Shown one piece after another: positions 1-64,000 of a stretch of 64,000 bases of DNA. Each line of letters begins with the position of its first letter. Within the stretch, counting starts at the first letter, position 1. The notes under the pieces are model-generated. The model saw only the letters and a program-made list of their open reading frames with translations. It did not search any database and was not told where the DNA came from. The stretch is taken from contig JAZBRS010000060.1 in NCBI GenBank assembly GCA_037176725.1, forward strand, positions 56,448,001-56,512,000, in the 5' to 3' direction. A program made the position numbers and the translations under genes. The DNA comes from Posidonia oceanica (Eukaryota; Streptophyta; Magnoliopsida; Alismatales; Posidoniaceae).

Positions 1-1010
1 CCAATACCTGTCCAAACACCACCAACCCTTCAAGTTGGACTCTACCCACTGTGCCTAACAACCTACCTCCATACATCTTACGGATATCCTGTGCCAAACT
101 AACTCTCCCCCTCCCAATAGCCAAAACCATTTCCAATAATGCTAGATTAAAAGGGACAAATCTCTAATCCCAATTCCCAATACCACCCTCGTTCCTTGAT
201 TGGTACACCTTGTGCCATGCAACCAAATCAAACCCACCCTCAGAAGCGGACTTCTTTCTACCCTTCCACAAAAAATCTTGCTCAAATTTCTTCAAATGAT
301 TAGCAATTGTTACAGGAAATCTAAAAGCGAACAGAAAATAAATAGAGAGTTTGGAAATCACCAATGATAACAAAGTCATCTTGCCCACAAAAGACAGAAA
401 TCGACAACTCATCAACTCTAACCTGACAATCTCTTCTCAAATTTCTCAACCAGAGAATTCCACTATTAATTTCTAACCATCCCACCAAAAGGAGTACTAG
501 ATGCTTGATCGAGAAAGACCCAAGCTTACAACCTGCAATCATAGCCACATCTTGGATCAAAAGATGGTTTGCAAACTTATGCCAATGTTACTTGGAAATT
601 CACCTTAAGCACCATAGTCAATTCAACACATCCCAAACTAAAAAGTGCTACATCTCAGTGACTCACCCCACATAAAATCAATCTATCATTAGCACAACTG
701 AAGATGCTGAACAAGCCTCACAGCCCTTAACAAGAAAAGCCCTTGCAATAGCATTTAATTTTCCTTAACCTTGAAGCATAAGTGGCTAAAAGTTTTCGTC
801 ACCAAGTAAAAAGTATAGGAGATAGAGGCTCTCTCTGATGGAGGTTCCTTCTGCACTAAAAAACCACAACAATTGACTTTCCTTAACATTAAAGAATAAG
901 CGCATAAATGTTTCTGACACCAAAATAAGAAGTAAAGGAGATAGAGGGACTCCCTGATGGAGGCCCCGACCACATTAAGAAACGTTTTTGGTCATCCATT
1001 TACCAGGACC
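1..1010 (-). mobile_element. LINE (L1-type non-LTR retrotransposon) fragment, reverse transcriptase C-terminal part
   Basis: Read on the minus strand, this stretch gives the end of a plant LINE reverse transcriptase. The part at 560-420 has the GCK-GS-x-IKHL-x-LLVG pattern seen after the RT palm. At 415-164 follows FLSFVGKMTLL, then FLWKG and GGIGNWD, the usual run into the zinc-binding (zf-RVT) tail. Frames change around 420 and a stop falls at about 160, so it is a dead copy. A segment around 759-990 is present twice in tandem. The 3' end lies left of the window. Family is clear from the order of motifs; the subfamily is not. Confidence 0.75.
759..990 (-). repeat. Local tandem duplication inside the LINE fragment, period about 118 bp
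   Basis: The block beginning TTTTCCTTAACCTTGAAGC at 759 recurs at 877 as CTTTCCTTAACATTAAAG, and both run on into a shared GGAGATAGAGG and CCCTGATGGAGG-type end. On the minus strand each copy reads as the RT stretch just after the GxxQG-type motif (SIRESLYLLYF and its out-of-frame partner). The copies differ at many positions, so the duplication is old. Confidence 0.6.
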
Positions 1011-2304
1011 AAAATCATAGCCAAACTCACATAATAACCCAATCAATCCCGCCATTTGCAAGCAAATGTCATATGTCTCATCACCTCCTCAAACAATTCA
1101 TTTAGAGACAATCATCAGCCTGTAATTTCCAATAAAGTTCCTGTCTAACATAGATTCATTCAGTATGAATCTAGTTTTTTACATCCGTACATCACCCAAT
1201 AATACAAGTTGACAACCCAAAGCTATAACAACAACATCCAATAGAAAACTTCTGCTAAGTGCATCCTTTTACAACTAATGTAAAAATAGTACAATAGCTC
1301 CTCTTTTGAGTTTTGATTGAGAAGACTCCACAGAGGTCTAACTGTGAGGGGTATTATGGATATATCCTTCATACTACTCTAAATCCAGTATTTGTAACAT
1401 CTTTCCCATGATATTCCTAAGTTTTGTCTTCTATAGACGAAAATACACCAAGTTGTATGCAATGATGGTAAGTATGACAATGTAGACAACAAAGAATAGA
1501 TGACCGAATGAAAGAAGAAACTAGAGAAAGGAAAAGATAATGAACTAAAAAAGGGATCTAGAAAAACATATATATAAGAAAAGAACTGATCTAGACAAGT
1601 TGAAGTATCAGCTACTAAATAATAAAGAAACAGTTTACACTAAAGGAATAAGACAAAGTTGATGATGATTGGTGCTGCTCATGGTACTATTATCAGCAAA
1701 AGTATCTTTTAAGAGAGACGATTAACTAATTCAATTCTTTTCTCTTAAACACCAAGACTACTAATTTTTCTCAAATAATTTGTCAAGAAGATTATAATTT
1801 AATTATCCAATTATCAACTACCAATTATTGTCTTTTGCGGTACATTGAGTTGTCTATTACTACATATTGGGCTGTTCGCGTCTGTGAAGTAGTTTTTCAG
1901 CCTTATTTCAATTCACTTAGAATGAAATTATATATATATTTGCTTTGTCTATGTAAGTTTTAGGCAACTACTGAATATTCTGATTTCTGACTCTTATAAG
2001 TTGCTGTTATAATGCACTCATCTTGCAAACATCGTGTATTCGTGTTTATTTAAAAGTTACTAGATTTTTAGATCTTATATATAATATGCGCATATTATAA
2101 TCAACTGAATAGCTAGACCAATTAATCAGTAGTCGTTTCATCATTCAATAACTGATTACAATTGCCAATTTTTTAAACCTTGGTTACAACTGTAAGCAAG
2201 CTATACCAGAAAAGCAAGTATGACTAAACTTTTTATTTTTGAGAAATAAGTATTACTAAACTAGTAAGAGAAAAAAGATGTAGGAAAACACAAACTCAAC
2301 TTAC
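1011..2304. other. AT-rich non-coding stretch, no gene seen
   Basis: No coding similarity, terminal repeats or RNA gene could be recognised. It lies downstream of the last exon seen of the minus-strand CNNM-type gene, so it is probably its next intron or 3' flank. I searched for the short C-terminal exon expected after 2305 and did not find a convincing one. Confidence 0.5.
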
Positions 2305-2560
2305 TGTATGTGAAGGTGGTGAGGTATAGCAAGGAACAGTAAACTCTGCTGGAGAACTTGGTAAAGATTTTCCAGTTGAAACAGAACGAGTAGGTGTTGG
2401 ACCTGGAGCATTGGTACTTGGCGAAACTGGAGAGCGTGAAATAGAAGTATGATTATAGGGGGAAAGTGGAGATGCAAATGAAGCTCTTCTTTGAAAATGA
2501 GGAACAGAACCAGGAGATCTTGGTGATAATTTTCTTGGAGGTAGCATATTTATTCTTATC
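2305..2560 (-). CDS. CNNM/DUF21-CBS protein, exon coding the Ser/Pro-rich C-terminal tail
   Basis: The exon follows an acceptor TTTTTTCAG at 2561 and ends before a strong donor GTAAGT (plus strand 2299-2304). The first base completes the Lys codon of VHNK; the remaining 85 codons start IRINMLPPRKLSP and continue with many Ser, Pro and Thr residues, ending PSSPAEFTV then TSPPSHT. Such a tail after the CBS pair is typical of plant CBSDUF proteins and is probably cytosolic. If the donor is not used, translation reads two more codons (V, S) and stops at TGA (2296-2298). Homologous tails usually go on past this point, which favours one more exon to the left. Confidence 0.85.
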
Positions 2561-2630
2561 CTGAAAAAACAGAGGTCAGGTGGCAAATTACAGAAATTGC
2601 TGTGAGAAGAAACATCAGCTCACCACTTAC

Positions 2631-2677
2631 TTGTTATGAACATCAACATACTCATCTGTTTCATCCAAGATTTCTTC
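2631..2677 (-). CDS. CNNM/DUF21-CBS protein, 47-nt exon closing CBS2
   Basis: This tiny exon gives EEILDETDEYVDVHNK, the acidic end of the second CBS domain, directly continuing EELLQ of the previous exon. Acceptor CTTTAG lies at 2678-2683 and donor GTAAGT follows at 2625-2630. It has 15 full codons plus two bases, matching the one base at the start of the next exon. The intron to the next exon is only 70 bp. It is too short for ordinary ORF finding and was recognised from the conserved EEI-DETD motif. Confidence 0.9.
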
Positions 2678-3473
2678 CTAAAGACAACAAAAGAAGACAA
2701 GATTTACAATGTGCTTCATGTAGAATTTATACATACACAAGAAAATTGCCAATATATATGAATTATTTTAATTATTTATGAATTAACCTTTACATGAAAA
2801 AAGAGATAAATAATAATATCAATCAGCAATTTAAATTGACCGAAGATGATTAAGAAATGGATAAACCAACAAAAGGATATATGTTATGGAAACACATATA
2901 TAGCACTAAAAACCATGATGAACATAGAGCAAGCATGCATTCAGAGATTCAAGATTTCCAACCACAAGCAAGTCAAGAAATGTTCATTTTATTTTGACTG
3001 TAGGTGGTAAAGCTGGGCCTCAACTTGCAATGTTCTGCATGACCAGGCAAAGAGGAACAAGAGTTCTTTTGCAATCTAAATGTGAAATTTTTTATCAGTA
3101 ATCAAAATGTGAAAACTACAAGCAGGAAAAGATAAATACCACACATAAATCACGTTGCGTTGCTGAATCAAACCATTCTACTTGAAACAAATTATTCAAA
3201 AGCTTTATTCTGTGAACATTTTTTAAAATTTTTTTCTTCTGAAATTTACAGTGCTGAATAAATGCACATGCTTCATATAAACGTGAAATATTTTTTACAA
3301 GTGATAATAGAATTTTCCAAGAAATTTTGTAAAGCAAATAAAAAAATCACAAATAAGAGACTTTAGCATACAAATCATACATGGAGGGACATGTTTAAGA
3401 AGTTATATGAGGCATCATTCAAAGCTAATTAGTCTCAGTCGATACTTAGAAATAGTGTTCATTACTTAAAAAC

Positions 3474-3712
3474 CTGTAGCAATTCCTCCATAAGATCTTC
3501 CATTGTTATGATACCAACAGCTTCTTTATCTGATGGATAGCTTGGAAGTGAATCCAGATCATCAATTATATTTCCATGTCGTCCTCGCTCCCATTTCTTG
3601 AAAGGTGGGCGCATTCCTTGTTGATCCATATTTCTCAATGGACTGCGGCTTCCTGGGGCATTGGAATACACCAATGAAATGTTTGTCGTACTAGCAAGTT
3701 GATCAGCCAAAA
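3474..3712 (-). CDS. CNNM/DUF21-CBS protein, exon with the CBS2 linker and VGIITMED core
   Basis: The exon encodes a variable linker (from LADQLAST through PPFKKWERGRHG) and then KEAVGIITMEDLMEELLQ, the hallmark strand-helix of the second CBS domain in this family. The donor is GTTTTT after the CAG of the last Gln. The acceptor region reads AAGTAG, so splicing may occur at 3712 or 3715; both keep the frame and differ by one Val. The linker between the CBS2 halves is usually long and poorly conserved, as seen here. The preceding intron is 154 bp and the following one 796 bp. Confidence 0.9.
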
Positions 3713-3866
3713 CTACTTGAAACAACTCCATGAAATTATAAAATTTACCATATAGGATCCACGAAAAGAATGCTATGTCAAATTCTCACAATACTGTAGC
3801 CAGAAATCATAATATTCAACATAATTAATTTAAAAGAAATAACTAATATAAAAAGGGTACCAATAC

Positions 3867-4039
3867 CATCAGCTTGGGAATGTTTCCTGTTCTTATTGAT
3901 TCTACTCTCAACCATATTACTCATTCCTTTTACAAAGTTTGCTGGAAATTCGTTTGTGCTCTTCACAACAACAGCCATATGACTGTGACCTTTCTGAAAC
4001 TCATTTAGAATATCATAAAGTGGCATGTCATCACAAACC
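3867..4039 (-). CDS. CNNM/DUF21-CBS protein, exon with the start of CBS2
   Basis: The exon encodes RVCDDMPLYDILNEFQKG followed by HSHMAVVVKSTNEF and a basic linker ending KNRKHSQAD. MPLYDILNEFQKGHSHMA is the signature of the second CBS domain of plant CBSDUF proteins. Acceptor ACCAG ends at 4040; donor GTATTG follows 3867. Its first base completes the Arg codon begun in the exon at 21191-21264, which is 17.2 kb away, so this exon and the distant one fit in sequence and in phase. Confidence 0.92.
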
Positions 4040-4465
4040 CTGGTAAAAAATAATAGGGAAACATTGTAAGTGAGGAAACTACACAAGCTACAAGCATGCA
4101 GATTTTGCAGAAAATCATAAATTACCACTGTTGTCAAGACAAACACAATGACAGGATGAAATCGTCAAAAAATACTTGAAATATATTGACTTCCTTGATA
4201 GCAAATACTTCAAAGAGTTTAAGGCAGCCTAGGTGCCTCTTCGGATTAAGACATCATGGATTAATTAAAGTAAGTGTATGCCTTGGCTCGCTTGATCAAT
4301 TTATTTGATGTTAATTTTTTGTTTTGTGATTAGTCTCAGGATTTTTTTTTTCTTATTTTTGTATGTCTCAATGTTATTTAGTGTTAACATAGCATAAACT
4401 GGATAAATTAATGTGTAGATACTATATAGTTAATAGGAAAAAATCCCCATCTTTCTGGTCATATA
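4040..4465. other. Intronic AT-rich sequence next to the CBS2 exon
   Basis: Nothing coding is visible beyond the acceptor of the CBS2 exon. A GCC-rich word at 4219-4240 resembles the transposon ends discussed for the neighbouring element. Confidence 0.4.
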
Positions 4466-6125
4466 AGGCATCAAGGCACCCCCAACTTGTCGGCATGGCG
4501 CTTTGGCGCCACGATAAGTATGGTTTTAGTATGCTTGTTGGTATACATATCTGACAAGTATGTTAGTTGGCTCCCAACTTGAGAGCAGGGAATACCAGTT
4601 ACCATTTTCCATGAGCTTATCCTTAAAATTGCAACTTCAATATTAGTAATTGTGCTGATATTTGTGGGATAAGTAGGCAAAAAATGTGATATCATCCCTA
4701 ATAAAATTCCTAGATAACTTGTGTGCCAACTGCCAAAGCGGTGGAAGATGGATGGCTTGAAGGTTGGAAGATTGGAAGAGCCTTGGGTCAATGTTCTGGG
4801 ATGCTACCAAGAAACAGATTATTCGTCTTAAATTTCTGTTCAGACTGAGATGATTTCGGGGTTGAGAATTAATTTTTAGAAGATCTCAATTATGGAAACT
4901 CACATAGTCACGTGAGCACAAATGAGCTACTGGAATTTGCTATACACATGATCTACAAAGTGAAAGATCTTCCTATTAAATATCTTACTTCATCTGTGAG
5001 AAACCGCAGAAGACTGATTAGAGGTTTCTTTGTGATACAGTAGATGGGAAACGAAGGTTGTAAAACAAAATACTTAAGCTCTGTAGTAAGCATTCTCATC
5101 AAAAGTGTGCTTATAAGCAACCAAATTTTTCAAATGGGGGTGTTTGAGCTTCCTCTCGGTGTAATGGAACTGCTGGAAAAGAATATTAAATGTGCTTGTG
5201 GCAAGGCGGCCCACTACTTCAGACCCTTGTTCTTCTTCCTTAAACCCCACAATCTTTTCCTACCTCGTTGACGTCAATATCAAATATCAATTCCTTCCTT
5301 TTTTTCTTTCCTTTTTTTTTGTTTTTGCCTATGTGTTTAGACAATCTGCTTCTTTTCTCCCTGTACCTCCACTAAATCTGTTCTCTTGCCCACATGGCCC
5401 CTCTAAGGTGTTCCATTGATGATTTTGTCCCAAGCTGATTTTATTAAACTATCCGAAACCTCGTCGGATCTGGATGTGGATCCAACAAAGAACCACATAT
5501 TTTTAGACAAAAAATGGTTTCAGGCTTTCAGCTATCCAGACCAGGAAAACTGGCTGCTAACCTTATCTTCCCTCTCTTCCTCTGGCCATCTTCGGTCCTC
5601 CGACAGCCTTCATCTCCTCTGACAACCTCTTCCTCTTCCTCCTCCTCCAGCGGCTTTTCCAGCCATCTTTGTGGAGTTCTCCGATGAGTTCTTCGGCCAT
5701 CTCCAAGCTTCGTGTGACTTTTATATTTATGGTTTAACTTTAATGTCATTTAATTATTGTCTTTTACATATTGACAATGTTAATGGGTGTTTACTTAAGT
5801 TTAAAGTGGATATATTAATGCATAATTGTTGTTAGAGTAAATGGATCCTTATATGGATCTTTGTGTTATACATTTATTAGATTCCTTATAGATTAAGTAT
5901 GTGCTCTCTTATATATAGAAGATTGTAATCTTTTGTTATAATATAATATATGATTCTCTTTCTCCCTAACAATTGTATTTAACATTGAATTGTTTACTTA
6001 AGTTTAAGTGTACATATAAATATGAAAAAAATAATAATTTAACTAATTAATGGTGCCTAGGCGTCGCCTAGGCTACCCGGCGTCCAAGGTGCATGGGCTC
6101 AACGCCTCGGCGCCTTGGCACCTTA
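4466..6125. mobile_element. Possible hAT-type DNA element with AAGGCGCC-like ends (non-coding)
   Basis: The right end, read inward on the minus strand, is AAGGTGCCAAGGCGCCGAGG; the left end at 4467 begins AAGGCATCAAGGCACC. Such GCC-rich inverted ends with many CCTAGGCG words occur in plant non-autonomous hAT elements. A related end-like motif occurs at 4219 (TTAAGGCAGCCTAGGTGCC), so the left border is uncertain. I could not find a matching 8-bp target duplication. The interior has a pyrimidine-rich and GC-richer part at 5260-5720 and no clear transposase. Confidence 0.35.
5830..5971 (+). mobile_element. Solo Copia LTR, 142 bp, with perfect 5-bp target duplication
   Basis: The sequence runs from TGTTAGAGTAAATGG to CTCCCTAACA and is flanked on both sides by ATTGT (5825-5829 and 5972-5976). 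Length, TG..CA ends, a GGATCCTTATATGGATC core and a TATATA stretch match the short LTRs of the Copia elements elsewhere in the window. No internal region is present, so it is the product of LTR-LTR recombination. It lies inside the probable hAT-type element. Confidence 0.85.
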
Positions 6126-6619
6126 ATAACCTTTTTTTTTGTCCTATCAATGAGAACATGCTTCAGTTTCATCGTTAATCAGTTGTATCATACAAATTGC
6201 CAAAGCTTTTTATTCTATGTTAGTTTTCTTCTCTTTTTGTCTAAGTTCCTTCTAGGTGTACCAAATACAAGGGAGTTCATCTGGCAGTCAATTGACAGGA
6301 TTTGTGACAGCTGGTAAAATATGTAGGGTTGGGTATTAGGTCCATCAAAGTCTTCAACAAGGCACTTTTTACAAAGTGTCTTTGGAGATGGGAGACAAAA
6401 ATCCAGCATTACTTAAGGAACTTGTCAATAGTAAATATTATCATAATTGATGCGGCTCTAATGAGCCAATTGGGATCCGACAATTGATGAAAAGCCTCAC
6501 ACACAATTGTTGACTGCTAAGAGAGAGTAGAGGGTTAGAAGACCTCGGACTGAAGGGACTCTAGCTGGAGATGCTCCAATGCTCAAGTCAGGAAGTAAGG
6601 AATGTTAAATGGAAATTAA
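6126..6619. other. Non-coding stretch before Copia 1
   Basis: No coding motif, terminal repeat or RNA gene recognised. The short open frames here do not resemble any family I know. Confidence 0.4.
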
Positions 6620-6687
6620 GTGGGTAATAAATGCGTACCTGAAAATCCTTTTAAGTGTCCTCAGTTGGGTAATAAATGCGTACCTGA
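6620..6687 (+). repeat. Tandem duplication of 45 bp at the truncated start of Copia 1
   Basis: GGGTAATAAATGCGTACCTG occurs at 6622 and again at 6667. The second copy leads in frame into the zinc-knuckle remnant of Copia 1, so the first copy marks a rearranged border of that element. Confidence 0.75.
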
Positions 6688-7110
6688 CAAATGCTGAGAC
6701 AAGTTTCGAAAACCAGAGTGGGGCCAGACTGTCATGACAGACAGTTCCACTGGTGCTGGCACAATTGCAATTCCACAGGTTGAGTATGAGCATTTTCAGC
6801 AGTTTCAGGCCAGCCAGTCGTCTACCACAACTTCCCATGCCACTAGCTTAGGCACTGGTGCCTTCATAACTTTTAAGGACAGTTCCTAGATAATAGACTC
6901 AGGTGGCTTTTCACATATGACAGATACTCGTGATCAGTTTACCTCTTTTTCTTGCTAATCCTTTAGCCATTTTGTTTCTATTGCCAATGGTAGACTATGT
7001 TCTATTGATGGTCAAGGGGTTATTCAAGCCTCTTCGCAAGTCACCATTGACAAAGTTCTTTATATTTCTGATTTCTCAGTTAATTTTCTATCAATTAGCA
7101 TGATTACCAA
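6664..7110 (+). pseudogene. Copia 1 gag end and protease remnant
   Basis: A CGNKCVPDKC-stop-DKF string matches a retroviral-type zinc knuckle followed by the KFRKPEWGQ motif usual in this Copia group; the His of the knuckle is replaced by Cys. At 6883-6935 the string IIDSGGFSHMTDT is the protease active site (consensus IDSGASSHM), preceded by a stop in place of Trp. The peptide GQGVIQASSQVTIDKVLYI downstream is the protease flap region. Several stops make it a pseudogene. Confidence 0.8.
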
Positions 7111-7139
7111 AGCTTTAAACTGCTCAGTAACATTCTTTC

Positions 7140-8207
7140 CATATCATTGTACTTTTTCAGGGTCTACGGACGGAGAAGATGATTGGTTTAGACCGTGAAC
7201 GTGGTGGACTATATGTCCTTGTTTGAGATGATGTTCCCAAGGATCTTCTATCGCCCATCTCAAAGTCGTCTCCTCTATAGCACTATCACCTTGGTCATCC
7301 TTCTCTTTGCAAGCTTCAATAAGCATTGCCATGGGTGTCTATAGAGTCTTTTGATTGTAAGTGTTGTCAGTTGGGTAAGCATCATCGTACTACCTATCGT
7401 CATTCCAGTAATATTAGTCATGCTCCCTTTGAGCTAATTCATTGTGACATATGGGGTTTGTCTCGTGTGTCATTAGTGTCTGGTTATAGGTACTAAATTA
7501 TCTTTATTGATGATTTTTCTAGAATTTCCTGGGTGTATTTGTTGAAAGATAGGGCACATGTACCTAATGTTATCAAAAGATTCTTCACTGAAATAAAAAC
7601 CCAATTTTCTGCCTCTCCTTGATTGTTTCGTTCTGATAATACCTTGGAATTTGTTCAAAATGAGATTATCAATTTTTGTGCTTCTTTGGGAAAATTGCAT
7701 CAAACTACTTGTCCTCGTACCTCTCAATAAAATGACATTGCTGAAAGAAAACACAAACATATTCTTGATGTCACTCGTATAATTATGTTTCAAATGAATG
7801 TTCCCAAATATCTTTGGCTTCATGTTGTTCTTACAGCATCCTACCTTATTAATAAGATACCATCTGCTGCTCTTGTTGGAGCCATTCCTCTTAAGAGGTT
7901 GTGTCCTGATCGTCCCATGTTTCATTTACCTCCTAAGGTGTTTGGATGTATTTGTTTTATGTAGGATCTTTCCCCTAGTCTTGACAGGCTTTCACCTCGT
8001 TCCATCAAGTGTGTCTTTGTGGGGTACTTTAGGACTTAAAAGGGATATTGATGCTACAATCCCACTATTAGACGATATATCACATCTGCTGATATTACCT
8101 TCTTTGAATCCACACCCATTTTTGGGTCCCAAACTACAGGTCAAGGCCATGTTTCACTTCCCACACCTATTGTTAGTTCTACTATTGATGACACATTTGG
8201 TTCGTTA
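7140..8207 (+). pseudogene. Copia 1 integrase remnant
   Basis: The HHCC zinc domain (HYHLGHPS then CKCCQLGKHH) is followed by the catalytic core: Asp in IHCDIWG at about 7445, Asp in RSDNTLEFVQ at about 7632, and Glu in AERKHKHILDV at about 7745. Continuation NVPKYLW and KVFGCICF leads to the C-terminal region. At least four stops interrupt the frame. The catalytic positions themselves are still readable. Confidence 0.85.
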
Positions 8208-9220
8208 GTGGCTCCCACTTGTCCATTACAGGTTTACCGCCATCGCCCTCAGGAACAACCACCACTTCTGCCTACTGTCAAATCAACTTCCACGCCAGCA
8301 TATCCGCCTCCTTCTAACCTTGATGTTCCTATTGCTATTCGCAAAGCTAAACAATCTGTCATTAATTATCCTATTTCACTTTTTGTTTCTTATGATCGTC
8401 TTCACCCTATATACCGTCAGTTGGCCTTGTCTACTTCTTATAAGACTATTCCTAGGAACTACAAAGAGGCTATGCTTATTCCACATTGGAAAAATGCTAT
8501 GAACGAAGAGATACATGCAATAGTATTGCAAAGAACCTGAGAGTTGCGTGATTGTCCCTCTGGAGCTACCGTTGTTGGTTGTCGTTGGGTTTACATAATA
8601 AAATTCAAACCAGATGCTATAAAGATAGATACAAAGTACATCTAGTTGCAAAGGGAATCACACAGACGTTTGGTGTTGACTATGCTAAGACCTTCTCACC
8701 AATGACGAAGTTGAACTCTATTCGAGTGCTACTGTCCATTTCTACCAATCAAGCATGAGAGATATATCAACTTGATGTCAAAAATGTCTTTTTGCATAGT
8801 GACTTGATTGAACAGATTCTTATAGAGCAATCTCTAGGGTATGTTTTTCAGGGAGAGAGTACTGTCTTGTCATATAAAGAAGGCGATCTACGGTCTCAAG
8901 CAAAGTCCTCGAGTATGGTTTGAAAAATTCAGCAAAATTGTCATGAGAACTGGTTTTCAACGGTGTGTAGTGGATCACTTTGTGTTTGTTAGACGATGCA
9001 ACAGTGGTAGTGTGGTTATTGCAGTATATGTAGATGACATCCTTTTGACAAACAGTGACATAGCAAGAATCTCAGAGACCAAAGAGTATTTGCAAAAGCA
9101 CTCCGCCACCAAAGACATGGGTAGACCAAAATACTTTCTTAGGATAGAGTTTGCATATAACAAAGATAAAATGATCCTATCTCAGAGAAAGTATGCCCTC
9201 AATCTTCTCTAAAAGACTAG
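8208..9220 (+). pseudogene. Copia 1 reverse transcriptase remnant
   Basis: The region starts with the proline-rich linker (PLQVYRHRPQEQPPLLP) and IFVSYDRL-like motif, then the RVT_2 domain: WKNAMNEEIHA, GCRWVYIIKFKPD, VDYAKTFSPMTKLNSIRVLL, LKQSPRVWFEKF and the catalytic box YVDDILLT at 9028-9051. Stops and at least two frameshifts break it. The YVDD box is intact. Confidence 0.88.
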
Positions 9221-9985
9221 ACCCTTGGGTTAAGCCAGAAACTACTCTAGTAGATCAAAAACTAGACTTTTGGGATAGTACTTCAGAGCTATTTGAAGAT
9301 GTTGGACGATATAGAAGAATGATTGGGAAACTGATTAATTTGACAATGACGCATCTAGATATCTTGTATGCAATTGATCTTCAGAGCCAGTTCATGCATA
9401 AACCAAGAATTGTTCACTGAAAAGGAGCTCTTCGTATGTTGGCTTATGTTAAAGGTTCACCTGAGCAAAGGACTTCTATATCAGAAGTATGGGCACCTTC
9501 ATATTGAGGCCTACTCGAATTCTAGCTATGCAGATAATAAAGGAGATCGAAAGTCTACCTCGAGCTATTGTACTTACATTGGAGGAAATATTGTCATCTG
9601 GAGAAGAAAAAGTAGAATGTGGTGTCTAGATTAAGTGCAAAAGCTGAATATCGATCAATGACCCTCACTACTTGCGAGATGGAGTGGTTCAAGTCTCTAT
9701 TGATAAAGTTCGATTTTACTGTACAGCTACCTATGCTAATGCACTGTGACAATAAGCTACCATATTTATTGCAAACAATCCTACATTCCATGAGCAGAAC
9801 CCAGTATATTGAGGTGGACTGCTATTATGTGAAAAATATTGTGATGACAAGGACTATCTCTACTCTCTATACTCCATCTTTAGATCAACTTACAGACATT
9901 TTTACTAGGGGTTTAGCCTTGGGAGTTTTTAGATCACTTTGTAATAAACTGGGCATGTTAGATATATATGCTCCTAACTTGAAAG
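9221..9985 (+). pseudogene. Copia 1 RNase H remnant
   Basis: Motifs RYRRMIGKLINLT, SYADNKGDRKSTSSY, SRLSAKAEYRSM and the ending YIEVDCYYVKN, DQLTDIFTRGLALG, YAPNLKGS are the Copia RNase H and tail just before the polypurine tract and LTR. The first catalytic stretch is in a different frame from the rest, so it is broken. Confidence 0.85.
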
Positions 9986-9989
9986 GGAG

Positions 9990-10110
9990 TGTTACTGTTA
10001 GTAGATCCTTATATAGATCCTATATGGATATCCATCTATGTACTCATCTTTGAACTCCTATATATATAGGACTCTTCTAATTAATGGTAGATCTCTTTTT
10101 ACATTCAACA
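9990..10110 (+). repeat. Copia 1 3' LTR
   Basis: It starts TGTTACTGTTAGTAGATCC directly after the polypurine tract GAAAGGGAG and ends ATTCAACA. The core with repeated GATCC and a TATATATA box resembles the solo LTR at 5830. The 3' limit is taken from the TG..CA rule because there is no 5' partner. Confidence 0.65.
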
Positions 10111-10139
10111 ATCAGAAAGGGCAAAAAGGAAGATTGGAC

Positions 10140-10300
10140 AAGAAAACCAATGTTACCTTCTCATGGATCACAAAGTTCATTGGGTACTTTGGAGATTCAG
10201 AAATGGAATTGTCTTTGACAACAAACAGTGCTACCTAGAAGATCTTGAAGGATCTGCTAGAGGCTTCATCAAACGATGGGTGGACGCTTTCATAGCTTAG
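10140..10300 (+). mobile_element. LINE C-terminal tail fragment
   Basis: One frame reads VLWRFRNGIVFDNKQCY then LEDLEGSARGFIKRWVDAF and a stop. The LW-x-x-RN-x-IF pattern close to the end of ORF2 is typical of plant L1-type LINEs. It is short, without the rest of the element. The identification rests on this one motif. Confidence 0.5.
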
Positions 10301-10943
10301 CTTTTCTTAACTGGTTAATTTTTATTCTTTGTTAATCTTGGATATGTACCATAGCATCTTATTAATATTATGATTAATAAGAAGCATCCCATCCTTTCTT
10401 TAAAAAAAATCCTAGATAACATATTTCATCAACAATCCAAGGTATGGTCTTACCGTTTTTCTGATGCATTTAAGACACTTAGTGTATACGGTCAAACACT
10501 ACAACAAGAGAGTAGTTACAACAATTTAGGGTATTTTTTCAATTATTATTTGGTTACTTCTATGGGACGAGCACAGAGACACATACATAGCTTATCAATG
10601 TGACTTTTCAAAGGTTGATAGCTAACAACCTCAGTCTACCTGTGTGACACAAGACCCTTGATATCCCATATTCAAACCCAATCCCCTTTAGCTATCGACA
10701 ATAAAATTAAAGACAAGCACTCTCTTATAGCACACTTTTGAGCCTATACTCCACATAATATTTTAAATTTCACCATTAGGGAAAATATCTATTAGGATCC
10801 AAAAGGAAAATTGTAAAGCTTTAGTTGTTTTGTTTTCTGTTCATGGAAGACAAGGGCAAGCTTTTCTATTGTTTATCATAGGAAATTTTGTAACCTCCTT
10901 AAACCTCATTTTCCAAATTTACCTAGCATGGGCCTAGCTTTAC
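10301..10943. other. Non-coding intronic stretch
   Basis: AT-rich sequence with no recognisable coding domain or terminal repeat. It lies between the LINE tail and the LTR of Copia 2a. Confidence 0.5.
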
Positions 10944-11090
10944 TGTTAGAGTTATTAGTTGTTAGTATGTGGGTTAGTTGTATGTGATTATGTAGATATC
11001 CGTTTATGTTACATGGATACCCTAATCACTATACATGTGTGCTTAAACATTAGCAATAACACATCTCTTTATTTTTCCTTTCCTTTGATA
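10944..11090 (+). repeat. Copia 2a 5' LTR
   Basis: TGTTAGAGTTATTAGTTG at the start matches the minus-strand LTR at 12441-12304. The end is TCCTTTGATA, a decayed CA end, directly before the primer binding site TGGTACCAGAGC at 11091. Confidence 0.85.
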
Positions 11091-11102
11091 TGGTACCAGA
11101 GC
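11091..11102 (+). promoter_or_regulatory. Copia 2a primer binding site
   Basis: TGGTACCAGAGC directly follows the LTR and differs at one base from the complement of the initiator Met tRNA 3' end (TGGTATCAGAGC). This is where minus-strand cDNA synthesis would start. Confidence 0.8.
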
Positions 11103-11159
11103 TCTACATTACGTAACCCTAATAATAAAAAAACAACAAAAAAAACAGCAACACCCACA

Positions 11160-11340
11160 GCTGTCGGCCCTCCCTTCTCCACTCACAGCCACCGCCGGAC
11201 CTCTCTTCTCCACTTACAGTCACCGCCGGCCCTAGCAGCCACTGCCGGACCTCTCTTCTCCACCTACAGTCACCACCGGCCCTAGCAGCCACCGTCGGAC
11301 CTCTCTTCTCCACCCACAATCATCGCCGAACCCTCCCCCT
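11160..11340 (+). repeat. GC-rich minisatellite in the Copia 2a leader
   Basis: Units of about 55-60 bp share GGACCTCTCTTCTCCACC and CACCGCCGGCCCTAGCAGCC with small changes and repeat about three times. The long open frames on both strands here come from the biased composition and are not genes. Confidence 0.8.
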
Positions 11341-11685
11341 CCACCCGAGGCACCACCAGCCCCTCCTCTTTCCCCCGCAGCAGCCGCCTACCCCTCCTCT
11401 TCATCCCACAGCAACCGCTGGCCCACACAACAACCATCAGTGCCTCACTCTCCAGTTTCTCTCCCACACGCCGCCTCCTTCCCCCTCCACAGTTGCTGGC
11501 GGGTCCTCTCCCCTCCGGTGGCATGTGCAGCTGTTGCCGCCGGTGTGGGATGCTATTCTAGGTTGCATCCTCTCTACTACTCTTTGTGGAGTCCTGTTTT
11601 TTTTTTTTGCTCCATGATTGCTACTCTCTGTTGTTTTCCTTTGATTTGCTGAAACTCAGTCCTCTCTCTGCGTGCTACTGGATTT

Positions 11686-12303
11686 ATGGCGTCTTCCTCC
11701 ATTTCTTCCTCTGGTGATATTTTATTACGTAATCTCAGTGGTACGTCGATCAAACTTGATGGTAGAAACTATCTTATCTGGGCTAAATCTATTCAAGTCT
11801 TCCACGAGACTCATAAGAAAATCACACATATCACACAAGATCCTCCTAATGTCAAGGCCCCAGAATATGATGATTGGTTGGCTTCTGACTATGATGTCAT
11901 TATGTGATTAGTGAACAGTATGGAATCACAAATCTCTCGCAGCGTTGTCATGCTTTCCACTACGAAGAAAATATAAGACACTCTGAAGGCTACTTATGCA
12001 CATGAGAAGAATATCGCATATGTTACCGAGCTTTATAATCAGTTCTTTGCCTTGCAGCAAGGTGTTGTCCACCTCTATTCGTGTTCTACTGAATGAGTTA
12101 GAGCCCCTTGTACCTGATGTTACTGTTATGCAGGAATACCAAGAGGAACTTGCGGTAACCAAGTTTCTCTCTGCTCATATACCAGAGTTGGCTTCCCAGG
12201 TACGTGGCGACATTGTTCCTTCCTTGACCACTGCATTCTCTCGTGTGTTGCGTATTGCTATTGGGACTCCTAAAGTGCACAGTGATTAGTCTGCTTTGGC
12301 TAC
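11686..12303 (+). pseudogene. Copia 2a gag remnant
   Basis: It begins MASSSISSSGDILLRNLSG and continues LDGRNYLIWAKS, the N-terminal motif of plant Copia gag (UBN2-like family). A stop follows MWLASDYDVI-like sequence at about 11907. Further on are AYVTELYNQFFALQQG and VMQEYQEELAV, typical later gag motifs, in shifted frames. It is cut at 12303 by the LTR of Copia 2b, before the zinc knuckle. Confidence 0.85.
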
Positions 12304-12441
12304 TGTCAAAGGAAAAGGAGCAAGGAGAAAGATAGTCTTATTGCTAACGTCCAATTACACATATATAGTGGTTAAGGTATCCATATAACAAAAATAGATA
12401 TTCACATAACCACATATTACTAACAACTAATAACTCTAACA
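12304..12441 (-). repeat. Copia 2b 3' LTR
   Basis: On the minus strand it reads TGTTAGAGTTATTAGTTG to CCTTTTCCTTTGACA, preceded by the polypurine tract CTTGAGAGGGAG. It is clearly homologous to the LTR at 10944. The left flank is GCTAC, the expected target duplication; the second copy is lost with the other end. Confidence 0.85.
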
Positions 12442-12448
12442 CTCCCTC

Positions 12449-13559
12449 TCAAGCTGGAGCATACAAATCTAATATGCCCAACTTGTTAAAAATAGATTTA
12501 TACTGACCTACAGAAACAGCCTTAGTAAACACATCGACAAGCTGAGTAGAGGAAGTAGTGAAGGGAGTAGTGATCAATCCATCCAATACTGTATTCCTGA
12601 TAAAATGACAATCCACTTCAATGTGTTTTGTTCTTTCATGGAACACAGGATTGTTAGCAATATAGATAGCAGAACATAGACATAACCCCTATTGAAGGAA
12701 AACCAATCTCAATCAGAAAAGAGCTAATCCACGTCATCTTGCATGCTATATGTGCCATAGCTTTATATTCTGCCTCAGCGCTGGATCGGGAAACAACGTT
12801 TTGCTTTTTACTTCTCCAAGTAACCAAGTTGCCCTCTATAAATGTGCAGTATCCAGAAGTAAATTTCATATCTCCTCGATCTCCTGCATATCGTGAGTCT
12901 GAATAGCCAGTAACGTCAAGATTACCATGACGACTGTAGTGTAGACCCCTGCCAGGAGTACTCTTCAAGTAGGATAGAATTTGCAGAGATGCCTTCCAAT
13001 GTACCTCCCTTGGTTGATGCATGAACTGACTAATCAACCCAACTGCAAAGGTAATATCTGGGTGAGTCACAGTAAGATAGATCAGCTTCCCAACAAGTCG
13101 CCTATATCGTCCTGTATCCTTAAGAATCTCAGAAGATGTGTCCCACAAGTCTAAGCCGGAATCAACAGGGGAGCTAGAAGGTTTGCAGCCAAGCATGCAT
13201 GCTTCCTTCATTAAATTGAGCACATACTTTCTCTGAGACAGAACTACTCCATCCTTAGCATGGGCAATTTCAATTCTCAAGAAGTATCTAAGTCTATCCA
13301 AATCTTTTGTCACAAAGTGTTTCTTGAGAAATTCTCTACTCTCATCAACATTTGTCCTATCACTACCAATAACTAGAATATCATCCACATAAACAGCCAG
13401 GATGATGCAACCCGTAGGTCTCGATCTGACAAACACAGAGTGATCAGTGTTGCACCTGTAGAAGCCAAACTGCATTGCAACCTCACTAAACTTGTTAAAC
13501 CACGCACGTGGGCTTTGCTTGAGGCCATAAATTACCTTCTTCAACTTACACACATGCAT
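12449..13559 (-). pseudogene. Copia 2b reverse transcriptase end and RNase H
   Basis: A frame of 301 codons (13559-12654) carries LKQSPRAWFNKF, the catalytic YVDDILVIGSD (about 13400), RYRRLVGKLIYLTVTHPD, SQFMHQPREVHW, then the RNase H motifs GYSDSRYAGDRGD and SRSSAEAEYKAM. After a frame change at about 12650 it ends with [17 protein letters not shown] and [10 protein letters not shown], close to the LTR. Catalytic residues appear intact; the frameshift makes it a pseudogene. Confidence 0.9.
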
Positions 13560-13614
13560 CTCCCCTTGAGCAACATACTCAAGAGATTACTCCATATATA
13601 CTTCCTCAAGCAGA

Positions 13615-14240
13615 TCACCATAGAGGAGCGTTTTTTACATCAAACTGATACATAAGCCAGTTCTGATTGACTGCAACAGAGAGTAAGATTCTGATGGAGT
13701 TTAGGCATGCAACAGGTGAAAAAGTCTCAAAATAGTCAACCCCGTAGGTCTGAGTGAAGCCTCGAGCAACCAAACGAGCTTTATATCTATCAATGATGCC
13801 ATTGGTGTTGTACTTCACAGTGAACACCCAACGGCAACTCACAATCTCTACATCACCTAGTGAAGGAACAAGATCCCATGTCCCACGAGACTGTAAGACT
13901 GACATTTCTTCATCCATAGCAGCTCTCCACTCAGGAATCTGTGACGCTTCCTGATAAGTCTGGGTATAGAAAGTCTTGGGTATAGAAACAGATGACAAAG
14001 ACAAGGCAAAAGTTTGATACATAGGATGCAGGTTATCATAGGTAACAAAATGGGATAGTAGATGTGCAGTAGAATGAGTACCTTTCCTAAGGGTAATAGG
14101 AATATCAAACTCTGAAGGTGTAGTGGAAGTGGGAATAGGAGTAGAAGCAGGAGGAGTTGGACCTACATCAGAAGAGGTCAGATGGCCAGTACCTTGAGAT
14201 GAAGGTTGTACAAGCTATCGTGGTCTCCTGACATAGACCT
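13615..14240 (-). pseudogene. Copia 2b reverse transcriptase N-terminal half
   Basis: The frame at 14022-13615 gives [50 protein letters not shown] and [20 protein letters not shown], then the DVKNA motif where frame is lost just before the next RT segment. A proline-rich linker lies at about 14100-14240 in a different frame. Confidence 0.9.
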
Positions 14241-15363
14241 AAATAGGTTAGACAACAGGAATCTCAGTAGTAGTCAGTGGAACCTATTTTGCGACAGGAA
14301 CAGTAAGAGGAAGAGGGACCGTAGAGTCGCACACTGAGAAAGAAAAGGAAACGGTCTCAAAGATGGTGACATCCGCAAAAACATAATATTTCCTATGCAC
14401 CGAACCATAGCAGCTATAACCTTTTTGAGTGCGAGAATAACCAACGAACATACAACGAATAGACCGAAGAGAGAGTTTGTCCAAATTGGGACGAGTACCC
14501 TGGACAAAGCACACACAACCAAAAACCTTTAGAGATAGAGAGAAAAGAGACTTCTGAAGAAAAAGAAGACAGTGAGGTATGTATCCATGGACTGACGAAC
14601 GCATTCTGTTAATCACGTGACAAGCAGTGAAAACTACATCTGCCCACAACTGTTGGGGTACTTTCATCTGTGTCATAAGTGTTTTAGTGACATCTAATAG
14701 ATGACGATGTTTGCGTTCGACTACATCGTTCTATTGAGATGTCCTAGGACAAGAGGTTTGATGAATAACTCCCTGAGCTTCACACAAAAGAGACACATCA
14801 CGTTGAACATATTCAAGAGCATTATCAGTACGAAACACACGTAATGACTCACAAAATTAAGTTTTTAGTTCATTGAAAAATATTTTTATAACATCAACCA
14901 CCTAAGTTCTATCTTTTAAAAGATAAACCCAAGTCAACCTAGAAAATTCATCAATAAAGACAATAAAATACCTAAAACATTGAACAGACTCAATACGACA
15001 ATGACCCCACACATCAGAGTGAACCAACTCCATGGGAACACGACTTTGCTTCTCTTGGCGTGGAGGATATGATGATCGTCGATGTTTCCCAAGTTGACAT
15101 GACTCACACTGGAAATTATTAATAGAAACAGACTCTGGTAAAAGACTCTTTAACTTATCTAAAGAATGATGCTCTAAACGACAGTGCCACAGAAAAAGAG
15201 ACTCAGTAGTAAACGCGGTATAAGCAGAGGTAGTAGGTTTCTTTCGACCACTAAGACAGTACAAGCCATTGCTCTCAGGTCCCGAACCAATCCGTCTCCC
15301 AATTCGCAGGTCTGCACAAGAAGATAAGTGAGAAAAAGTGTTACAAATTGGGAGATGTTCCGA
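14241..15363 (-). pseudogene. Copia 2b integrase
   Basis: At 15366-14902 the pre-integrase and zinc part reads LFLWHCRLEHHSLDKL and CESCQLGKHRRSSYP, followed by HSDVWGHC with the first catalytic Asp and FIDEFSRLTWVYLLKDRT. The middle (14900-14680) is broken by stops. At 14676-14284 are VPQQLWADVVFTACHVINRM and KVFGCVCFVQG, the C-terminal part. The N-terminal part upstream of it is missing at the 15363 junction. Confidence 0.88.
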
Positions 15364-17117
15364 CATTTACGAGTTGGAGGTGATGCCACTCGATTATTTC
15401 CTTGTAATTCTAGGCCTAGATTTCATGCGCTAGGCCAAATTTGTGGTAATCCCTTACTTAGGAGGACTGATCATCAATGATGTTGCTATGCCTTATTTTG
15501 TTCGTGTATGTCAAGACAGGGAAGAGTTGGTGAAACTCACAGCGTTGCAACTATGAGATGTGTTGCGCCGGGGAGATTTGACTTATGTGGCAAGCATGCA
15601 CGAGGTCACAAAGGGTGAAGGCAAGACCAAGGCCATTATGGCAGAGGTCAAGACGTTGTTGATGGAGTATGTAGACGTCATGCCCAACGAGTTACCCTCC
15701 GTCCTACCATCGAAGCGCAATATAGACCATGCAATTGAGTTGGTCCCGGGAACGGTGCCACCTGTGCAAGCACCCCTACCGCATGCCGTCGGTATGCTTG
15801 AAAGAGTTGAAGCATCAACTCAAAGGGCTCGTTAATGGTGGCTTGCTGCAACCAAGCAAGGCCCTATACGAAGCTCCTATCCTATTCCAGAAGAAGAAGG
15901 ATGGGTTGTTGTGCATGTGTGTGAATTATCATGCACTCAACAAGGTGACCGTTAAGAATAAATATCTAATACCTAATGTTGAAGATTTGTTTGATCATTT
16001 AGGGAAGGCACAGTTCTTCACCAAAATGGATTTGCACTTGAATTATTACGAAGTACGCGTTGCAAAAGGAGATGTAGCAAAGACAACGTGTGTTACGCGT
16101 TATTAGTCCTTTGCGTTCCTTGTAATGACGTTTGAGTTAACAAATGCCCAGGTTACTTTTTGCAATCTTATGAATAATGTGTTTTCAAAGTATGTCAATG
16201 ATTTTGTAGTAGTGTATCTCGATGATATTGTTGTGTATAGTGAGTCATTAGGAAAGCATGCTAACCACTTGAAGAAGACACTGCAAAAGATACATAGGCA
16301 CAGTCTCTTCCTCAAGCCCGAGAAGTGTGCGTTCAATCAACAGAAGATTGATTTCCTCGGTCACACCATCGAGCATGGTGATGTAAAGATGGATCCCAAG
16401 AAAATTGTTGCTATCATAGACTGGGAGGAGCCAAAGAAAGTTGCTGAGTTGCAATTGTTCTCGGGCCTCGCCAACTACTACCGAAACTTTATCAAAGGCT
16501 ACTTGAAGATTACGGCACCATTGGCTGACCTCCTAAAGGAGGAGGTAGCAAGGGCTTCGATGGAGCAATGCCAAGAGTCATTTGACACTCTAAAGAGGGC
16601 AGAGGTGAAGGAACCGGTGTTGCACCTAACCAACTTTCAAGCACCGTTCGAGGTGTGGACTGATGCTTCGGATTTTGCAAGCAGTGGCGTGTTGATGCAA
16701 GACACAAGACCAATTGCGTTTGAAAGTAGAAAGTTGAATGACACAGATAAGAGATACTCCATGCACAAGAAGGAAATGACGGCAGTTGTGCAGTGTCTAC
16801 GTGTATGGAGACATTATCTTCTTGGTTCAAAGTCTATTGTCTACACTAATAATGTAGTAACATCATGCTTTCAAGGACAGAAAAGGCTTACGCCAAAGCA
16901 AGCGCAATGGCAAGACTATCTTGCAGAGTATGATTTTGTCTTCCAATACAAGCCCAAGAAGACTAACCAGGTGGCAGACACCTTGAGCCTTATTGGTGGC
17001 ACGAAGCATGAGGCAAAGCATGATGTGGCGCATGTCGTGGCTACACTCACTTCTGTAATGGGTGACATGATTGTGTGCATCAAGGATGAGACCGCGTGGG
17101 ATGTTGTGACCATCTAA
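15364..17117 (+). pseudogene. Gypsy 1 protease end, reverse transcriptase and RNase H
   Basis: RT motifs are FQKKKDGLLCMCVNYHALNK, FTKMDLHLNYYEVRV and the catalytic box YLDDIVVYS at about 16220. A stop replaces Gly in TRY-x-SFAFLVM at 16105. RNase H follows with WTDASDFASSGVLMQ, then YSMHKKEMTAVVQCLRVWRH and a changed catalytic spot YTNNV (normally a TDH/TDN motif). From 16125 to 17117 the frame is open for 330 codons. Order and motifs are those of chromoviruses. Confidence 0.9.
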
Positions 17118-17940
17118 CTCCTAAAGCAAGTAGAGGATGGCATGACGAGACGGTTTTAGGTTGAAAATGGCATTCATTACACCATGGGTAGGAGGCCCTA
17201 CGTTCCAAAGATTGAAGGCCTTTGCCAACTATTGCTCAAGGAAATGCATGATTCTACATGAGCAGGACATCTAGGAACAGAGAGGACATTCGCGTTGCTA
17301 AGCACGAGCTATTTCTAGGCACAAATGGAGCAAGACGTGGTGTTTCATGTCAAGACATGTGTGGTATGTCAGTTGGACAAAACTAAGAGACACAAGGCAG
17401 CGTGTCTTCTCCAACCACTTTCGATACCCACCAAGCCATGGGAGAGTTTATTCATGGATTTCATCACGGGATTTCCCAAAGTAGATGGTTTTGCGTCAAT
17501 AATGGTGATTGTTGATCGGTTCTCCAAGTATACGACGCTCATGCCAACGTCGAAGGAGTGCACTACTAAGGTAGCAGCCAGGCTCTTCTTGAAGAACATT
17601 GTGAAGCTATAGGGCATTCCACGCGATATAGTGAATGATCACGATTCAAGGTTTATGGGAAGGTTTTGGTAGACTTTGTTCGAGCAACTATGGACACAGT
17701 TGAAGTTCTCTACAGCAAACCATCCACAAATCAATGGACAAAAAGACCACATGAACGCTACACTCGAGGTGTACCTTCAACACTTTGTGCTTGCCAATCA
17801 GCAAAATTGGGTGGAGTTGTTAGATGTCACACAATTTGCAAGTAAACTCCTCAACAGGGAAAAGTCCATTCGAGTTGGGCACGAGGCGCCAACCAATTAC
17901 ACCTTTAAAAGTCGTAAAGCGCACGGACAGTAAGAGTCCA
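17118..17940 (+). pseudogene. Gypsy 1 integrase
   Basis: The zinc domain ends CVVCQLDKTKRHK. The core carries MDFITGFPKVDG with the first catalytic Asp and DHDSRFMGRFW with the second. The third position is GQKDHMNATLE where GQTE is normal, so Glu is replaced by Asp. Stops occur at about 17612 and 17670. The domain is readable but not functional. Confidence 0.85.
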
Positions 17941-18159
17941 GTGACATACAAGTTCGTGTGAAGCCACCAAAATCACATTGAAAGGCTCGGGACTGTCTCG
18001 CCTGAGCATAACAATGCATGAAGAGGTGGGCCGATACTCATCAATGGCCAATTAAGTTCCAAGTGACAAGGTGTTACAGCGGTTAATACCGCAAATGATG
18101 AGAAAGATTAGCAAGAAGGATGCCCATCGAGCACTGGTGCAATGCTACAATGACCTTTC

Positions 18160-18477
18160 GTGGTGCAAAGGCAAGCAGGCAACCTCGAATACCAACTAGA
18201 ACCACCGACAAGACTCAAGTTGCATCCGGTGTTCCATGTCAGCTACCTCAAATGGTTCCATGAGGATCACGAAGAACCCACACGAGCCAAGTCATATCAA
18301 GTGTTGAGACAAGTGCGCACTCAGTTTGATAAGAAGGTGGAAGCAATCTTAGACTGCCGTGTTGAAGGCATTAGCAGAAGAGGACAGAAGACAATCTATC
18401 TTGTGCAATGGGTAAGGCAACCACGGGAGGAAATTACATGGGAAAAGGACACAACATTGTGGCAATTTGAGGACTGA
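18160..18477 (+). pseudogene. Gypsy 1 integrase C-terminal end with chromodomain
   Basis: LHPVFHVSYLKWF is the usual motif before the chromodomain. VEAILDCRVEGISRRGQ then TIYLVQWVRQPREEITWEK and LWQFED form the chromodomain; Tyr and the two Trp positions of the aromatic cage region can be seen (YLVQW, TWE). In chromoviruses this domain steers integration toward particular chromatin. The frame is open for 105 codons and ends in a stop just before the polypurine tract. Confidence 0.88.
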
Positions 18478-19161
18478 ATCGCCAACTTTCTCAAGAGATC
18501 GTTGTTGAGGACAACAGTGACTTAGGTAGGCGAGGGTTTGTCACACCTTTGCCTCATGATCAATAACGAGGATCGCACATTGAGGTGTGTGCGCGGGACA
18601 GAACCTCGAGACAGGGCATGCGTGCAATGAGCGCAAATCATGGGACCATCGTGAAAGGAGTGGAGAAGGTCCGGGCTACGATTAACCTAGGGGAAGCAAC
18701 TATGTAGGAGGAGGCACATACAAGTCAGAGCCGCTATGAGTGCACGAAGATCAAAAGCATGTAACATGAAATGATTGCAGGGAGCAATGACACTTCAAGA
18801 CATGCGCGGGTCAAACACATGTTATACGTTGCAAGAACACTAAAGGCGCGAGTCAACGAGAGATCAATGCTCGAGGAAGTGTTCAGTAGGTCATGAGGTG
18901 CAGTCAACAGGCATTACAAGTTGACTGATGGGTCTATTGGACACGGTGCTGCACTTTCGAACATCGTCACGTAGGGCACAAGTCAAGTAAGCATTGCACA
19001 CTAAAGCGTCGAACTATACAGAGCTAGAGCATTGATGCGCACGAATCTAGGCCAAGTCATGCGCAAATTTGGGGCCACATCGTGCGAGCGCAATCAACAG
19101 TAACACTCAAGACTTGATTGTGGCAGTCAAGTGTGTTTTGATTGTCGTTGTATCGGTTGTG

Positions 19162-19169
19162 TATAAATA
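19162..19169 (+). promoter_or_regulatory. TATA box in the Gypsy 1 LTR
   Basis: TATAAATA lies 623 bp into the LTR, followed after about 60 bp by an A-rich AATAAAAG word that could serve as poly(A) signal. This is the expected U3/R layout. Confidence 0.5.
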
Positions 19170-19315
19170 CATGTAAAGAGTGCGGAAGGAAGCAAGAGAG
19201 GTAGAGCTTCACTTCCTAACATTGTATTCTATTGATAGTGTAATAAAAGAAAAAGGGCGCTTCCCCGAATATCGTTGTCGTTCTTCTTCCTTCCTTTCAT
19301 TCTTTGTATTGCGCT

Positions 19316-20957
19316 CATGGTTCAGAGGTGGAAGAAACGAAATACACTTGTATTTCTAGAAATACATAGTTTCGTACCTTATTTCGTATATGCACAGTGA
19401 TTTCGCCGAGTCGTGTCGAAATCGGGAAGTTTTTCTTCCTCGATGAACTGTGTCGACTCGAAATGAGGATATAAATGCTGATACTGTCGGCATGGGAGTA
19501 CCCATCAACTTTCCCCTTCTCTTCCGTCTCCACCTCCAGTAGTTCGCCGTTTTCCCTTCTCTGTCGTGCTCCGATCGTCGCCGATCAACACCCCGAGGCT
19601 CGGGTTTCTACTGGCGTGCTGCGGAGCTGTTGATCTCCGATTTCTAGTCACCGATCGACGGTCTGAGTGCTGCAGAGTTGCTGCTGGCGTGCTGCGGAGC
19701 TGTTGATCTCTAGTTTCTCATCACCGATCAACGGTCTGAGTGCTGCAGAGCTGTTGATCTCTAGTTTCTCGTCACCGATCGACGGTCTGAGTGCTGCGGA
19801 GCTGCTACTGGCGTGCTGCGAAGCTGCTGTTCTTCCGCTTTTCGTCGCCGATCGGCCGATCCATGCTTCCTTACGGCCTGGGCTTCTCGTGCAGTTGCCG
19901 GTTGGGTACTCCAAGAGGAAGACAACTGCAAGCCAGCCACCCCGAAGAGGAAGACGACTTGGTAAGACACCGCTACCTAGCTAATCCAAAGATGTAAATG
20001 TAATACATGTGTATAAAATCTAAGTTATTGATCTAATATATAATTATATACATAAAAATAAAAAAATTTTAATAGATATTAATAAGTTTTAGTAGATCTA
20101 ATATCTAGATCTAACATAATAATAACATAATAATAAAAATACATTAAGATATATCAAGAATTGAAAATCTATATATATTTTGTTTGAAAACTTAGATCTA
20201 AGGTTCTTATCTTAGGAACTAATCATAAGTCAAAATAAAATTAAAAAAATCAGTAAATATTTAAAAGAACAATAAAAATCATGATAATTCAAAATAAAAT
20301 TTAAAAAATCAGGGGAATTTTTAAAATCTAATAATTGCAAATAAAATTTTAAAAAATCAGTAAATATTTAAGAAGTTAATAAAAATCATGATAATGTGAA
20401 ATAAATTTTAGAAAATAAGGGAAATTTTAAAATCTAAAAATGGATAATAAAATTTTAAAAATCATGAAAAACTTAAAAAGTTAATAATTAGAAATAAAAT
20501 TTTAAAAAGATAGAGACATTTTGTAAAAGTCATGAAGATAGAGTCCCAAATTCGACAACAAATTCATCGTGACTACAACATGGTTGAACAACAAAAAGAA
20601 GATTTTGATCAACCAAGGCATTCTTTATGGTATTAAGCATATATAAGGTAACTTCTATGAGCACTTTTATTTTTAAACATTTATTAAGCATTTTTTATAC
20701 TTCAGCATGTTTGTATTAACCTATATAGCATTTTTAATATGATACATATTTAGAAATTGAATCTAAGTAGTCCTAGATGTATATTATTGCTGACTTTAAC
20801 TTATCTTAGAGTTGCAAATTGAAATTCGTAGTTTTTTTATCATTTCCGTTAACTTCCGTAAATTTACCGTGTTTCCATCGAAATTTCCACCAAGTCCAAT
20901 ACGTTTCCTATTTTCGTCGGACCGAAGTCCGACGTGAAACCAACATTTAGAACCTTG
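19316..20957. mobile_element. Non-autonomous hAT-like element A (CAAGGTTC family), 1.64 kb
   Basis: Ends are CATGGTTCAGAGG on the left and AACATTTAGAACCTTG on the right, imperfect inverted repeats. Flanks ATTGCGCT (19308-19315) and GTTGCGCT (20958-20965) form an 8-bp target duplication with one mismatch, as expected for hAT. The interior has a GC-rich minisatellite and then a very AT-rich tail. No transposase is visible. The last 300 bp are homologous to element C (50035-50938), including ATTTCGGACCGAAGTCCGAC-like sequence near the end. Confidence 0.8.
19629..19850. repeat. Minisatellite inside hAT-like element A
   Basis: A unit starting GTTGATCTCTAGTTTCTCG and containing CGGTCTGAGTGCTGCAGAGC repeats three times at 19629, 19702 and 19753. 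Units are about 51 or 73 bp depending on a GCTGCTGGCGTGCTGCGG insert. The open frames on both strands here are by-products of this repeat. Confidence 0.8.
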
Positions 20958-21190
20958 GTTGCGCTTAGGTGAATAACTTATGGAAAGGCTGAACTGAGAT
21001 TGGCGAAATTGCACAACTCAGTGTTGCACGTAAAGATCTTGTGATTCGAAGAAAATTGCACGACAATAAGCACACTTGCCACAAATATCCTAAAAAATCA
21101 AATCTTAGAAAGCCCAAATGGAGGCTGAAACTGAAAAGGCCATGTAACCTGCGAAGAACTCATCCTATGCGTACAAGGTAATGAACTTAC

Positions 21191-21264
21191 CTGGGAATTT
21201 TTCTGATAGTGACATTTCTGATGGGAATCTCGTCTTCTGGCCTGCAGGTAAGTAAGTTTTTCAC
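21191..21264 (-). CDS. CNNM/DUF21-CBS protein, isolated 74-nt exon (end of CBS1)
   Basis: Between acceptor TTTTCAG and donor GTAAGTTC this exon reads VKNLLTCRPEDEIPIRNVTI then RKIPR, the conserved end of the first CBS domain. It begins in phase 0, continuing GLIL of the exon at 54795, and ends with the two bases AG that are completed by G of the exon at 4039. Neighbouring exons lie 33.5 kb upstream and 17.2 kb downstream. No other coding sequence is near it. The match in motif, phase and both splice sites makes this a firm call despite its size. Confidence 0.93.
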
Positions 21265-21271
21265 CTGAAAT

Positions 21272-21662
21272 GAATGGATTACTTCCATATTAGTTCCAAC
21301 AATTTTCTCCATTGAAAGTTAAAGTTAAAATTAACCGTAAAAGTGAATTAGTCTTAGCAAACAAGGATTTGACACGGATGACTTACTGTGTGCAAGCTGA
21401 TGACACCATTAGAATGGAAATCAAGAAAAGTCGAGAGAATTACAAAATACTTGAACAAGTAATTTTTTATTTGTAGAAAAACAAACACCTCTGCATTTAT
21501 TGCATATTCTGGTTATATATATGTTAGGTGTTTGGCACAAAGGACCTAGATGATAATATTGATTCATCTCTCAAAAGAATTTCGACAAGAGTCTCTATAC
21601 ATATGAACGAGTTTATGTACAGTGTTTTAAGTCACTTTTGACAAACTATGACCATGGTGCTT
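21272..21662. other. Original-looking intron sequence
   Basis: AT-rich, without coding motifs or terminal repeats. Likely part of the intron before the transposon insertions. Confidence 0.4.
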
Positions 21663-23016
21663 GTAGTGCCCAAGTTTAGATTATACAGGATAAACGGAAT
21701 ATTGTAGATGGATAAACAAAGATTTGGGCCACTGCTGTAGGCAACTCAAGGCTAGAGTATTTTTGACTCAGTTGATGGGTCATGATGATGCAAGAATTGT
21801 CCCGCAATAGCCCGAGAATTACACCCTGGTACAGTCCTCAGTTCGAAGCCAAGAAACGACGTAAAGAACATTTCTAGTGGAGCAACTCAGTATCTTTAGT
21901 AAGCCTGTCCATGGTTGTACCGACTGGACGACGATACCCACCCTATTCTTCTTGTGGTCGCCCAGATTAGGAGATCCTGAGCTGCTCTCAAATCAGCATC
22001 AGACCCGACCGCACCTCATACTTATCTTCTGGGCTACGTCTTTCATGCCGGCCAAGCCCTGCCCAACAACAATGAACCTCAACGATTGGAGTAAAGCAGG
22101 CTCCAATCAATTGTAGCAGCGCTGTTTCACGAGAAGTCCACCTGTATCTCTCCTGCAAGATTTTCTAACAAAAGCCCTACCTCTAAACCTTTATTGCACC
22201 TGCAATAGTCGCCTGCAGCACCCTACAGCAGTTCAGAGTCCCTTGGGACAAAGCGTCTGCAGGATCTTCCGTAAATCTTGCCATACAGCTTTCTTGACAA
22301 CCCCGCTCAGTTAGAGATCTGTCAGACGATAGGTCACCCTTCTGTATATAGGAACGTGCCACTTTACTCCGACAGTCCCGTTGGCACACAGATCACTCTA
22401 AACCTATGCTGAACTCTCTCCCTAGCCTCGGAACTCGCTCCACCGCCTCTCTTCCGCCACCACTCAGGTATAAATCTACCCCTTGGGTGCTGCAGAGGGA
22501 GGCAGGAAAAAAGGCAGCATGGACTCCTGATTCCTGCATCCCTACATTAACACCTCTTCTTGGGTCTCACTTGCTTTCTCCTTCAAGCTCCTCAGCTCAC
22601 CTGGGCCTGGGATCTCACTCGATCTCTTCCTCGAGGATCTCAGCTCTCTTCTTGAATCTGATTTTCCCCTACTTTTCTAACTTAGCATCAAAGCGTCCCC
22701 AGCCTTTGGCCAGACGTCCTCCTCCCGCATCCTTTTTACCTGTCCGCAAGCATGCAAGGAACCGCCGCAGCCTAGGCATCGCTCCTCTGGCAACCGTTGT
22801 TGCCTTTGGAGAGCCATCGACGGCCCCATCAAGCTCCGCTCCCCAACGATGGCCCCTACACCCACCGCCACTCCTCCCCTGGAGACCACGTCCAGTCCAC
22901 CATGACGCCGAAAGGGGGCGAGATTAGGTCACATATAAAGGTTGTTAGAGGATGCTAGATTCACAAGCCTTCTTGAGTACAAGGTTCAGGTTGTAAAGCT
23001 TGCTCGGGATGTGACA
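21663..23016 (+). mobile_element. Probable Gypsy LTR (1.35 kb) with primer site
   Basis: It starts TGTAGTGCCCAAG and ends GGGATGTGACA, followed at 23020 by TGGTATGAGC, a decayed Met-tRNA primer site (TGGTATCAGAGC). A TATA-like GTATAAATC lies near 22469 followed by GC-rich sequence, as in a promoter-leader. The left border is inferred from the TG..CA rule only. No partner LTR is visible. The 173-codon open frame inside (22406-22927) looks like composition, not a gene. Confidence 0.4.
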
Positions 23017-23424
23017 AAATGGTATGAGCTGGTCAACTAGCTAAAAGTGTTGAAGCTAAATGCTGTACTAGGTTAAGTGCTACACCAAGTGAGTAGGTGT
23101 GAAACATGTAGAGTTTTATGAAGCACTCTAAGACCTATGTCTTCTTGCAACCTGGATTAGATTGTGGTTCGACTCTGATGAGACCAACATAAAGTTAGAA
23201 AATCCAAGACTAGTGTATAAGGAAGTAGGCTGATATTGATGGATCATATTAAGATAGTTAGACGACATTAGATTCATGAGCCTTTTCACAAACTGAGATA
23301 AGGCTGTTTACAATTGAGTCTGGACGAGAAAGTTTCCTGTGAAAAGTTAATTGGTCTCACATGGAAAATCTATCACAGATCTTTACTCTGAGTAGAACAT
23401 AAATCTTAAAAATGGAAGGGGCAC
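23017..23424. other. Internal remnant after the probable LTR
   Basis: A block around 23235-23300 (TTAGATTCATGAGCC) repeats a block at 22941-23000 (CTAGATTCACAAGCC) 300 bp away. Otherwise nothing is recognisable. The Gypsy 2 element is inserted at its end. Confidence 0.4.
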
Positions 23425-24032
23425 TGATGAGCGGCCAAGCCCCCACTGCCTAGACCATTCGATGGGTCCCATAGGGCTTCACACTATGGCCTCGAAAGAA
23501 CTGATGGGTCCCACCAGGTCCAGGAAGGTGGGCCCCGCTTCCTCAGACTACCCAGCCATGGGGCTTCTGTTCGGCATTCCCAATTGTATCGGATGGCATC
23601 ATACAGGAACTTGTCGGATGTGATGGTCAAATTATTCTAGGAATCGGGCAGTGCTGCTGCAATGTCAAGCCAGAGAGTAGATCTGTAACTAACGCTGTGA
23701 TTTTTGGGTGAACACGTTGTGTCCCGTAATTGGACCACATCACAGAACCCATCAAATCCGTGGAGCAATCTATAAATACAAGGTTACGACGTTACAAGGA
23801 GGTACACTATTATTCATAATTTCACCTAAAACTTAATTTTCCCCTAACCCTACCACCATCTGACTTAAGCATTGGAGGGGTTCGGACCGAACAAATGGCG
23901 TCCTTCTGACTGCTACATCTTGTGCAGACCAATCAGACAATTCGCTAGTTGGATGAGACGTACAAGACCCTTCAAGCGACCATGTCTTGCTGACTAGCCG
24001 TGCCAACTCAACCAATCTTTGGGGCAAGATCG
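23425..24032 (+). repeat. Gypsy 2 5' LTR
   Basis: It shares with the 3' copy long blocks such as CCCATAGGGCTTCACACTATGG, GTAATTGGACCACATCA and CCAACTCAACCAATCTTTGG. A TATA box (TATAAATA) lies at 23771. The first 40 bp differ strongly between the copies, so the start is set by TG and the flank match. Confidence 0.85.
23771..23778 (+). promoter_or_regulatory. TATA box in the Gypsy 2 5' LTR
   Basis: TATAAATA is conserved in the 3' LTR at 46125 (TATAAATA). It lies about 260 bp before the LTR end, a normal place for the U3 promoter. Confidence 0.6.
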
Positions 24033-24033
24033 G

Positions 24034-24049
24034 TTGGCATTGTCTATGG
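24034..24049 (+). promoter_or_regulatory. Gypsy 2 primer binding site
   Basis: TTGGCATTGTCTATGG follows the LTR. It looks like the TTGGCGCCGTCTGTGG site usual in Tat-clade elements, with CG to CA/TG changes. It is not the Met-tRNA site used by the Copia elements here. Confidence 0.6.
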
Positions 24050-24177
24050 TAAAACTAATTGCATGCCAGTCCACACCCATTCGTAGTGACAAAGTTCACA
24101 AGCTTCAATGGAGATCACACTGGACAAGAGCAGGTGGCGCACTTAACTATCGAGCTTAGGAAGAGGGACAAGTAAGC

Positions 24178-25450
24178 CACTCAGGCAACTACTCAAGCAG
24201 CCATGCAAGTTGTCGCTCTGGTTCAGTGCAACAGGAAAGGAGAGACCAACAACAGTCACAAGGAGAAGACGAACAATCTCGAACTCATCGGGAAAAAACT
24301 CCTTTGAACTCCCAAACAAGGATGGATGAGACAAATGGCAAAACATGTTGGTCGTTCGGGCACGACATGGAAGAACGATTGGCACAAATGGAGGATCAAC
24401 TCCTAGAGATGCAGAAGGGTAAAGGCAATTTAGCTAGCATATTCGCAAGGCCCAAACAATCACCCTTCACAGAGGCTATACGAGCAGAGCCCCTTCCTCA
24501 CAGGTTCAAGATGCCGCACCTAGACCCTATGATGGACTTGAGGACCTAATGAAGGATATACTAAGCATCCAACACGTCTCAGACACCATCATCTACCAGG
24601 TTTTCCCAACCACTCTCCAGGGGTCAGCTGGTGTATGGTTCTCCAGGCTACCATGATCCTCATTCAGCTCATTCAAGTAACTTTCTTAGGCCTTCTGCTC
24701 CCACTATGTCAGCCGACGAAAGAGGACAAAGGAGACCAAGCAGCTGCGAACCATATACCAGAGAACGGGAAGACATTGAAGAGCTACACCAGAAGGTGGC
24801 ACTAAGCAAGGCATGTTACCATCCGAGTTACTGAGGTGCTTCACCACTTAGAAGTGCCAATTGCTAAACATTGACGGAGGCCCTCAAGAAGGCTGAGGAC
24901 CACATTATGGCAGACGAGATCGAAGAAGCACGAGCCACCATAGTAGCTCACCGAGAGGCAGTCAAGAAGTTGGAAGTCCTGTAGGCTCAATCGTCTTGCT
25001 CGTGACAAGAAGATAAGCGGTCCCAGAGAGTTATCACTCAACATGCAGACCAACCGCCACGCCCTTCACCCATAACCCCTCATTTCCATCACTTCACCCT
25101 TCTGAATGTCTCTAGAGCACGTTTACTAATGGAGATAAAAAACACAAAAAACTAGAAGTGGCCAGGTAAGATGAAAACAGAAATAGGGAGACAGGCAGAC
25201 AACAGCGCCTATGAGTTCCATCGAGACGTGGGACACACTACCAATGACTGTCAACATTTGAAGGAACAGATCAAAGCATTGATCAGGAGAGAACACCTCG
25301 GTCGATATGTGGACAAACAGCATAGGGAGCCAGCCAGAGAAGACTGGGAGAGACCGACACGTGTCTCAGGTTATCGAGGTCATCTGCGGAGAACCAAGTG
25401 GGGAGTTCAGCCGTTCGGCAATGAAGCAACATGTGTGGGTAGTGCATAAC
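24178..25450 (+). pseudogene. Gypsy 2 gag remnant
   Basis: The N-terminal part (24226-24549) has a Gln/Glu-rich coiled-coil-like stretch (MEERLAQMEDQLLEMQKG) and AIRAEPLPHRFKMPHLDP, the conserved entry into the Tat-type gag domain. TTLQGSAGVWFSRLP-like sequence follows in shifted frame around 24610-24650. At 25171-25449 YEFHRDVGHTTNDCQHLKEQ matches the CX2H-type zinc motif just before the protease, with the first Cys replaced. Stops separate the pieces. Confidence 0.8.
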
Positions 25451-25539
25451 GCTAGGCTTACCCCCTCGAAGACAGAGAGAGCCAGGCATGAAGAAGATCA
25501 GTTTTACCAGCAGAGATTTGGAGGGTGTAGCATCTCCTC

Positions 25540-26070
25540 ATGACGATTGCCATATCCCATATGACCGCCGCCAATGCGCTGATCAAAAGAGTGTTGGTTG
25601 ATGGAGGCAGTTCTTGCGATATTCTGTTCTGGGAACCATTCATGAAGTTAGGGTTTGAGCATAACATCTGAAGCCAATGAAGACTCAACTGATTAGGTTT
25701 AACAATCACACCAACTTGGCTGAGGGGACCATCACTCTGCCAACCAGCATAGGGGAGGGTGACAAGAGGGCAACGATTATGATCAAGTTTGTCATAGTCA
25801 AGTTACCAAGTTGTTACAACATCATTTTGGGGAGACCGACATTGGGTAAGTTGCATGCAGAGAATGTTGAGTATTCACAGATCGCAGAGAAAGTGAGGGA
25901 GGATGACCCCACAGACCGGAAGGACAGTAGTGGAGAAAGTGCAGACTTGAACGAACATCCTCAACAAAAATTGTCATTCTTGTCAGAAGCACCAAGGACT
26001 GAGCCAGTCGAGGAAATTGAGGAGATCGCGTTGGGTGATCCGACTAGCCAAAGAACCTCAAAATAGGAAC
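25540..26070 (+). pseudogene. Gypsy 2 protease
   Basis: RVLVDGGSSCDILFWEPF contains the active-site DGGSS at about 25600, typical of Tat-clade proteases. After a frameshift at about 25680, GTITLPTSIGEGDKRATIMI and YNIILGRPTLGKLHA follow, the second conserved strand. The rest is an acidic linker to RT. Confidence 0.85.
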
Positions 26071-26795
26071 CAATCTACCCAACAGTGTCAAAACCATCCT
26101 TGTAGATTTCGTAGGACAAAACCTAGACGTGTTCGCCTGGGATCCCACAGATCTAAAAGGAGTAGACCGGTGGGTCATCACGCACAACCTGAACGTGAAT
26201 CCCCAAGCCAGGGCCAAGAGGCAGAAGAAGAGAAACCAAGCACCAGCGAAACAAGCTACTTCCTCTGAGGAGGTCAACTGGTTGCTAAAGATTAAATTTA
26301 TCAAGGAAGTTCTTTACCCTACATGGCTAGCGAACAGAGTACTCGTTCAAAAAGCCAACAAGAAGTGGAGAATGTGCATGGATTTCACGAATCTCAACAA
26401 ATGTTGCCCGAAAGATGGTTTCCCTTTGCCGAGCATCGATCAATTGGTGGATAACGTGTTCGGTAATAAGTTGCTCAGCATGATGAATGCGTTCTCGGGA
26501 TACAATCAAATCTGAATGAACCCGATGAATGAAGAAAATACCTCCTTCATCACAGATCAAGGTACATTCTGTTACAGCGTCATGCCTTTTGGCTTGAAGA
26601 AAGCGAGAGCAACATACCAACACATTATCCAGTCAGCTCAGCCAGAACGTGGCTTACGTAGATGACATGCTTGTTTAGAGTAAGGAAGAAGGCGACCACA
26701 TAACAGATTTAGCCAAGACCTTCAGCAAGCTACGAAGGTTCTGGATGCAACCAAGAAAAGTGTGTGTTTGACGTCTGAACAGGGAAGTTCCTAGG
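26071..26795 (+). pseudogene. Gypsy 2 reverse transcriptase
   Basis: Motifs in order: FVGQNLDVFAWDPTDLKG, FIKEVLYPTWLANRVLV, WRMCMDFTNLNKCCPKDGFP, LSMMNAFSGYNQI (normally MDAFSGYNQI; the first catalytic Asp is now Asn), YSVMPFGLKKARATYQ, and AYVDDMLV with the catalytic YVDD at about 26660. A stop follows NQI at 26512 and another after the YVDD box. Confidence 0.88.
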
Positions 26796-26799
26796 CATC

Positions 26800-27320
26800 A
26801 TGATTACACACAAGGGGGTTGAAGCCAATCCAAACAAGATCCAAGCTATCTTGGATATGCAGCCACCACGGACAATCAAGGAGGTGCAACGCCTAAAGGG
26901 ATGGACTGTAGCTCTCAGTCGCTTCATGTCCTGTACGACAATAAAGTGTCGCCCCTCCTTTGATCTACCGAAGGGACAAGCCAAGAAAGGAGCACGATTA
27001 GATTGGAATGATGAATGCCAAGGAGCCTTTACTGTTGCAAAGCAATATCTGATAAACACTCCTCTTCTTGCTTGCTCGGTACCAGGAGATGTGCTACAAC
27101 TCTATTGTCCATAACCGACTGGGCCATTGGGCAGTCCTTGTAAAAGAGGAAGTCGGACAACAAAATCTGGTGTATTATGTTAGTAAGGTCCTACAGGGCC
27201 CGGAAAGCAGGTACTCAGAGATGGAGAAATTGGTGTATGCTATAGTGGTGACTGCCTGCAGGTTGCAACCTTATTTACAGGCTCATTCGATCCCAGTCAT
27301 GACCGACTAGCCTTTGCAGC
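26800..27320 (+). pseudogene. Gypsy 2 first RNase H domain
   Basis: ITHKGVEANPNKIQAILDMQ and PPRTIKEVQRLKGWTVALSRF are the connection region. SVPGDVLQLYC, then VYYVSKVLQGPESRYSEMEK and LVYAIVVTACRLQPYLQAH with the motif before the TDQPL site (here TD-stop-PL at 27303) form the normal Gypsy RNase H. Frame changes near 27110. Confidence 0.85.
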
Positions 27321-27427
27321 AGACGCTGCATAAGCTAGAGACATCCAGGCAGATGCTTAAGTTAGTGGAGCTAAAGGAGTTCGACATCACCAACCAACCA
27401 TAGACGACCATCAAGGCTCAGGCACTC

Positions 27428-27960
27428 ATGGATTTTGTAACAGAAATAGGCCAAGGAGAGGCATATCCAAATGAACATGTCTTATGGAGTCACTACGTCG
27501 ACAGATTGTCAACACAAGAGGGAGCAGGAGCAATATTGCTACTAATTAGCCCCGAAGGAGCCAGGTTTGAGCATGCAGTCCGGCTAGATTTTCCAACCAC
27601 GAATAATGCTGCGGAATATGAGGCTTTGATCGCCAGACTCCAGTTGTCAACTGAACTCATATTAGAGAGATTAAAGGTGTTTACGGACTCACAATTAGTG
27701 GCCAGCCACAATTGGCTTAAGTACAATGCCTTCGGAGAACTTTCGCCGAATGTGAAATTCTTCAAGTACCTAGATCGGAGAACACCGAGGCAGACGTTCT
27801 ATCTAAGTTAGCCTCGACATTCAAAGGCACAACTGCAAACATTGTCCTTGGAACATTAGCAACACCAAGCACTCAGGCGTCCATAGAGATCAATGCCATT
27901 GGGAGGCAGAGACTGGAGGACACCCTCATGGAGGAATTTAAGTGATGGCATGCTGCTGTC
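27428..27960 (+). pseudogene. Gypsy 2 second (archaeal-type) RNase H
   Basis: YVDRLSTQEGAGAILLLISP, then FPTTNNAAEYEALIARLQLS and VFTDSQLVASHNW are the motifs of the additional RNase H found in Tat-clade elements. The consensus YVDGSS is changed to YVDRLS; AEYEA and TDSQLV keep Glu and Asp. The frame is open for 127 codons (27428-27811). Confidence 0.9.
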
Positions 27961-29150
27961 CGATACTATAGAAGCAAAGCAGATAAAGCGAAGGTAATAT
28001 ATAGTTGCCGAACAATTATTCAGACGATCACTATCTTGCCAGCTCCTAAGATGTATACAAGGAGAGGGAAGGCGCTTACTGAAATTCACGAAGGGGTGTG
28101 TGGCAACCATTCCAACGCACGATCACTTGCTTACAAGGCTCTACGACAAGGTTACTACTGGCCAACCTTGCATGCAATGGCTAATGAGCGCATTCCGCGT
28201 TGCAATAAATGTCAACAATTCGCTTTGCTCCCTCAGGCACCAGCAAATGAATTAACGCCCATCAGCTCTCCAGTTTGTTCACCCAGTAGGGGATTGACAT
28301 CTTGGGGCCTATCTTGCAAGCCCCCAGCCAATTAAAGTGACTGAATGTTTCAGTGGATTATTTCACCAAGTGGGTGGAAGTTGAGGCGGTGGCAAAGATT
28401 ACAGATCAGCAAACAAGAGGCTTCATATTCAAAAACATCATATGCCGGTTCAGAGTGCCTATAGCTATCATCGCAGACAACGATACACAGTTCACAAGTC
28501 GAAATTTGTGAGCCTTCTGTGAAGATCATGGCATCAAGCTTAAGTTTATCTCTGTTGCCCATCCCAAAACGAACGGCCAAACAGAAGTTACCAACAAAGC
28601 TATCCTTCACACTTTGCACACCAAGCTAGAAGGAGCAATGGGTTTGTGGAACAACTACGTTCCAAAGGTAATGTGGTCTTACCGAACAACCACACACACA
28701 ACAACTGGAGAAACCCCATTCTTCTTAGCTTTTGGCGTCGAGGCAGTCATTCCAGCAGAAATATCTATACCCAACTATCGTTTGCTACAGTACAAAGAGA
28801 ATACAAATGACGAAAACAGCCAGGTAAGTAAGGATCTCTTGGAAGAGGCTCAGCTCCAAGCGTAGATCAGAATCGCTGCCCAAAAACAGAGAATGGTCAG
28901 ACACCAGAAACAACAGATCCGACCACACCTGATCAATGTAAGGGACCTCATGCTCCGGCGGACAGATATCTCCAAGCAAGACTTGAATTGGGGAAAGCTA
29001 TCACCAAACTGGGAGGGCCTATATGTGGCCACCAAAATCATTCGTCCAGGAACGTATCACCTCAGTTATTTGTCGAGAGAGGAAGGGGTAGAGGGTGTTG
29101 CCTTGTCGCGACCATGGAACGTAGCGAACCTTCAAAAATACTATAAGTAG
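27961..29150 (+). pseudogene. Gypsy 2 integrase
   Basis: Zinc domain: HEGVCGNHSNARSLAYKALR, then CNKCQQFA. The catalytic core shows Asp in SVDYFTKWVEVE (about 28350), Asp in IADNDTQFTS (about 28480) and Glu in NGQTEVTNKA (about 28575), so all three acidic residues remain. HTKLEGAMGLWNNYVPKVMW and TGETPFFLAFGVEAVIPAEI follow, and the C-terminal barrel ends NWEGLYVATKIIRPGTYHL at 29065. Three stops or frame changes interrupt it. Confidence 0.9.
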
Positions 29151-29254
29151 AGATATTTCTTTTCTTTCTCGCAACATGTAGAGACAATTTCCATTTTCCG
29201 TAGTTGATAGAGAATTCCTTTCAATATTCAATATTCCTAGGATGTATCATATTT

Positions 29255-29932
29255 GTCCGGCAAGCTAATGGATCACGAATCCATCCCCTGGACATCGATT
29301 GAAGCCTCAACAGGAGGACGGGTTACGTACCCTGACCCTCGAGAGTCACTGTCCAGCAAGCAAATGAATCTATATTCATTATTCCTAAGATGTATCATAT
29401 CTGCCTGGCAGGCGAAGGAATCACGAATCCACCCACTGGACAACTATTGAAGCCTCATAAGGAGGACAGGTTACAAACCCTAACCCCCAATAGTCATCCC
29501 ATGTGACAGGCGAATGGATCACAAATCCATCCTTTGGATGAGTGTAGAAGCCTCGATAGGAGGACGGGTTACAAACCCCTAAGAGTCATCCATCTGGCAG
29601 CTGAAAGGATCGTGAATCCATATCCTAGACAACTGTAGAAGCCTTAATAGGAGACGGGTTACGAACATGACCCCCAAGAGTTATCCGTTCGACAAGCGAA
29701 TGGATCACTGGATGAGTGTTGAAGCCTCAACAAAAGGACAAGTTACGAACCCTGACCCCCAAGAGTCATCCATCCGACAAGCAAATGGATCACAAATCCA
29801 TCCTTTGGATAACTGTTGCAGCCTCGACAACAGGATAAGTTACGAACCTGACCCCCGAGCGTCATCCATCCGACAAGTGAATGGATCACGAATCCATCCC
29901 TTAAACAACTGTAGATGCCTTGGCAGGAAGAC
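29255..29932 (+). repeat. Tandem array in the Gypsy 2 3' region, left part
   Basis: Units of about 95-105 bp (one about 140 bp) share GCGAATGGATCACGAATCCA, GAAGCCTC, GGACGGGTTACGAACC and CCCCCGAGAGTCATCC. GGATCAC-type words occur near 29270, 29410, 29513, 29607, 29699, 29784 and 29880. The array is cut at 29932 by the long-LTR element and goes on at 42538. Confidence 0.9.
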
Positions 29933-32900
29933 CATAACGACCAAGATTTGAAGCAGCATATTAGGTCAAATATTTAATTTGGATTTCTAGGATATTGGAC
30001 GTTGGTAGGCATGCATCTTATGTTAGACGTAAGAAATCCTACGTTCAGTACCTAGAGTATTAAACACTAGTATTCTTGCGTCGTATGTCAGACGCAATTA
30101 AACCTGAGTTTAACGCTTGTGAATCTCACTGTTAAACGCGTATATTCATTCATTTTATGTAAGATGCACGAACAATCGAGTATAACACCTTGAGTTGCAT
30201 CCAGAAGTTTCTACTGCCTATATATGTTGCATGTCGATGGCATTTCGGAGAAGAATTCTTCTCTTCTTCCTCTCCTTCATCCCTAGTCTGGCGATGGTGG
30301 CTGTGTACGTCGTGCTTGGCCGGAGGGAGCGTGGAGGAGGTGCTCCAACTCGAAGAGGGAGAGGTGAGTATTGGGTTTCCAAGTTGTGCACTCTTTATTC
30401 TTCTCCTTCTTCTTCCCTTGGTACATGCACTCACCCTTTTTATTTCCGATGATGCATGAGTCCCTATGGAGTGGTGGAGGCTAGAGAGAGGAAGGAAGGG
30501 TGATCGAGTCTTGGCAGGAGCTCAGAAGTTCATGGGAGCTCGCTATGTTGGGCTCGCCTCGTGGGTGCAAAGTACACATCCTTTAGAGCCATACTAGTTT
30601 CTTTAGTAGATATAATTCTTGTTGCATGTCATGGATGAGGGGTCTTATGTTTGCGTTTGGTTGCCATGAGGATGATTTGGGTGTTGCATGCCTGGGTTGG
30701 GGATTTTAGCTGGATCTTTTGCTTCAGGGCGTAGGACGCAAGTCCTGGTGCGTCCTACGTCTAACGCCTGCTTATAGTATCTACATGTTTCCTTATAAAA
30801 ATGGTTTTGGTCGATCTCTTAAATTTGATATAGGATGCATGCTAGTGTATTAGATGCCTCCCATGACATTTCTTTGGGAATTTATAAGCTTGATTCAGGG
30901 GTTTTTAGAGTGATCTCTGCAGCAGGACCATAAGATGCGAGGGCAGGTGCGTCCAACCAGTGTCTTACACCTGTATGCAGAATTCTGCATGCCCCTTTTT
31001 GGAATTAATTTATATGGATTAGGGAATTAGTGATAGGTTACATGTAGTGTTGTTGATGATGTTTAATCATGTTTGGACCCCTTAATGTGATGATTAAAGT
31101 GTAGGTTAGCTTTAATGTGATTTTAGTTGAGAAATAGTGACCTAGGTTGTTAGACGCAGGGATCCTTGCGTCTTATGTAGGATGCATGGATCCTAGCGTC
31201 CAACGCTCTAGGTTGATTAATTTAGTCAATTGCCATTATCTTGAAGATAATGCAAGAGTAAATGACATAGGAATACTAGCTTGTCCCTTTAACTTCCCTG
31301 ATATAGACTTTGAACTATAGATGAGTTAGGAGATGTCTTCTATAATTTAGTATTGTTTTGTGTATGGTGTGTACTGAATTATGTCTTTAGGGGCACTGTT
31401 ATGGGTGTAGGACGCTGACCTGGCGGTGTCTTATGTAAGATGCAAGTTAGCTTGCGTCCTACACTTGAAGTTCTGGTAAGCTTTAGGTGTTGATTTTTGT
31501 TGGGTTTGGTCTTGTGGTTGAATGGGACTTCAAGACCTTTGTTTTGGCTCTTATGTGGTTACTTCTGGGTGAGTTTTAGGCTCAGAAGGTGTGCTTACTC
31601 TTTAGTTCTTGTTTTGAGTGTTTTTATTAGAATGTCATCGTGAGTTGAGCAAAGTGTACTAGAACTCAAAAGCACCTAAGGTGTGGTTTTGGGTACGGTT
31701 TAGTCGCACGATTTTGGCTTGACAGAGGAGCTGTCAAGGCCGTGTTTTGTGCCAATTTTGATATGTGATTTCAAAGGATTTTCAAATGATTTGAGGAAAA
31801 TATTGAATGTTTTGGAAAATAGTTTTCCAAAGTATTTGGAAAAGAGATACAGAGTTTTTTGACTTTTGGTCGTGACTTTCTGTGCAACGTTTGGCACAGT
31901 GCTTTGAGATGCCTTTGAGATGACTTTCGAAATGATTTTCGAAATGCTTTTCCAAAAGATATTTGAAAAGGAAATGCATGAGTTTTGCAAATGTTTTGGA
32001 AGTATTTTCCGGTGTTTTCTGTTTGTGAAGACGAAGAGATTGTGGGATTGTGCTAGTGGATCCAGAAGGTATGATACATTTGGAGAAGTTAAGCACAAGT
32101 CCAAGGTTAAGGGCCAATAACCAAGAGGCCGAGGAATCACGGTAGCTAATCAGGGGATATGATACCTCTGTATAGCTGGATGTGATGTCCGAGGATAAGA
32201 TTCCAGAGCCAATAGGCCAAAAGGTCGTGTTGCGAAGACCAAGGAGTACAAGACTCCTAGGTGGTCGAGCACGATTGACTAGACTAACGTTCGAGGGTTG
32301 AGGTGTCGTCCGGATCCGGTGATATCGTGGCAGCAGACCCAGGGAATAGGATACCTCTGTGTAACTGGGCATGATACCATGGTTGCTCCGGATACTGAGC
32401 CTTGAGGTGCTGGCTGAACCTAAATGTGAGAGAGACTCTAGTTGCTCCAGGCACTCTGAGACTAGGACGTCAAAAGGGTGGACCTTGTGGTGTTGTCCTA
32501 AAAGAGGACAGCTCGTCCGAGGAGAGTGAGCAGCTTTCCTGATGAGGATTAGCACTTTAAGGGTCCTGTAAAGAGGTGGGACTTCAAGACGGGCAAACTC
32601 CTCACAGGGTGGCTTGTGTATGGCAATGCAGTGCACTTCGGTGGCTGCTTATGGCTAGTGTTGGTTGCTTGGTATCGAGCAACACGACACATTATTGAGG
32701 ATCCTTCTGAGAGGTTGGACTTCAAGACAGATAAGTTGCGACTTGTCTATGGCAGTGCAGTGGCGTTTCAACGACTGCTTGTGGCCAATACTTGTGTGTG
32801 GTTGTTGTGGGTATGTTGTTTGCAACAGAGAGCATTCAGACACCGTTGGTTGTCTGTTTGCTGTCTGTTCCGTACAGAGAGTGCGTGGATTCAGACTGCG

Positions 32901-33612
32901 TGATTTTGGATACTCAAGATAACTGAGTACTCCGTGTTGTTTTGAGTTTTCAGCTGTTTTGGTGTTTGAGTTGTGGATGCATGCTTCTATGGGAAGATGC
33001 ATCATGTTTTCTGTGTTGCGGTCATTATAACTTCAATATTGAAGAAGCACAATGCACTTGGTTTGGACTTGACTTGGCGTTAAGTGGCAATTTCAAGTGT
33101 GCATAAGAGTTTTGAAAAAACTGCATATGATTTTGGTTGAAAAAGAGAAAATTGGTTTTGAAAGGCATTATTTTAAAGGTTGGTTGCTAGTTGAGCAATA
33201 GTGCATTGCCTTGCTATGGTCCTTGGTGGCATCCAGATGGGATGTCTATTTTCTGAGTTTTTGACGTGGTTTTGGAGCTTGGCTTCTTCTGGTTTATTTT
33301 CCGATTCTGTCTTACCGAGTTGATTTTTGGTGTGTGTCTAGAGTGAGTATGTGTTGGATAACCTTTTTAAGTGGTCACTCACGTGTGCTTTGTTTTGTAT
33401 TTTTTACAGGTACAGAATAAGAGTAGAACTTCTTACTAGTGCACATAGAGATGAGTCACATTGACACACATCAAGGATTTTGGGTAGGTAATTTAATTTA
33501 TTTATGTTGGTTATAGTATTCTAATTTATGCATTTGGATTTAGTTTTCAATAGTGATATTTGTTTAAAAAAAAAGTAGTTAGAATAGAGTTGTAGCGACC
33601 GAGATCGTTACA
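29933..33612 (+). repeat. Long-LTR element, 5' LTR (3,680 bp)
   Basis: Homologous along its length with 35988-42537 minus the insert. Features: many GCGTC/GACGC dyads (30010-31470), a TATA box near 30218, a pyrimidine-rich stretch and splice donor-like GAG|GTGAGT at 30364, imperfect tandem duplication at 32568-32800, and an acceptor-like TTTTTTACAG at 33400-33409 near the end. Confidence 0.9.
30216..30226 (+). promoter_or_regulatory. TATA-like box in the long LTR (5' copy)
   Basis: CCTATATATG lies just before a conserved ATGTCGATGGC and pyrimidine-rich leader. The related LTR at 47205 has CTATTTATACC at the matching place, which supports a promoter. Confidence 0.5.
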
Positions 33613-33614
33613 AT

Positions 33615-33625
33615 TGGTATCAGAG
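33615..33625 (+). promoter_or_regulatory. Primer binding site of the long-LTR element
   Basis: TGGTATCAGAG is complementary to the 3' end of initiator Met tRNA, two bases after the LTR. It is the best preserved primer site in the window. Confidence 0.85.
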
Positions 33626-35987
33626 TGAGGTTAATTAGGAATACTAGCTTAAGGATGTCTAATCAGGTGACTCCATAAATTTGCATTCATGCATATCTAC
33701 ACTTTGATTTTATTGATTTTCTTGCTTAGCAGTGTTGAAGAGAGTCTTCGGCTCTAGTTCTAATATCGATGAGAATAATGTATGAAATACCACAAGGAGC
33801 GTTGGGGAGTGACAGTTTGCTATTCATGAAGGTAGACGTCAACTCTTTATTGGTAGGCTTTCCGATGGTTGGACATTTGGATCGTCAGCCTGTTGGAGCT
33901 CCTGTTGGAGCTGCTTTGAGAGAGCAATTGGAGGCGGAGTGTGAAGCTGCGTTCGCTCGTATGGAGCGGTTCGTTTGAGCTCTTTAACTCTGTGAAGCGT
34001 AGTGCCTAGTGCTGTCTACTAATCTTGTGTGAGATAGGCACCGTGTTACCCGTAGGAGTGGTGACAGTTGTTTTCTGGATAGATTCAGGACTGACATACA
34101 GGGTAGAAAACTTTACTGTCTGAGAGGCCATATGAGTCGTGCTACCTGAAGTTGTTCACGTCTACAGTGTGTCCTAGTCTGCTTGGTGTGTTATGGTTGC
34201 AGAAAGATAGAGCGTTTGTAGAAGAAATGCCTTGATCCTTTAAGGGAGTTAGACACACCACGTTAGCCGACCAGAGGACGTGTCTTCTTTACCACCATCC
34301 GGTGTTGGGCTATTTTGTGTTTGCTGTAGAGGGAGAGGCATAGTAGGTGACTGCCTCTTGTATGGCCCTTCATATTTGTTGTTGTTTGTTTTTGTTGTGT
34401 TGTGTGGAGGATGCCTAGAGTTCCATCCTTCTGTTGTTGTTTCTGAGTGACTTGTTGGATCCCCAAATGTGTGTTGTTGCTCTAGATACTCTGAATAAAG
34501 ATAGAGTTATCTGGGAGATGTTGTGCATTAGAGTCGCGCATTGGTGCTGTGCGTTTGAGGGCATGGCCCACAGAGTGGCATAACCCAATATGTTGTTTTC
34601 TGTGTATTGTTTTGGGATGATGCTCAATTGGTTTTTATTTGTTGGTGGGTCGAATGACGTAGTGCCGCTTGACCGGTGGAGATTCTTTCTCCTATGTTTT
34701 CTTTTGGATTTTCCACGAAAGAGATTGGGATGGGGCTTGTAAGGTCGACTCCCCATTTCAATTTGTTAACGCCGCTAGTCGAACTGTTGGGCATGTCTGA
34801 CCAGTTGTCTCCTAATTCAGGTGAACTATTCTCAGAGATCCAGTAGAGGCATCTCCGGATAGTGACACCTCAAACAAATAAGCCAGGATGGAGGAACAGA
34901 ACAGCTCGAGTTAGTTTGAACACTTTTGATTGGAGTTGCTATGAGTTGGAGACTCATTTGAGTTTGACTCCCGAGTTGTCCTTACCATTGCTTGTGGCTG
35001 GTTCACTGAATGCAGTGTATAGTACCAAATGTCGACATGTGTCGTCGAAATTTCGTCGACACGTGTCTTATTTTCAATTTACCAACATGACTCCAACATG
35101 ATATCGACATGGAAGTTTTCTAAATAAATGTGGATTTTTTTACTATGTTTCCACCGACACGATACTGACATACCCACATTTTGCCGACATGTATCTGTTT
35201 TTCAACTTGCCGATTCTAACACTAAACCAACATTTAGAACCTTGATGCAATGATCCTTGTGGCCTTGGTTGGGATAAGTTCCTATTGTAGTGAGACAACG
35301 TGGTGACTTATGGTTCTCATCAGTTGGAGAATCACAGAGGGAACTATTCAACCTATGCTATTAGTGTTGGCCACGATGATGGCTGTACTCTGAATCTGGT
35401 GGAGTGTCCGTCTAGAAAATAGTCCTTAGGGACAGATAACGCCTGGGATAGCTAATCTGTTAGCACACTTCACATCCGTGAAGAGCTTTGTTGTGACTCA
35501 GTAACTAGGTTCTCTCATGCCAAGGATGGAAGGAGATATCCCTAAGGAGATAAGAGATGTTGCTGAGTACGTGGTGTGAAGTGTGGGTTGTTGATGGCCA
35601 GATTGAGCATCAAAGTAGCGCAACAACACATGTTTGGTGGGATTTGGTTGCACCTGATCATCCCTCTGATCTGCTTGCTTAAGATGCTTCGTGATTCTGG
35701 AAGACACTGTAATGAGCTTATGGTTGGAGATCTTGTGCCCTGAGGGGACTACCACCCAGGGAGTGGTGGAGTTTGGTTCGGAGAAGGAGAGTCGTGTTCT
35801 TGGTGTTATTCAGGACCTTAGTGGGATGAGATGGCTCTGTGGAGCATAGATTTCTCCTGATGGTCTTAAGCTTTGAGTGGCACTGTTGTGCTTATTATCT
35901 AGAGTCTTGAGATAGACATCCGAGCTTGGTGTCCTTACCTTTCACCTTGAGAATTTCAAGGGCAAAATTCCTTTAAGGGAGTTAGGA
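33626..35987 (+). other. Internal region of the long-LTR element, no gag-pol
   Basis: No retroviral domain was recognised in six frames. The only leftover that could be gag-like is a 69-codon frame at 33769-33978 (MRIMYEIPQGALGSDS to ARMERFV), which has no family match I know. A 227-bp MITE sits at 35018-35244. A purine-rich TTTAAGGGAGTTAGGA lies directly before the 3' LTR as polypurine tract. Confidence 0.6.
35018..35244. mobile_element. hAT-like MITE B (CAAGGTTC family), 227 bp
   Basis: Left end TATAGTACCAAATGTCG, right end CAACATTTAGAACCTTG. Flanks ATGCAGTG (35010-35017) and ATGCAATG (35245-35252) are an 8-bp duplication with one transition. Inside are repeated GTCGACAC-like words. It shares its right end with elements A and C and its left end with C. 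Confidence 0.85.
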
Positions 35988-38616
35988 TGTAACGATCCAG
36001 ATTTGAGACAGTATATTAAGCCTGATATTTAAATTGGATATTGGACGCTGGTGGGCATGCGTCTTATGTTAAACGTAAGAAACCCCACGTTCAACACCTG
36101 AAATATTGATTTCTGGACTTCTAGAGTGTTAAACGCTAGTATTCTTGTGTCCTATGTTAGACGTAATTAAGCCTGTGTTTAACACTTGTGAATCTCATTG
36201 TTAGACGCATATATGCATGCGTCATATGTAAGATGCACGAACAGTCGTGTATAACACCCTAAGTTGCATCCAGAAGTTTCCACCTATATATGTTGCATGT
36301 CAGTGGCTTTTCGGAGAAGACTTCTCCTATTCTTCCTCTCCTTTATCCCTAGTCTGGCGAGGGTGGCTCCGGACGTCATGCTTGGCCGGAGGGAGTATGG
36401 AGGAGGTGCTGCAACTCGAAGAGGGAGAGGTGAGTGTTGGGTTTCCAAGTTGTGCACTCTTTATTCTTCTCCTTCTTCTTTCCTAGGTACATACACTCAC
36501 CCATTTTATTTCCGATGACGCATGAGTCCCTGTGGAGTGGTGGAGGCCAGAGAGAGGAAGGGTGATCGGGTCTTAGCTGGAACTCAGAAGTTCATGGGAG
36601 CTCGCTGCGTTAGGCTCGCCTCATAGGTGCAAGGTACATATCCTTTAGAGTCATACTAGTTTATTTAGTAGATATAATTCTTGTTGCATGTCATGGATAA
36701 GTGGTCTTATGTTTGCACTTGGTTGCCATAAGGATGATTGGGGTGTTGCATGCCTGGGTAGGGGATTTTAACTCGATCTTTTGCTGTAGGGCGTAGGATG
36801 TAAGTCCTGGTGCGTCCTACGTTGGACATAGCTCGAGCTGCAACTTACACCTGCTTATAGTATCTACATGTTTCCTTATAAAAATGGTTTTGGTCGATCT
36901 CTTAAATTTGATATAGGATGCACGTTAGTGTATTAGATGCCTCTGGATTATATCTTGATGTCATGACGTTTCTTTGGGAATTTATAAGCTTGATTCAAGG
37001 GGTTTTTAGAGTGATCTCTGCAGCAGAACCGTAAGACGCGAGGGCAGGTGCTTCCAACGTTTGACGTACAAACCCCAGCATCTTACACCTGTATGCAGAA
37101 TTCTGCATGCCCTTTTTGGAATTAATTTATATGGATTAGAGAATTGGTAATAGGTTACACGTAGTGTTGTTGATGATGTTTAATCATGTTTGGACCCCTT
37201 AATATGATGATTAGAGTGTAGGTTAGCTTTAGTGTGATTTTAGTTGGGAAATAGTGACCTGAGTTGTTAGACGCAAGGATCCTTGCGTCTTAAGCAGAAC
37301 GCATGGATCCTAGTGTCCAATGCTCCAGGTTGATTAATTTAGTCAATTGCCATTATCTTGAAGATAAAGCAAGAGTAAATGATATAGGAATACTAGGTTG
37401 TCCCTTTAACTTCCCTGATATAGAGTTTGAGCTATAGATGAGTTAGGAGGTGTCTTCTATAATTTAGTATTGTTTTGTATGCGGTATACACTGAATTATG
37501 TCTTAGGGGCACTGTTCTGGGTGTAGGACACTGGGTGTAGGACACTGACGTAGGCCAGCTTACGTCCTACACCTGGTTGCAGAACTTCTGCAACTTGAAG
37601 TTCTGGCAAGCTATGGGTGTTGATTTTTGTTGGGTTTGGTCTTGTGGTTGAATGGGACTTTAAGACCTTGGTTTTGGCTTTTATATGGTTACTTTTAGGT
37701 AAGTTTTATGCTCAGAAGGTGTGTTTTCTCTTCGATTCTTGTTTTGGGTGTTTTTCTTGAGTTGTCGTCATCAATTGAGCGACGTGATCTCAAGCGCTCC
37801 TAAGGTGTGGTTTTGGGCACGGTTTTGGCTTGACAGAGGAGTTGTCAATGACGCGTTTTGAGCCAGTTTTGATATGTGATTTCAAAGGATTTTCAAACGA
37901 TTTGAGGAAAATATTGAATATTTTGAAAAATAATTTTCCAAAGGTTTTGGAGAAGAGATACAGAGTTTTGTGACTTTTGGTTGTGACGTTCCATGCAACG
38001 TTTGGCACAATGTTTTGAGATGACTTTCGAAATGATTTTCGAAATAATTTTTCAAAAGAGATTTGGCAAGGAAATGCATAAGTTTTGAAAAGTGTTTTCC
38101 GATGTTTTCTATTTGTAGAGACCAAGAGGCTATAGGATTGTGTTAATGAATATAGAAGGTATGATACCTTTGGAGAAGTTAAGCACAAGTCCGAGGTTAA
38201 CGTCCAGGAACCAAGAGACCATGAAATCACGGCAGCGGATCCAGGAGATATGATACCCAGTGTAGCTGGGTGTGATATCCGAGAATAAGGTTCCAGAGTC
38301 AATAGACTGGAGGGTCGTGTTGTCAGGATCAGGGAGTACAAGGCTCTTAGGTGGTCGAGCACGATTGATTAGGCTGAGGTTCGAGAGTTGAGATGTCGTC
38401 GAAACCTGATGGTATCGTGGCAACGGACCTAGAGGATAGGATACATCTGTGTAACTAAGCATGATACCCTGGTAGCTCTAGGTACTGAGACTTGAGATGC
38501 TGGTTAGACCTAGAGGTGAGAGAGACTTTAGTTGCTCCGAATACTCTGAGACTAGGACGTCGAGAGGACGGACCCTGTGGTGTTGTCCTGAAAGAGGACA
38601 ACTCGCCCGATGAGAG

Positions 38617-39888
38617 TAGGGTTGTAAGCGGATAAGGGTAGACCCGCTAATCCGACCCGACCCAATCCATTAAGCAAAGGTAAGGGTAAGGGTAGAGGTT
38701 TTGTCCACCCGTTCACCCACTAACCCGTTACCCGCTTCACCATCTTCTTAGTGGATAAAGGTAATGGTAGACTGTTTAAGGTCACCCGTTAACCCGGGGA
38801 TATAACTGTAATTACACACACATATATATAAATCACAACATTAACCCTAAAATCCCTTATGAACTAAACCCTACACCAACAGTCGAGTAACCGACCTCTC
38901 CCTGTCTCCCATACTCTCGTCTCTCAAGTCTCACACTCCACACAGCCGACCTCTCCACTCCCGTCTCCCACTGAGCACAGGCCACAACCGACCACTCCCA
39001 CTGCCCACAGACGCCGCCGCCGACAGCCACAACCGACCTCTCCCACAGATGCCGCCGCCGATGCCGATCCTCTTCTCCTACACGTGTGGCGTGCCTCGAC
39101 GCCGAGTCGCCGATCCTCTTCTCCACTGCCACCGACGGCCACAGCCACACTTTAGTCTCCTCTCCCACAGACGCCGACGTCGATTCTCTTCTCCTTATCT
39201 CCTCTGCCCTTTACGCCGAGTCACTGATCCTGTTCTCCTCTACCGTCGACACAAAACCTACGATGCAGTGACCCAACTGCCTACGATCCCAAGATCGTCT
39301 CCATCAGCCCATACCATCACAACCAAGCAGATCTCCAAGTCTTCCAAGAGATTAAGGCTGTAAATGGATAATACATACCAAGATTGTTAGAATACATACT
39401 GTAATACTGCTAGAATAAACAGAGTTTGATCCCTTAGATTTTTTTTATCCCATGCTGAAACCATTTATTGTTTTTTGTTAGAATTTTTGATCCCTCAAAT
39501 TGTTTTGATCCCTCATATGTATAAGCAAAATCACACCTATCGATGTATAAGCAAAAGAATGGTTCTTCACTGCTTTCCTTTTTTCACATTCTCTACTAGT
39601 TTTACGTTGAATATGCAAGGCAAAGAAATGAGAAATGTTGAAATTTCGTCACAAGGATTGGAAGATGGTGAGTCTAAACAAGTGACAGCTTGGTTTCCAT
39701 GGTTCCTAGAATATGACAGCTTCTAAAAATTACCCAAAACTTTCATTCCCTAGAATATGAAGCAAACAATGTAATTAGAACTCAAGCAAATGGAACTCCA
39801 AGTCTTTTTAATTTTTGGAATTAGAATTCCTTGAAAAGTAGAAAGTTCTGCAAACAAAAAAGATCCTAAAAGATTATATATATATATG

Positions 39889-39922
<34 letters not shown>

Positions 39923-41469
39923 CCAGTACCCAGAAAGAAAGAAAGAAAGAAAAAGGGATTATAGATCTAAAGTAAAAGCCAAAATGGTTGTGGGTCACCT
40001 ACAGCCATATCTCATTTTTATTGATATTTTTGATATCTATATTCCTCAGGATTAACCATTAAGTTAGCATTCCCTTCTTCTGAAAGAGTACACTTGTTTC
40101 ATATACAGTTGGAAGAAAAAGAAGGCTAAATGATTCATTTGCTAACATTTCGTTCATGACAACAATGAAAATGGTCAATTCTCATTCTAGGAAAGCTTAC
40201 CTTGGAGGATACATCCTCCTCAAGTTTCTTATTTGATAATAGGTAGTAAAGATTCAAGGCTAATTCAAGTCTTTAGTTTGTTGAAATTCTCACTAGGTTT
40301 ATAGCCAATTATGGCTACCTTTCTCATCAGATCTCGAAAGATGACAAGAAAGATTCAGAAAAAATAGAATCAACTGATATCTTAGTACGTAATGTGGTGA
40401 ATTTGATCAGAATCATCAACATAATTTCTTTTCTAAAAATATTCAAGCAAGCAAGCAGCAGCAGCAAACTTTTTGAGCATTGTACAAGACACAATGGAAA
40501 AACAAAATAGCAGTAAACATGATTATCTTAGAGGTATATATCATGTTTTCATGTTTCTGTTTTTTAGACTTCTTATCTTATCAACAGTTGAACCAAACTA
40601 CAAAAATGAATATCTAATTTTTCATCGAGTACCTCAATTGTTATGTTTCAAAAATAATAATTAAATAAATTCATAGTGATTCTCATTGAGTATTGTCATT
40701 TATGGCATTCAATAAGACAGAAAACTAAGGTATATGATTACCTTAGTGTTTGTTTACTTTATTTATTTTTGTTTGTTTACATGTAAGCAAAGAAAAGTGT
40801 GTTGAATTGTTGATTTATCTTCTTTTTCTTATTATTTTATTAATTTCAATTTATATATTTTGTAAGTTCATTACTCATTAGGTTGACTTGAAGGGATGCT
40901 ATTTGAAAATGGAAATGCAAGAGTTACTGAAGGAATATATTTTCTGTTTAACATCAAATTCTAAACTTTTGAGTCATGGAGTTGTTTATATTATAATCTT
41001 GATAATACTCCATATTTTAGAATTATGGATGGTGATTAAGTTATTTTGTGTTTTGTTGTATTCTTGAGAGTACTTTAAATATTTGAATCATCAAATCATG
41101 AATGGTGTGGTTAAATGACATTATATTTATATTATTAATTTTATTATTATTCCTGAATGAACACAATGAATCAATGATGATGTTGTATTGTGATAAATGA
41201 TAAATTGATAATGTCGAAATTATTCTTGTATTGTGGTAAATGAATCAATGTCTTGTTAATAATTTTTTTGTAGTCACTAGTCAAGGTTCAATGTTGTATT
41301 CGTTTGACCTGCTAACCCGTACCACTACCTGCTAACAAAAAGGATAGTAGATAGGGTAGCAGTTAAGTTTGTTTGGAACGGATATTAACCCGACCCATCA
41401 CTCACTAATAAGGAGCGGGTAAGGGTAAAGGTAGACCCTATATCCAACCCGACCCGACTTACAGTCCTA
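38617..41469. mobile_element. Non-autonomous hAT-like element, 2.85 kb, perfect 8-bp target duplication
   Basis: Terminal sequences TAGGGTTGTAAGCGG and (inward from the right) TAGGACTGTAAGTCGGG form imperfect inverted repeats. The flanks GATGAGAG (38609-38616 and 41470-41477) are identical. Subterminal regions are filled with GGGTAAGGGTA and ACCCGACCC words in both orientations, as expected for transposase binding clusters. The interior has a GC-rich part (38880-39300) and then AT-rich sequence with a microsatellite; no transposase was recognised. Confidence 0.9.
39875..39953 (+). repeat. (TA)n(GA)n(GAAA)n compound microsatellite
   Basis: A TA run is followed by GA dinucleotides and, after a short gap, AAAG units. 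It sits in the AT-rich interior of the hAT-like element. Confidence 0.95.
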
Positions 41470-42537
41470 GATGAGAGTGAGCAACTTTCCCAATGAGGGT
41501 TAGCACTTTGAGGTCCTATAGAGAGGTGGGACTTCAAGACGGACAGACTCGTCACAGGGTGACTTGTCCATGACAGTGTTGTACACTTCAGTGATTGTTT
41601 GTGACCAGTGTTGATTGCTTGACGTCAGGCAACACGACACATTATTAAGGGTCCTTCTAAGATATTGGACTTCGGGACGGATAGACTGTGATTTAGCCGT
41701 GGCAGTGCAGTGGCGTTTCGACAATTGCTTGTGGCCAATACTTGTGTGTGGTTGTTGGGTATGCTGTCTACGACAGAGAGCATTTAGACACCGTTAGCTA
41801 TCTGTTCCGTACAGAGAATGCGTAGGTTCAGACTGCGTGGTTTTGAATACTCAAGATAGTTGAGTACTCCATACTGCTTTGAGTTTTCAGCAGTTTTGAT
41901 GTTTGAGTTGTGGATGCATGCTTCTATGGAAAGATGCATCATGTTTTTTGTGCTACAGTCATTGTGACTTCGATATTGGAGAAGCACAATGGACCTGATT
42001 TGGACTTGACTTGGCGTTAAGTGGCCATTTCAAGTGTGTATAAGAGTTTTGAAAATGCTACATATGGTTTTGGTTGAAAAAGACAAAAATGATTTTGAAA
42101 TACATGGTTTTAAGGTTGGTTGCTGGTTGGACAACAGTGGATTACCTAGTTGTGGTCCTTAGTGGCATCCAGATGTGATGTCTATTTTCTGAGTTTTTGC
42201 CGTAGTTTTGGAGCTTGACTTCTTCCGATTTATTTTCCGATTCTGTCTTGCCGAGTTGGTTTTTGGTGTGTGTGTTGAATGTCCATTTTAAGTGATCACT
42301 CATATATGCTTTGTTTTATATTTTTTGCAGGTACAAAATAAGAGTAAGACTTCTTACTAATGCACATACAGAAGAGTCACGCTGCCACACATCAAAGATC
42401 TTGGATAGGTAATTTAATTTATTTATGTTGATTATAACATTCTAATTTATGCATTTGGATTTAATTTTCAGTAGTGATATTTGTTGATTAAAGAAAAAAG
42501 TAGTTAGGATAGGTTTGTAGCGACCAGGGTTGTTACA

Positions 42538-42920
42538 AGGATGGGTTATGATCCCTGACCCCCAAGAGCCATTTGGTCGACATGCAAATGGATCACGATT
42601 CACGAATCCATCCCTTAGATAACAGTAGATGTCTCAGTAGGAGGACTAGTTACGAACCCTAACCCCGAGAGTCATCTGTCGGGCAGGCGAATGAATCATG
42701 AATCCATCTCTAGACAACAATAAATGCCTTGACAAAAGGATGGGTTGCAAACCCTAACCCTCGAGAATCATCCGTCTGACAAGTGAATGGATCACAAGTC
42801 CATCCCTTGGACAACTGTAAATGCCTCAGCAAGAGAACAAGTTACGAACCTTTACCCTCGAGAGTTGTTTGTCCAACAGGAGAAGGAATCACACATCCAT
42901 TCCTTGGACAATAAATTCAG
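42538..42920 (+). repeat. Tandem array in the Gypsy 2 3' region, right part
   Basis: The same repeat unit resumes immediately after the long-LTR element with AGGATGGGTTATGATCCC and shows four more units (words near 42587, 42684, 42787 and 42885). Together with the left part there are about eleven units. Confidence 0.9.
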
Positions 42921-44173
42921 AACTCAACAAGCAAACAGACAAATGCAAAAGGCAAGAAAGATCAAGCAAAGAAGTAAAATATCGAATAAAAGGAAAGAGT
43001 ATCTACGGAGTTAGGAGGCCTTATGGCCCATACAGACAAAGGAAATTGTTCTAATGTGCTGGCCTTATGGTCATACAAACCAAAATAAAAAAGAAAAAAA
43101 ATATATCTAAGCAGCCCCAACCGTACAACTACTTGACTCCTCTAGCTAATTTACGTCCCCAAGTTGTCCACCATCCGTCGCATTACTGCTTGCCACACCT
43201 CCCTCACTTGTCGTGCCTCCTAGACCTGTCATGTTAGCCTCCTCAGCACATGTCCCTTCAGCCTCTTTCACCTCACCGTCATCTTCATCCTCAGTCATCT
43301 CCTCCAACTGGCTATCCAAGATAGCAGTTGAGTCTAGATGCAGGTAGAGCCAAGAGGAGATCTCGTGCCCCTTGCACAAGTCGACATTCACGGATACGGC
43401 ACAGTCCAACTTAAATGTGACAGAGAGGCAGTAATTGGCCATAGCATTAGCCACCCGAGGCTCGACCTCTTGAAGACGCTGGTTGGCGATCCCGACAGCT
43501 CGCTTCGCCCCATCAGAAATGGCTTTTTTCGCTTCAACGAGCTCCTTGACTCTTTTTGTTAGGCGATCAACAAGTTGACAGTTGTTGTCCAACTACGCGA
43601 ATCGGTTCTCAACTAAAGTAGATGCTTCCTCGAGACATTTTTGCGTCCTAAATAGCTTCTTCTTGGCCTTCTCGGCCCAAGCCAATGCTTCATGAAGCTA
43701 TCAGGCAGGCTCATTCCACTCTAAAGCCTGAACGGCCTTGTGCAAATCAACATCCTCACTATTTGTTGACAATAGTCGACGGACGACCTCTGCATTTAGG
43801 CACACGGCCTGTAGACGGGAAGCATATATCTGGACAAAAGTAAAGTGCTGAGAAATCATATTGCCAATATTAATTGCCAACCTAGACACAGTCTCAAAGG
43901 CAAGGGCGTCGACGAGTTCGACACTAACGGCGTTCACCAGCGAGCACACTTCAGTCTCTTCTACCACATCCTACAACCACTCGCAGCAACGTTAGCCACT
44001 CATGGAGAAGTGAGGACCGGAAGAAAGTTGGGTCTCACCCACTGGCACATCCTTGAACATCTTCCTCTTCCCCTTGTGCTAAGAAGAAGAAACCTCATCG
44101 ACTTGCTGGAAAAGGAGGGTCGACTAGCGAACGGAAATAGGTGGATGCAGTTGCGTCTGATGCTGCTGATTTT

Positions 44174-44196
44174 GCTGTTGTTGTTGTTGTTGTTGT
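44174..44196 (+). repeat. (TTG)n microsatellite
   Basis: About seven TTG units. On the minus strand they code poly-Gln-like CAA repeats inside the antisense ORF region. Confidence 0.8.
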
Positions 44197-44858
44197 CTCC
44201 GTACTCTCTCAGTCAAATCCCAACATCACCATTGACCTCTGGGGGGCGGCTGCTGGCCACCTCACTCCAAATTGCAGGAGTCACCGATTGAGCATCTTTC
44301 GGGAAGAAATGCTAGTGTCCACCCGAGGCTTGGAAGCCTTCTGCTTCTTGCGAGGCCCACCTGCCAGCCAGTGAGATATCAGACACCCAAGGGATAGAAA
44401 TAATAATGTCATTCACAATAAGATATGTATATATATTTCCAAGATTAGGTGGCACGACGTGGCACGAGAGGCACCCACCCTCGATCGATGCCGCCTCGGC
44501 AGCTCTAGTAGATGCCAAATCATCCTTTTGCTCAGGAACAGTGGATGTTGAATCAACTTGTTGGACAGGAGGTTGGAGATCACCTCTCTACCCTCGCCTA
44601 GCCCTTACGTATGAGGCCAACCAACGCGAGCCATAATGATCGGTAGGGAGTAGACATTCAAAAGGAAGAGTGACCCAATGCTCGACAGACCCTTCCTCCA
44701 ACATCAAGCCAGAATTCTAGAGATTTATGTTGGTCAGCAAGTTGGCAACATCGCTGTGACCATCCTGGTCGATTTTGAGGATTGTCGTTTCTTCCTCCTC
44801 ATAACGCGTGAACTCCCTAGGCTCGCGCTCACGGTTGGCTCCTTCCCTTAGACACACA

Positions 44859-44874
44859 CCCCCCCCCCCCCCCC
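44859..44874 (+). repeat. Run of 16 cytosines
   Basis: An uninterrupted C16 inside the antisense ORF region, read as Gly codons on the minus strand (RGGGGGVC). Such runs are prone to length change and may be the site of a frame change. Confidence 0.9.
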
Positions 44875-45803
44875 TAACGAGAGAGAAGCGAGGTCTCTCC
44901 AGCAGGCAGATCCATGCCAAAGAACTTATCATGAAATTCACGCACTTTCGAAGGGAGCCCAATTAGAACGGCACAGACGGAAACCAAAAGTATTTAGAAG
45001 GACGACAAAAGTATTTAAAGCTACTATATTTCTGATGTCATTCGGCGAAAGATGAGTAGAAGCAAAGGCATACCATCTACACAGCTCAACAATGAAAGGG
45101 AGTAGAGGCAACCTCAGTCCGGCGACAAGAAGATCTTCATACATGGCTATGCAATGTGGCCCCACCTGACTGACCTTGTCGGACAACAAACTCAAGCAAC
45201 TGGAACCTCCCCAATCTCTTCTCAAAGTCTACAGGAACAGGCAACTCTCATGCTGATCATACCACTGCGACATGAACCACTGTTTTCCCCTCCTATCGGA
45301 AGTGGATGCAGGGGCCAGCTCGGCTGGCTCAGCCATTCTCACACTCTACTTAGTTTGCTCAACTTAATCAGAAGATGTAGGATTGTTGCTGGAACTGTGG
45401 CTACTCCTCCCTGAAGAAGTTTGAGGAGGTCACTAAAACATACCTGTAGCAGACGTCAAACAACACTGTGGTTCATCTCCTTCTCTACCACAGGGCTGAT
45501 CTGCAGTGTTTTGACGAGAAGCCATTGATACTTGCTCGGAGTGTTCGGCAAGCTTGAAGTGCTCAACGCTGGACAAGCTTCGGTAACAAAGTTTTACTCG
45601 CAGTAAAAGGGTAATCCACTAAATATGACTGCCACTTATATAGGTGCACATGAAGGCTAACCAACACAAAGTATCTGCCAAAGACGTCACTTAACACAAT
45701 GGGTAAAGCGACGCTCCTCAAAAATCGCAAAACACCTACCGCCAAACATCTCTTTGGCAACAATCATGATTACAACCGCTCGGAATACGAAGTGGGGGCC
45801 TCC

Positions 45804-46367
45804 TGCCGTGGTCCCTGACCCCCACTAACACGTGGACATAAAGCATTCAATGGATCCCATAGGGCTTCACACTATGGCCTAGAATGAAGTGGCAGGCCCC
45901 ACCAGTCCATAGAGGTGGACCCTGCTTCCTCGACCTGCTTGGCCGTCGGGTATCTATTCCACATTCCCAATTGTATCAGCTGGCATCATGCAGGAGCTTG
46001 CCAGATGTGATGATCAAAAATATTCAAAGAGTAGATCCGTAACTAATGCCATGATTTTTGGGTAAATACGTAACGTCTCGTAATTGGACCACATCATAGA
46101 ACTCGTCAAATCCATGGAGCAATGTATAAATATGAGGTTACGACGTTACAAGGAGGTACGCTATTATTCATAATTTCACCTAGAACCTGATTTTCGCCTA
46201 ATTCTACCACCATCTGACTTAAGCGTTGGAAGGGTCCCAATCGAACAAACGGTGCCCTTCTGACTGCTACTTCCTCAATTCACAAGTCAGATGGGACATA
46301 CAGGGCACCCTCCAAGCGACGAGACGTATTAGGCATGCCAACTCAACCAATCTTTGGGGCAAGATCA
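45804..46367 (+). repeat. Gypsy 2 3' LTR
   Basis: Preceded by the purine-rich AAGTGGGGGCC tract, it starts TGCCGTGGTCCCTGACCCC and ends GGGGCAAGATCA. It is alignable over most of its length with 23425-24032 but with many substitutions and small deletions. Confidence 0.85.
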
Positions 46368-46372
46368 GGCCC

Positions 46373-47199
46373 ATTCAGGAACAAGAAAATAACTCTATGA
46401 GATGAAACTTTGATGGAGTCACTAGATCTTCCTCAGACAATCAGGGGCGGAGTTGAGCCAACTTTTGATTTCAGTTCTCATCTTTGTTTCTGCTATTTCT
46501 CGTGCGTCTCCTTGATATGCCCTTTTTATCTAAAAATTAAAAAAAAAATCTTCTTTTGATGCTTAAAATAAATATCATGGTTGTACAATGTCTTCAGTAC
46601 AATTTTCACTTACAAATTACATAATAATGAGTGCATTGTTTCAACTGCTTCAAGCTATAAAATTTTTATTACTTGATGCATGATGTTTATGTATTAATGA
46701 TTGCTTTTTTTATTGGTCTCTTGAGATCAGTAATTGTACCATCATCGATATTTTTAACCTATACATTAGTAATGAAGTGTTAAATTTTGTGTTACCATAA
46801 TCTGCAAATAGGCATCTAGAATTCTAGAAGACAAAAGCGGAAAAGCCCCTTGGAAGTTACCTCTTTTTTCATGTAATCATGTTTGAATTTTACTTGTGAA
46901 GTGTGTCAGATGATGTGATGGATCATGGAGTAATATATCCCAAAAGCTTAGGATTCCACTACTTTGGTAATTAAATGGTGGGGACTTGGAACACTCTTTG
47001 AGATACTAAAAATAATAATAAAGTCAGCCCAAAGGTCTTCTTTTTACAGCATAACACCATAACATCATTTTATATTTTTTACAGGAAAATAGTTTGGCAA
47101 ATTTACGATGTCGTATATTCCAACCATATGTGGATCTAGAAAAATTAAAGTAATTTTAACACATTGTCTAATAACACAAATTGCAAGGTTACTACCAGA
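46373..47199. other. AT-rich intron sequence between Gypsy 2 and the next LTR
   Basis: No coding motif, terminal repeat or RNA gene was found. It probably belongs to the original intron or to the element into which Gypsy 2 inserted. Confidence 0.45.
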
Positions 47200-48293
47200 C
47201 TTTGTGTAACGATCAAGATTTTTGACGGCATTTTAGGCTCTGGATTATTGGACGATGGGATGCATGCGTCTTATGTTGACACAAGAAATCCAACGTTCAA
47301 CACCTCGAAGATTGATTTCTGAAAATTGAGTGTGTTGGACGCTGGAGATTCTAACATCCAACGTTAGACACGTAGAAGGTTGTGTCCTACACCTAAACTG
47401 TTGATTTCTGGTCTACTTGGTGTTAGACGTAGATTATGGCACGTCTTATATTAGATGCAATAAACCTCGCGTCCAACACCTGTGGTTTGGCTTTCTGGAT
47501 ATCTAGGTGTTAGACGCTAATAAACCTACGTTTAACACTTGTGAACTCATTATTAGACGCGTACATGCATGTGTCTTATGATAGACGCATGACAGCACAT
47601 GTATAACGTCCTGAGTTTGCATCTGGAAGTTTCTACCACCTATTTATACCCATGCATGGCAGTGGCTTCCAAGGGAATGATTTCTCTTCTCTCTCTCCTC
47701 CTTCCCTAGGCTAGCGTGGTGGTTCTGGTGGTTCCAGGGTGCTTCATGAGAGTTTGGAGAGAGAGAAAGGTAAGGTTTGGTTCTTGAGTCCAAGCTTTCC
47801 TCTTCTTCTCTTCTTTTCTTGGTTGCAAGCATTAACCCTGAGTTTTGGTGTGTTGCATGAGCTATTGTAGGTACGGTGGAGGCCAGGGGATGCTTGAGGC
47901 ATGACCGGAAGCACACAGTGGAAGCTCTCTGTGTTGGGTGTCACTTGGCGCAAGGTATACACCCATTTAGAAGTTGACTAGAATGTTTAGTGGTTAAGAT
48001 TTTGATGCATGCTAGTGTTTATGGTGCCCTGCTATTCTTAGTTGATGGTTGCATGATTTGTCAGGTGGGCATGCATGACCTGGAGGGGGTTTTAACTCAG
48101 TTGGTGCTGTCAAGGTGTAGGACGTTGGGGCTGGCGTGTCCTATGTAAGACGCACAGCATTCCACATCTTACGCCCCTGCCAGAGTTTATGCATGTTATG
48201 ATGAAATAAATGATAGGATTGGGAAGGTTTCTTTGCATGCAGTAGAAGCTATGATTTGCCCTTTTATTTATTTATGATTCCATTATTAATAGT

Positions 48294-48424
48294 GTTGAGC
48301 TTATTAAAGTATAATGTATTGGGTAGTGTAATAGGGTAATTGGATATCTATTTATATCCAATCCTATATATATGTAACATGTTGACCTAATAACAATATA
48401 CACATTATTCTCTCTCACTTCACA
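48294..48424 (+). repeat. Copia 3 5' LTR
   Basis: TGTTGAGCTTATTAAAG to CTCACTTCACA, 131 bp, followed at 48425 by the primer site TGGTGCCAGAGC. It contains a TATATATATG core as likely promoter. Confidence 0.93.
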
Positions 48425-48436
48425 TGGTGCCAGAGC
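48425..48436 (+). promoter_or_regulatory. Copia 3 primer binding site
   Basis: TGGTGCCAGAGC has two changes from the Met-tRNA complement TGGTATCAGAGC and follows the LTR directly. Confidence 0.75.
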
Positions 48437-48529
48437 TTAGGAAAAAAATCCTAGGATTTCCTCAACCGCCGACCAGTTCTTTCAGCACTTTCGGCACTGA
48501 CCAAACACTCCAGTCACTCTCCCACCGCC

Positions 48530-48740
48530 ATTAGAGTCTCCAGCTTCCTCCTCCAACGCCAACAGGGCCTTCAGCCCTCTCCTCCGCCTCTGACAGGGCC
48601 AGCAGGCCCTTCCTCCGGCACCGACAGGGCCTTTAACCCTCTCCTCCGCCTCCGACAGAGCCAGCAAGCCCTTCCTCCGGCATCGACAGGGTCAGAAGGA
48701 CCCTCCTCCGCCGCCGGCACGGCCTATCGGCCCCTCCTCT
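48530..48740 (+). repeat. GC-rich minisatellite in the Copia 3 leader
   Basis: Words CTCCTCCGCCTCYGACAG, CCAGCARGCCCTTCCTCCGG and GACAGGGCCTT recur in alternating order, a higher-order unit of roughly 110 bp made of two related halves. It yields artificial open frames on the minus strand. Confidence 0.75.
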
Positions 48741-49059
48741 GCTGTCGGCCACCCCTGCAGGGTCTTTCGATGGTCTCAGACAGCTCTTAGGGTCTGTTCA
48801 GCAGCCCTTTTAGGGTTGCTCTCTTCTCTAGCCTCTACCGACGTGTAGACGACCCCTACTACTACTACCGACAATCAAACCAGTAGCTACTGCTACGGAA
48901 CAACTCATGAAAAGGACTATGTACGCTCTCTTCTACTACTACTAAAGTGGTTCTTGTTGTCCACTAGGTTATTATCTTCTAAAGGCTTCTAGATTATTTT
49001 TGCAGTAGATTTGGGGGTATTTTTTGCACCGATTTGCATCTAGACAGCAGTATTCAGAT

Positions 49060-50034
49060 CTGATTTGTTGTAAGCACAAAATTTTGAGACATTCCTTGCT
49101 GCTCGCCGCAAGATCAAACATCTTACTCAACCTCCTCCTGATGCAAAAGACAGTGTATATGAAGATTGGTTTGCCGATGACTCGACTATTGTTTCCTAGA
49201 TGGTAAACAGTATAGAACTGACGGTTGCTTGAGGGATGATGATTCTACGACTTGTGAAGAAAATCTAGGATATCTTGAAGCAGATGCATGGATATGAGAA
49301 GAACATTCCTCAAGTCTTTAAGGTATACGAGCAGATTTTCACACTGAAAATGGGAGACAGTTCAGTGTAGAACCATTTCACTTCGCTTCGGACTCTTCTT
49401 GATGAGCTTGATCTATATCAATCATTGACTAATATTGCTACGATGCATCGATATCGTGAGGAGCTTGCAGTTGCAGCCTATCTGTTCTTGGTGCAGACTC
49501 TACTCCTAATCTTGAGAGCACGTTTACTCGGGTTCTCCGCATCTCCACCAGTACACCCACGTCTACATTAGATCACTCTGCAATAGCTACTACTCGTGAT
49601 CGTGGCTGCAGTTCTAGTCGCGATTCCGATCGAGGAGGAGGTCATGGACAGAGATGGCAGAGACCGTACTCCATGTAAGCATTGTGGTCACACTAACCAC
49701 ATATCAGATCGTTGCTGGAAAAAGTTTGGGAAACCATATTGGACACAAGTCTCCACAGAGACATAGAATACACCTGCAGCTGTTCCTACTACTAATGCGC
49801 CGTCAATGACACTTTCTCAGGATAAATACGCTCAGTTCCTTCAGTTTAAAAAGAGCGAGTCTTCTACTACTATGACGTCATGTGCCACTTCCTCCACCTC
49901 AGGTATCTGGTTTATTCGCCTCTAGAGACAATTCTTGGATTATAAATTCAAGAGCATTCTCCCACATGATCAATAGTCATGATCTTTATTCCTATATATC
50001 CCAATTGCCAAATATTAGATCAGTCTATTGCAAG
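49060..50034 (+). pseudogene. Copia 3 gag and protease start
   Basis: VYEDWFADDSTIVS, EKNIPQVFKVYEQIF and LRTLLDELDLYQSL are gag motifs. CKHCGHTNHISDRCWKKFGK at about 49675 is an intact CX2CX4HX4C zinc knuckle. The protease site reads WIINSRAFSHMINSHDLY (49935-49990) where WIIDSGASSHM is usual, so the catalytic Asp is Asn. Element C has inserted right after it. Several stops are present. Confidence 0.85.
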
Positions 50035-50938
50035 CATGGTACCTAACATCGATGCGTGTCGACGACATTTCGCCGACACATGTCGGTATTGTAAAACGCA
50101 GAAACGACATTAAGTAATAAATCGTCAAATGCTGGATTTCGGTGGTAATTTCGATCTCGAGTCGAGCATGTCGACCGTGTCGACCGACACGTCAAGTTTT
50201 TACAACGCAAGAATCACGTGTCAGCCGATATGTTCATTTTTAGTACCGACATGGGCGAAGTTTCAGTCATAGGGTTTTTTTTTTTTTTTGTGTTTTGATG
50301 TTAATAACTTGATATTACATAAATCTAACCTAATAATACATATATCTAACCTAATAGAACATAGATCTAACCTAATAATTCTATAAAATCTATAAAATTA
50401 GTAAAATCAGGATACTCATATAATCGTGTACCGTTTTGGGACAGAGGCGATGCCCCCACCACCCCCACAAGGGGGGCGCACGTGCTCCCCCCTAAACCCC
50501 CCGAACTCTGTAAAGTGGCAACTTCTGCAGTAATCCTCAATCAAATTCCACATCTCCAACACTTAAGTATTCTTTCAAATTTATTTTCTCTCCATAATAA
50601 ATGTTGTGAGAACTATTCATTTTAAGTATATACTAATTATTTTTAAATATGATTTATACATTTATTAAGTATTTTTAGGTACTATTTATGCTTTAGGATA
50701 TTTGTATTAAATTTATGTAGTGTATTTTCATGTGATACATGTTTAGAAAATTTGATCTAAGTAGTCTTAAATGTAGATTATTGCTTACTTTAACTTAGCC
50801 TAGAGTTTCAAATCAAAATTCAAATTTTTTTTTCATGAACTTTCGTAAGTTTACCGCGTTTCCACCGACATTTCCACCGACACGTTTCCTATTTTTTTCG
50901 GACCGAAGTCCGACACGAAATCGACGTTTAGAACCTTG
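50035..50938. mobile_element. hAT-like element C (CAAGGTTC family), 904 bp
   Basis: Left end CATGGTACCTAACATCG, right end ACGTTTAGAACCTTG. Flanks ATTGCAAG (50027-50034) and ATTGCAAA (50939-50946) are an 8-bp duplication with one transition; removing the element restores the Copia 3 frame. The 3' 300 bp match element A. It has clusters of GTCGAC and CGACACG words at the left end and a C/G-rich patch at 50450-50510. No transposase is visible. Confidence 0.88.
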
Positions 50939-52140
50939 ATTGCAAATGGCAGGACTTGTCGTGTTTCTGGACAAGACACTATTCGTGCTGTCTCAGTCAA
51001 CATTAGATAAAGTACTTTATGTTCTCAAATTTCCAGTTAACCTATTATCTATTAGTTCCATTACCAAACAACTCAATTGCTATGTAACCTTTTTCCCTTT
51101 CACTGTACCTTTCAGAACCTACAGACCGGGAAAAGGATTGATTTGAGACATGAGAAAGGCAAAAGAGTCTACCTGCTTGTCAAAGATGAGTTACCTCAAG
51201 GTTTTGCATCATTGGCCTCTACAGTAGAACTGTCACTATATGGCATCGTCGGTTGGGTCATCCTTCTCATCAAAAGTTGCAGCAGGTACTTCCATGGATA
51301 TCTGTTTCCTCTTTTTAATGTGAGTCTTGTGAGTTAGGTAAGCACCATCGTCCTACTTTTCGTAGTCTTCGTCTGGTTCACAGTAAAAGTCCTTTTGAGT
51401 TAATTCATTGTGATGTATGAAGTCCAGCCAGAACACCTTTCGTGTCTGAATATAGATGTTATATTGTGTTTATTGATGATTTCTCTCGTGTGTCATGGGT
51501 CTATTCATTGAAAGATAGAATCAGTGATCTTGATACTATAAAAAAAAAATTATGAAAATAATAAATCAATATTCTGTTTGCCTCAAAGTTCTTCGTACAG
51601 ATAATGCTTTGGAATTTACTCAAATGATCCTTCGAAGTTATTGTGAATATCTGAGAGTTATACACCAAACCTCTTACCCATATACATCTCAACAGAATAG
51701 TATCGTCGAACATAAACATCGACATATTCTTGATGTCGCTTGATCCATTATGCTTGAGATGCATGTTCCCAAGTACCTGTGGTCTAATGCAGTTCTTACA
51801 GCTTCCTATCTTATCAATCGTATGCCGTCTACCCTACTTGAGGAGGAGATTCCACTTCGACGGTTAAGTCCTGATGTAGATATTTTTCCTCTTACTCCAC
51901 AGGTGTTTGGTTGTGTGGCCTTTGTTCAGAATTTGACACCGAACCTGGATAAACTAGCTCTAAGGTCTATTCGTTGTGTGTTCCTTGGATATTCTCGTAC
52001 TCAGCGAGACTATCGGTGTTATATCCCTACTACTAGAAAATACATTATTTCTGCTGATGTTACATTTTTAGAGAACAGCGTTTCTTTGATAGTGTGGCTT
52101 CTTTGTCTCAAAGTATTCTTTTACCCTTCATTGTAGAGTC
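50939..52140 (+). pseudogene. Copia 3 protease end and integrase
   Basis: VLKFPVNLLSISSITKQLNC is the protease end. The integrase shows CELCK-like zinc residues near 51320, IHCDV (first Asp) near 51405, RTDNALEFTQ (second Asp) at 51597, and the IVEHKHRHILDVA motif (Glu position) at 51707. From 51750 VPKYLWSNAVLTASYLINRM and QVFGCVAFVQN follow in a frame open for 128 codons. Stops occur before it. Confidence 0.88.
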
Positions 52141-53925
52141 TGGTGATAGTAATGCTAATGACACTATTACTACAGAAAAAGAGGTATCTAATCCTTTGCA
52201 GGTATACCGTCGACGACCACGCCCCTCTCCAGCCATTTCTTCTTCACCTTCTGCAAATCTGCCACCTACAAACCTACATTTGCCAATTGTCACTCGAAAA
52301 GGTACATGTACTTCCACTGCACATCTCATTTCCATTTTTGTTAGCTATGATAGACTTCACCCTACTTTCCGTACTTTTGCATTGTTCATTGCTTATGAGT
52401 CACTTCCCAGGAATTACCAAAAGACTCTCTTACTACCACAATAGAAGGCAACTATGAATGAAGAGATGCAGACTTTAGTATCTCAAGGAACATGGAATTT
52501 GGTTCCTAGACCGGCAGGAACTAATATTGTCACTTGCTGATGGGTGTTTGCTATTAAATACAAACCAGATAGTATGGTAGACAGGTACAAAGCACGTATG
52601 GTAGCACGTGGCTTCACACAAGAGTATGACGTTGACTACTATGAGACATTCTCTCCTGTAACCAGACTGAATTCTATAAGAGTCATCCTCTCCATTGCAG
52701 TGAACTAGTCTTGGGAGCTCAGTCAGCTGGATACGAAGAATGCTTTCCTGTATGGCGATCTTGCAAAGCAAGTGTATATGGAGCAACTCCCTGGGTATGT
52801 TGCTCAGGGGAAGAATCGGGTTTATTTCCTTAGGAAAGCGATTTATGGCCTTAAACAAAGTCCACGTGCTTGGTTTGAGAAGTTGTTACTTGTGGTTTTC
52901 GATGCTATGTTGTAGACCACTCTATTTTCTATAGATGGACGGATAGCGGCTGTGTAATATTGGTCGTGTATATGAATGATATTCTGTTGACTGGTAGTGA
53001 TATTGCAGGCATCCAGAGGACAAAGGATCATTTATAAAAATATTTTGTCACAAAGGACATGGGTAGACCTAAGTATTTCTTGGATATTGAATTTGCTTAT
53101 ACTAGAGACAGGATAGCATTGTCTCAAAGGAAATATGCATTGAATCTTCTACAGGAAACAAGTCTCTTAAGGTGTAAACCACAGACCACTCCATTTGATC
53201 AGAGTTTAGACTTCTAGGATAGTTCGTCACCTCTTTTAGAGGATGCTGGCAGATACAGGCGGCTGATTGGGAAGTTGATCTATCTGATTGTCACATGCCC
53301 AGATATTGCATATATTGTTGGTGTTCTCAGTCAGTTTATGCAAAAATCAATAACAGTACATTGATTGGAAGTCTTACGAGTGTTATCTTATATTAAGAAG
53401 GCTCCTAGTAAAGGACTTGTTTATAAAAAGAATGATCATCTGCGTATTGAAGCTTACTCAGACTCTGGCTATAGAGGAGATAGAGGAGATCGAAAGTCTA
53501 CTACTGGATATTGCACCTATGTTGGGAGAAATTTGGTTACATGACGCAGTAAAAAGCAGAATGTTGTCTCTAGATCCAATGCTGAATCTGAGTATTGATC
53601 TATGGCTCAGACTGCTTGTGAGATGATGTGGCTTCGCTCTTTCTTGATTGACTTAGATCTTTCTGTTGATGTGCCCATGTCTATGTATTGTAACAATCAT
53701 GCTGCTATCTACATTTCCAACAATCCAACCTTCTATAAGCGCACTAGGCATATAAAGATGGATTGTCATTATATTCAAGATATGGTGATGCAAGAGATTA
53801 TCTCTACTCCGTAGAGAAAGTCTTCTTACCGGTTTGCAGACATCTTTACTAAGGAACTTAGTGTTGGGACTTATAAATCTCTTCGCACCAAGCTGGACAT
53901 GATAGATATATATGCTCCAGCTTAA
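52141..53925 (+). pseudogene. Copia 3 reverse transcriptase and RNase H
   Basis: RT motifs: PLQVYRRRPRPSPAIS, FVSYDRLHPTF, ATMNEEMQTLVSQGTWNLVP, DRYKARMVARGFTQEYDV, LSQLDTKNAFLYGDL and the catalytic box changed from YVDD to YMND at about 52970. RNase H motifs: [46 protein letters not shown], and YCNNHAAIYISNNPTFYKRT. About ten stops or frame changes are present. Confidence 0.9.
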
Positions 53926-53932
53926 GGAGGAG

Positions 53933-54066
53933 TATTGAGCTTATTAGAGTATAGTGTATTAGATAGTGTAATAAGGTAATTAGATATCCGTTTATATCCT
54001 ATCCTCTATATATATGTAACATGTTGACCTAATAGCAATATATACATTATTCTCTCTCACTTCACA
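53933..54066 (+). repeat. Copia 3 3' LTR
   Basis: Begins TATTGAGCTTATTAGAG (TG changed to TA) after YAPA-stop and GGAGGAG purine tract; ends CTCACTTCACA next to AATAG. Confidence 0.92.
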
Positions 54067-54313
54067 AATAGTATGCACGTATGTATGTTGAGATGGTTTT
54101 TAGTTAGGAGCAGTTTTCTTGCTAGTGGACATAGGAAAAAGTCACACTGCCACACATCAAAGATTCTGGGTAAGTGAGTTATTTAGATTTATTTCAGTTA
54201 ATTCAGTTATTTATTTCTGTTGATAATTCTTAGATTTCGAATTAGTGTAATTGTTAAAAAAATAAAAATGTAACTAGGATTGAGAGGTAACGGTTGAGGG
54301 TCGTTACACTTTA

Positions 54314-54794
54314 GATAATAATAATACACATTTGTAGATAAGTAACCTCAAGTGCCTCAAAACTTTTTTAAAACTGAAATGTACTGATCAGTAGAATATA
54401 TATTCGTTTCGTCCATCCATGAGCCGTCATGTTTTGTTTTAGTAATTCATGCACAGTGTCTTATGTTAAAGTAACTTTCTTCCCTCTTCATCTAGATTCC
54501 TTCAAAGTCTTATGCATTTTTCCCTGGACAATGGTAAGTTATCTTTCATGTCAACTTGTCTTTCAACTTAAGATTTGAAACTAGATATCGATTCTTAGAA
54601 ACACAATGTCAAGTTGGCAATAACTTATCTGATTTTTTATATAAGGGAATCCACTAAGCTAATCTCATAACGACGGAAACTCAGAATGAGGGTTCATGAT
54701 TATGATTATGAGTTTGACACACCAATCTTCTACATAGTTTAGTGAGCTCACATCATCAGAAACTGTCAACAATTCTATAAGAGATTGTGCTCAC
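54314..54794. other. Original-looking intron sequence before the exon pair
   Basis: AT-rich, no coding motif or terminal repeat seen. It contains the intron start (donor GTGAGC on the minus strand at 54789-54794). Confidence 0.5.
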
Positions 54795-54882
54795 CAAAAT
54801 AAGGCCAATGATATTTGTTGGGGCTCCAGAATAGATAGGTACCCGACTGTGCCCCTTGGACATTATTAAACCCATTGTATTC
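54795..54882 (-). CDS. CNNM/DUF21-CBS protein, 88-nt exon inside CBS1
   Basis: Acceptor TTGCAG and donor GTGAGC bracket an exon whose first base completes Met of LDM; the next 29 codons read NTMGLIMSKGHSRVPIYSG then APTNIIGLIL. GHSR-P-Y is the signature of the first CBS domain in CNNM-type proteins. It joins the exon at 54957 across a 74-bp intron and the one at 21264 across 33.5 kb, in phase 0. Confidence 0.94.
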
Positions 54883-54956
54883 CTGCAAGAGATATCGGTA
54901 GATAATGCCAATGTATAAAGAAAACATCATGCAGCAAACACTAATAAGAGACGTAC

Positions 54957-55096
54957 ATGTCCAGTTTGGAATTTATATCGAGAGAAAATGTTTCGGATAT
55001 TGTCGTCATAGCATCTTTAGCAGTCTTCTGTGTTAAATCTAGTGCTCCAGAAATAATAGTTGTTTCATCATGTGTTAGTTCACCACCCTTCCCTGC
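54957..55096 (-). CDS. CNNM/DUF21-CBS protein, 140-nt exon with DUF21 end and CBS1 start
   Basis: Acceptor TTTTCTTAG and donor GTACGT bracket 46 codons plus two bases: [20 protein letters not shown], then [20 protein letters not shown] and [23 protein letters not shown] is nearly invariant in plant CBSDUF proteins and ends the acidic-helix region after the membrane domain. The family usually has AMTPIS; here it is AMTTIS. Upstream exons coding the four-helix DUF21 membrane part are expected beyond the right edge of the window. Confidence 0.94.
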
Positions 55097-55336
55097 CTAA
55101 GAAAATTAAGAAACTGTGAACATCCACAGAAATACGTCATGACATACCAAAAAAAATCATGGCTTGGTTATCATTGTACAATGTTCTAGAGATAGAACAC
55201 ATAGAATATGGCATACACCGATAATACATTTCCATTCTATTGCATAAGGTGGCATCTTGATAATATATACACATATATCAGATTGTCTTGTTTAAAATGA
55301 AAATAAAATTTTATCATATAAAATAAGAACTTTTCT
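55097..55336. other. Intron sequence upstream of the first exon seen
   Basis: AT-rich; starts with the acceptor of the exon at 54957-55096. No further exon is visible here. Confidence 0.5.
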
Positions 55337-55473
55337 TGTTAGATCATCTGAATATGTTTTATGTTATGTGGTTATATGAATCCTTATATGAATATCCATT
55401 GTGTCCTTGTAGTCTCCTACATATAGAGGAGACAAACCCTACGTCAAGTTCAATTAATTTTTATTCTTTCACA
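55337..55473 (+). repeat. Copia 4 5' LTR
   Basis: TGTTAGATCATCTGAATATG to TATTCTTTCACA. Core words ATCCTTATATGAATATCC and CTACATATAGAGG resemble the other short Copia LTRs. Confidence 0.85.
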
Positions 55474-55479
55474 ATAACT

Positions 55480-55491
55480 TGGTACTAGAGC
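55480..55491 (+). promoter_or_regulatory. Copia 4 primer binding site
   Basis: TGGTACTAGAGC, two changes from the initiator Met-tRNA complement, six bases after the LTR. Confidence 0.7.
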
Positions 55492-55860
55492 AAGGTTACT
55501 AGAGCAGCCAACCACCACCGCCACCGCTGTCAACCAGGAGACCATTGCAGCCACTGCTGCCGCCACTGCACGACGCCACGTTTGTCCTCTTCCACCGGCA
55601 TCGTCTCCTCCTCTAGCCGTCAGCCCCTCCACCATTGCCACCACCATCTCCTTTCTTTTCTCCTTCCCACGCCGCAACTAGGAAGGGTCTAACTGCCATG
55701 GCGGTTCTGCCCATAGTGATGTTAAGACGTCTCCGCTCTTCTCATCCATCTCTCTCTCGGCCACTCAACAACGAAGTGATTCCCATTGTGTAGAGCCTTT
55801 TGCCTACTTGCTCCACAGCAATGCATATACTGTTTGTGTAGAGCATCTATCATTCTTCAT
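55492..55860 (+). other. Copia 4 leader, GC-rich
   Basis: CCACCGCCACCGCTGTC-type triplet-rich sequence (55500-55680) as in the other Copia leaders here. It gives a spurious Ala/Arg-rich frame on the minus strand. Confidence 0.6.
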
Positions 55861-56860
55861 GACTGCAACTGACAGATCCAAGCCTCCTACTGGGTCCATG
55901 TCATCAGACTACATGATGAAGAATCCACTTGGCACCACTGTAAAGCTGAGCGACACCAACTACATGATTCAGTCAACTACAAGATTTTCCCTAGTGCTCA
56001 ATAGACACTGCCTGCGACAGATGCAACATATGAGGATTGGTTGGCTATTGATTGTTGTGTTAGATTTTGGTTGATGAGGAATGAATATCCTCTTCTATTG
56101 TTTTTCTGCCCACTGCCAAGAGGATCTCGAATATGCTTCATGAACTTTATGGTCATGAAAAGAATATACCACGAGTTTTTTAACTGTATGAACAATTGTT
56201 CTCGCTTCATAAAGGTGAACAGTGACTGAGTTGTGTGTGCTATGATGGACGAGTTAGATATCCATCAATCGTCTTTAATTTGTTCAAGCTAAAGGAATAT
56301 CATGAGGTACTTACCTTGACCAAGTTTATGTCTTCTCTTTGTCTCAACATCAATAGCCAGATCCGTGACCAAGTCTTCGGAAGCAACTCTGTTCAGTCGC
56401 TATTGTCGACTTTCTCCTAAGATCTAGGCGTCTCCACAACCACATCATCTTCCACTTCAGTAGTTAGGTCAGTCAATCAGTCTATGCCTGTTACCTGTCC
56501 GTCACCGTCAAGACTTAGGGGAGATCGTAGAGAAGGAAAAAAATGTGTTCATTGTGGGAGAACCAATCATGCATCAGAAAATGTTGGAAAAAGTTTGCAA
56601 AGCCTGCGTGGCACAAATGATGATTGGTGATGATGACTCCTCTACCCCACCGCCGATACAATCTGCTTCTGTTTCTCCTGCTGTTCACATTACTCACATA
56701 GGTAGAGTAGGACTATTTTCTGCAGCTTCAGGCAGATCAAGCTCCACGATAGGTACTCAAAATCCCTTTATTTCATTGTCTAGTACATCCTCTATTCTCT
56801 GTTTCCACTGCTGATGGCAGCGAGTCTCCTGTTAGAGGAAGAGTTGTCAAAGCTTCTCCT
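55860..56860 (+). pseudogene. Copia 4 gag remnant
   Basis: NPLGTTVKLSDTNYMIQS matches the gag N-terminal motif; EYHEVLTLTKFMSSLC and SQIRDQVFGSN follow, then CVHCGRTNHASENV at about 56545, a zinc knuckle with its last Cys lost. Frames change several times. Confidence 0.8.
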
Positions 56861-58300
56861 CATCTATCTCCAAAAATGTTTTGTTCGTGCCTAAATTTTC
56901 AGTGAATTTGTTGTCTATTACTAAGATAACAAAATCTCAAAACTAGTATATGATATTGTTCCCCTATCATTGTACCTTTGAGGATCTACAGACTGAGAGG
57001 ATTACTGGGAAAAGGATTTATTTGGGCCATGAACGGCACATACCTACTGGACCGTGAGGACACTCCCAAGTTTCCTGCCACTTCTACATCTATTTTAGAA
57101 TTCCCTTTCCTGTGGTATTATCGATTGGATCATCCATCACTTTTGAAACTTCAACAGACTCTACCTTGGCTGTCGTTATCTCTTTTTGATTGTGAGACTA
57201 GAATTTATTCAACATGAGGTGGAGAGTTTTCTTCTACGGGTATCATCCATCAAACCTTATACCTCTCAACAGGACGGGGTTGTTAAGAGGAAACATCACC
57301 ACATTCTTAATGTTGCCTGCACTCTCTTGATACAAATGAAGGTACCAAACTAGTTGTTCTGATTAATAGGACCCCGTCAACATTCTACATGGAGACATTC
57401 CTTTTGGAGATTGTGTTCTGATCACCCAATTTTACACTTGCCACCTAGAGTATTTAGTAGTGTCTATTTTATGCAGGTTCTAACTCTTGGTCTTCATAAA
57501 TTGTGTCCTAGAATACTGAAGTGTGTTTTTTGTAGGCTGCTATAGAACTCAAAAGTGGTATAGGTGCTATGATCCCACTTCTAGGAAGTACTTGACTTCT
57601 ACTAATGTCACATTCTTTGAGTTCACACTTTATTTTGATTCTATGCAAACCACTCAAGGCGCTAGCATATCCTTGATGTCACACAAACATATCCTTGATG
57701 TCACACGTACTCTCATGTAACAAATGAATGTTCCTAAATACCTCTGATGCAGTCTTAACTGCCTCCTATCTCATCAATAGGATGCCCTTAGCTGCCCTTC
57801 ATGATGATATACCTTTTTGAAGACTATCCGGATCTTCCTTTTTTTCACCTATCTCCCTGAGTCTTTGAATGTGTTTGTTTTGTGCAAGACTTATCTCCTA
57901 GTCTCAACAAACTATCCTCTCGTTCTTTCAAGTGTCTTTGTGGAGTACTCCTGAACTCAAAAGGAATATCAATGTTATAATTCAACTACTAGGTGATATT
58001 TCACTTCTACCGATGCCACCTTTTTTGAATCCATACCTTATTTTGCATCTACTTCTTCCACGGAGGTCCAAACTATTGTTCCTCTTACCACTACCGTTAA
58101 GAGTTCTATTATTAAGGGTGCCTCAAGCACTTCTGGTGCTTCTATAGCACCCCCTTGTCCTTTGCAGGTCTACACTCATTGCCCTCGAGAACAGCCACAA
58201 GATCATGCTCCAATCAATAACACTCCTACGCCTGCACATCCTAACATTTCAGATCTTGATCTTCCTATTACTCTCCATAAGGGTAAATGATTTGTTACTA
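56861..58300 (+). pseudogene. Copia 4 protease end and integrase, partly duplicated
   Basis: FVPKFSVNLLSITKITKSQN is the protease end. WYYRLDHPSLLKLQQTLPWL is the zinc domain. The stretch SQQDGVVKRKHHHILNVACT starts the last integrase part at about 57265; the same part starts again at 57685 (KHILDVTRTLM). Both copies run on to an STNVTFFE / STDATFFE motif. Linker PLQVYTHCPREQPQ begins at 58156. Many stops. Confidence 0.8.
57291..58050 (+). repeat. Diverged tandem duplication of the Copia 4 integrase end, period about 394 bp
   Basis: Copy 1 at 57291-57680 and copy 2 at 57685-58050 both encode the stretch from HILxV to TFFE. At the border a perfect short repeat CATATCCTTGATGTCACAC occurs at 57667 and 57688. 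The two copies are clearly diverged, so either the duplication is old or two related templates were joined. Confidence 0.7.
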
Positions 58301-58713
58301 CTCATCTTATTTCATAGTTTTTTCATATGATCGCCTTATCCAATTCCTTTGAGTCCATTCCTAGGAACTACATAGAGACTATGCAAGTACCGCATTGGTA
58401 AACTACTATGGACAAGAAGATGCATGCATTAGTATCACGAGACACTTGGACACTGATTATTCCTCCAGATGAAGCTGCAGTTGTGGGATGTAGATGGGTT
58501 TATACCATCAAATATAAACCAAATGACTCTATTGATAGGTACAAAGCACGCCTGGTTGCAAAGGACTTCACACAAACCATTGGCGTAGACCATGCTGAGA
58601 CTCTTTCTCCTATAACGAGACTGAACTCCATCCAAGTATTACCGTCTATCTCTATCAATCAAACATGGGAGCTACACCAGCTTGATATTAGAAATGTTTT
58701 TCTATATGATGAT
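58301..58713 (+). pseudogene. Copia 4 reverse transcriptase start
   Basis: MDKKMHALVSRDTWTLIIPP, GCRWVYTIKYKPNDSIDRYK and ARLVAKDFTQTIGVDHAETL are RT motifs in a frame open from 58408. It ends with LHQLDIRNVFLYDD where the LTR of Copia 5 begins. Confidence 0.9.
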
Positions 58714-58861
58714 TGTAGAAAGTAAAAGAGAAAAAAGATCTATATTATTTTGAAACTGTAGTTACATATATATAGGATATGACTAAAACCCTAGACTAGA
58801 TGGATATCCAATAACCCGATTACCTACTACAGTCCTAATACATAATATAAACTCTCTAACA
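58714..58861 (-). repeat. Copia 5 3' LTR
   Basis: On the minus strand TGTTAGAGAGTTTATATTATG to TTTTACTTTCTACA, after the polypurine tract TTGAGGGGGAG. Length 148 bp. Confidence 0.88.
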
Positions 58862-59545
58862 CTCCCCCTCAAGCTGGAACATATATATCTGTTATCCAGC
58901 CTGGTACATAAAGACTCAAAAACCCCTACACTCAAACCTTTAGTGAAGATATTAACTAACTGCTCTGATGACTGAGTGTAGGACATAGAAATAACTCCTT
59001 TCATTACCATGTCTCGCACATAATGACAGTCAACCTCTATGTGCTTTGTACGCTCATCAACATCATCTCACAAGTCGTCTAAGCCATTGATTTGTACTCT
59101 ACCTCTACACTGAATCGAGACACTACATTCTACTTCTTACTACGCCAAGTGACAAGATTGCCTCCTACACATGTGCAGAAACCTGACGTGGACTTCCTAT
59201 CTCCTCGATCTCCTGCATATCTTGAATCTAAGTAGACCTTAATCTTTATATGACCATTCCTCCTGTAAACTAAGCCTTTTTCCTGGAACACCCTTGACAT
59301 AGGCAAGAACGCGTAAAGCCCCAGTCTAGTGTACTCTTCTGGATTTATGCATGAACTGACTCAGTAAACTGACTGTATAGGAGATATCTGACCGAGTCAC
59401 TGTCAAATATATAAGTTTCCCGATCAGTTGTCTGTACTGACTAAGGTCCTCTAGTAGCTCTGAAGTGGTATCCCAGAAGGATGACGTCCGCTCAATAGGA
59501 GTACTCTCTGACTTACACCCCAAAAGTACTGTTTCCTGGAGGAGG
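58862..59545 (-). pseudogene. Copia 5 RNase H
   Basis: At 59523-59326 [39 protein letters not shown] and SLLSQFMHKSRRVH are the RT-RNase H link. RNase H motifs DRGDRKSTSG-like and SRFSVEVEYKSMA-like sequence are visible at 59230-59080 in broken frames. VISMSYTQSSEQLVNIFTKG at 58990-58920 is the C-terminal end. Confidence 0.85.
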
Positions 59546-60500
59546 TCAAGGACATACTTTCTCTAAGATAGTGTCATTTTTCCATTAACATAGACAAACT
59601 CAATGTCCAGAAAGTATCTCGGTTTTCCCATATCCTTAGTGACAAAGTGTGTCCTAAGGTGCTCTTTTATTTCTTCAACGTCCTTTGCATCACTGCCTGT
59701 CACCAAGATATCATCAACATAGACTACGAGAAGCACACATCCACGGACAGTCTTCCTATAGAAGACAGAGTGATTAACAGCATATCTCTGAAATCCTGCC
59801 ACCATAACTACTTGACTCAATTTATCAAACCAAGCACAGAAACTCTATTTTAAACCATAAATTGCCTTGTTCAGTCTACATACTCGATCCTCTCCTTGAG
59901 CAACATACCGTGGAGATTGCTCTATAAGCACAGAATCTGTCAGATCAACGTATACAAAAGTATTCTTGACATCCAACTAGCACATCACCAAAGAATTATT
60001 TACGGCAATAGACAGAATAACTCGAATGGAGTTGAGACGGGCAATAGGGAAAAAGTCTCCTCATAGTCAATACTATATGTCTAAGTGAATCCTCGAGCAA
60101 CCAAACGGGCTTTGTATCGATCGACGGTGCCGTTTGCCTTATACTTGACTATGTATACCCATCTGCAGGTGACTATGGTGGCTCCGACAGGATGGGTCAC
60201 CAACTCCCAAGTGTCACGAGCTGTTAGTGCAGCTATCTCCTCATCCATAACTGCCTTCCACTGAGGAAGTAATAGTGCCTCCTGATGATTCCTAGAAACA
60301 GACTTAGAAGAGATAGACAAGACAAAACTACAGAAACGATGATGAACAGAGTCATAAGAAACAAAATGGGATACGGATGAGTGGTGGAAGAACGGGTACC
60401 TTTTCAAAGTACAATGGGAAGATAAGAATCATTTGAGGATGGATTTGCATTCGCGGAGGAGTTTAGTTCTGTTGTTAGAGGCTCTTAGGTTGGCTGGTGG
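59546..60500 (-). pseudogene. Copia 5 reverse transcriptase
   Basis: At 60407-60081 FVSYDSVHHRFCSFVLSIS, WKAVMDEEIAALTARDTWEL, CRWVYIVKYKANGTVDRYKA and RLVARGFT open the RT domain. After several frame changes YVDDILVTGSDAKDVEEIKE carries the catalytic YVDD at about 59720, followed by VTKDMGKPRYFLDIEF. Confidence 0.9.
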
Positions 60501-60852
60501 CGACGATATACCTGCAAAGGACGAGAAAACTCCTTACTGACAGTACGGGGGTCGATGGCTCAACAACGGACGGGAGGGGAAGACACTCAACATCGAGTGT
60601 AGAACTATTTGAATAACTCTGGGATTCAAAAAAGGTGACATCGGCAGACACAAAATATCACTGGTGGAACAATGGAAATACCGGTAATCCCTTTAAGTTC
60701 GAGAATAACCAACAAAAATACACTTGATTGATCTAGGAGAGACAGATCCTGAACAAAAGCAATACACCAAAAAAGGCAAGGAGTTAAAGTAAACAGATTA
60801 GTGTTTGGTCTAAGACGCCGAAGCGAGACCTCACCTCCTAAGGGAGTAAAGG
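60501..60852 (-). pseudogene. Copia 5 integrase C-terminal part
   Basis: TPLGGEVSLRRLRPNTNLFT and CIAFVQDLS give the integrase end. The reading continues directly, after removal of the solo LTR and one AAAGG, from the segment at 63569-63910 (NRMSF to TPLGG). Confidence 0.88.
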
Positions 60853-63568
60853 TGTAACATCTGGGAATCATTCCCTTGTAATTACACAATTTAATGAATT
60901 CCTATATTTGTGGACGGATGTTATTGGCCTCGTGAGTCCCACTTGTGATTGTTTATGGACTCCACCTGTGGTTTGCTATGGACTCCACTTGTGTTTGTTG
61001 TAGACCCCACTTATGCTTGTATGGGTCCAACTTGTGGTTTGTTGTGGACCCCATTTGTATTATCGTGGGCCCCACTTATGGTGGTTGGTGGGACCAGGTG
61101 GTGGTTTGGTCCTTGTTCTTATTCTTTTTGCATTTTGGTCCCTATCTTTTGTATTCGTGCCATTTCCTAATTCTTCGGGGAATGTCATGCAATTTACCCA
61201 ACATCTTACTGTACTTCGACCCACGTGACACTATGCAGGTGCGTTTCGTCGGTTGGTGAAGGTGCGAGATTTGTGCTTTTCGCGGAAACGGCGAGCACTG
61301 TGCACTTTTTCTCAGCGTTAAATTACGTGGTTTCTTCCTTCACATCCTCACGCACCTCCTCCTTTCTTTCTTTCTTTTCTTTTCCTAACTCTCTCTCTCT
61401 CTTTCTTTCTCTCTCGCACACACACATTTCCCCCCCATTCACTACTTTATTTTCTTTTCTTCCCCCCCATCAACCGCATTCTTCCCCCATCTTCCTCCCT
61501 CACTCGTGTGCTTTCTCCCCCTCCACCTCCCCTGTCTCCTTCCCTTTCCCCCTCCACCTCATCTCCCTGCAACCCTCCTCCCCCTCTCGTCTCACCCTCT
61601 TCCTCCCTCTCTCTACCATCTCCACTCCCCCACCATCTCCTCTCCCCCTACATTACCCCCTCACCCTCCCCATCTCCCTTCCTCCTCTTCTTCCTCCTCC
61701 CGTCCCAGTTCCTGTGCCCTAGCTCCAGCGGAGGCGAGGCTTACTCCTCCTCCACCTCTCCCCCTCCTCACCCATCTCTCCTCCTCCATCTCCTCCTCCC
61801 TTTCCCCTCTTTCCCCTTTGCTGTTGGGTTCAACGGTGGCTGTTCGACAGTGGCGGCGCGTGGTGGCGTATGACGGTGGCACAGAGACTCTGGCCTTCAC
61901 CCCGGTGGAGCGGCGGGCCTGAGTGCAGTGCGTGGAATCAGTTTCGGCGGAGGATCGCCAGAATTGGCGGCGGATCGCCGGAAAACAGTGAGTTTCTCCA
62001 CTGTCCAAGGTACACGTTCTGCCTCCCTAGCTCCATTTTCGCCAAAAATTATAGAATTGTGTTCCTTGCCATGATTATATATTATAGTACAAATTTGATA
62101 ATTTTTAGAGATTTATTGGTATTTTTTAGGTAAATTATTTGACCTATATGGTTTATATGCATATACTGTGTTTTTTCGTATTTTCTGTGAGCCATGGGCT
62201 ATAGAATGGTTTGATTATGGTTTGGTTGTGTTCCTTACTCAATTCTGGTCGTTTTGGTATATTATATGCTATTTTTAGTAACTTGTGTAAGAAATTTTGG
62301 TTTAAACGCAAATAGGGTATTTTTTTTCTATCAGTCCCTGAAACGACATGCCGTTTTTGATCGACATTCTGACCCCATTTAGGGGGAGTATGTTAGATTA
62401 AAGTTTTAATTGTTTTTAATCTTGCTTATACATGTGAATGTGTTGTGACTTATTCAAAGATTTTAGATGTGATTTTTGGTAATTTAGGAAAATATTTTCA
62501 AAAAAAATTTTGAGTAAAATCATAGGTGTTTTGTAAATATTTTGCCGAGATTTTTCTGTGACCGAAGTTTGGGAGTCGTGTGGTTTGGATACGGAGACGC
62601 GACGGCGTTCCTACTTCGCCTGGGTTGAGGTTCAGGGGTCGGAGTGCCATCTATACCTAGCGGTATCGTGGCAACGAACTCGAGAGATATATACTCCTGC
62701 GTAGCTAGGCGTGATATCCTAACCGCTACGGGCACCAAGACTCGCCTTCTTGTTTGGATGCTGACTGAGCCTAGGGGTGAAGAACCTCTAGTGGTTCGAA
62801 ACACCGAGCTTTTGAACGCCGATTTGTTGCATGCCCTGTGGTTTGTCTCGAGTGTAGGCCGCTTTCTCTACTGGGAATTGCTTTTTGAGACGTCTCTGAT
62901 GTGAGATGCCGTGACCGGCACACTCTTCCACAGGGCGAGTGTCCGTGGCAGTGCAATGAGTTGCAGAGGTGAGTCCCTGGCTACTGCTTGAGGCCAGGTC
63001 GGTTACTGGGGCGCCAGGCAACACGACTAGTTGGTTTTCTTTTATGTCCGTGTTGGATCACGCTTGTTTTGTTTGGACCGTAGTGGACCTCGAGCTTGCC
63101 TGTTTTATGGCATTGAACTTCTGTGGAGTTTTGGCCCAGTGGACCCCGCTTTGAGTAGTTTTGGACCGATGGACCCCGTTTTGAATTAAAGAGCTTTGTT
63201 TTGTTTCTGGTTTTTCGGTTTAGTTTTTTGGACTTTGGGAGAGTTATTTTATTATTATAAAATGCTTATGTAGGCTCAGATTTGGGGTTTTGACTGGTTT
63301 TATGCCGTATCGTTGTTTTTACGAGGTGTGTGCTGGGTGACAATTTCTAGTCACTCACGTGTGTTTTATTGTGTTTTTAGTTACAGGTGCAGATAATTAG
63401 CTGATTTGGAGTCATAATGCATATAGTCGGAGTCACGTAGTTGTCCACTGCAGATTCCTGGCACATATTCTTGTTGTTTAACCCATAATTTATTGTAATT
63501 GTCGTAATTAATTAAGTTTTAATTTGTTGGGCTTTTGGAATGTGTTGGTGGCGACTCGAGTCATTAGA
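60853..63568 (+). mobile_element. Solo LTR C of the long-LTR family, 2.7 kb, perfect target duplication
   Basis: It starts TGTAACATCTGGG and ends GAGTCATTAGA (decayed GTTACA). Flanks AAAGG at 60848-60852 and 63569-63573 are identical and the Copia 5 integrase is in frame around it. It shares with the LTR at 29933 the ATCGTGGCAACGA..GTGATATCC motif, GTCCGTGGCAGTGCA, TCACTCACGTGTG and the acceptor-like TTACAG|GTGCAG near the end. It has a 490-nt pyrimidine-rich tract. Confidence 0.88.
61331..61820 (+). repeat. Pyrimidine-rich tract of about 490 nt
   Basis: Almost only C and T on the plus strand with C5-C8 runs and CTCTCT repeats. It lies where the other long LTRs have their shorter pyrimidine-rich leader, before a donor-like CA|GTGAGT at 61988. 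It produces long false open frames of Pro, Ser and Leu. Confidence 0.9.
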
Positions 63569-63910
63569 AAAGGACATCCTATTTATGAGATAGGTAGCAA
63601 TGAGGACAGCATCGGACCAAAGGTATTTGGGAACCTGCATGTGGGTCATGATGGTGTAAGTAACATCTAAGATATGTCTATGTTTGCACTCAGCAACTCC
63701 ATTTTGTTGAGAGGTGTGAGAACATGTAGTTTGATGTATAATATCCAATGATGCACAATAAGATTCAACCCTGGATTGAACAAATTCAAGAGCATTATTA
63801 GTGCACAAACATTTTGATGTAACATCAAATTGATTCTTTATTTCTGTAATAAAAGATTTGAGTACATCATAAATATGACCACGATCTTTAAGCAAATATA
63901 CCCAAGACAC
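63569..63910 (-). pseudogene. Copia 5 integrase core
   Basis: Reads WVYLLKDRGHIYDVLKSFIT, CTNNALEFVQSRVESYCASL (second catalytic Asp changed to Asn in the TDNALEF motif), HTSQQNGVAECKHRHILDVT with the Glu position, and VPKYLWSDAVLIATYLINRM. The first Asp motif lies at about 63960 to the right. Confidence 0.88.
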
Positions 63911-64000
63911 TCGAGAGAAATCATTAATAAAAACAATGTAATAGCGATGACCTCACACAAACGGAACTCTAACAGGACCTAGATATCACAATGGACTAAC

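What the first reader, a model, noticed from the sequence alone, without database searches (positions are those of the whole stretch)
2305..55096. A CNNM/DUF21-CBS gene hidden across 53 kb of transposons
Seven minus-strand exons, none long enough to stand out by itself, join in perfect phase into about 339 residues of a CNNM/CorC-type (plant CBSDUF, MGR) protein: [65 protein letters not shown] and EEILDETDEYVDVH. All introns are GT-AG. Seen directly: motifs, phases, splice sites. Known: family order of these motifs. Inferred: that the gene is expressed. Repeat-masked annotation would probably split it into fragments or lose it.
Basis: partly seen in the sequence, partly recalled or inferred. 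Interest (0 to 1): 0.93.

Follow-up and report, generated by a model that had tools for sequence, protein, structure and literature searches.

The report
Plant magnesium-transporter gene with giant introns
This looks like an intact, ordinary plant gene for a CNNM-type magnesium transporter whose exons are spread over about 79,000 bases because some of its introns are very long and hold old transposons, as is common in large plant genomes; in one relative the catalogued protein covers only the first part of the gene.

Summary
The gene goes on 17.6 kb past the window: four more exons carry most of DUF21 and the ATG, giving 11 coding exons, 521 codons without a stop, 79,342 bp of which 77,779 are intron. 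Date palm's protein finds all 11 exons; its reversal finds none. It is a plant CNNM/MGR protein (Pfam CNNM 7.4e-34; top five relatives 72-75% identical). The genome search found no second copy, and three paralogous loci each have a gap over 17 kb. Two Anthurium genomes average about 9 kb per intron (PMC12871434), so the architecture is ordinary and 0.93 is far too high. The forecast about annotation is met in one case: taro's deposited relative stops exactly at the exon 7/8 junction. A by-product may be more interesting: 36 of 120 listed short relatives, and 20 of the 22 printed as 'isoform', end at that junction, suggesting a recurrent short isoform ending in intron 7. Expression was not testable.

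The parts
55097..64000 (-). in-window part of intron 4 (19,750 bp in all, to 74846 in continued numbering); Copia-like stretches by similarity to those of intron 7, and a weak integrase-core match below its cut-off at 63515-63952. Exons E1-E4 lie beyond the window at 81640-81386, 81297-81214, 80825-80712 and 74933-74847
54957..55096 (-). E5: [11 protein letters not shown]..., end of DUF21 and start of the CBS region
54795..54882 (-). E6: GHSRVPIYSG
21265..54794 (-). intron 6, 33,530 bp, the largest; holds an LTR-like pair and retroelement fragments
51744..52133 (+). retroviral polymerase SH3-like fragment (Copia-like by similarity to 14287-14730)
35985..42537 (+). LTR-like repeat 2, interrupted by about 2.85 kb (38618-41469); K2P distance to repeat 1 of 0.136 (2,526 sites) and 0.163 (1,065 sites)
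29932..33611 (+). LTR-like repeat 1, followed by TTGGTATCAGAG, like a plant primer-binding site (recalled)
27404..28332 (+). integrase zinc-binding fragment (27946-28332) and an RNase H match below its cut-off (27404-27808)
21191..21264 (-). E7: VKNLLT...VTIRKIPR; reading on into intron 7 gives a stop at once (AGG TAA)
4040..21190 (-). intron 7, 17,151 bp, with Copia and Ty3/gypsy fragments
18154..18474 (+). Tf2-type SH3 and chromodomain fragment
16107..17114 (+). Ty3/gypsy-type reverse transcriptase and RNase H fragment
12657..14214 (-). Copia-type reverse transcriptase fragments (RVT_2)
3867..4039 (-). E8: MPLYDILNEFQKGHSHM
3474..3712 (-). E9: variable loop and VGIITMEDLMEELLQ; an alternative in-frame acceptor 3 bases upstream is possible
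2631..2677 (-). E10: EEILDETDEYVDVHNK
2296..2560 (-). E11: Ser/Pro-rich tail, TGA at 2298-2296; a strong donor-like GTAAGT overlaps the last codons from 2304

Best explanation
An intact nuclear plant gene, with no second copy found, for an MGR (plant CNNM/CorC) magnesium transporter, probably of clade II. Shown: 11 coding exons, GT-AG introns, 521 open codons, DUF21 and CBS regions. Inferred: retroelements and other repeats lengthened introns 4, 6 and 7 (intron 3 was not examined) without touching the exons; RNA polymerase transcribes about 79 kb and the spliceosome removes 77.8 kb to give a 1.6-kb coding mRNA. As in rice and Arabidopsis, crossing such introns may need IBM2-type factors and U1 snRNP protection against early polyadenylation. 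The protein would move Mg2+ out of the cytosol at the plasma membrane, as rice OsMGR2 does.
For: Gene model and open frame. Date-palm protein against controls. Pfam CNNM 117.4 bits and CBS 31.9 bits, both over their cut-offs. Top five relatives 72-75% identical over 97-100%. CNNM4 structures match residues 12-312, E 3.2e-62. E113, I114 and P116 match the pi-helix residues called invariant in PMC8242095. Borders of seven exon matches of the C29 paralogue fall at about the same residues as this gene's introns. E1-E7 are 78-90% identical to 20 of 20 plant proteins compared, 84-97% exon by exon to taro. End branch 0.12 and 0.15 against medians of 0.14 and 0.18. Wheat subgroup III MGR genes have 11 exons (PMC12651028; that this gene belongs to that subgroup was not tested). 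Intron repeats. OsMGR2: PMC13123918. IBM2 and U1: PMC7145194, PMC11489095.
Against: No RNA evidence could be consulted, so splicing over the 17-34 kb introns is inferred. E8-E11 are only 50-69% identical to the 19 proteins that have them. The tail VSRKSYEKL... seen in many but not all relatives is missing; motif searches over 32 kb downstream found no exon for it. The lysine after the pi-helix proline, called highly conserved in PMC8242095, is Q117 here, as in CNNM4. No DNA of a close relative was at hand, so dN/dS was not measured. The Mg2+ role and the IBM2/U1 steps come from other species.
Confidence: 0.93

Rival explanations
1. A decaying pseudogene: the giant introns can no longer be crossed and only the exons still look intact.
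For: No expression data; four introns of 5.8-33.5 kb; the C-terminal tail of many relatives is not found. In Chloranthus, expression declines once intron length exceeds 40 kb, although genes with long introns otherwise have higher expression than those with short ones (PMC8626473).
Against: 521 codons without a stop against 28.6 expected after shuffling; all ten introns keep GT-AG; E1-E7 78-90% identical to 20 other plant proteins and E10 80-100% to the 19 that have it; the LTR-like pair in intron 6 has diverged by K2P 0.14-0.16 while the exons stayed open; no second copy found.
Confidence: 0.04
2. The gene is intact but makes chiefly a short product: transcripts end in intron 7 after E7 and encode only DUF21 and the first part of the CBS region. 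(Not exclusive of the best explanation.)
For: Taro's deposited relative ends there with no extra residue, and read-through of intron 7 here stops at the same residue. 36 of 120 listed short relatives, 20 of the 22 printed as 'isoform', end there (names). 24 of the 31 anchor-bearing entries that do not continue into E8 fit read-through of a phase-2 GT intron.
Against: E8-E11 are open, and E10 is highly conserved, so the long form should be made. 7 of the 31 tails do not fit read-through. The search admitted only 99-315 residues, so ends at E8/E9 could not appear. Gene models are no proof of RNA or protein; one of the no-tail entries (P0192) is labelled partial.
Confidence: 0.08

Closest known systems
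Plant MGR (MAGNESIUM RELEASE) / CBSDUF proteins, clade II; rice OsMGR2, Arabidopsis MGR4-7
   Same: DUF21 membrane domain, CBS region, motif order, about 520 residues; 11 coding exons, as in wheat subgroup III
   Different: 79-kb gene span; a tail of up to about 15 residues seen in many relatives is absent. Which MGR it is orthologous to was not settled by a tree with Arabidopsis or rice MGRs.
Animal CNNM2/CNNM4 and bacterial or archaeal CorB/CorC
   Same: DUF21 plus CBS architecture; E-I-x-P pi-helix motif kept
   Different: About 90 residues between the two matched stretches of the CBS region (residues 312-402) and a Ser/Pro-rich tail
Long-intron plant genes with intronic heterochromatin (rice OsIBM2 targets, Chloranthus genes over 20 kb)
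   Same: Conserved short exons separated by long introns that hold LTR-type sequence
   Different: No methylation, H3K9me2 or RNA data here to show heterochromatin or dependence on IBM2

Membership tests
CNNM/MGR (DUF21-CBS) transporters | DUF21/CNNM transmembrane domain over the curated cut-off | tested here: met
   PF01595 117.4 bits against a cut-off of 28.4, residues 18-189
CNNM/MGR (DUF21-CBS) transporters | Cytosolic CBS pair | tested here: met
   PF00571 31.9 bits against 24 for the whole protein, although no single stretch passes E 0.001 alone. The second half, residues 402-442, aligns to CNNM4 as a separate weak stretch (20.1 bits) and is conserved among the plant relatives
CNNM/MGR (DUF21-CBS) transporters | Pi-helical turn with invariant E, I and P in TM3 | tested here: met
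   G112-E113-I114-I115-P116 aligned with CNNM4 GEILP; description from PMC8242095 passages. The following conserved lysine is Q117 here
Plant MGR clade II | Orthology to MGR4-7 | tested here: inconclusive
   Relatives carry the names At2g14520, At5g52790 and At1g47330; MGR5 is AT5G52790 and belongs to clade II; no tree with the Arabidopsis MGRs was built
Plant MGR clade II | Plasma-membrane Mg2+ efflux | not testable with these tools
   Reported for OsMGR2 (PMC13123918)
Genes with heterochromatic introns under IBM2 control | Long introns holding transposable elements | tested here: met
   Retroelement domains in 10 of the 30 ORFs scanned, some below cut-off, and an LTR-like pair, in introns 4, 6 and 7; the share of intron that is transposon was not measured
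Genes with heterochromatic introns under IBM2 control | H3K9me2 / non-CG methylation and IBM2-dependent 3' exon expression | not testable with these tools
   No epigenome or RNA data

The most novel reading that the evidence does not exclude
Plant MGR genes carry a conserved switch at intron 7: transcripts that end or are retained there make a short protein (DUF21 and the first part of the CBS region, no second half), and in large genomes the same intron has filled with transposons, so that the balance between regulated full-length transporter and short form depends on how well the polymerase crosses that intron (IBM2/U1-type control). Genome catalogues would then list only the short form, as in taro.
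Probability: 0.2. Interest if true: 0.5.

Novelty: new member of a known kind. Interest (0 to 1): 0.2.

Why it matters
As a gene it is one more plant magnesium transporter, in a species for which the searches listed no near-identical protein. Its use is as a worked example: an exon chain can be recovered by homology through 17-34 kb introns, and the deposited taro relative lost its distal part at one of the same introns. The recurrent stop at exon 7/8 in models from conifer, magnoliid, monocot and eudicot, if it reflects real RNA, would be a testable regulatory feature of plant Mg2+ transport.

Tried and rejected
Nested host genes in the introns: 30 ORFs were scanned with Pfam (10 each; 28 are of the 72 stop-to-stop frames of 100 aa or more in the window, and 2 of L006/L007). 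10 of 30 gave retroelement domains, 20 gave nothing; the other 44 frames were not scanned. tRNA and Rfam (gathering threshold) scans of the window were empty. A missing 3' exon was sought by tail motifs to 12 kb and 32 kb downstream; none found. Species: the first tree (this gene and 43 chosen of the 120 listed relatives) puts it with two unnamed contig proteins and Spirodela, weakly (83/31, 90/60; innermost pair 99/96); the second, with taro added (24 rows), leaves it unresolved among monocots. 'Probably an alismatid monocot' is only a lead. Target-site duplication of the LTR-like pair: not clear by eye. Structure prediction was not run: the spliced protein is not readable from the DNA letter for letter, and the family is settled by sequence. 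No dN/dS, for lack of a relative's DNA. Copy number of intron repeats: one probe of three was answered (30600-31000: 186 candidates, 40 scored). The seagrass paper PMC7615686 (passages) only mentions that introns of 20 kb or more were analysed.
Full report
What is there. The window lies at 56,448,001-56,512,000 of contig C59 of a 2.963-Gb assembly in 80 contigs. A Pfam CNNM search of the genome placed a DUF21 exon 17 kb beyond the right end. Fetching that DNA gave four more exons, E1-E4, at 81640-81386, 81297-81214, 80825-80712 and 74933-74847 in continued window numbering, with an ATG in E1. Joined, E1-E11 give 1,563 bases, 521 codons, no stop, followed by TGA. The gene spans 79,342 bp; its ten introns measure 88, 388, 5,778, 19,750, 74, 33,530, 17,151, 154, 796 and 70 bp, total 77,779.

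Is it more than chance? The date-palm homologue gives one match per exon, 11 in all, on the minus strand, E 1.1e-4 to 3e-35; at the same threshold (E <= 1) its reversal finds nothing and three shuffles find three hits in all, none below E 0.26. The joined frame has 0 stops where the other frames have 28 and 29 and shuffled exons average 28.6.

What it encodes. Pfam: CNNM domain 117.4 bits (cut-off 28.4) and CBS 31.9 bits (cut-off 24). 3,698 proteins at E <= 0.001 among 7,993 scored candidates; the 120 listed begin with monocot proteins, mostly named DUF21 domain-containing protein, at 72-75% identity. CNNM4 structures match residues 12-312 at E 3.2e-62 and, weakly, 402-442. The pi-helix residues that PMC8242095 (passages) calls invariant are E113, I114 and P116 here; the lysine it calls highly conserved is Q117, as in CNNM4. 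Family function comes from papers: Arabidopsis clade II MGRs (MGR4-7) contribute to root-to-shoot Mg translocation (PMC12018779, passages); rice OsMGR2 is a plasma-membrane, proton-coupled Mg efflux transporter (PMC13123918, passages). Wheat subgroup III MGR genes all have 11 exons (PMC12651028, passages). Orthology to one particular MGR was not tested.

Conservation is uneven. Against 20 plant proteins E1-E7 are 78-90% identical; against the 19 that reach further, E8-E11 are 50-69%, with the 15 residues of E10 at 80-100%. Relatives often end in VSRKSYEKL...; rice, water lily and Dendrobium rows lack some or all of that tail, and so does this gene.

Copies. The protein search of the own genome gave 31 matches from 52 scored candidates. 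The near-identical ones are this gene's exons; E7 as DNA matches once. Three other loci match along most of the protein: C29 near 20.98-21.00 Mb, C22 near 69.84-69.86 Mb, C56 near 81.22-81.25 Mb. Each has one long gap between neighbouring exon matches: about 18.4, 17.1 and 28.6 kb. Fragments lie on C60, C19 (two places) and C56. Seven exon-match borders of the C29 locus fall at about the same residues as here, but it has roughly 0.1 kb between the E6 and E7 matches where the window gene has 33.5 kb. I infer that long introns arose gene by gene.

Intron content. Pfam finds Copia-type reverse transcriptase (12657-14214 minus), Ty3/gypsy-type RT/RNase H (16107-17114 plus), chromodomain/Tf2 SH3 (18154-18474 plus), integrase zinc-binding (27946-28332 plus), retroviral SH3 pieces (14287-14730 minus, 51744-52133 plus), and matches below their cut-offs at 15726-16103, 27404-27808 and 63515-63952. 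Intron 6 holds a long direct-repeat pair with a primer-binding-site-like start after the first copy; K2P 0.136 and 0.163. At a recalled grass rate of 1.3e-8 per site per year this is roughly 5-6 million years. A 401-base probe of it scored 40 matches: itself, the second copy (82%), and 38 others at 67-82% (lower bound, 186 candidates). The self-comparison showed no more similar pair of 200 bases or more (rows printed up to 78000). So the elements recognised are decayed; intron 3 and the total repeat share were not examined.

Is the architecture unusual? No. In Chloranthus spicatus 876 of 2,184 orthologues exceed 20 kb, against 2 in rice and 0 in Arabidopsis (PMC8626473, passages). In two Anthurium species (3.84 and 4.15 Gb, Araceae) the average intron is 8.9-9.5 kb (PMC12871434, passages); this gene averages 7.8 kb. 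[quoted passage not shown] Over 10% of rice genes have heterochromatic introns, with OsIBM2 needed at dozens of loci (PMC7145194, passages).

The annotation forecast. Searching with E1-E4 alone returned, at the top of 817 matches (120 listed), the taro protein Taro_012974: 291 aa, 90% identical. It contains E1-E7, nine extra residues exactly at E6/E7, and ends exactly at E7/E8. Those are the two largest introns lying wholly in the window. A second taro protein, Taro_014990, leaves the alignment at E6/E7. The search with E5-E11 listed no row named as taro among its 120 of 2,875 matches; this is weak evidence, since the list is cut and many rows have no name. Taro is 2.45 Gb, 82% repeats, scaffold N50 317 kb (PMC7407455, passages). 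Whether the assembly or the intron caused the break cannot be seen from here.

A by-product. Among the 120 short relatives listed, 36 end within 3 residues of the E7/E8 junction, against 9 at E6/E7, 13 at E5/E6, 11 at E4/E5, 12 at E3/E4, 1 at E2/E3 and 38 elsewhere. Of the 22 whose printed name contains 'isoform', 20 end there (my count from the names, which are cut at about 100 characters, and the ends). They belong to several MGR paralogues, not only to this gene. By a stricter anchor, 35 of 120 hold the E7 end; 4 go on into E8; of the other 31, 8 have no tail and 16 a tail starting with a residue that a TNN codon can give, which is what reading into a phase-2 GT intron requires; 7 do not fit (such residues make up 31% of these proteins). 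By eye, two of the misfits look like E8 in another frame, that is, alternative splicing. In the window gene the read-through is AGG TAA and stops at the same residue as taro's protein; C29 also stops at once, and C22 and C56 after a few residues, so ending in intron 7 always looks like this. The search admitted only 99-315 residues, so this is a lead. Two paper searches showed no title or abstract start on such an isoform; only listings were seen there, apart from PMC11489095, whose passages on U1 protection against intronic polyadenylation in Arabidopsis were read.

Verdict. Observation confirmed; gene identity confirmed and the gene completed; importance overstated.

Noticed in passing
21191 (E7/E8 junction) and proteins P0154-P0273: A large share of short plant MGR proteins stop at the exon 7/8 junction (36 of 120 listed; 20 of 22 printed as isoforms), mostly as if read into intron 7.
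   Followed up: partly
C60:78184771-78185141, C19:211742533-211743042, C19:206592564-206592659, C56:1811488-1811583: Fragments resembling exons of the C29 paralogue lie elsewhere in the genome without the rest of the gene; perhaps partial duplicates.
   Followed up: no
L008, about 90545-93981 in continued window numbering: Stretch upstream of the gene whose frames read as repeats of the type PVDKSETYHFSFAFPVDESETHPFRS; looks like a tandem array.
   Followed up: no
29224-29899 and 42600-42911: Related 96-97-base tandem repeats flank the LTR-like pair of intron 6 on both sides.
   Followed up: no
E1, 81386-81640 in continued window numbering: First exon is 66% GC while the others are 32-49%, a steep fall such as is common in monocots (recalled).
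   Followed up: no
C29, C22 and C56 paralogues, near residue 60: The three paralogous loci show a break between matches near residue 60, as if an intron lay there, where the window gene has none.
   Followed up: no
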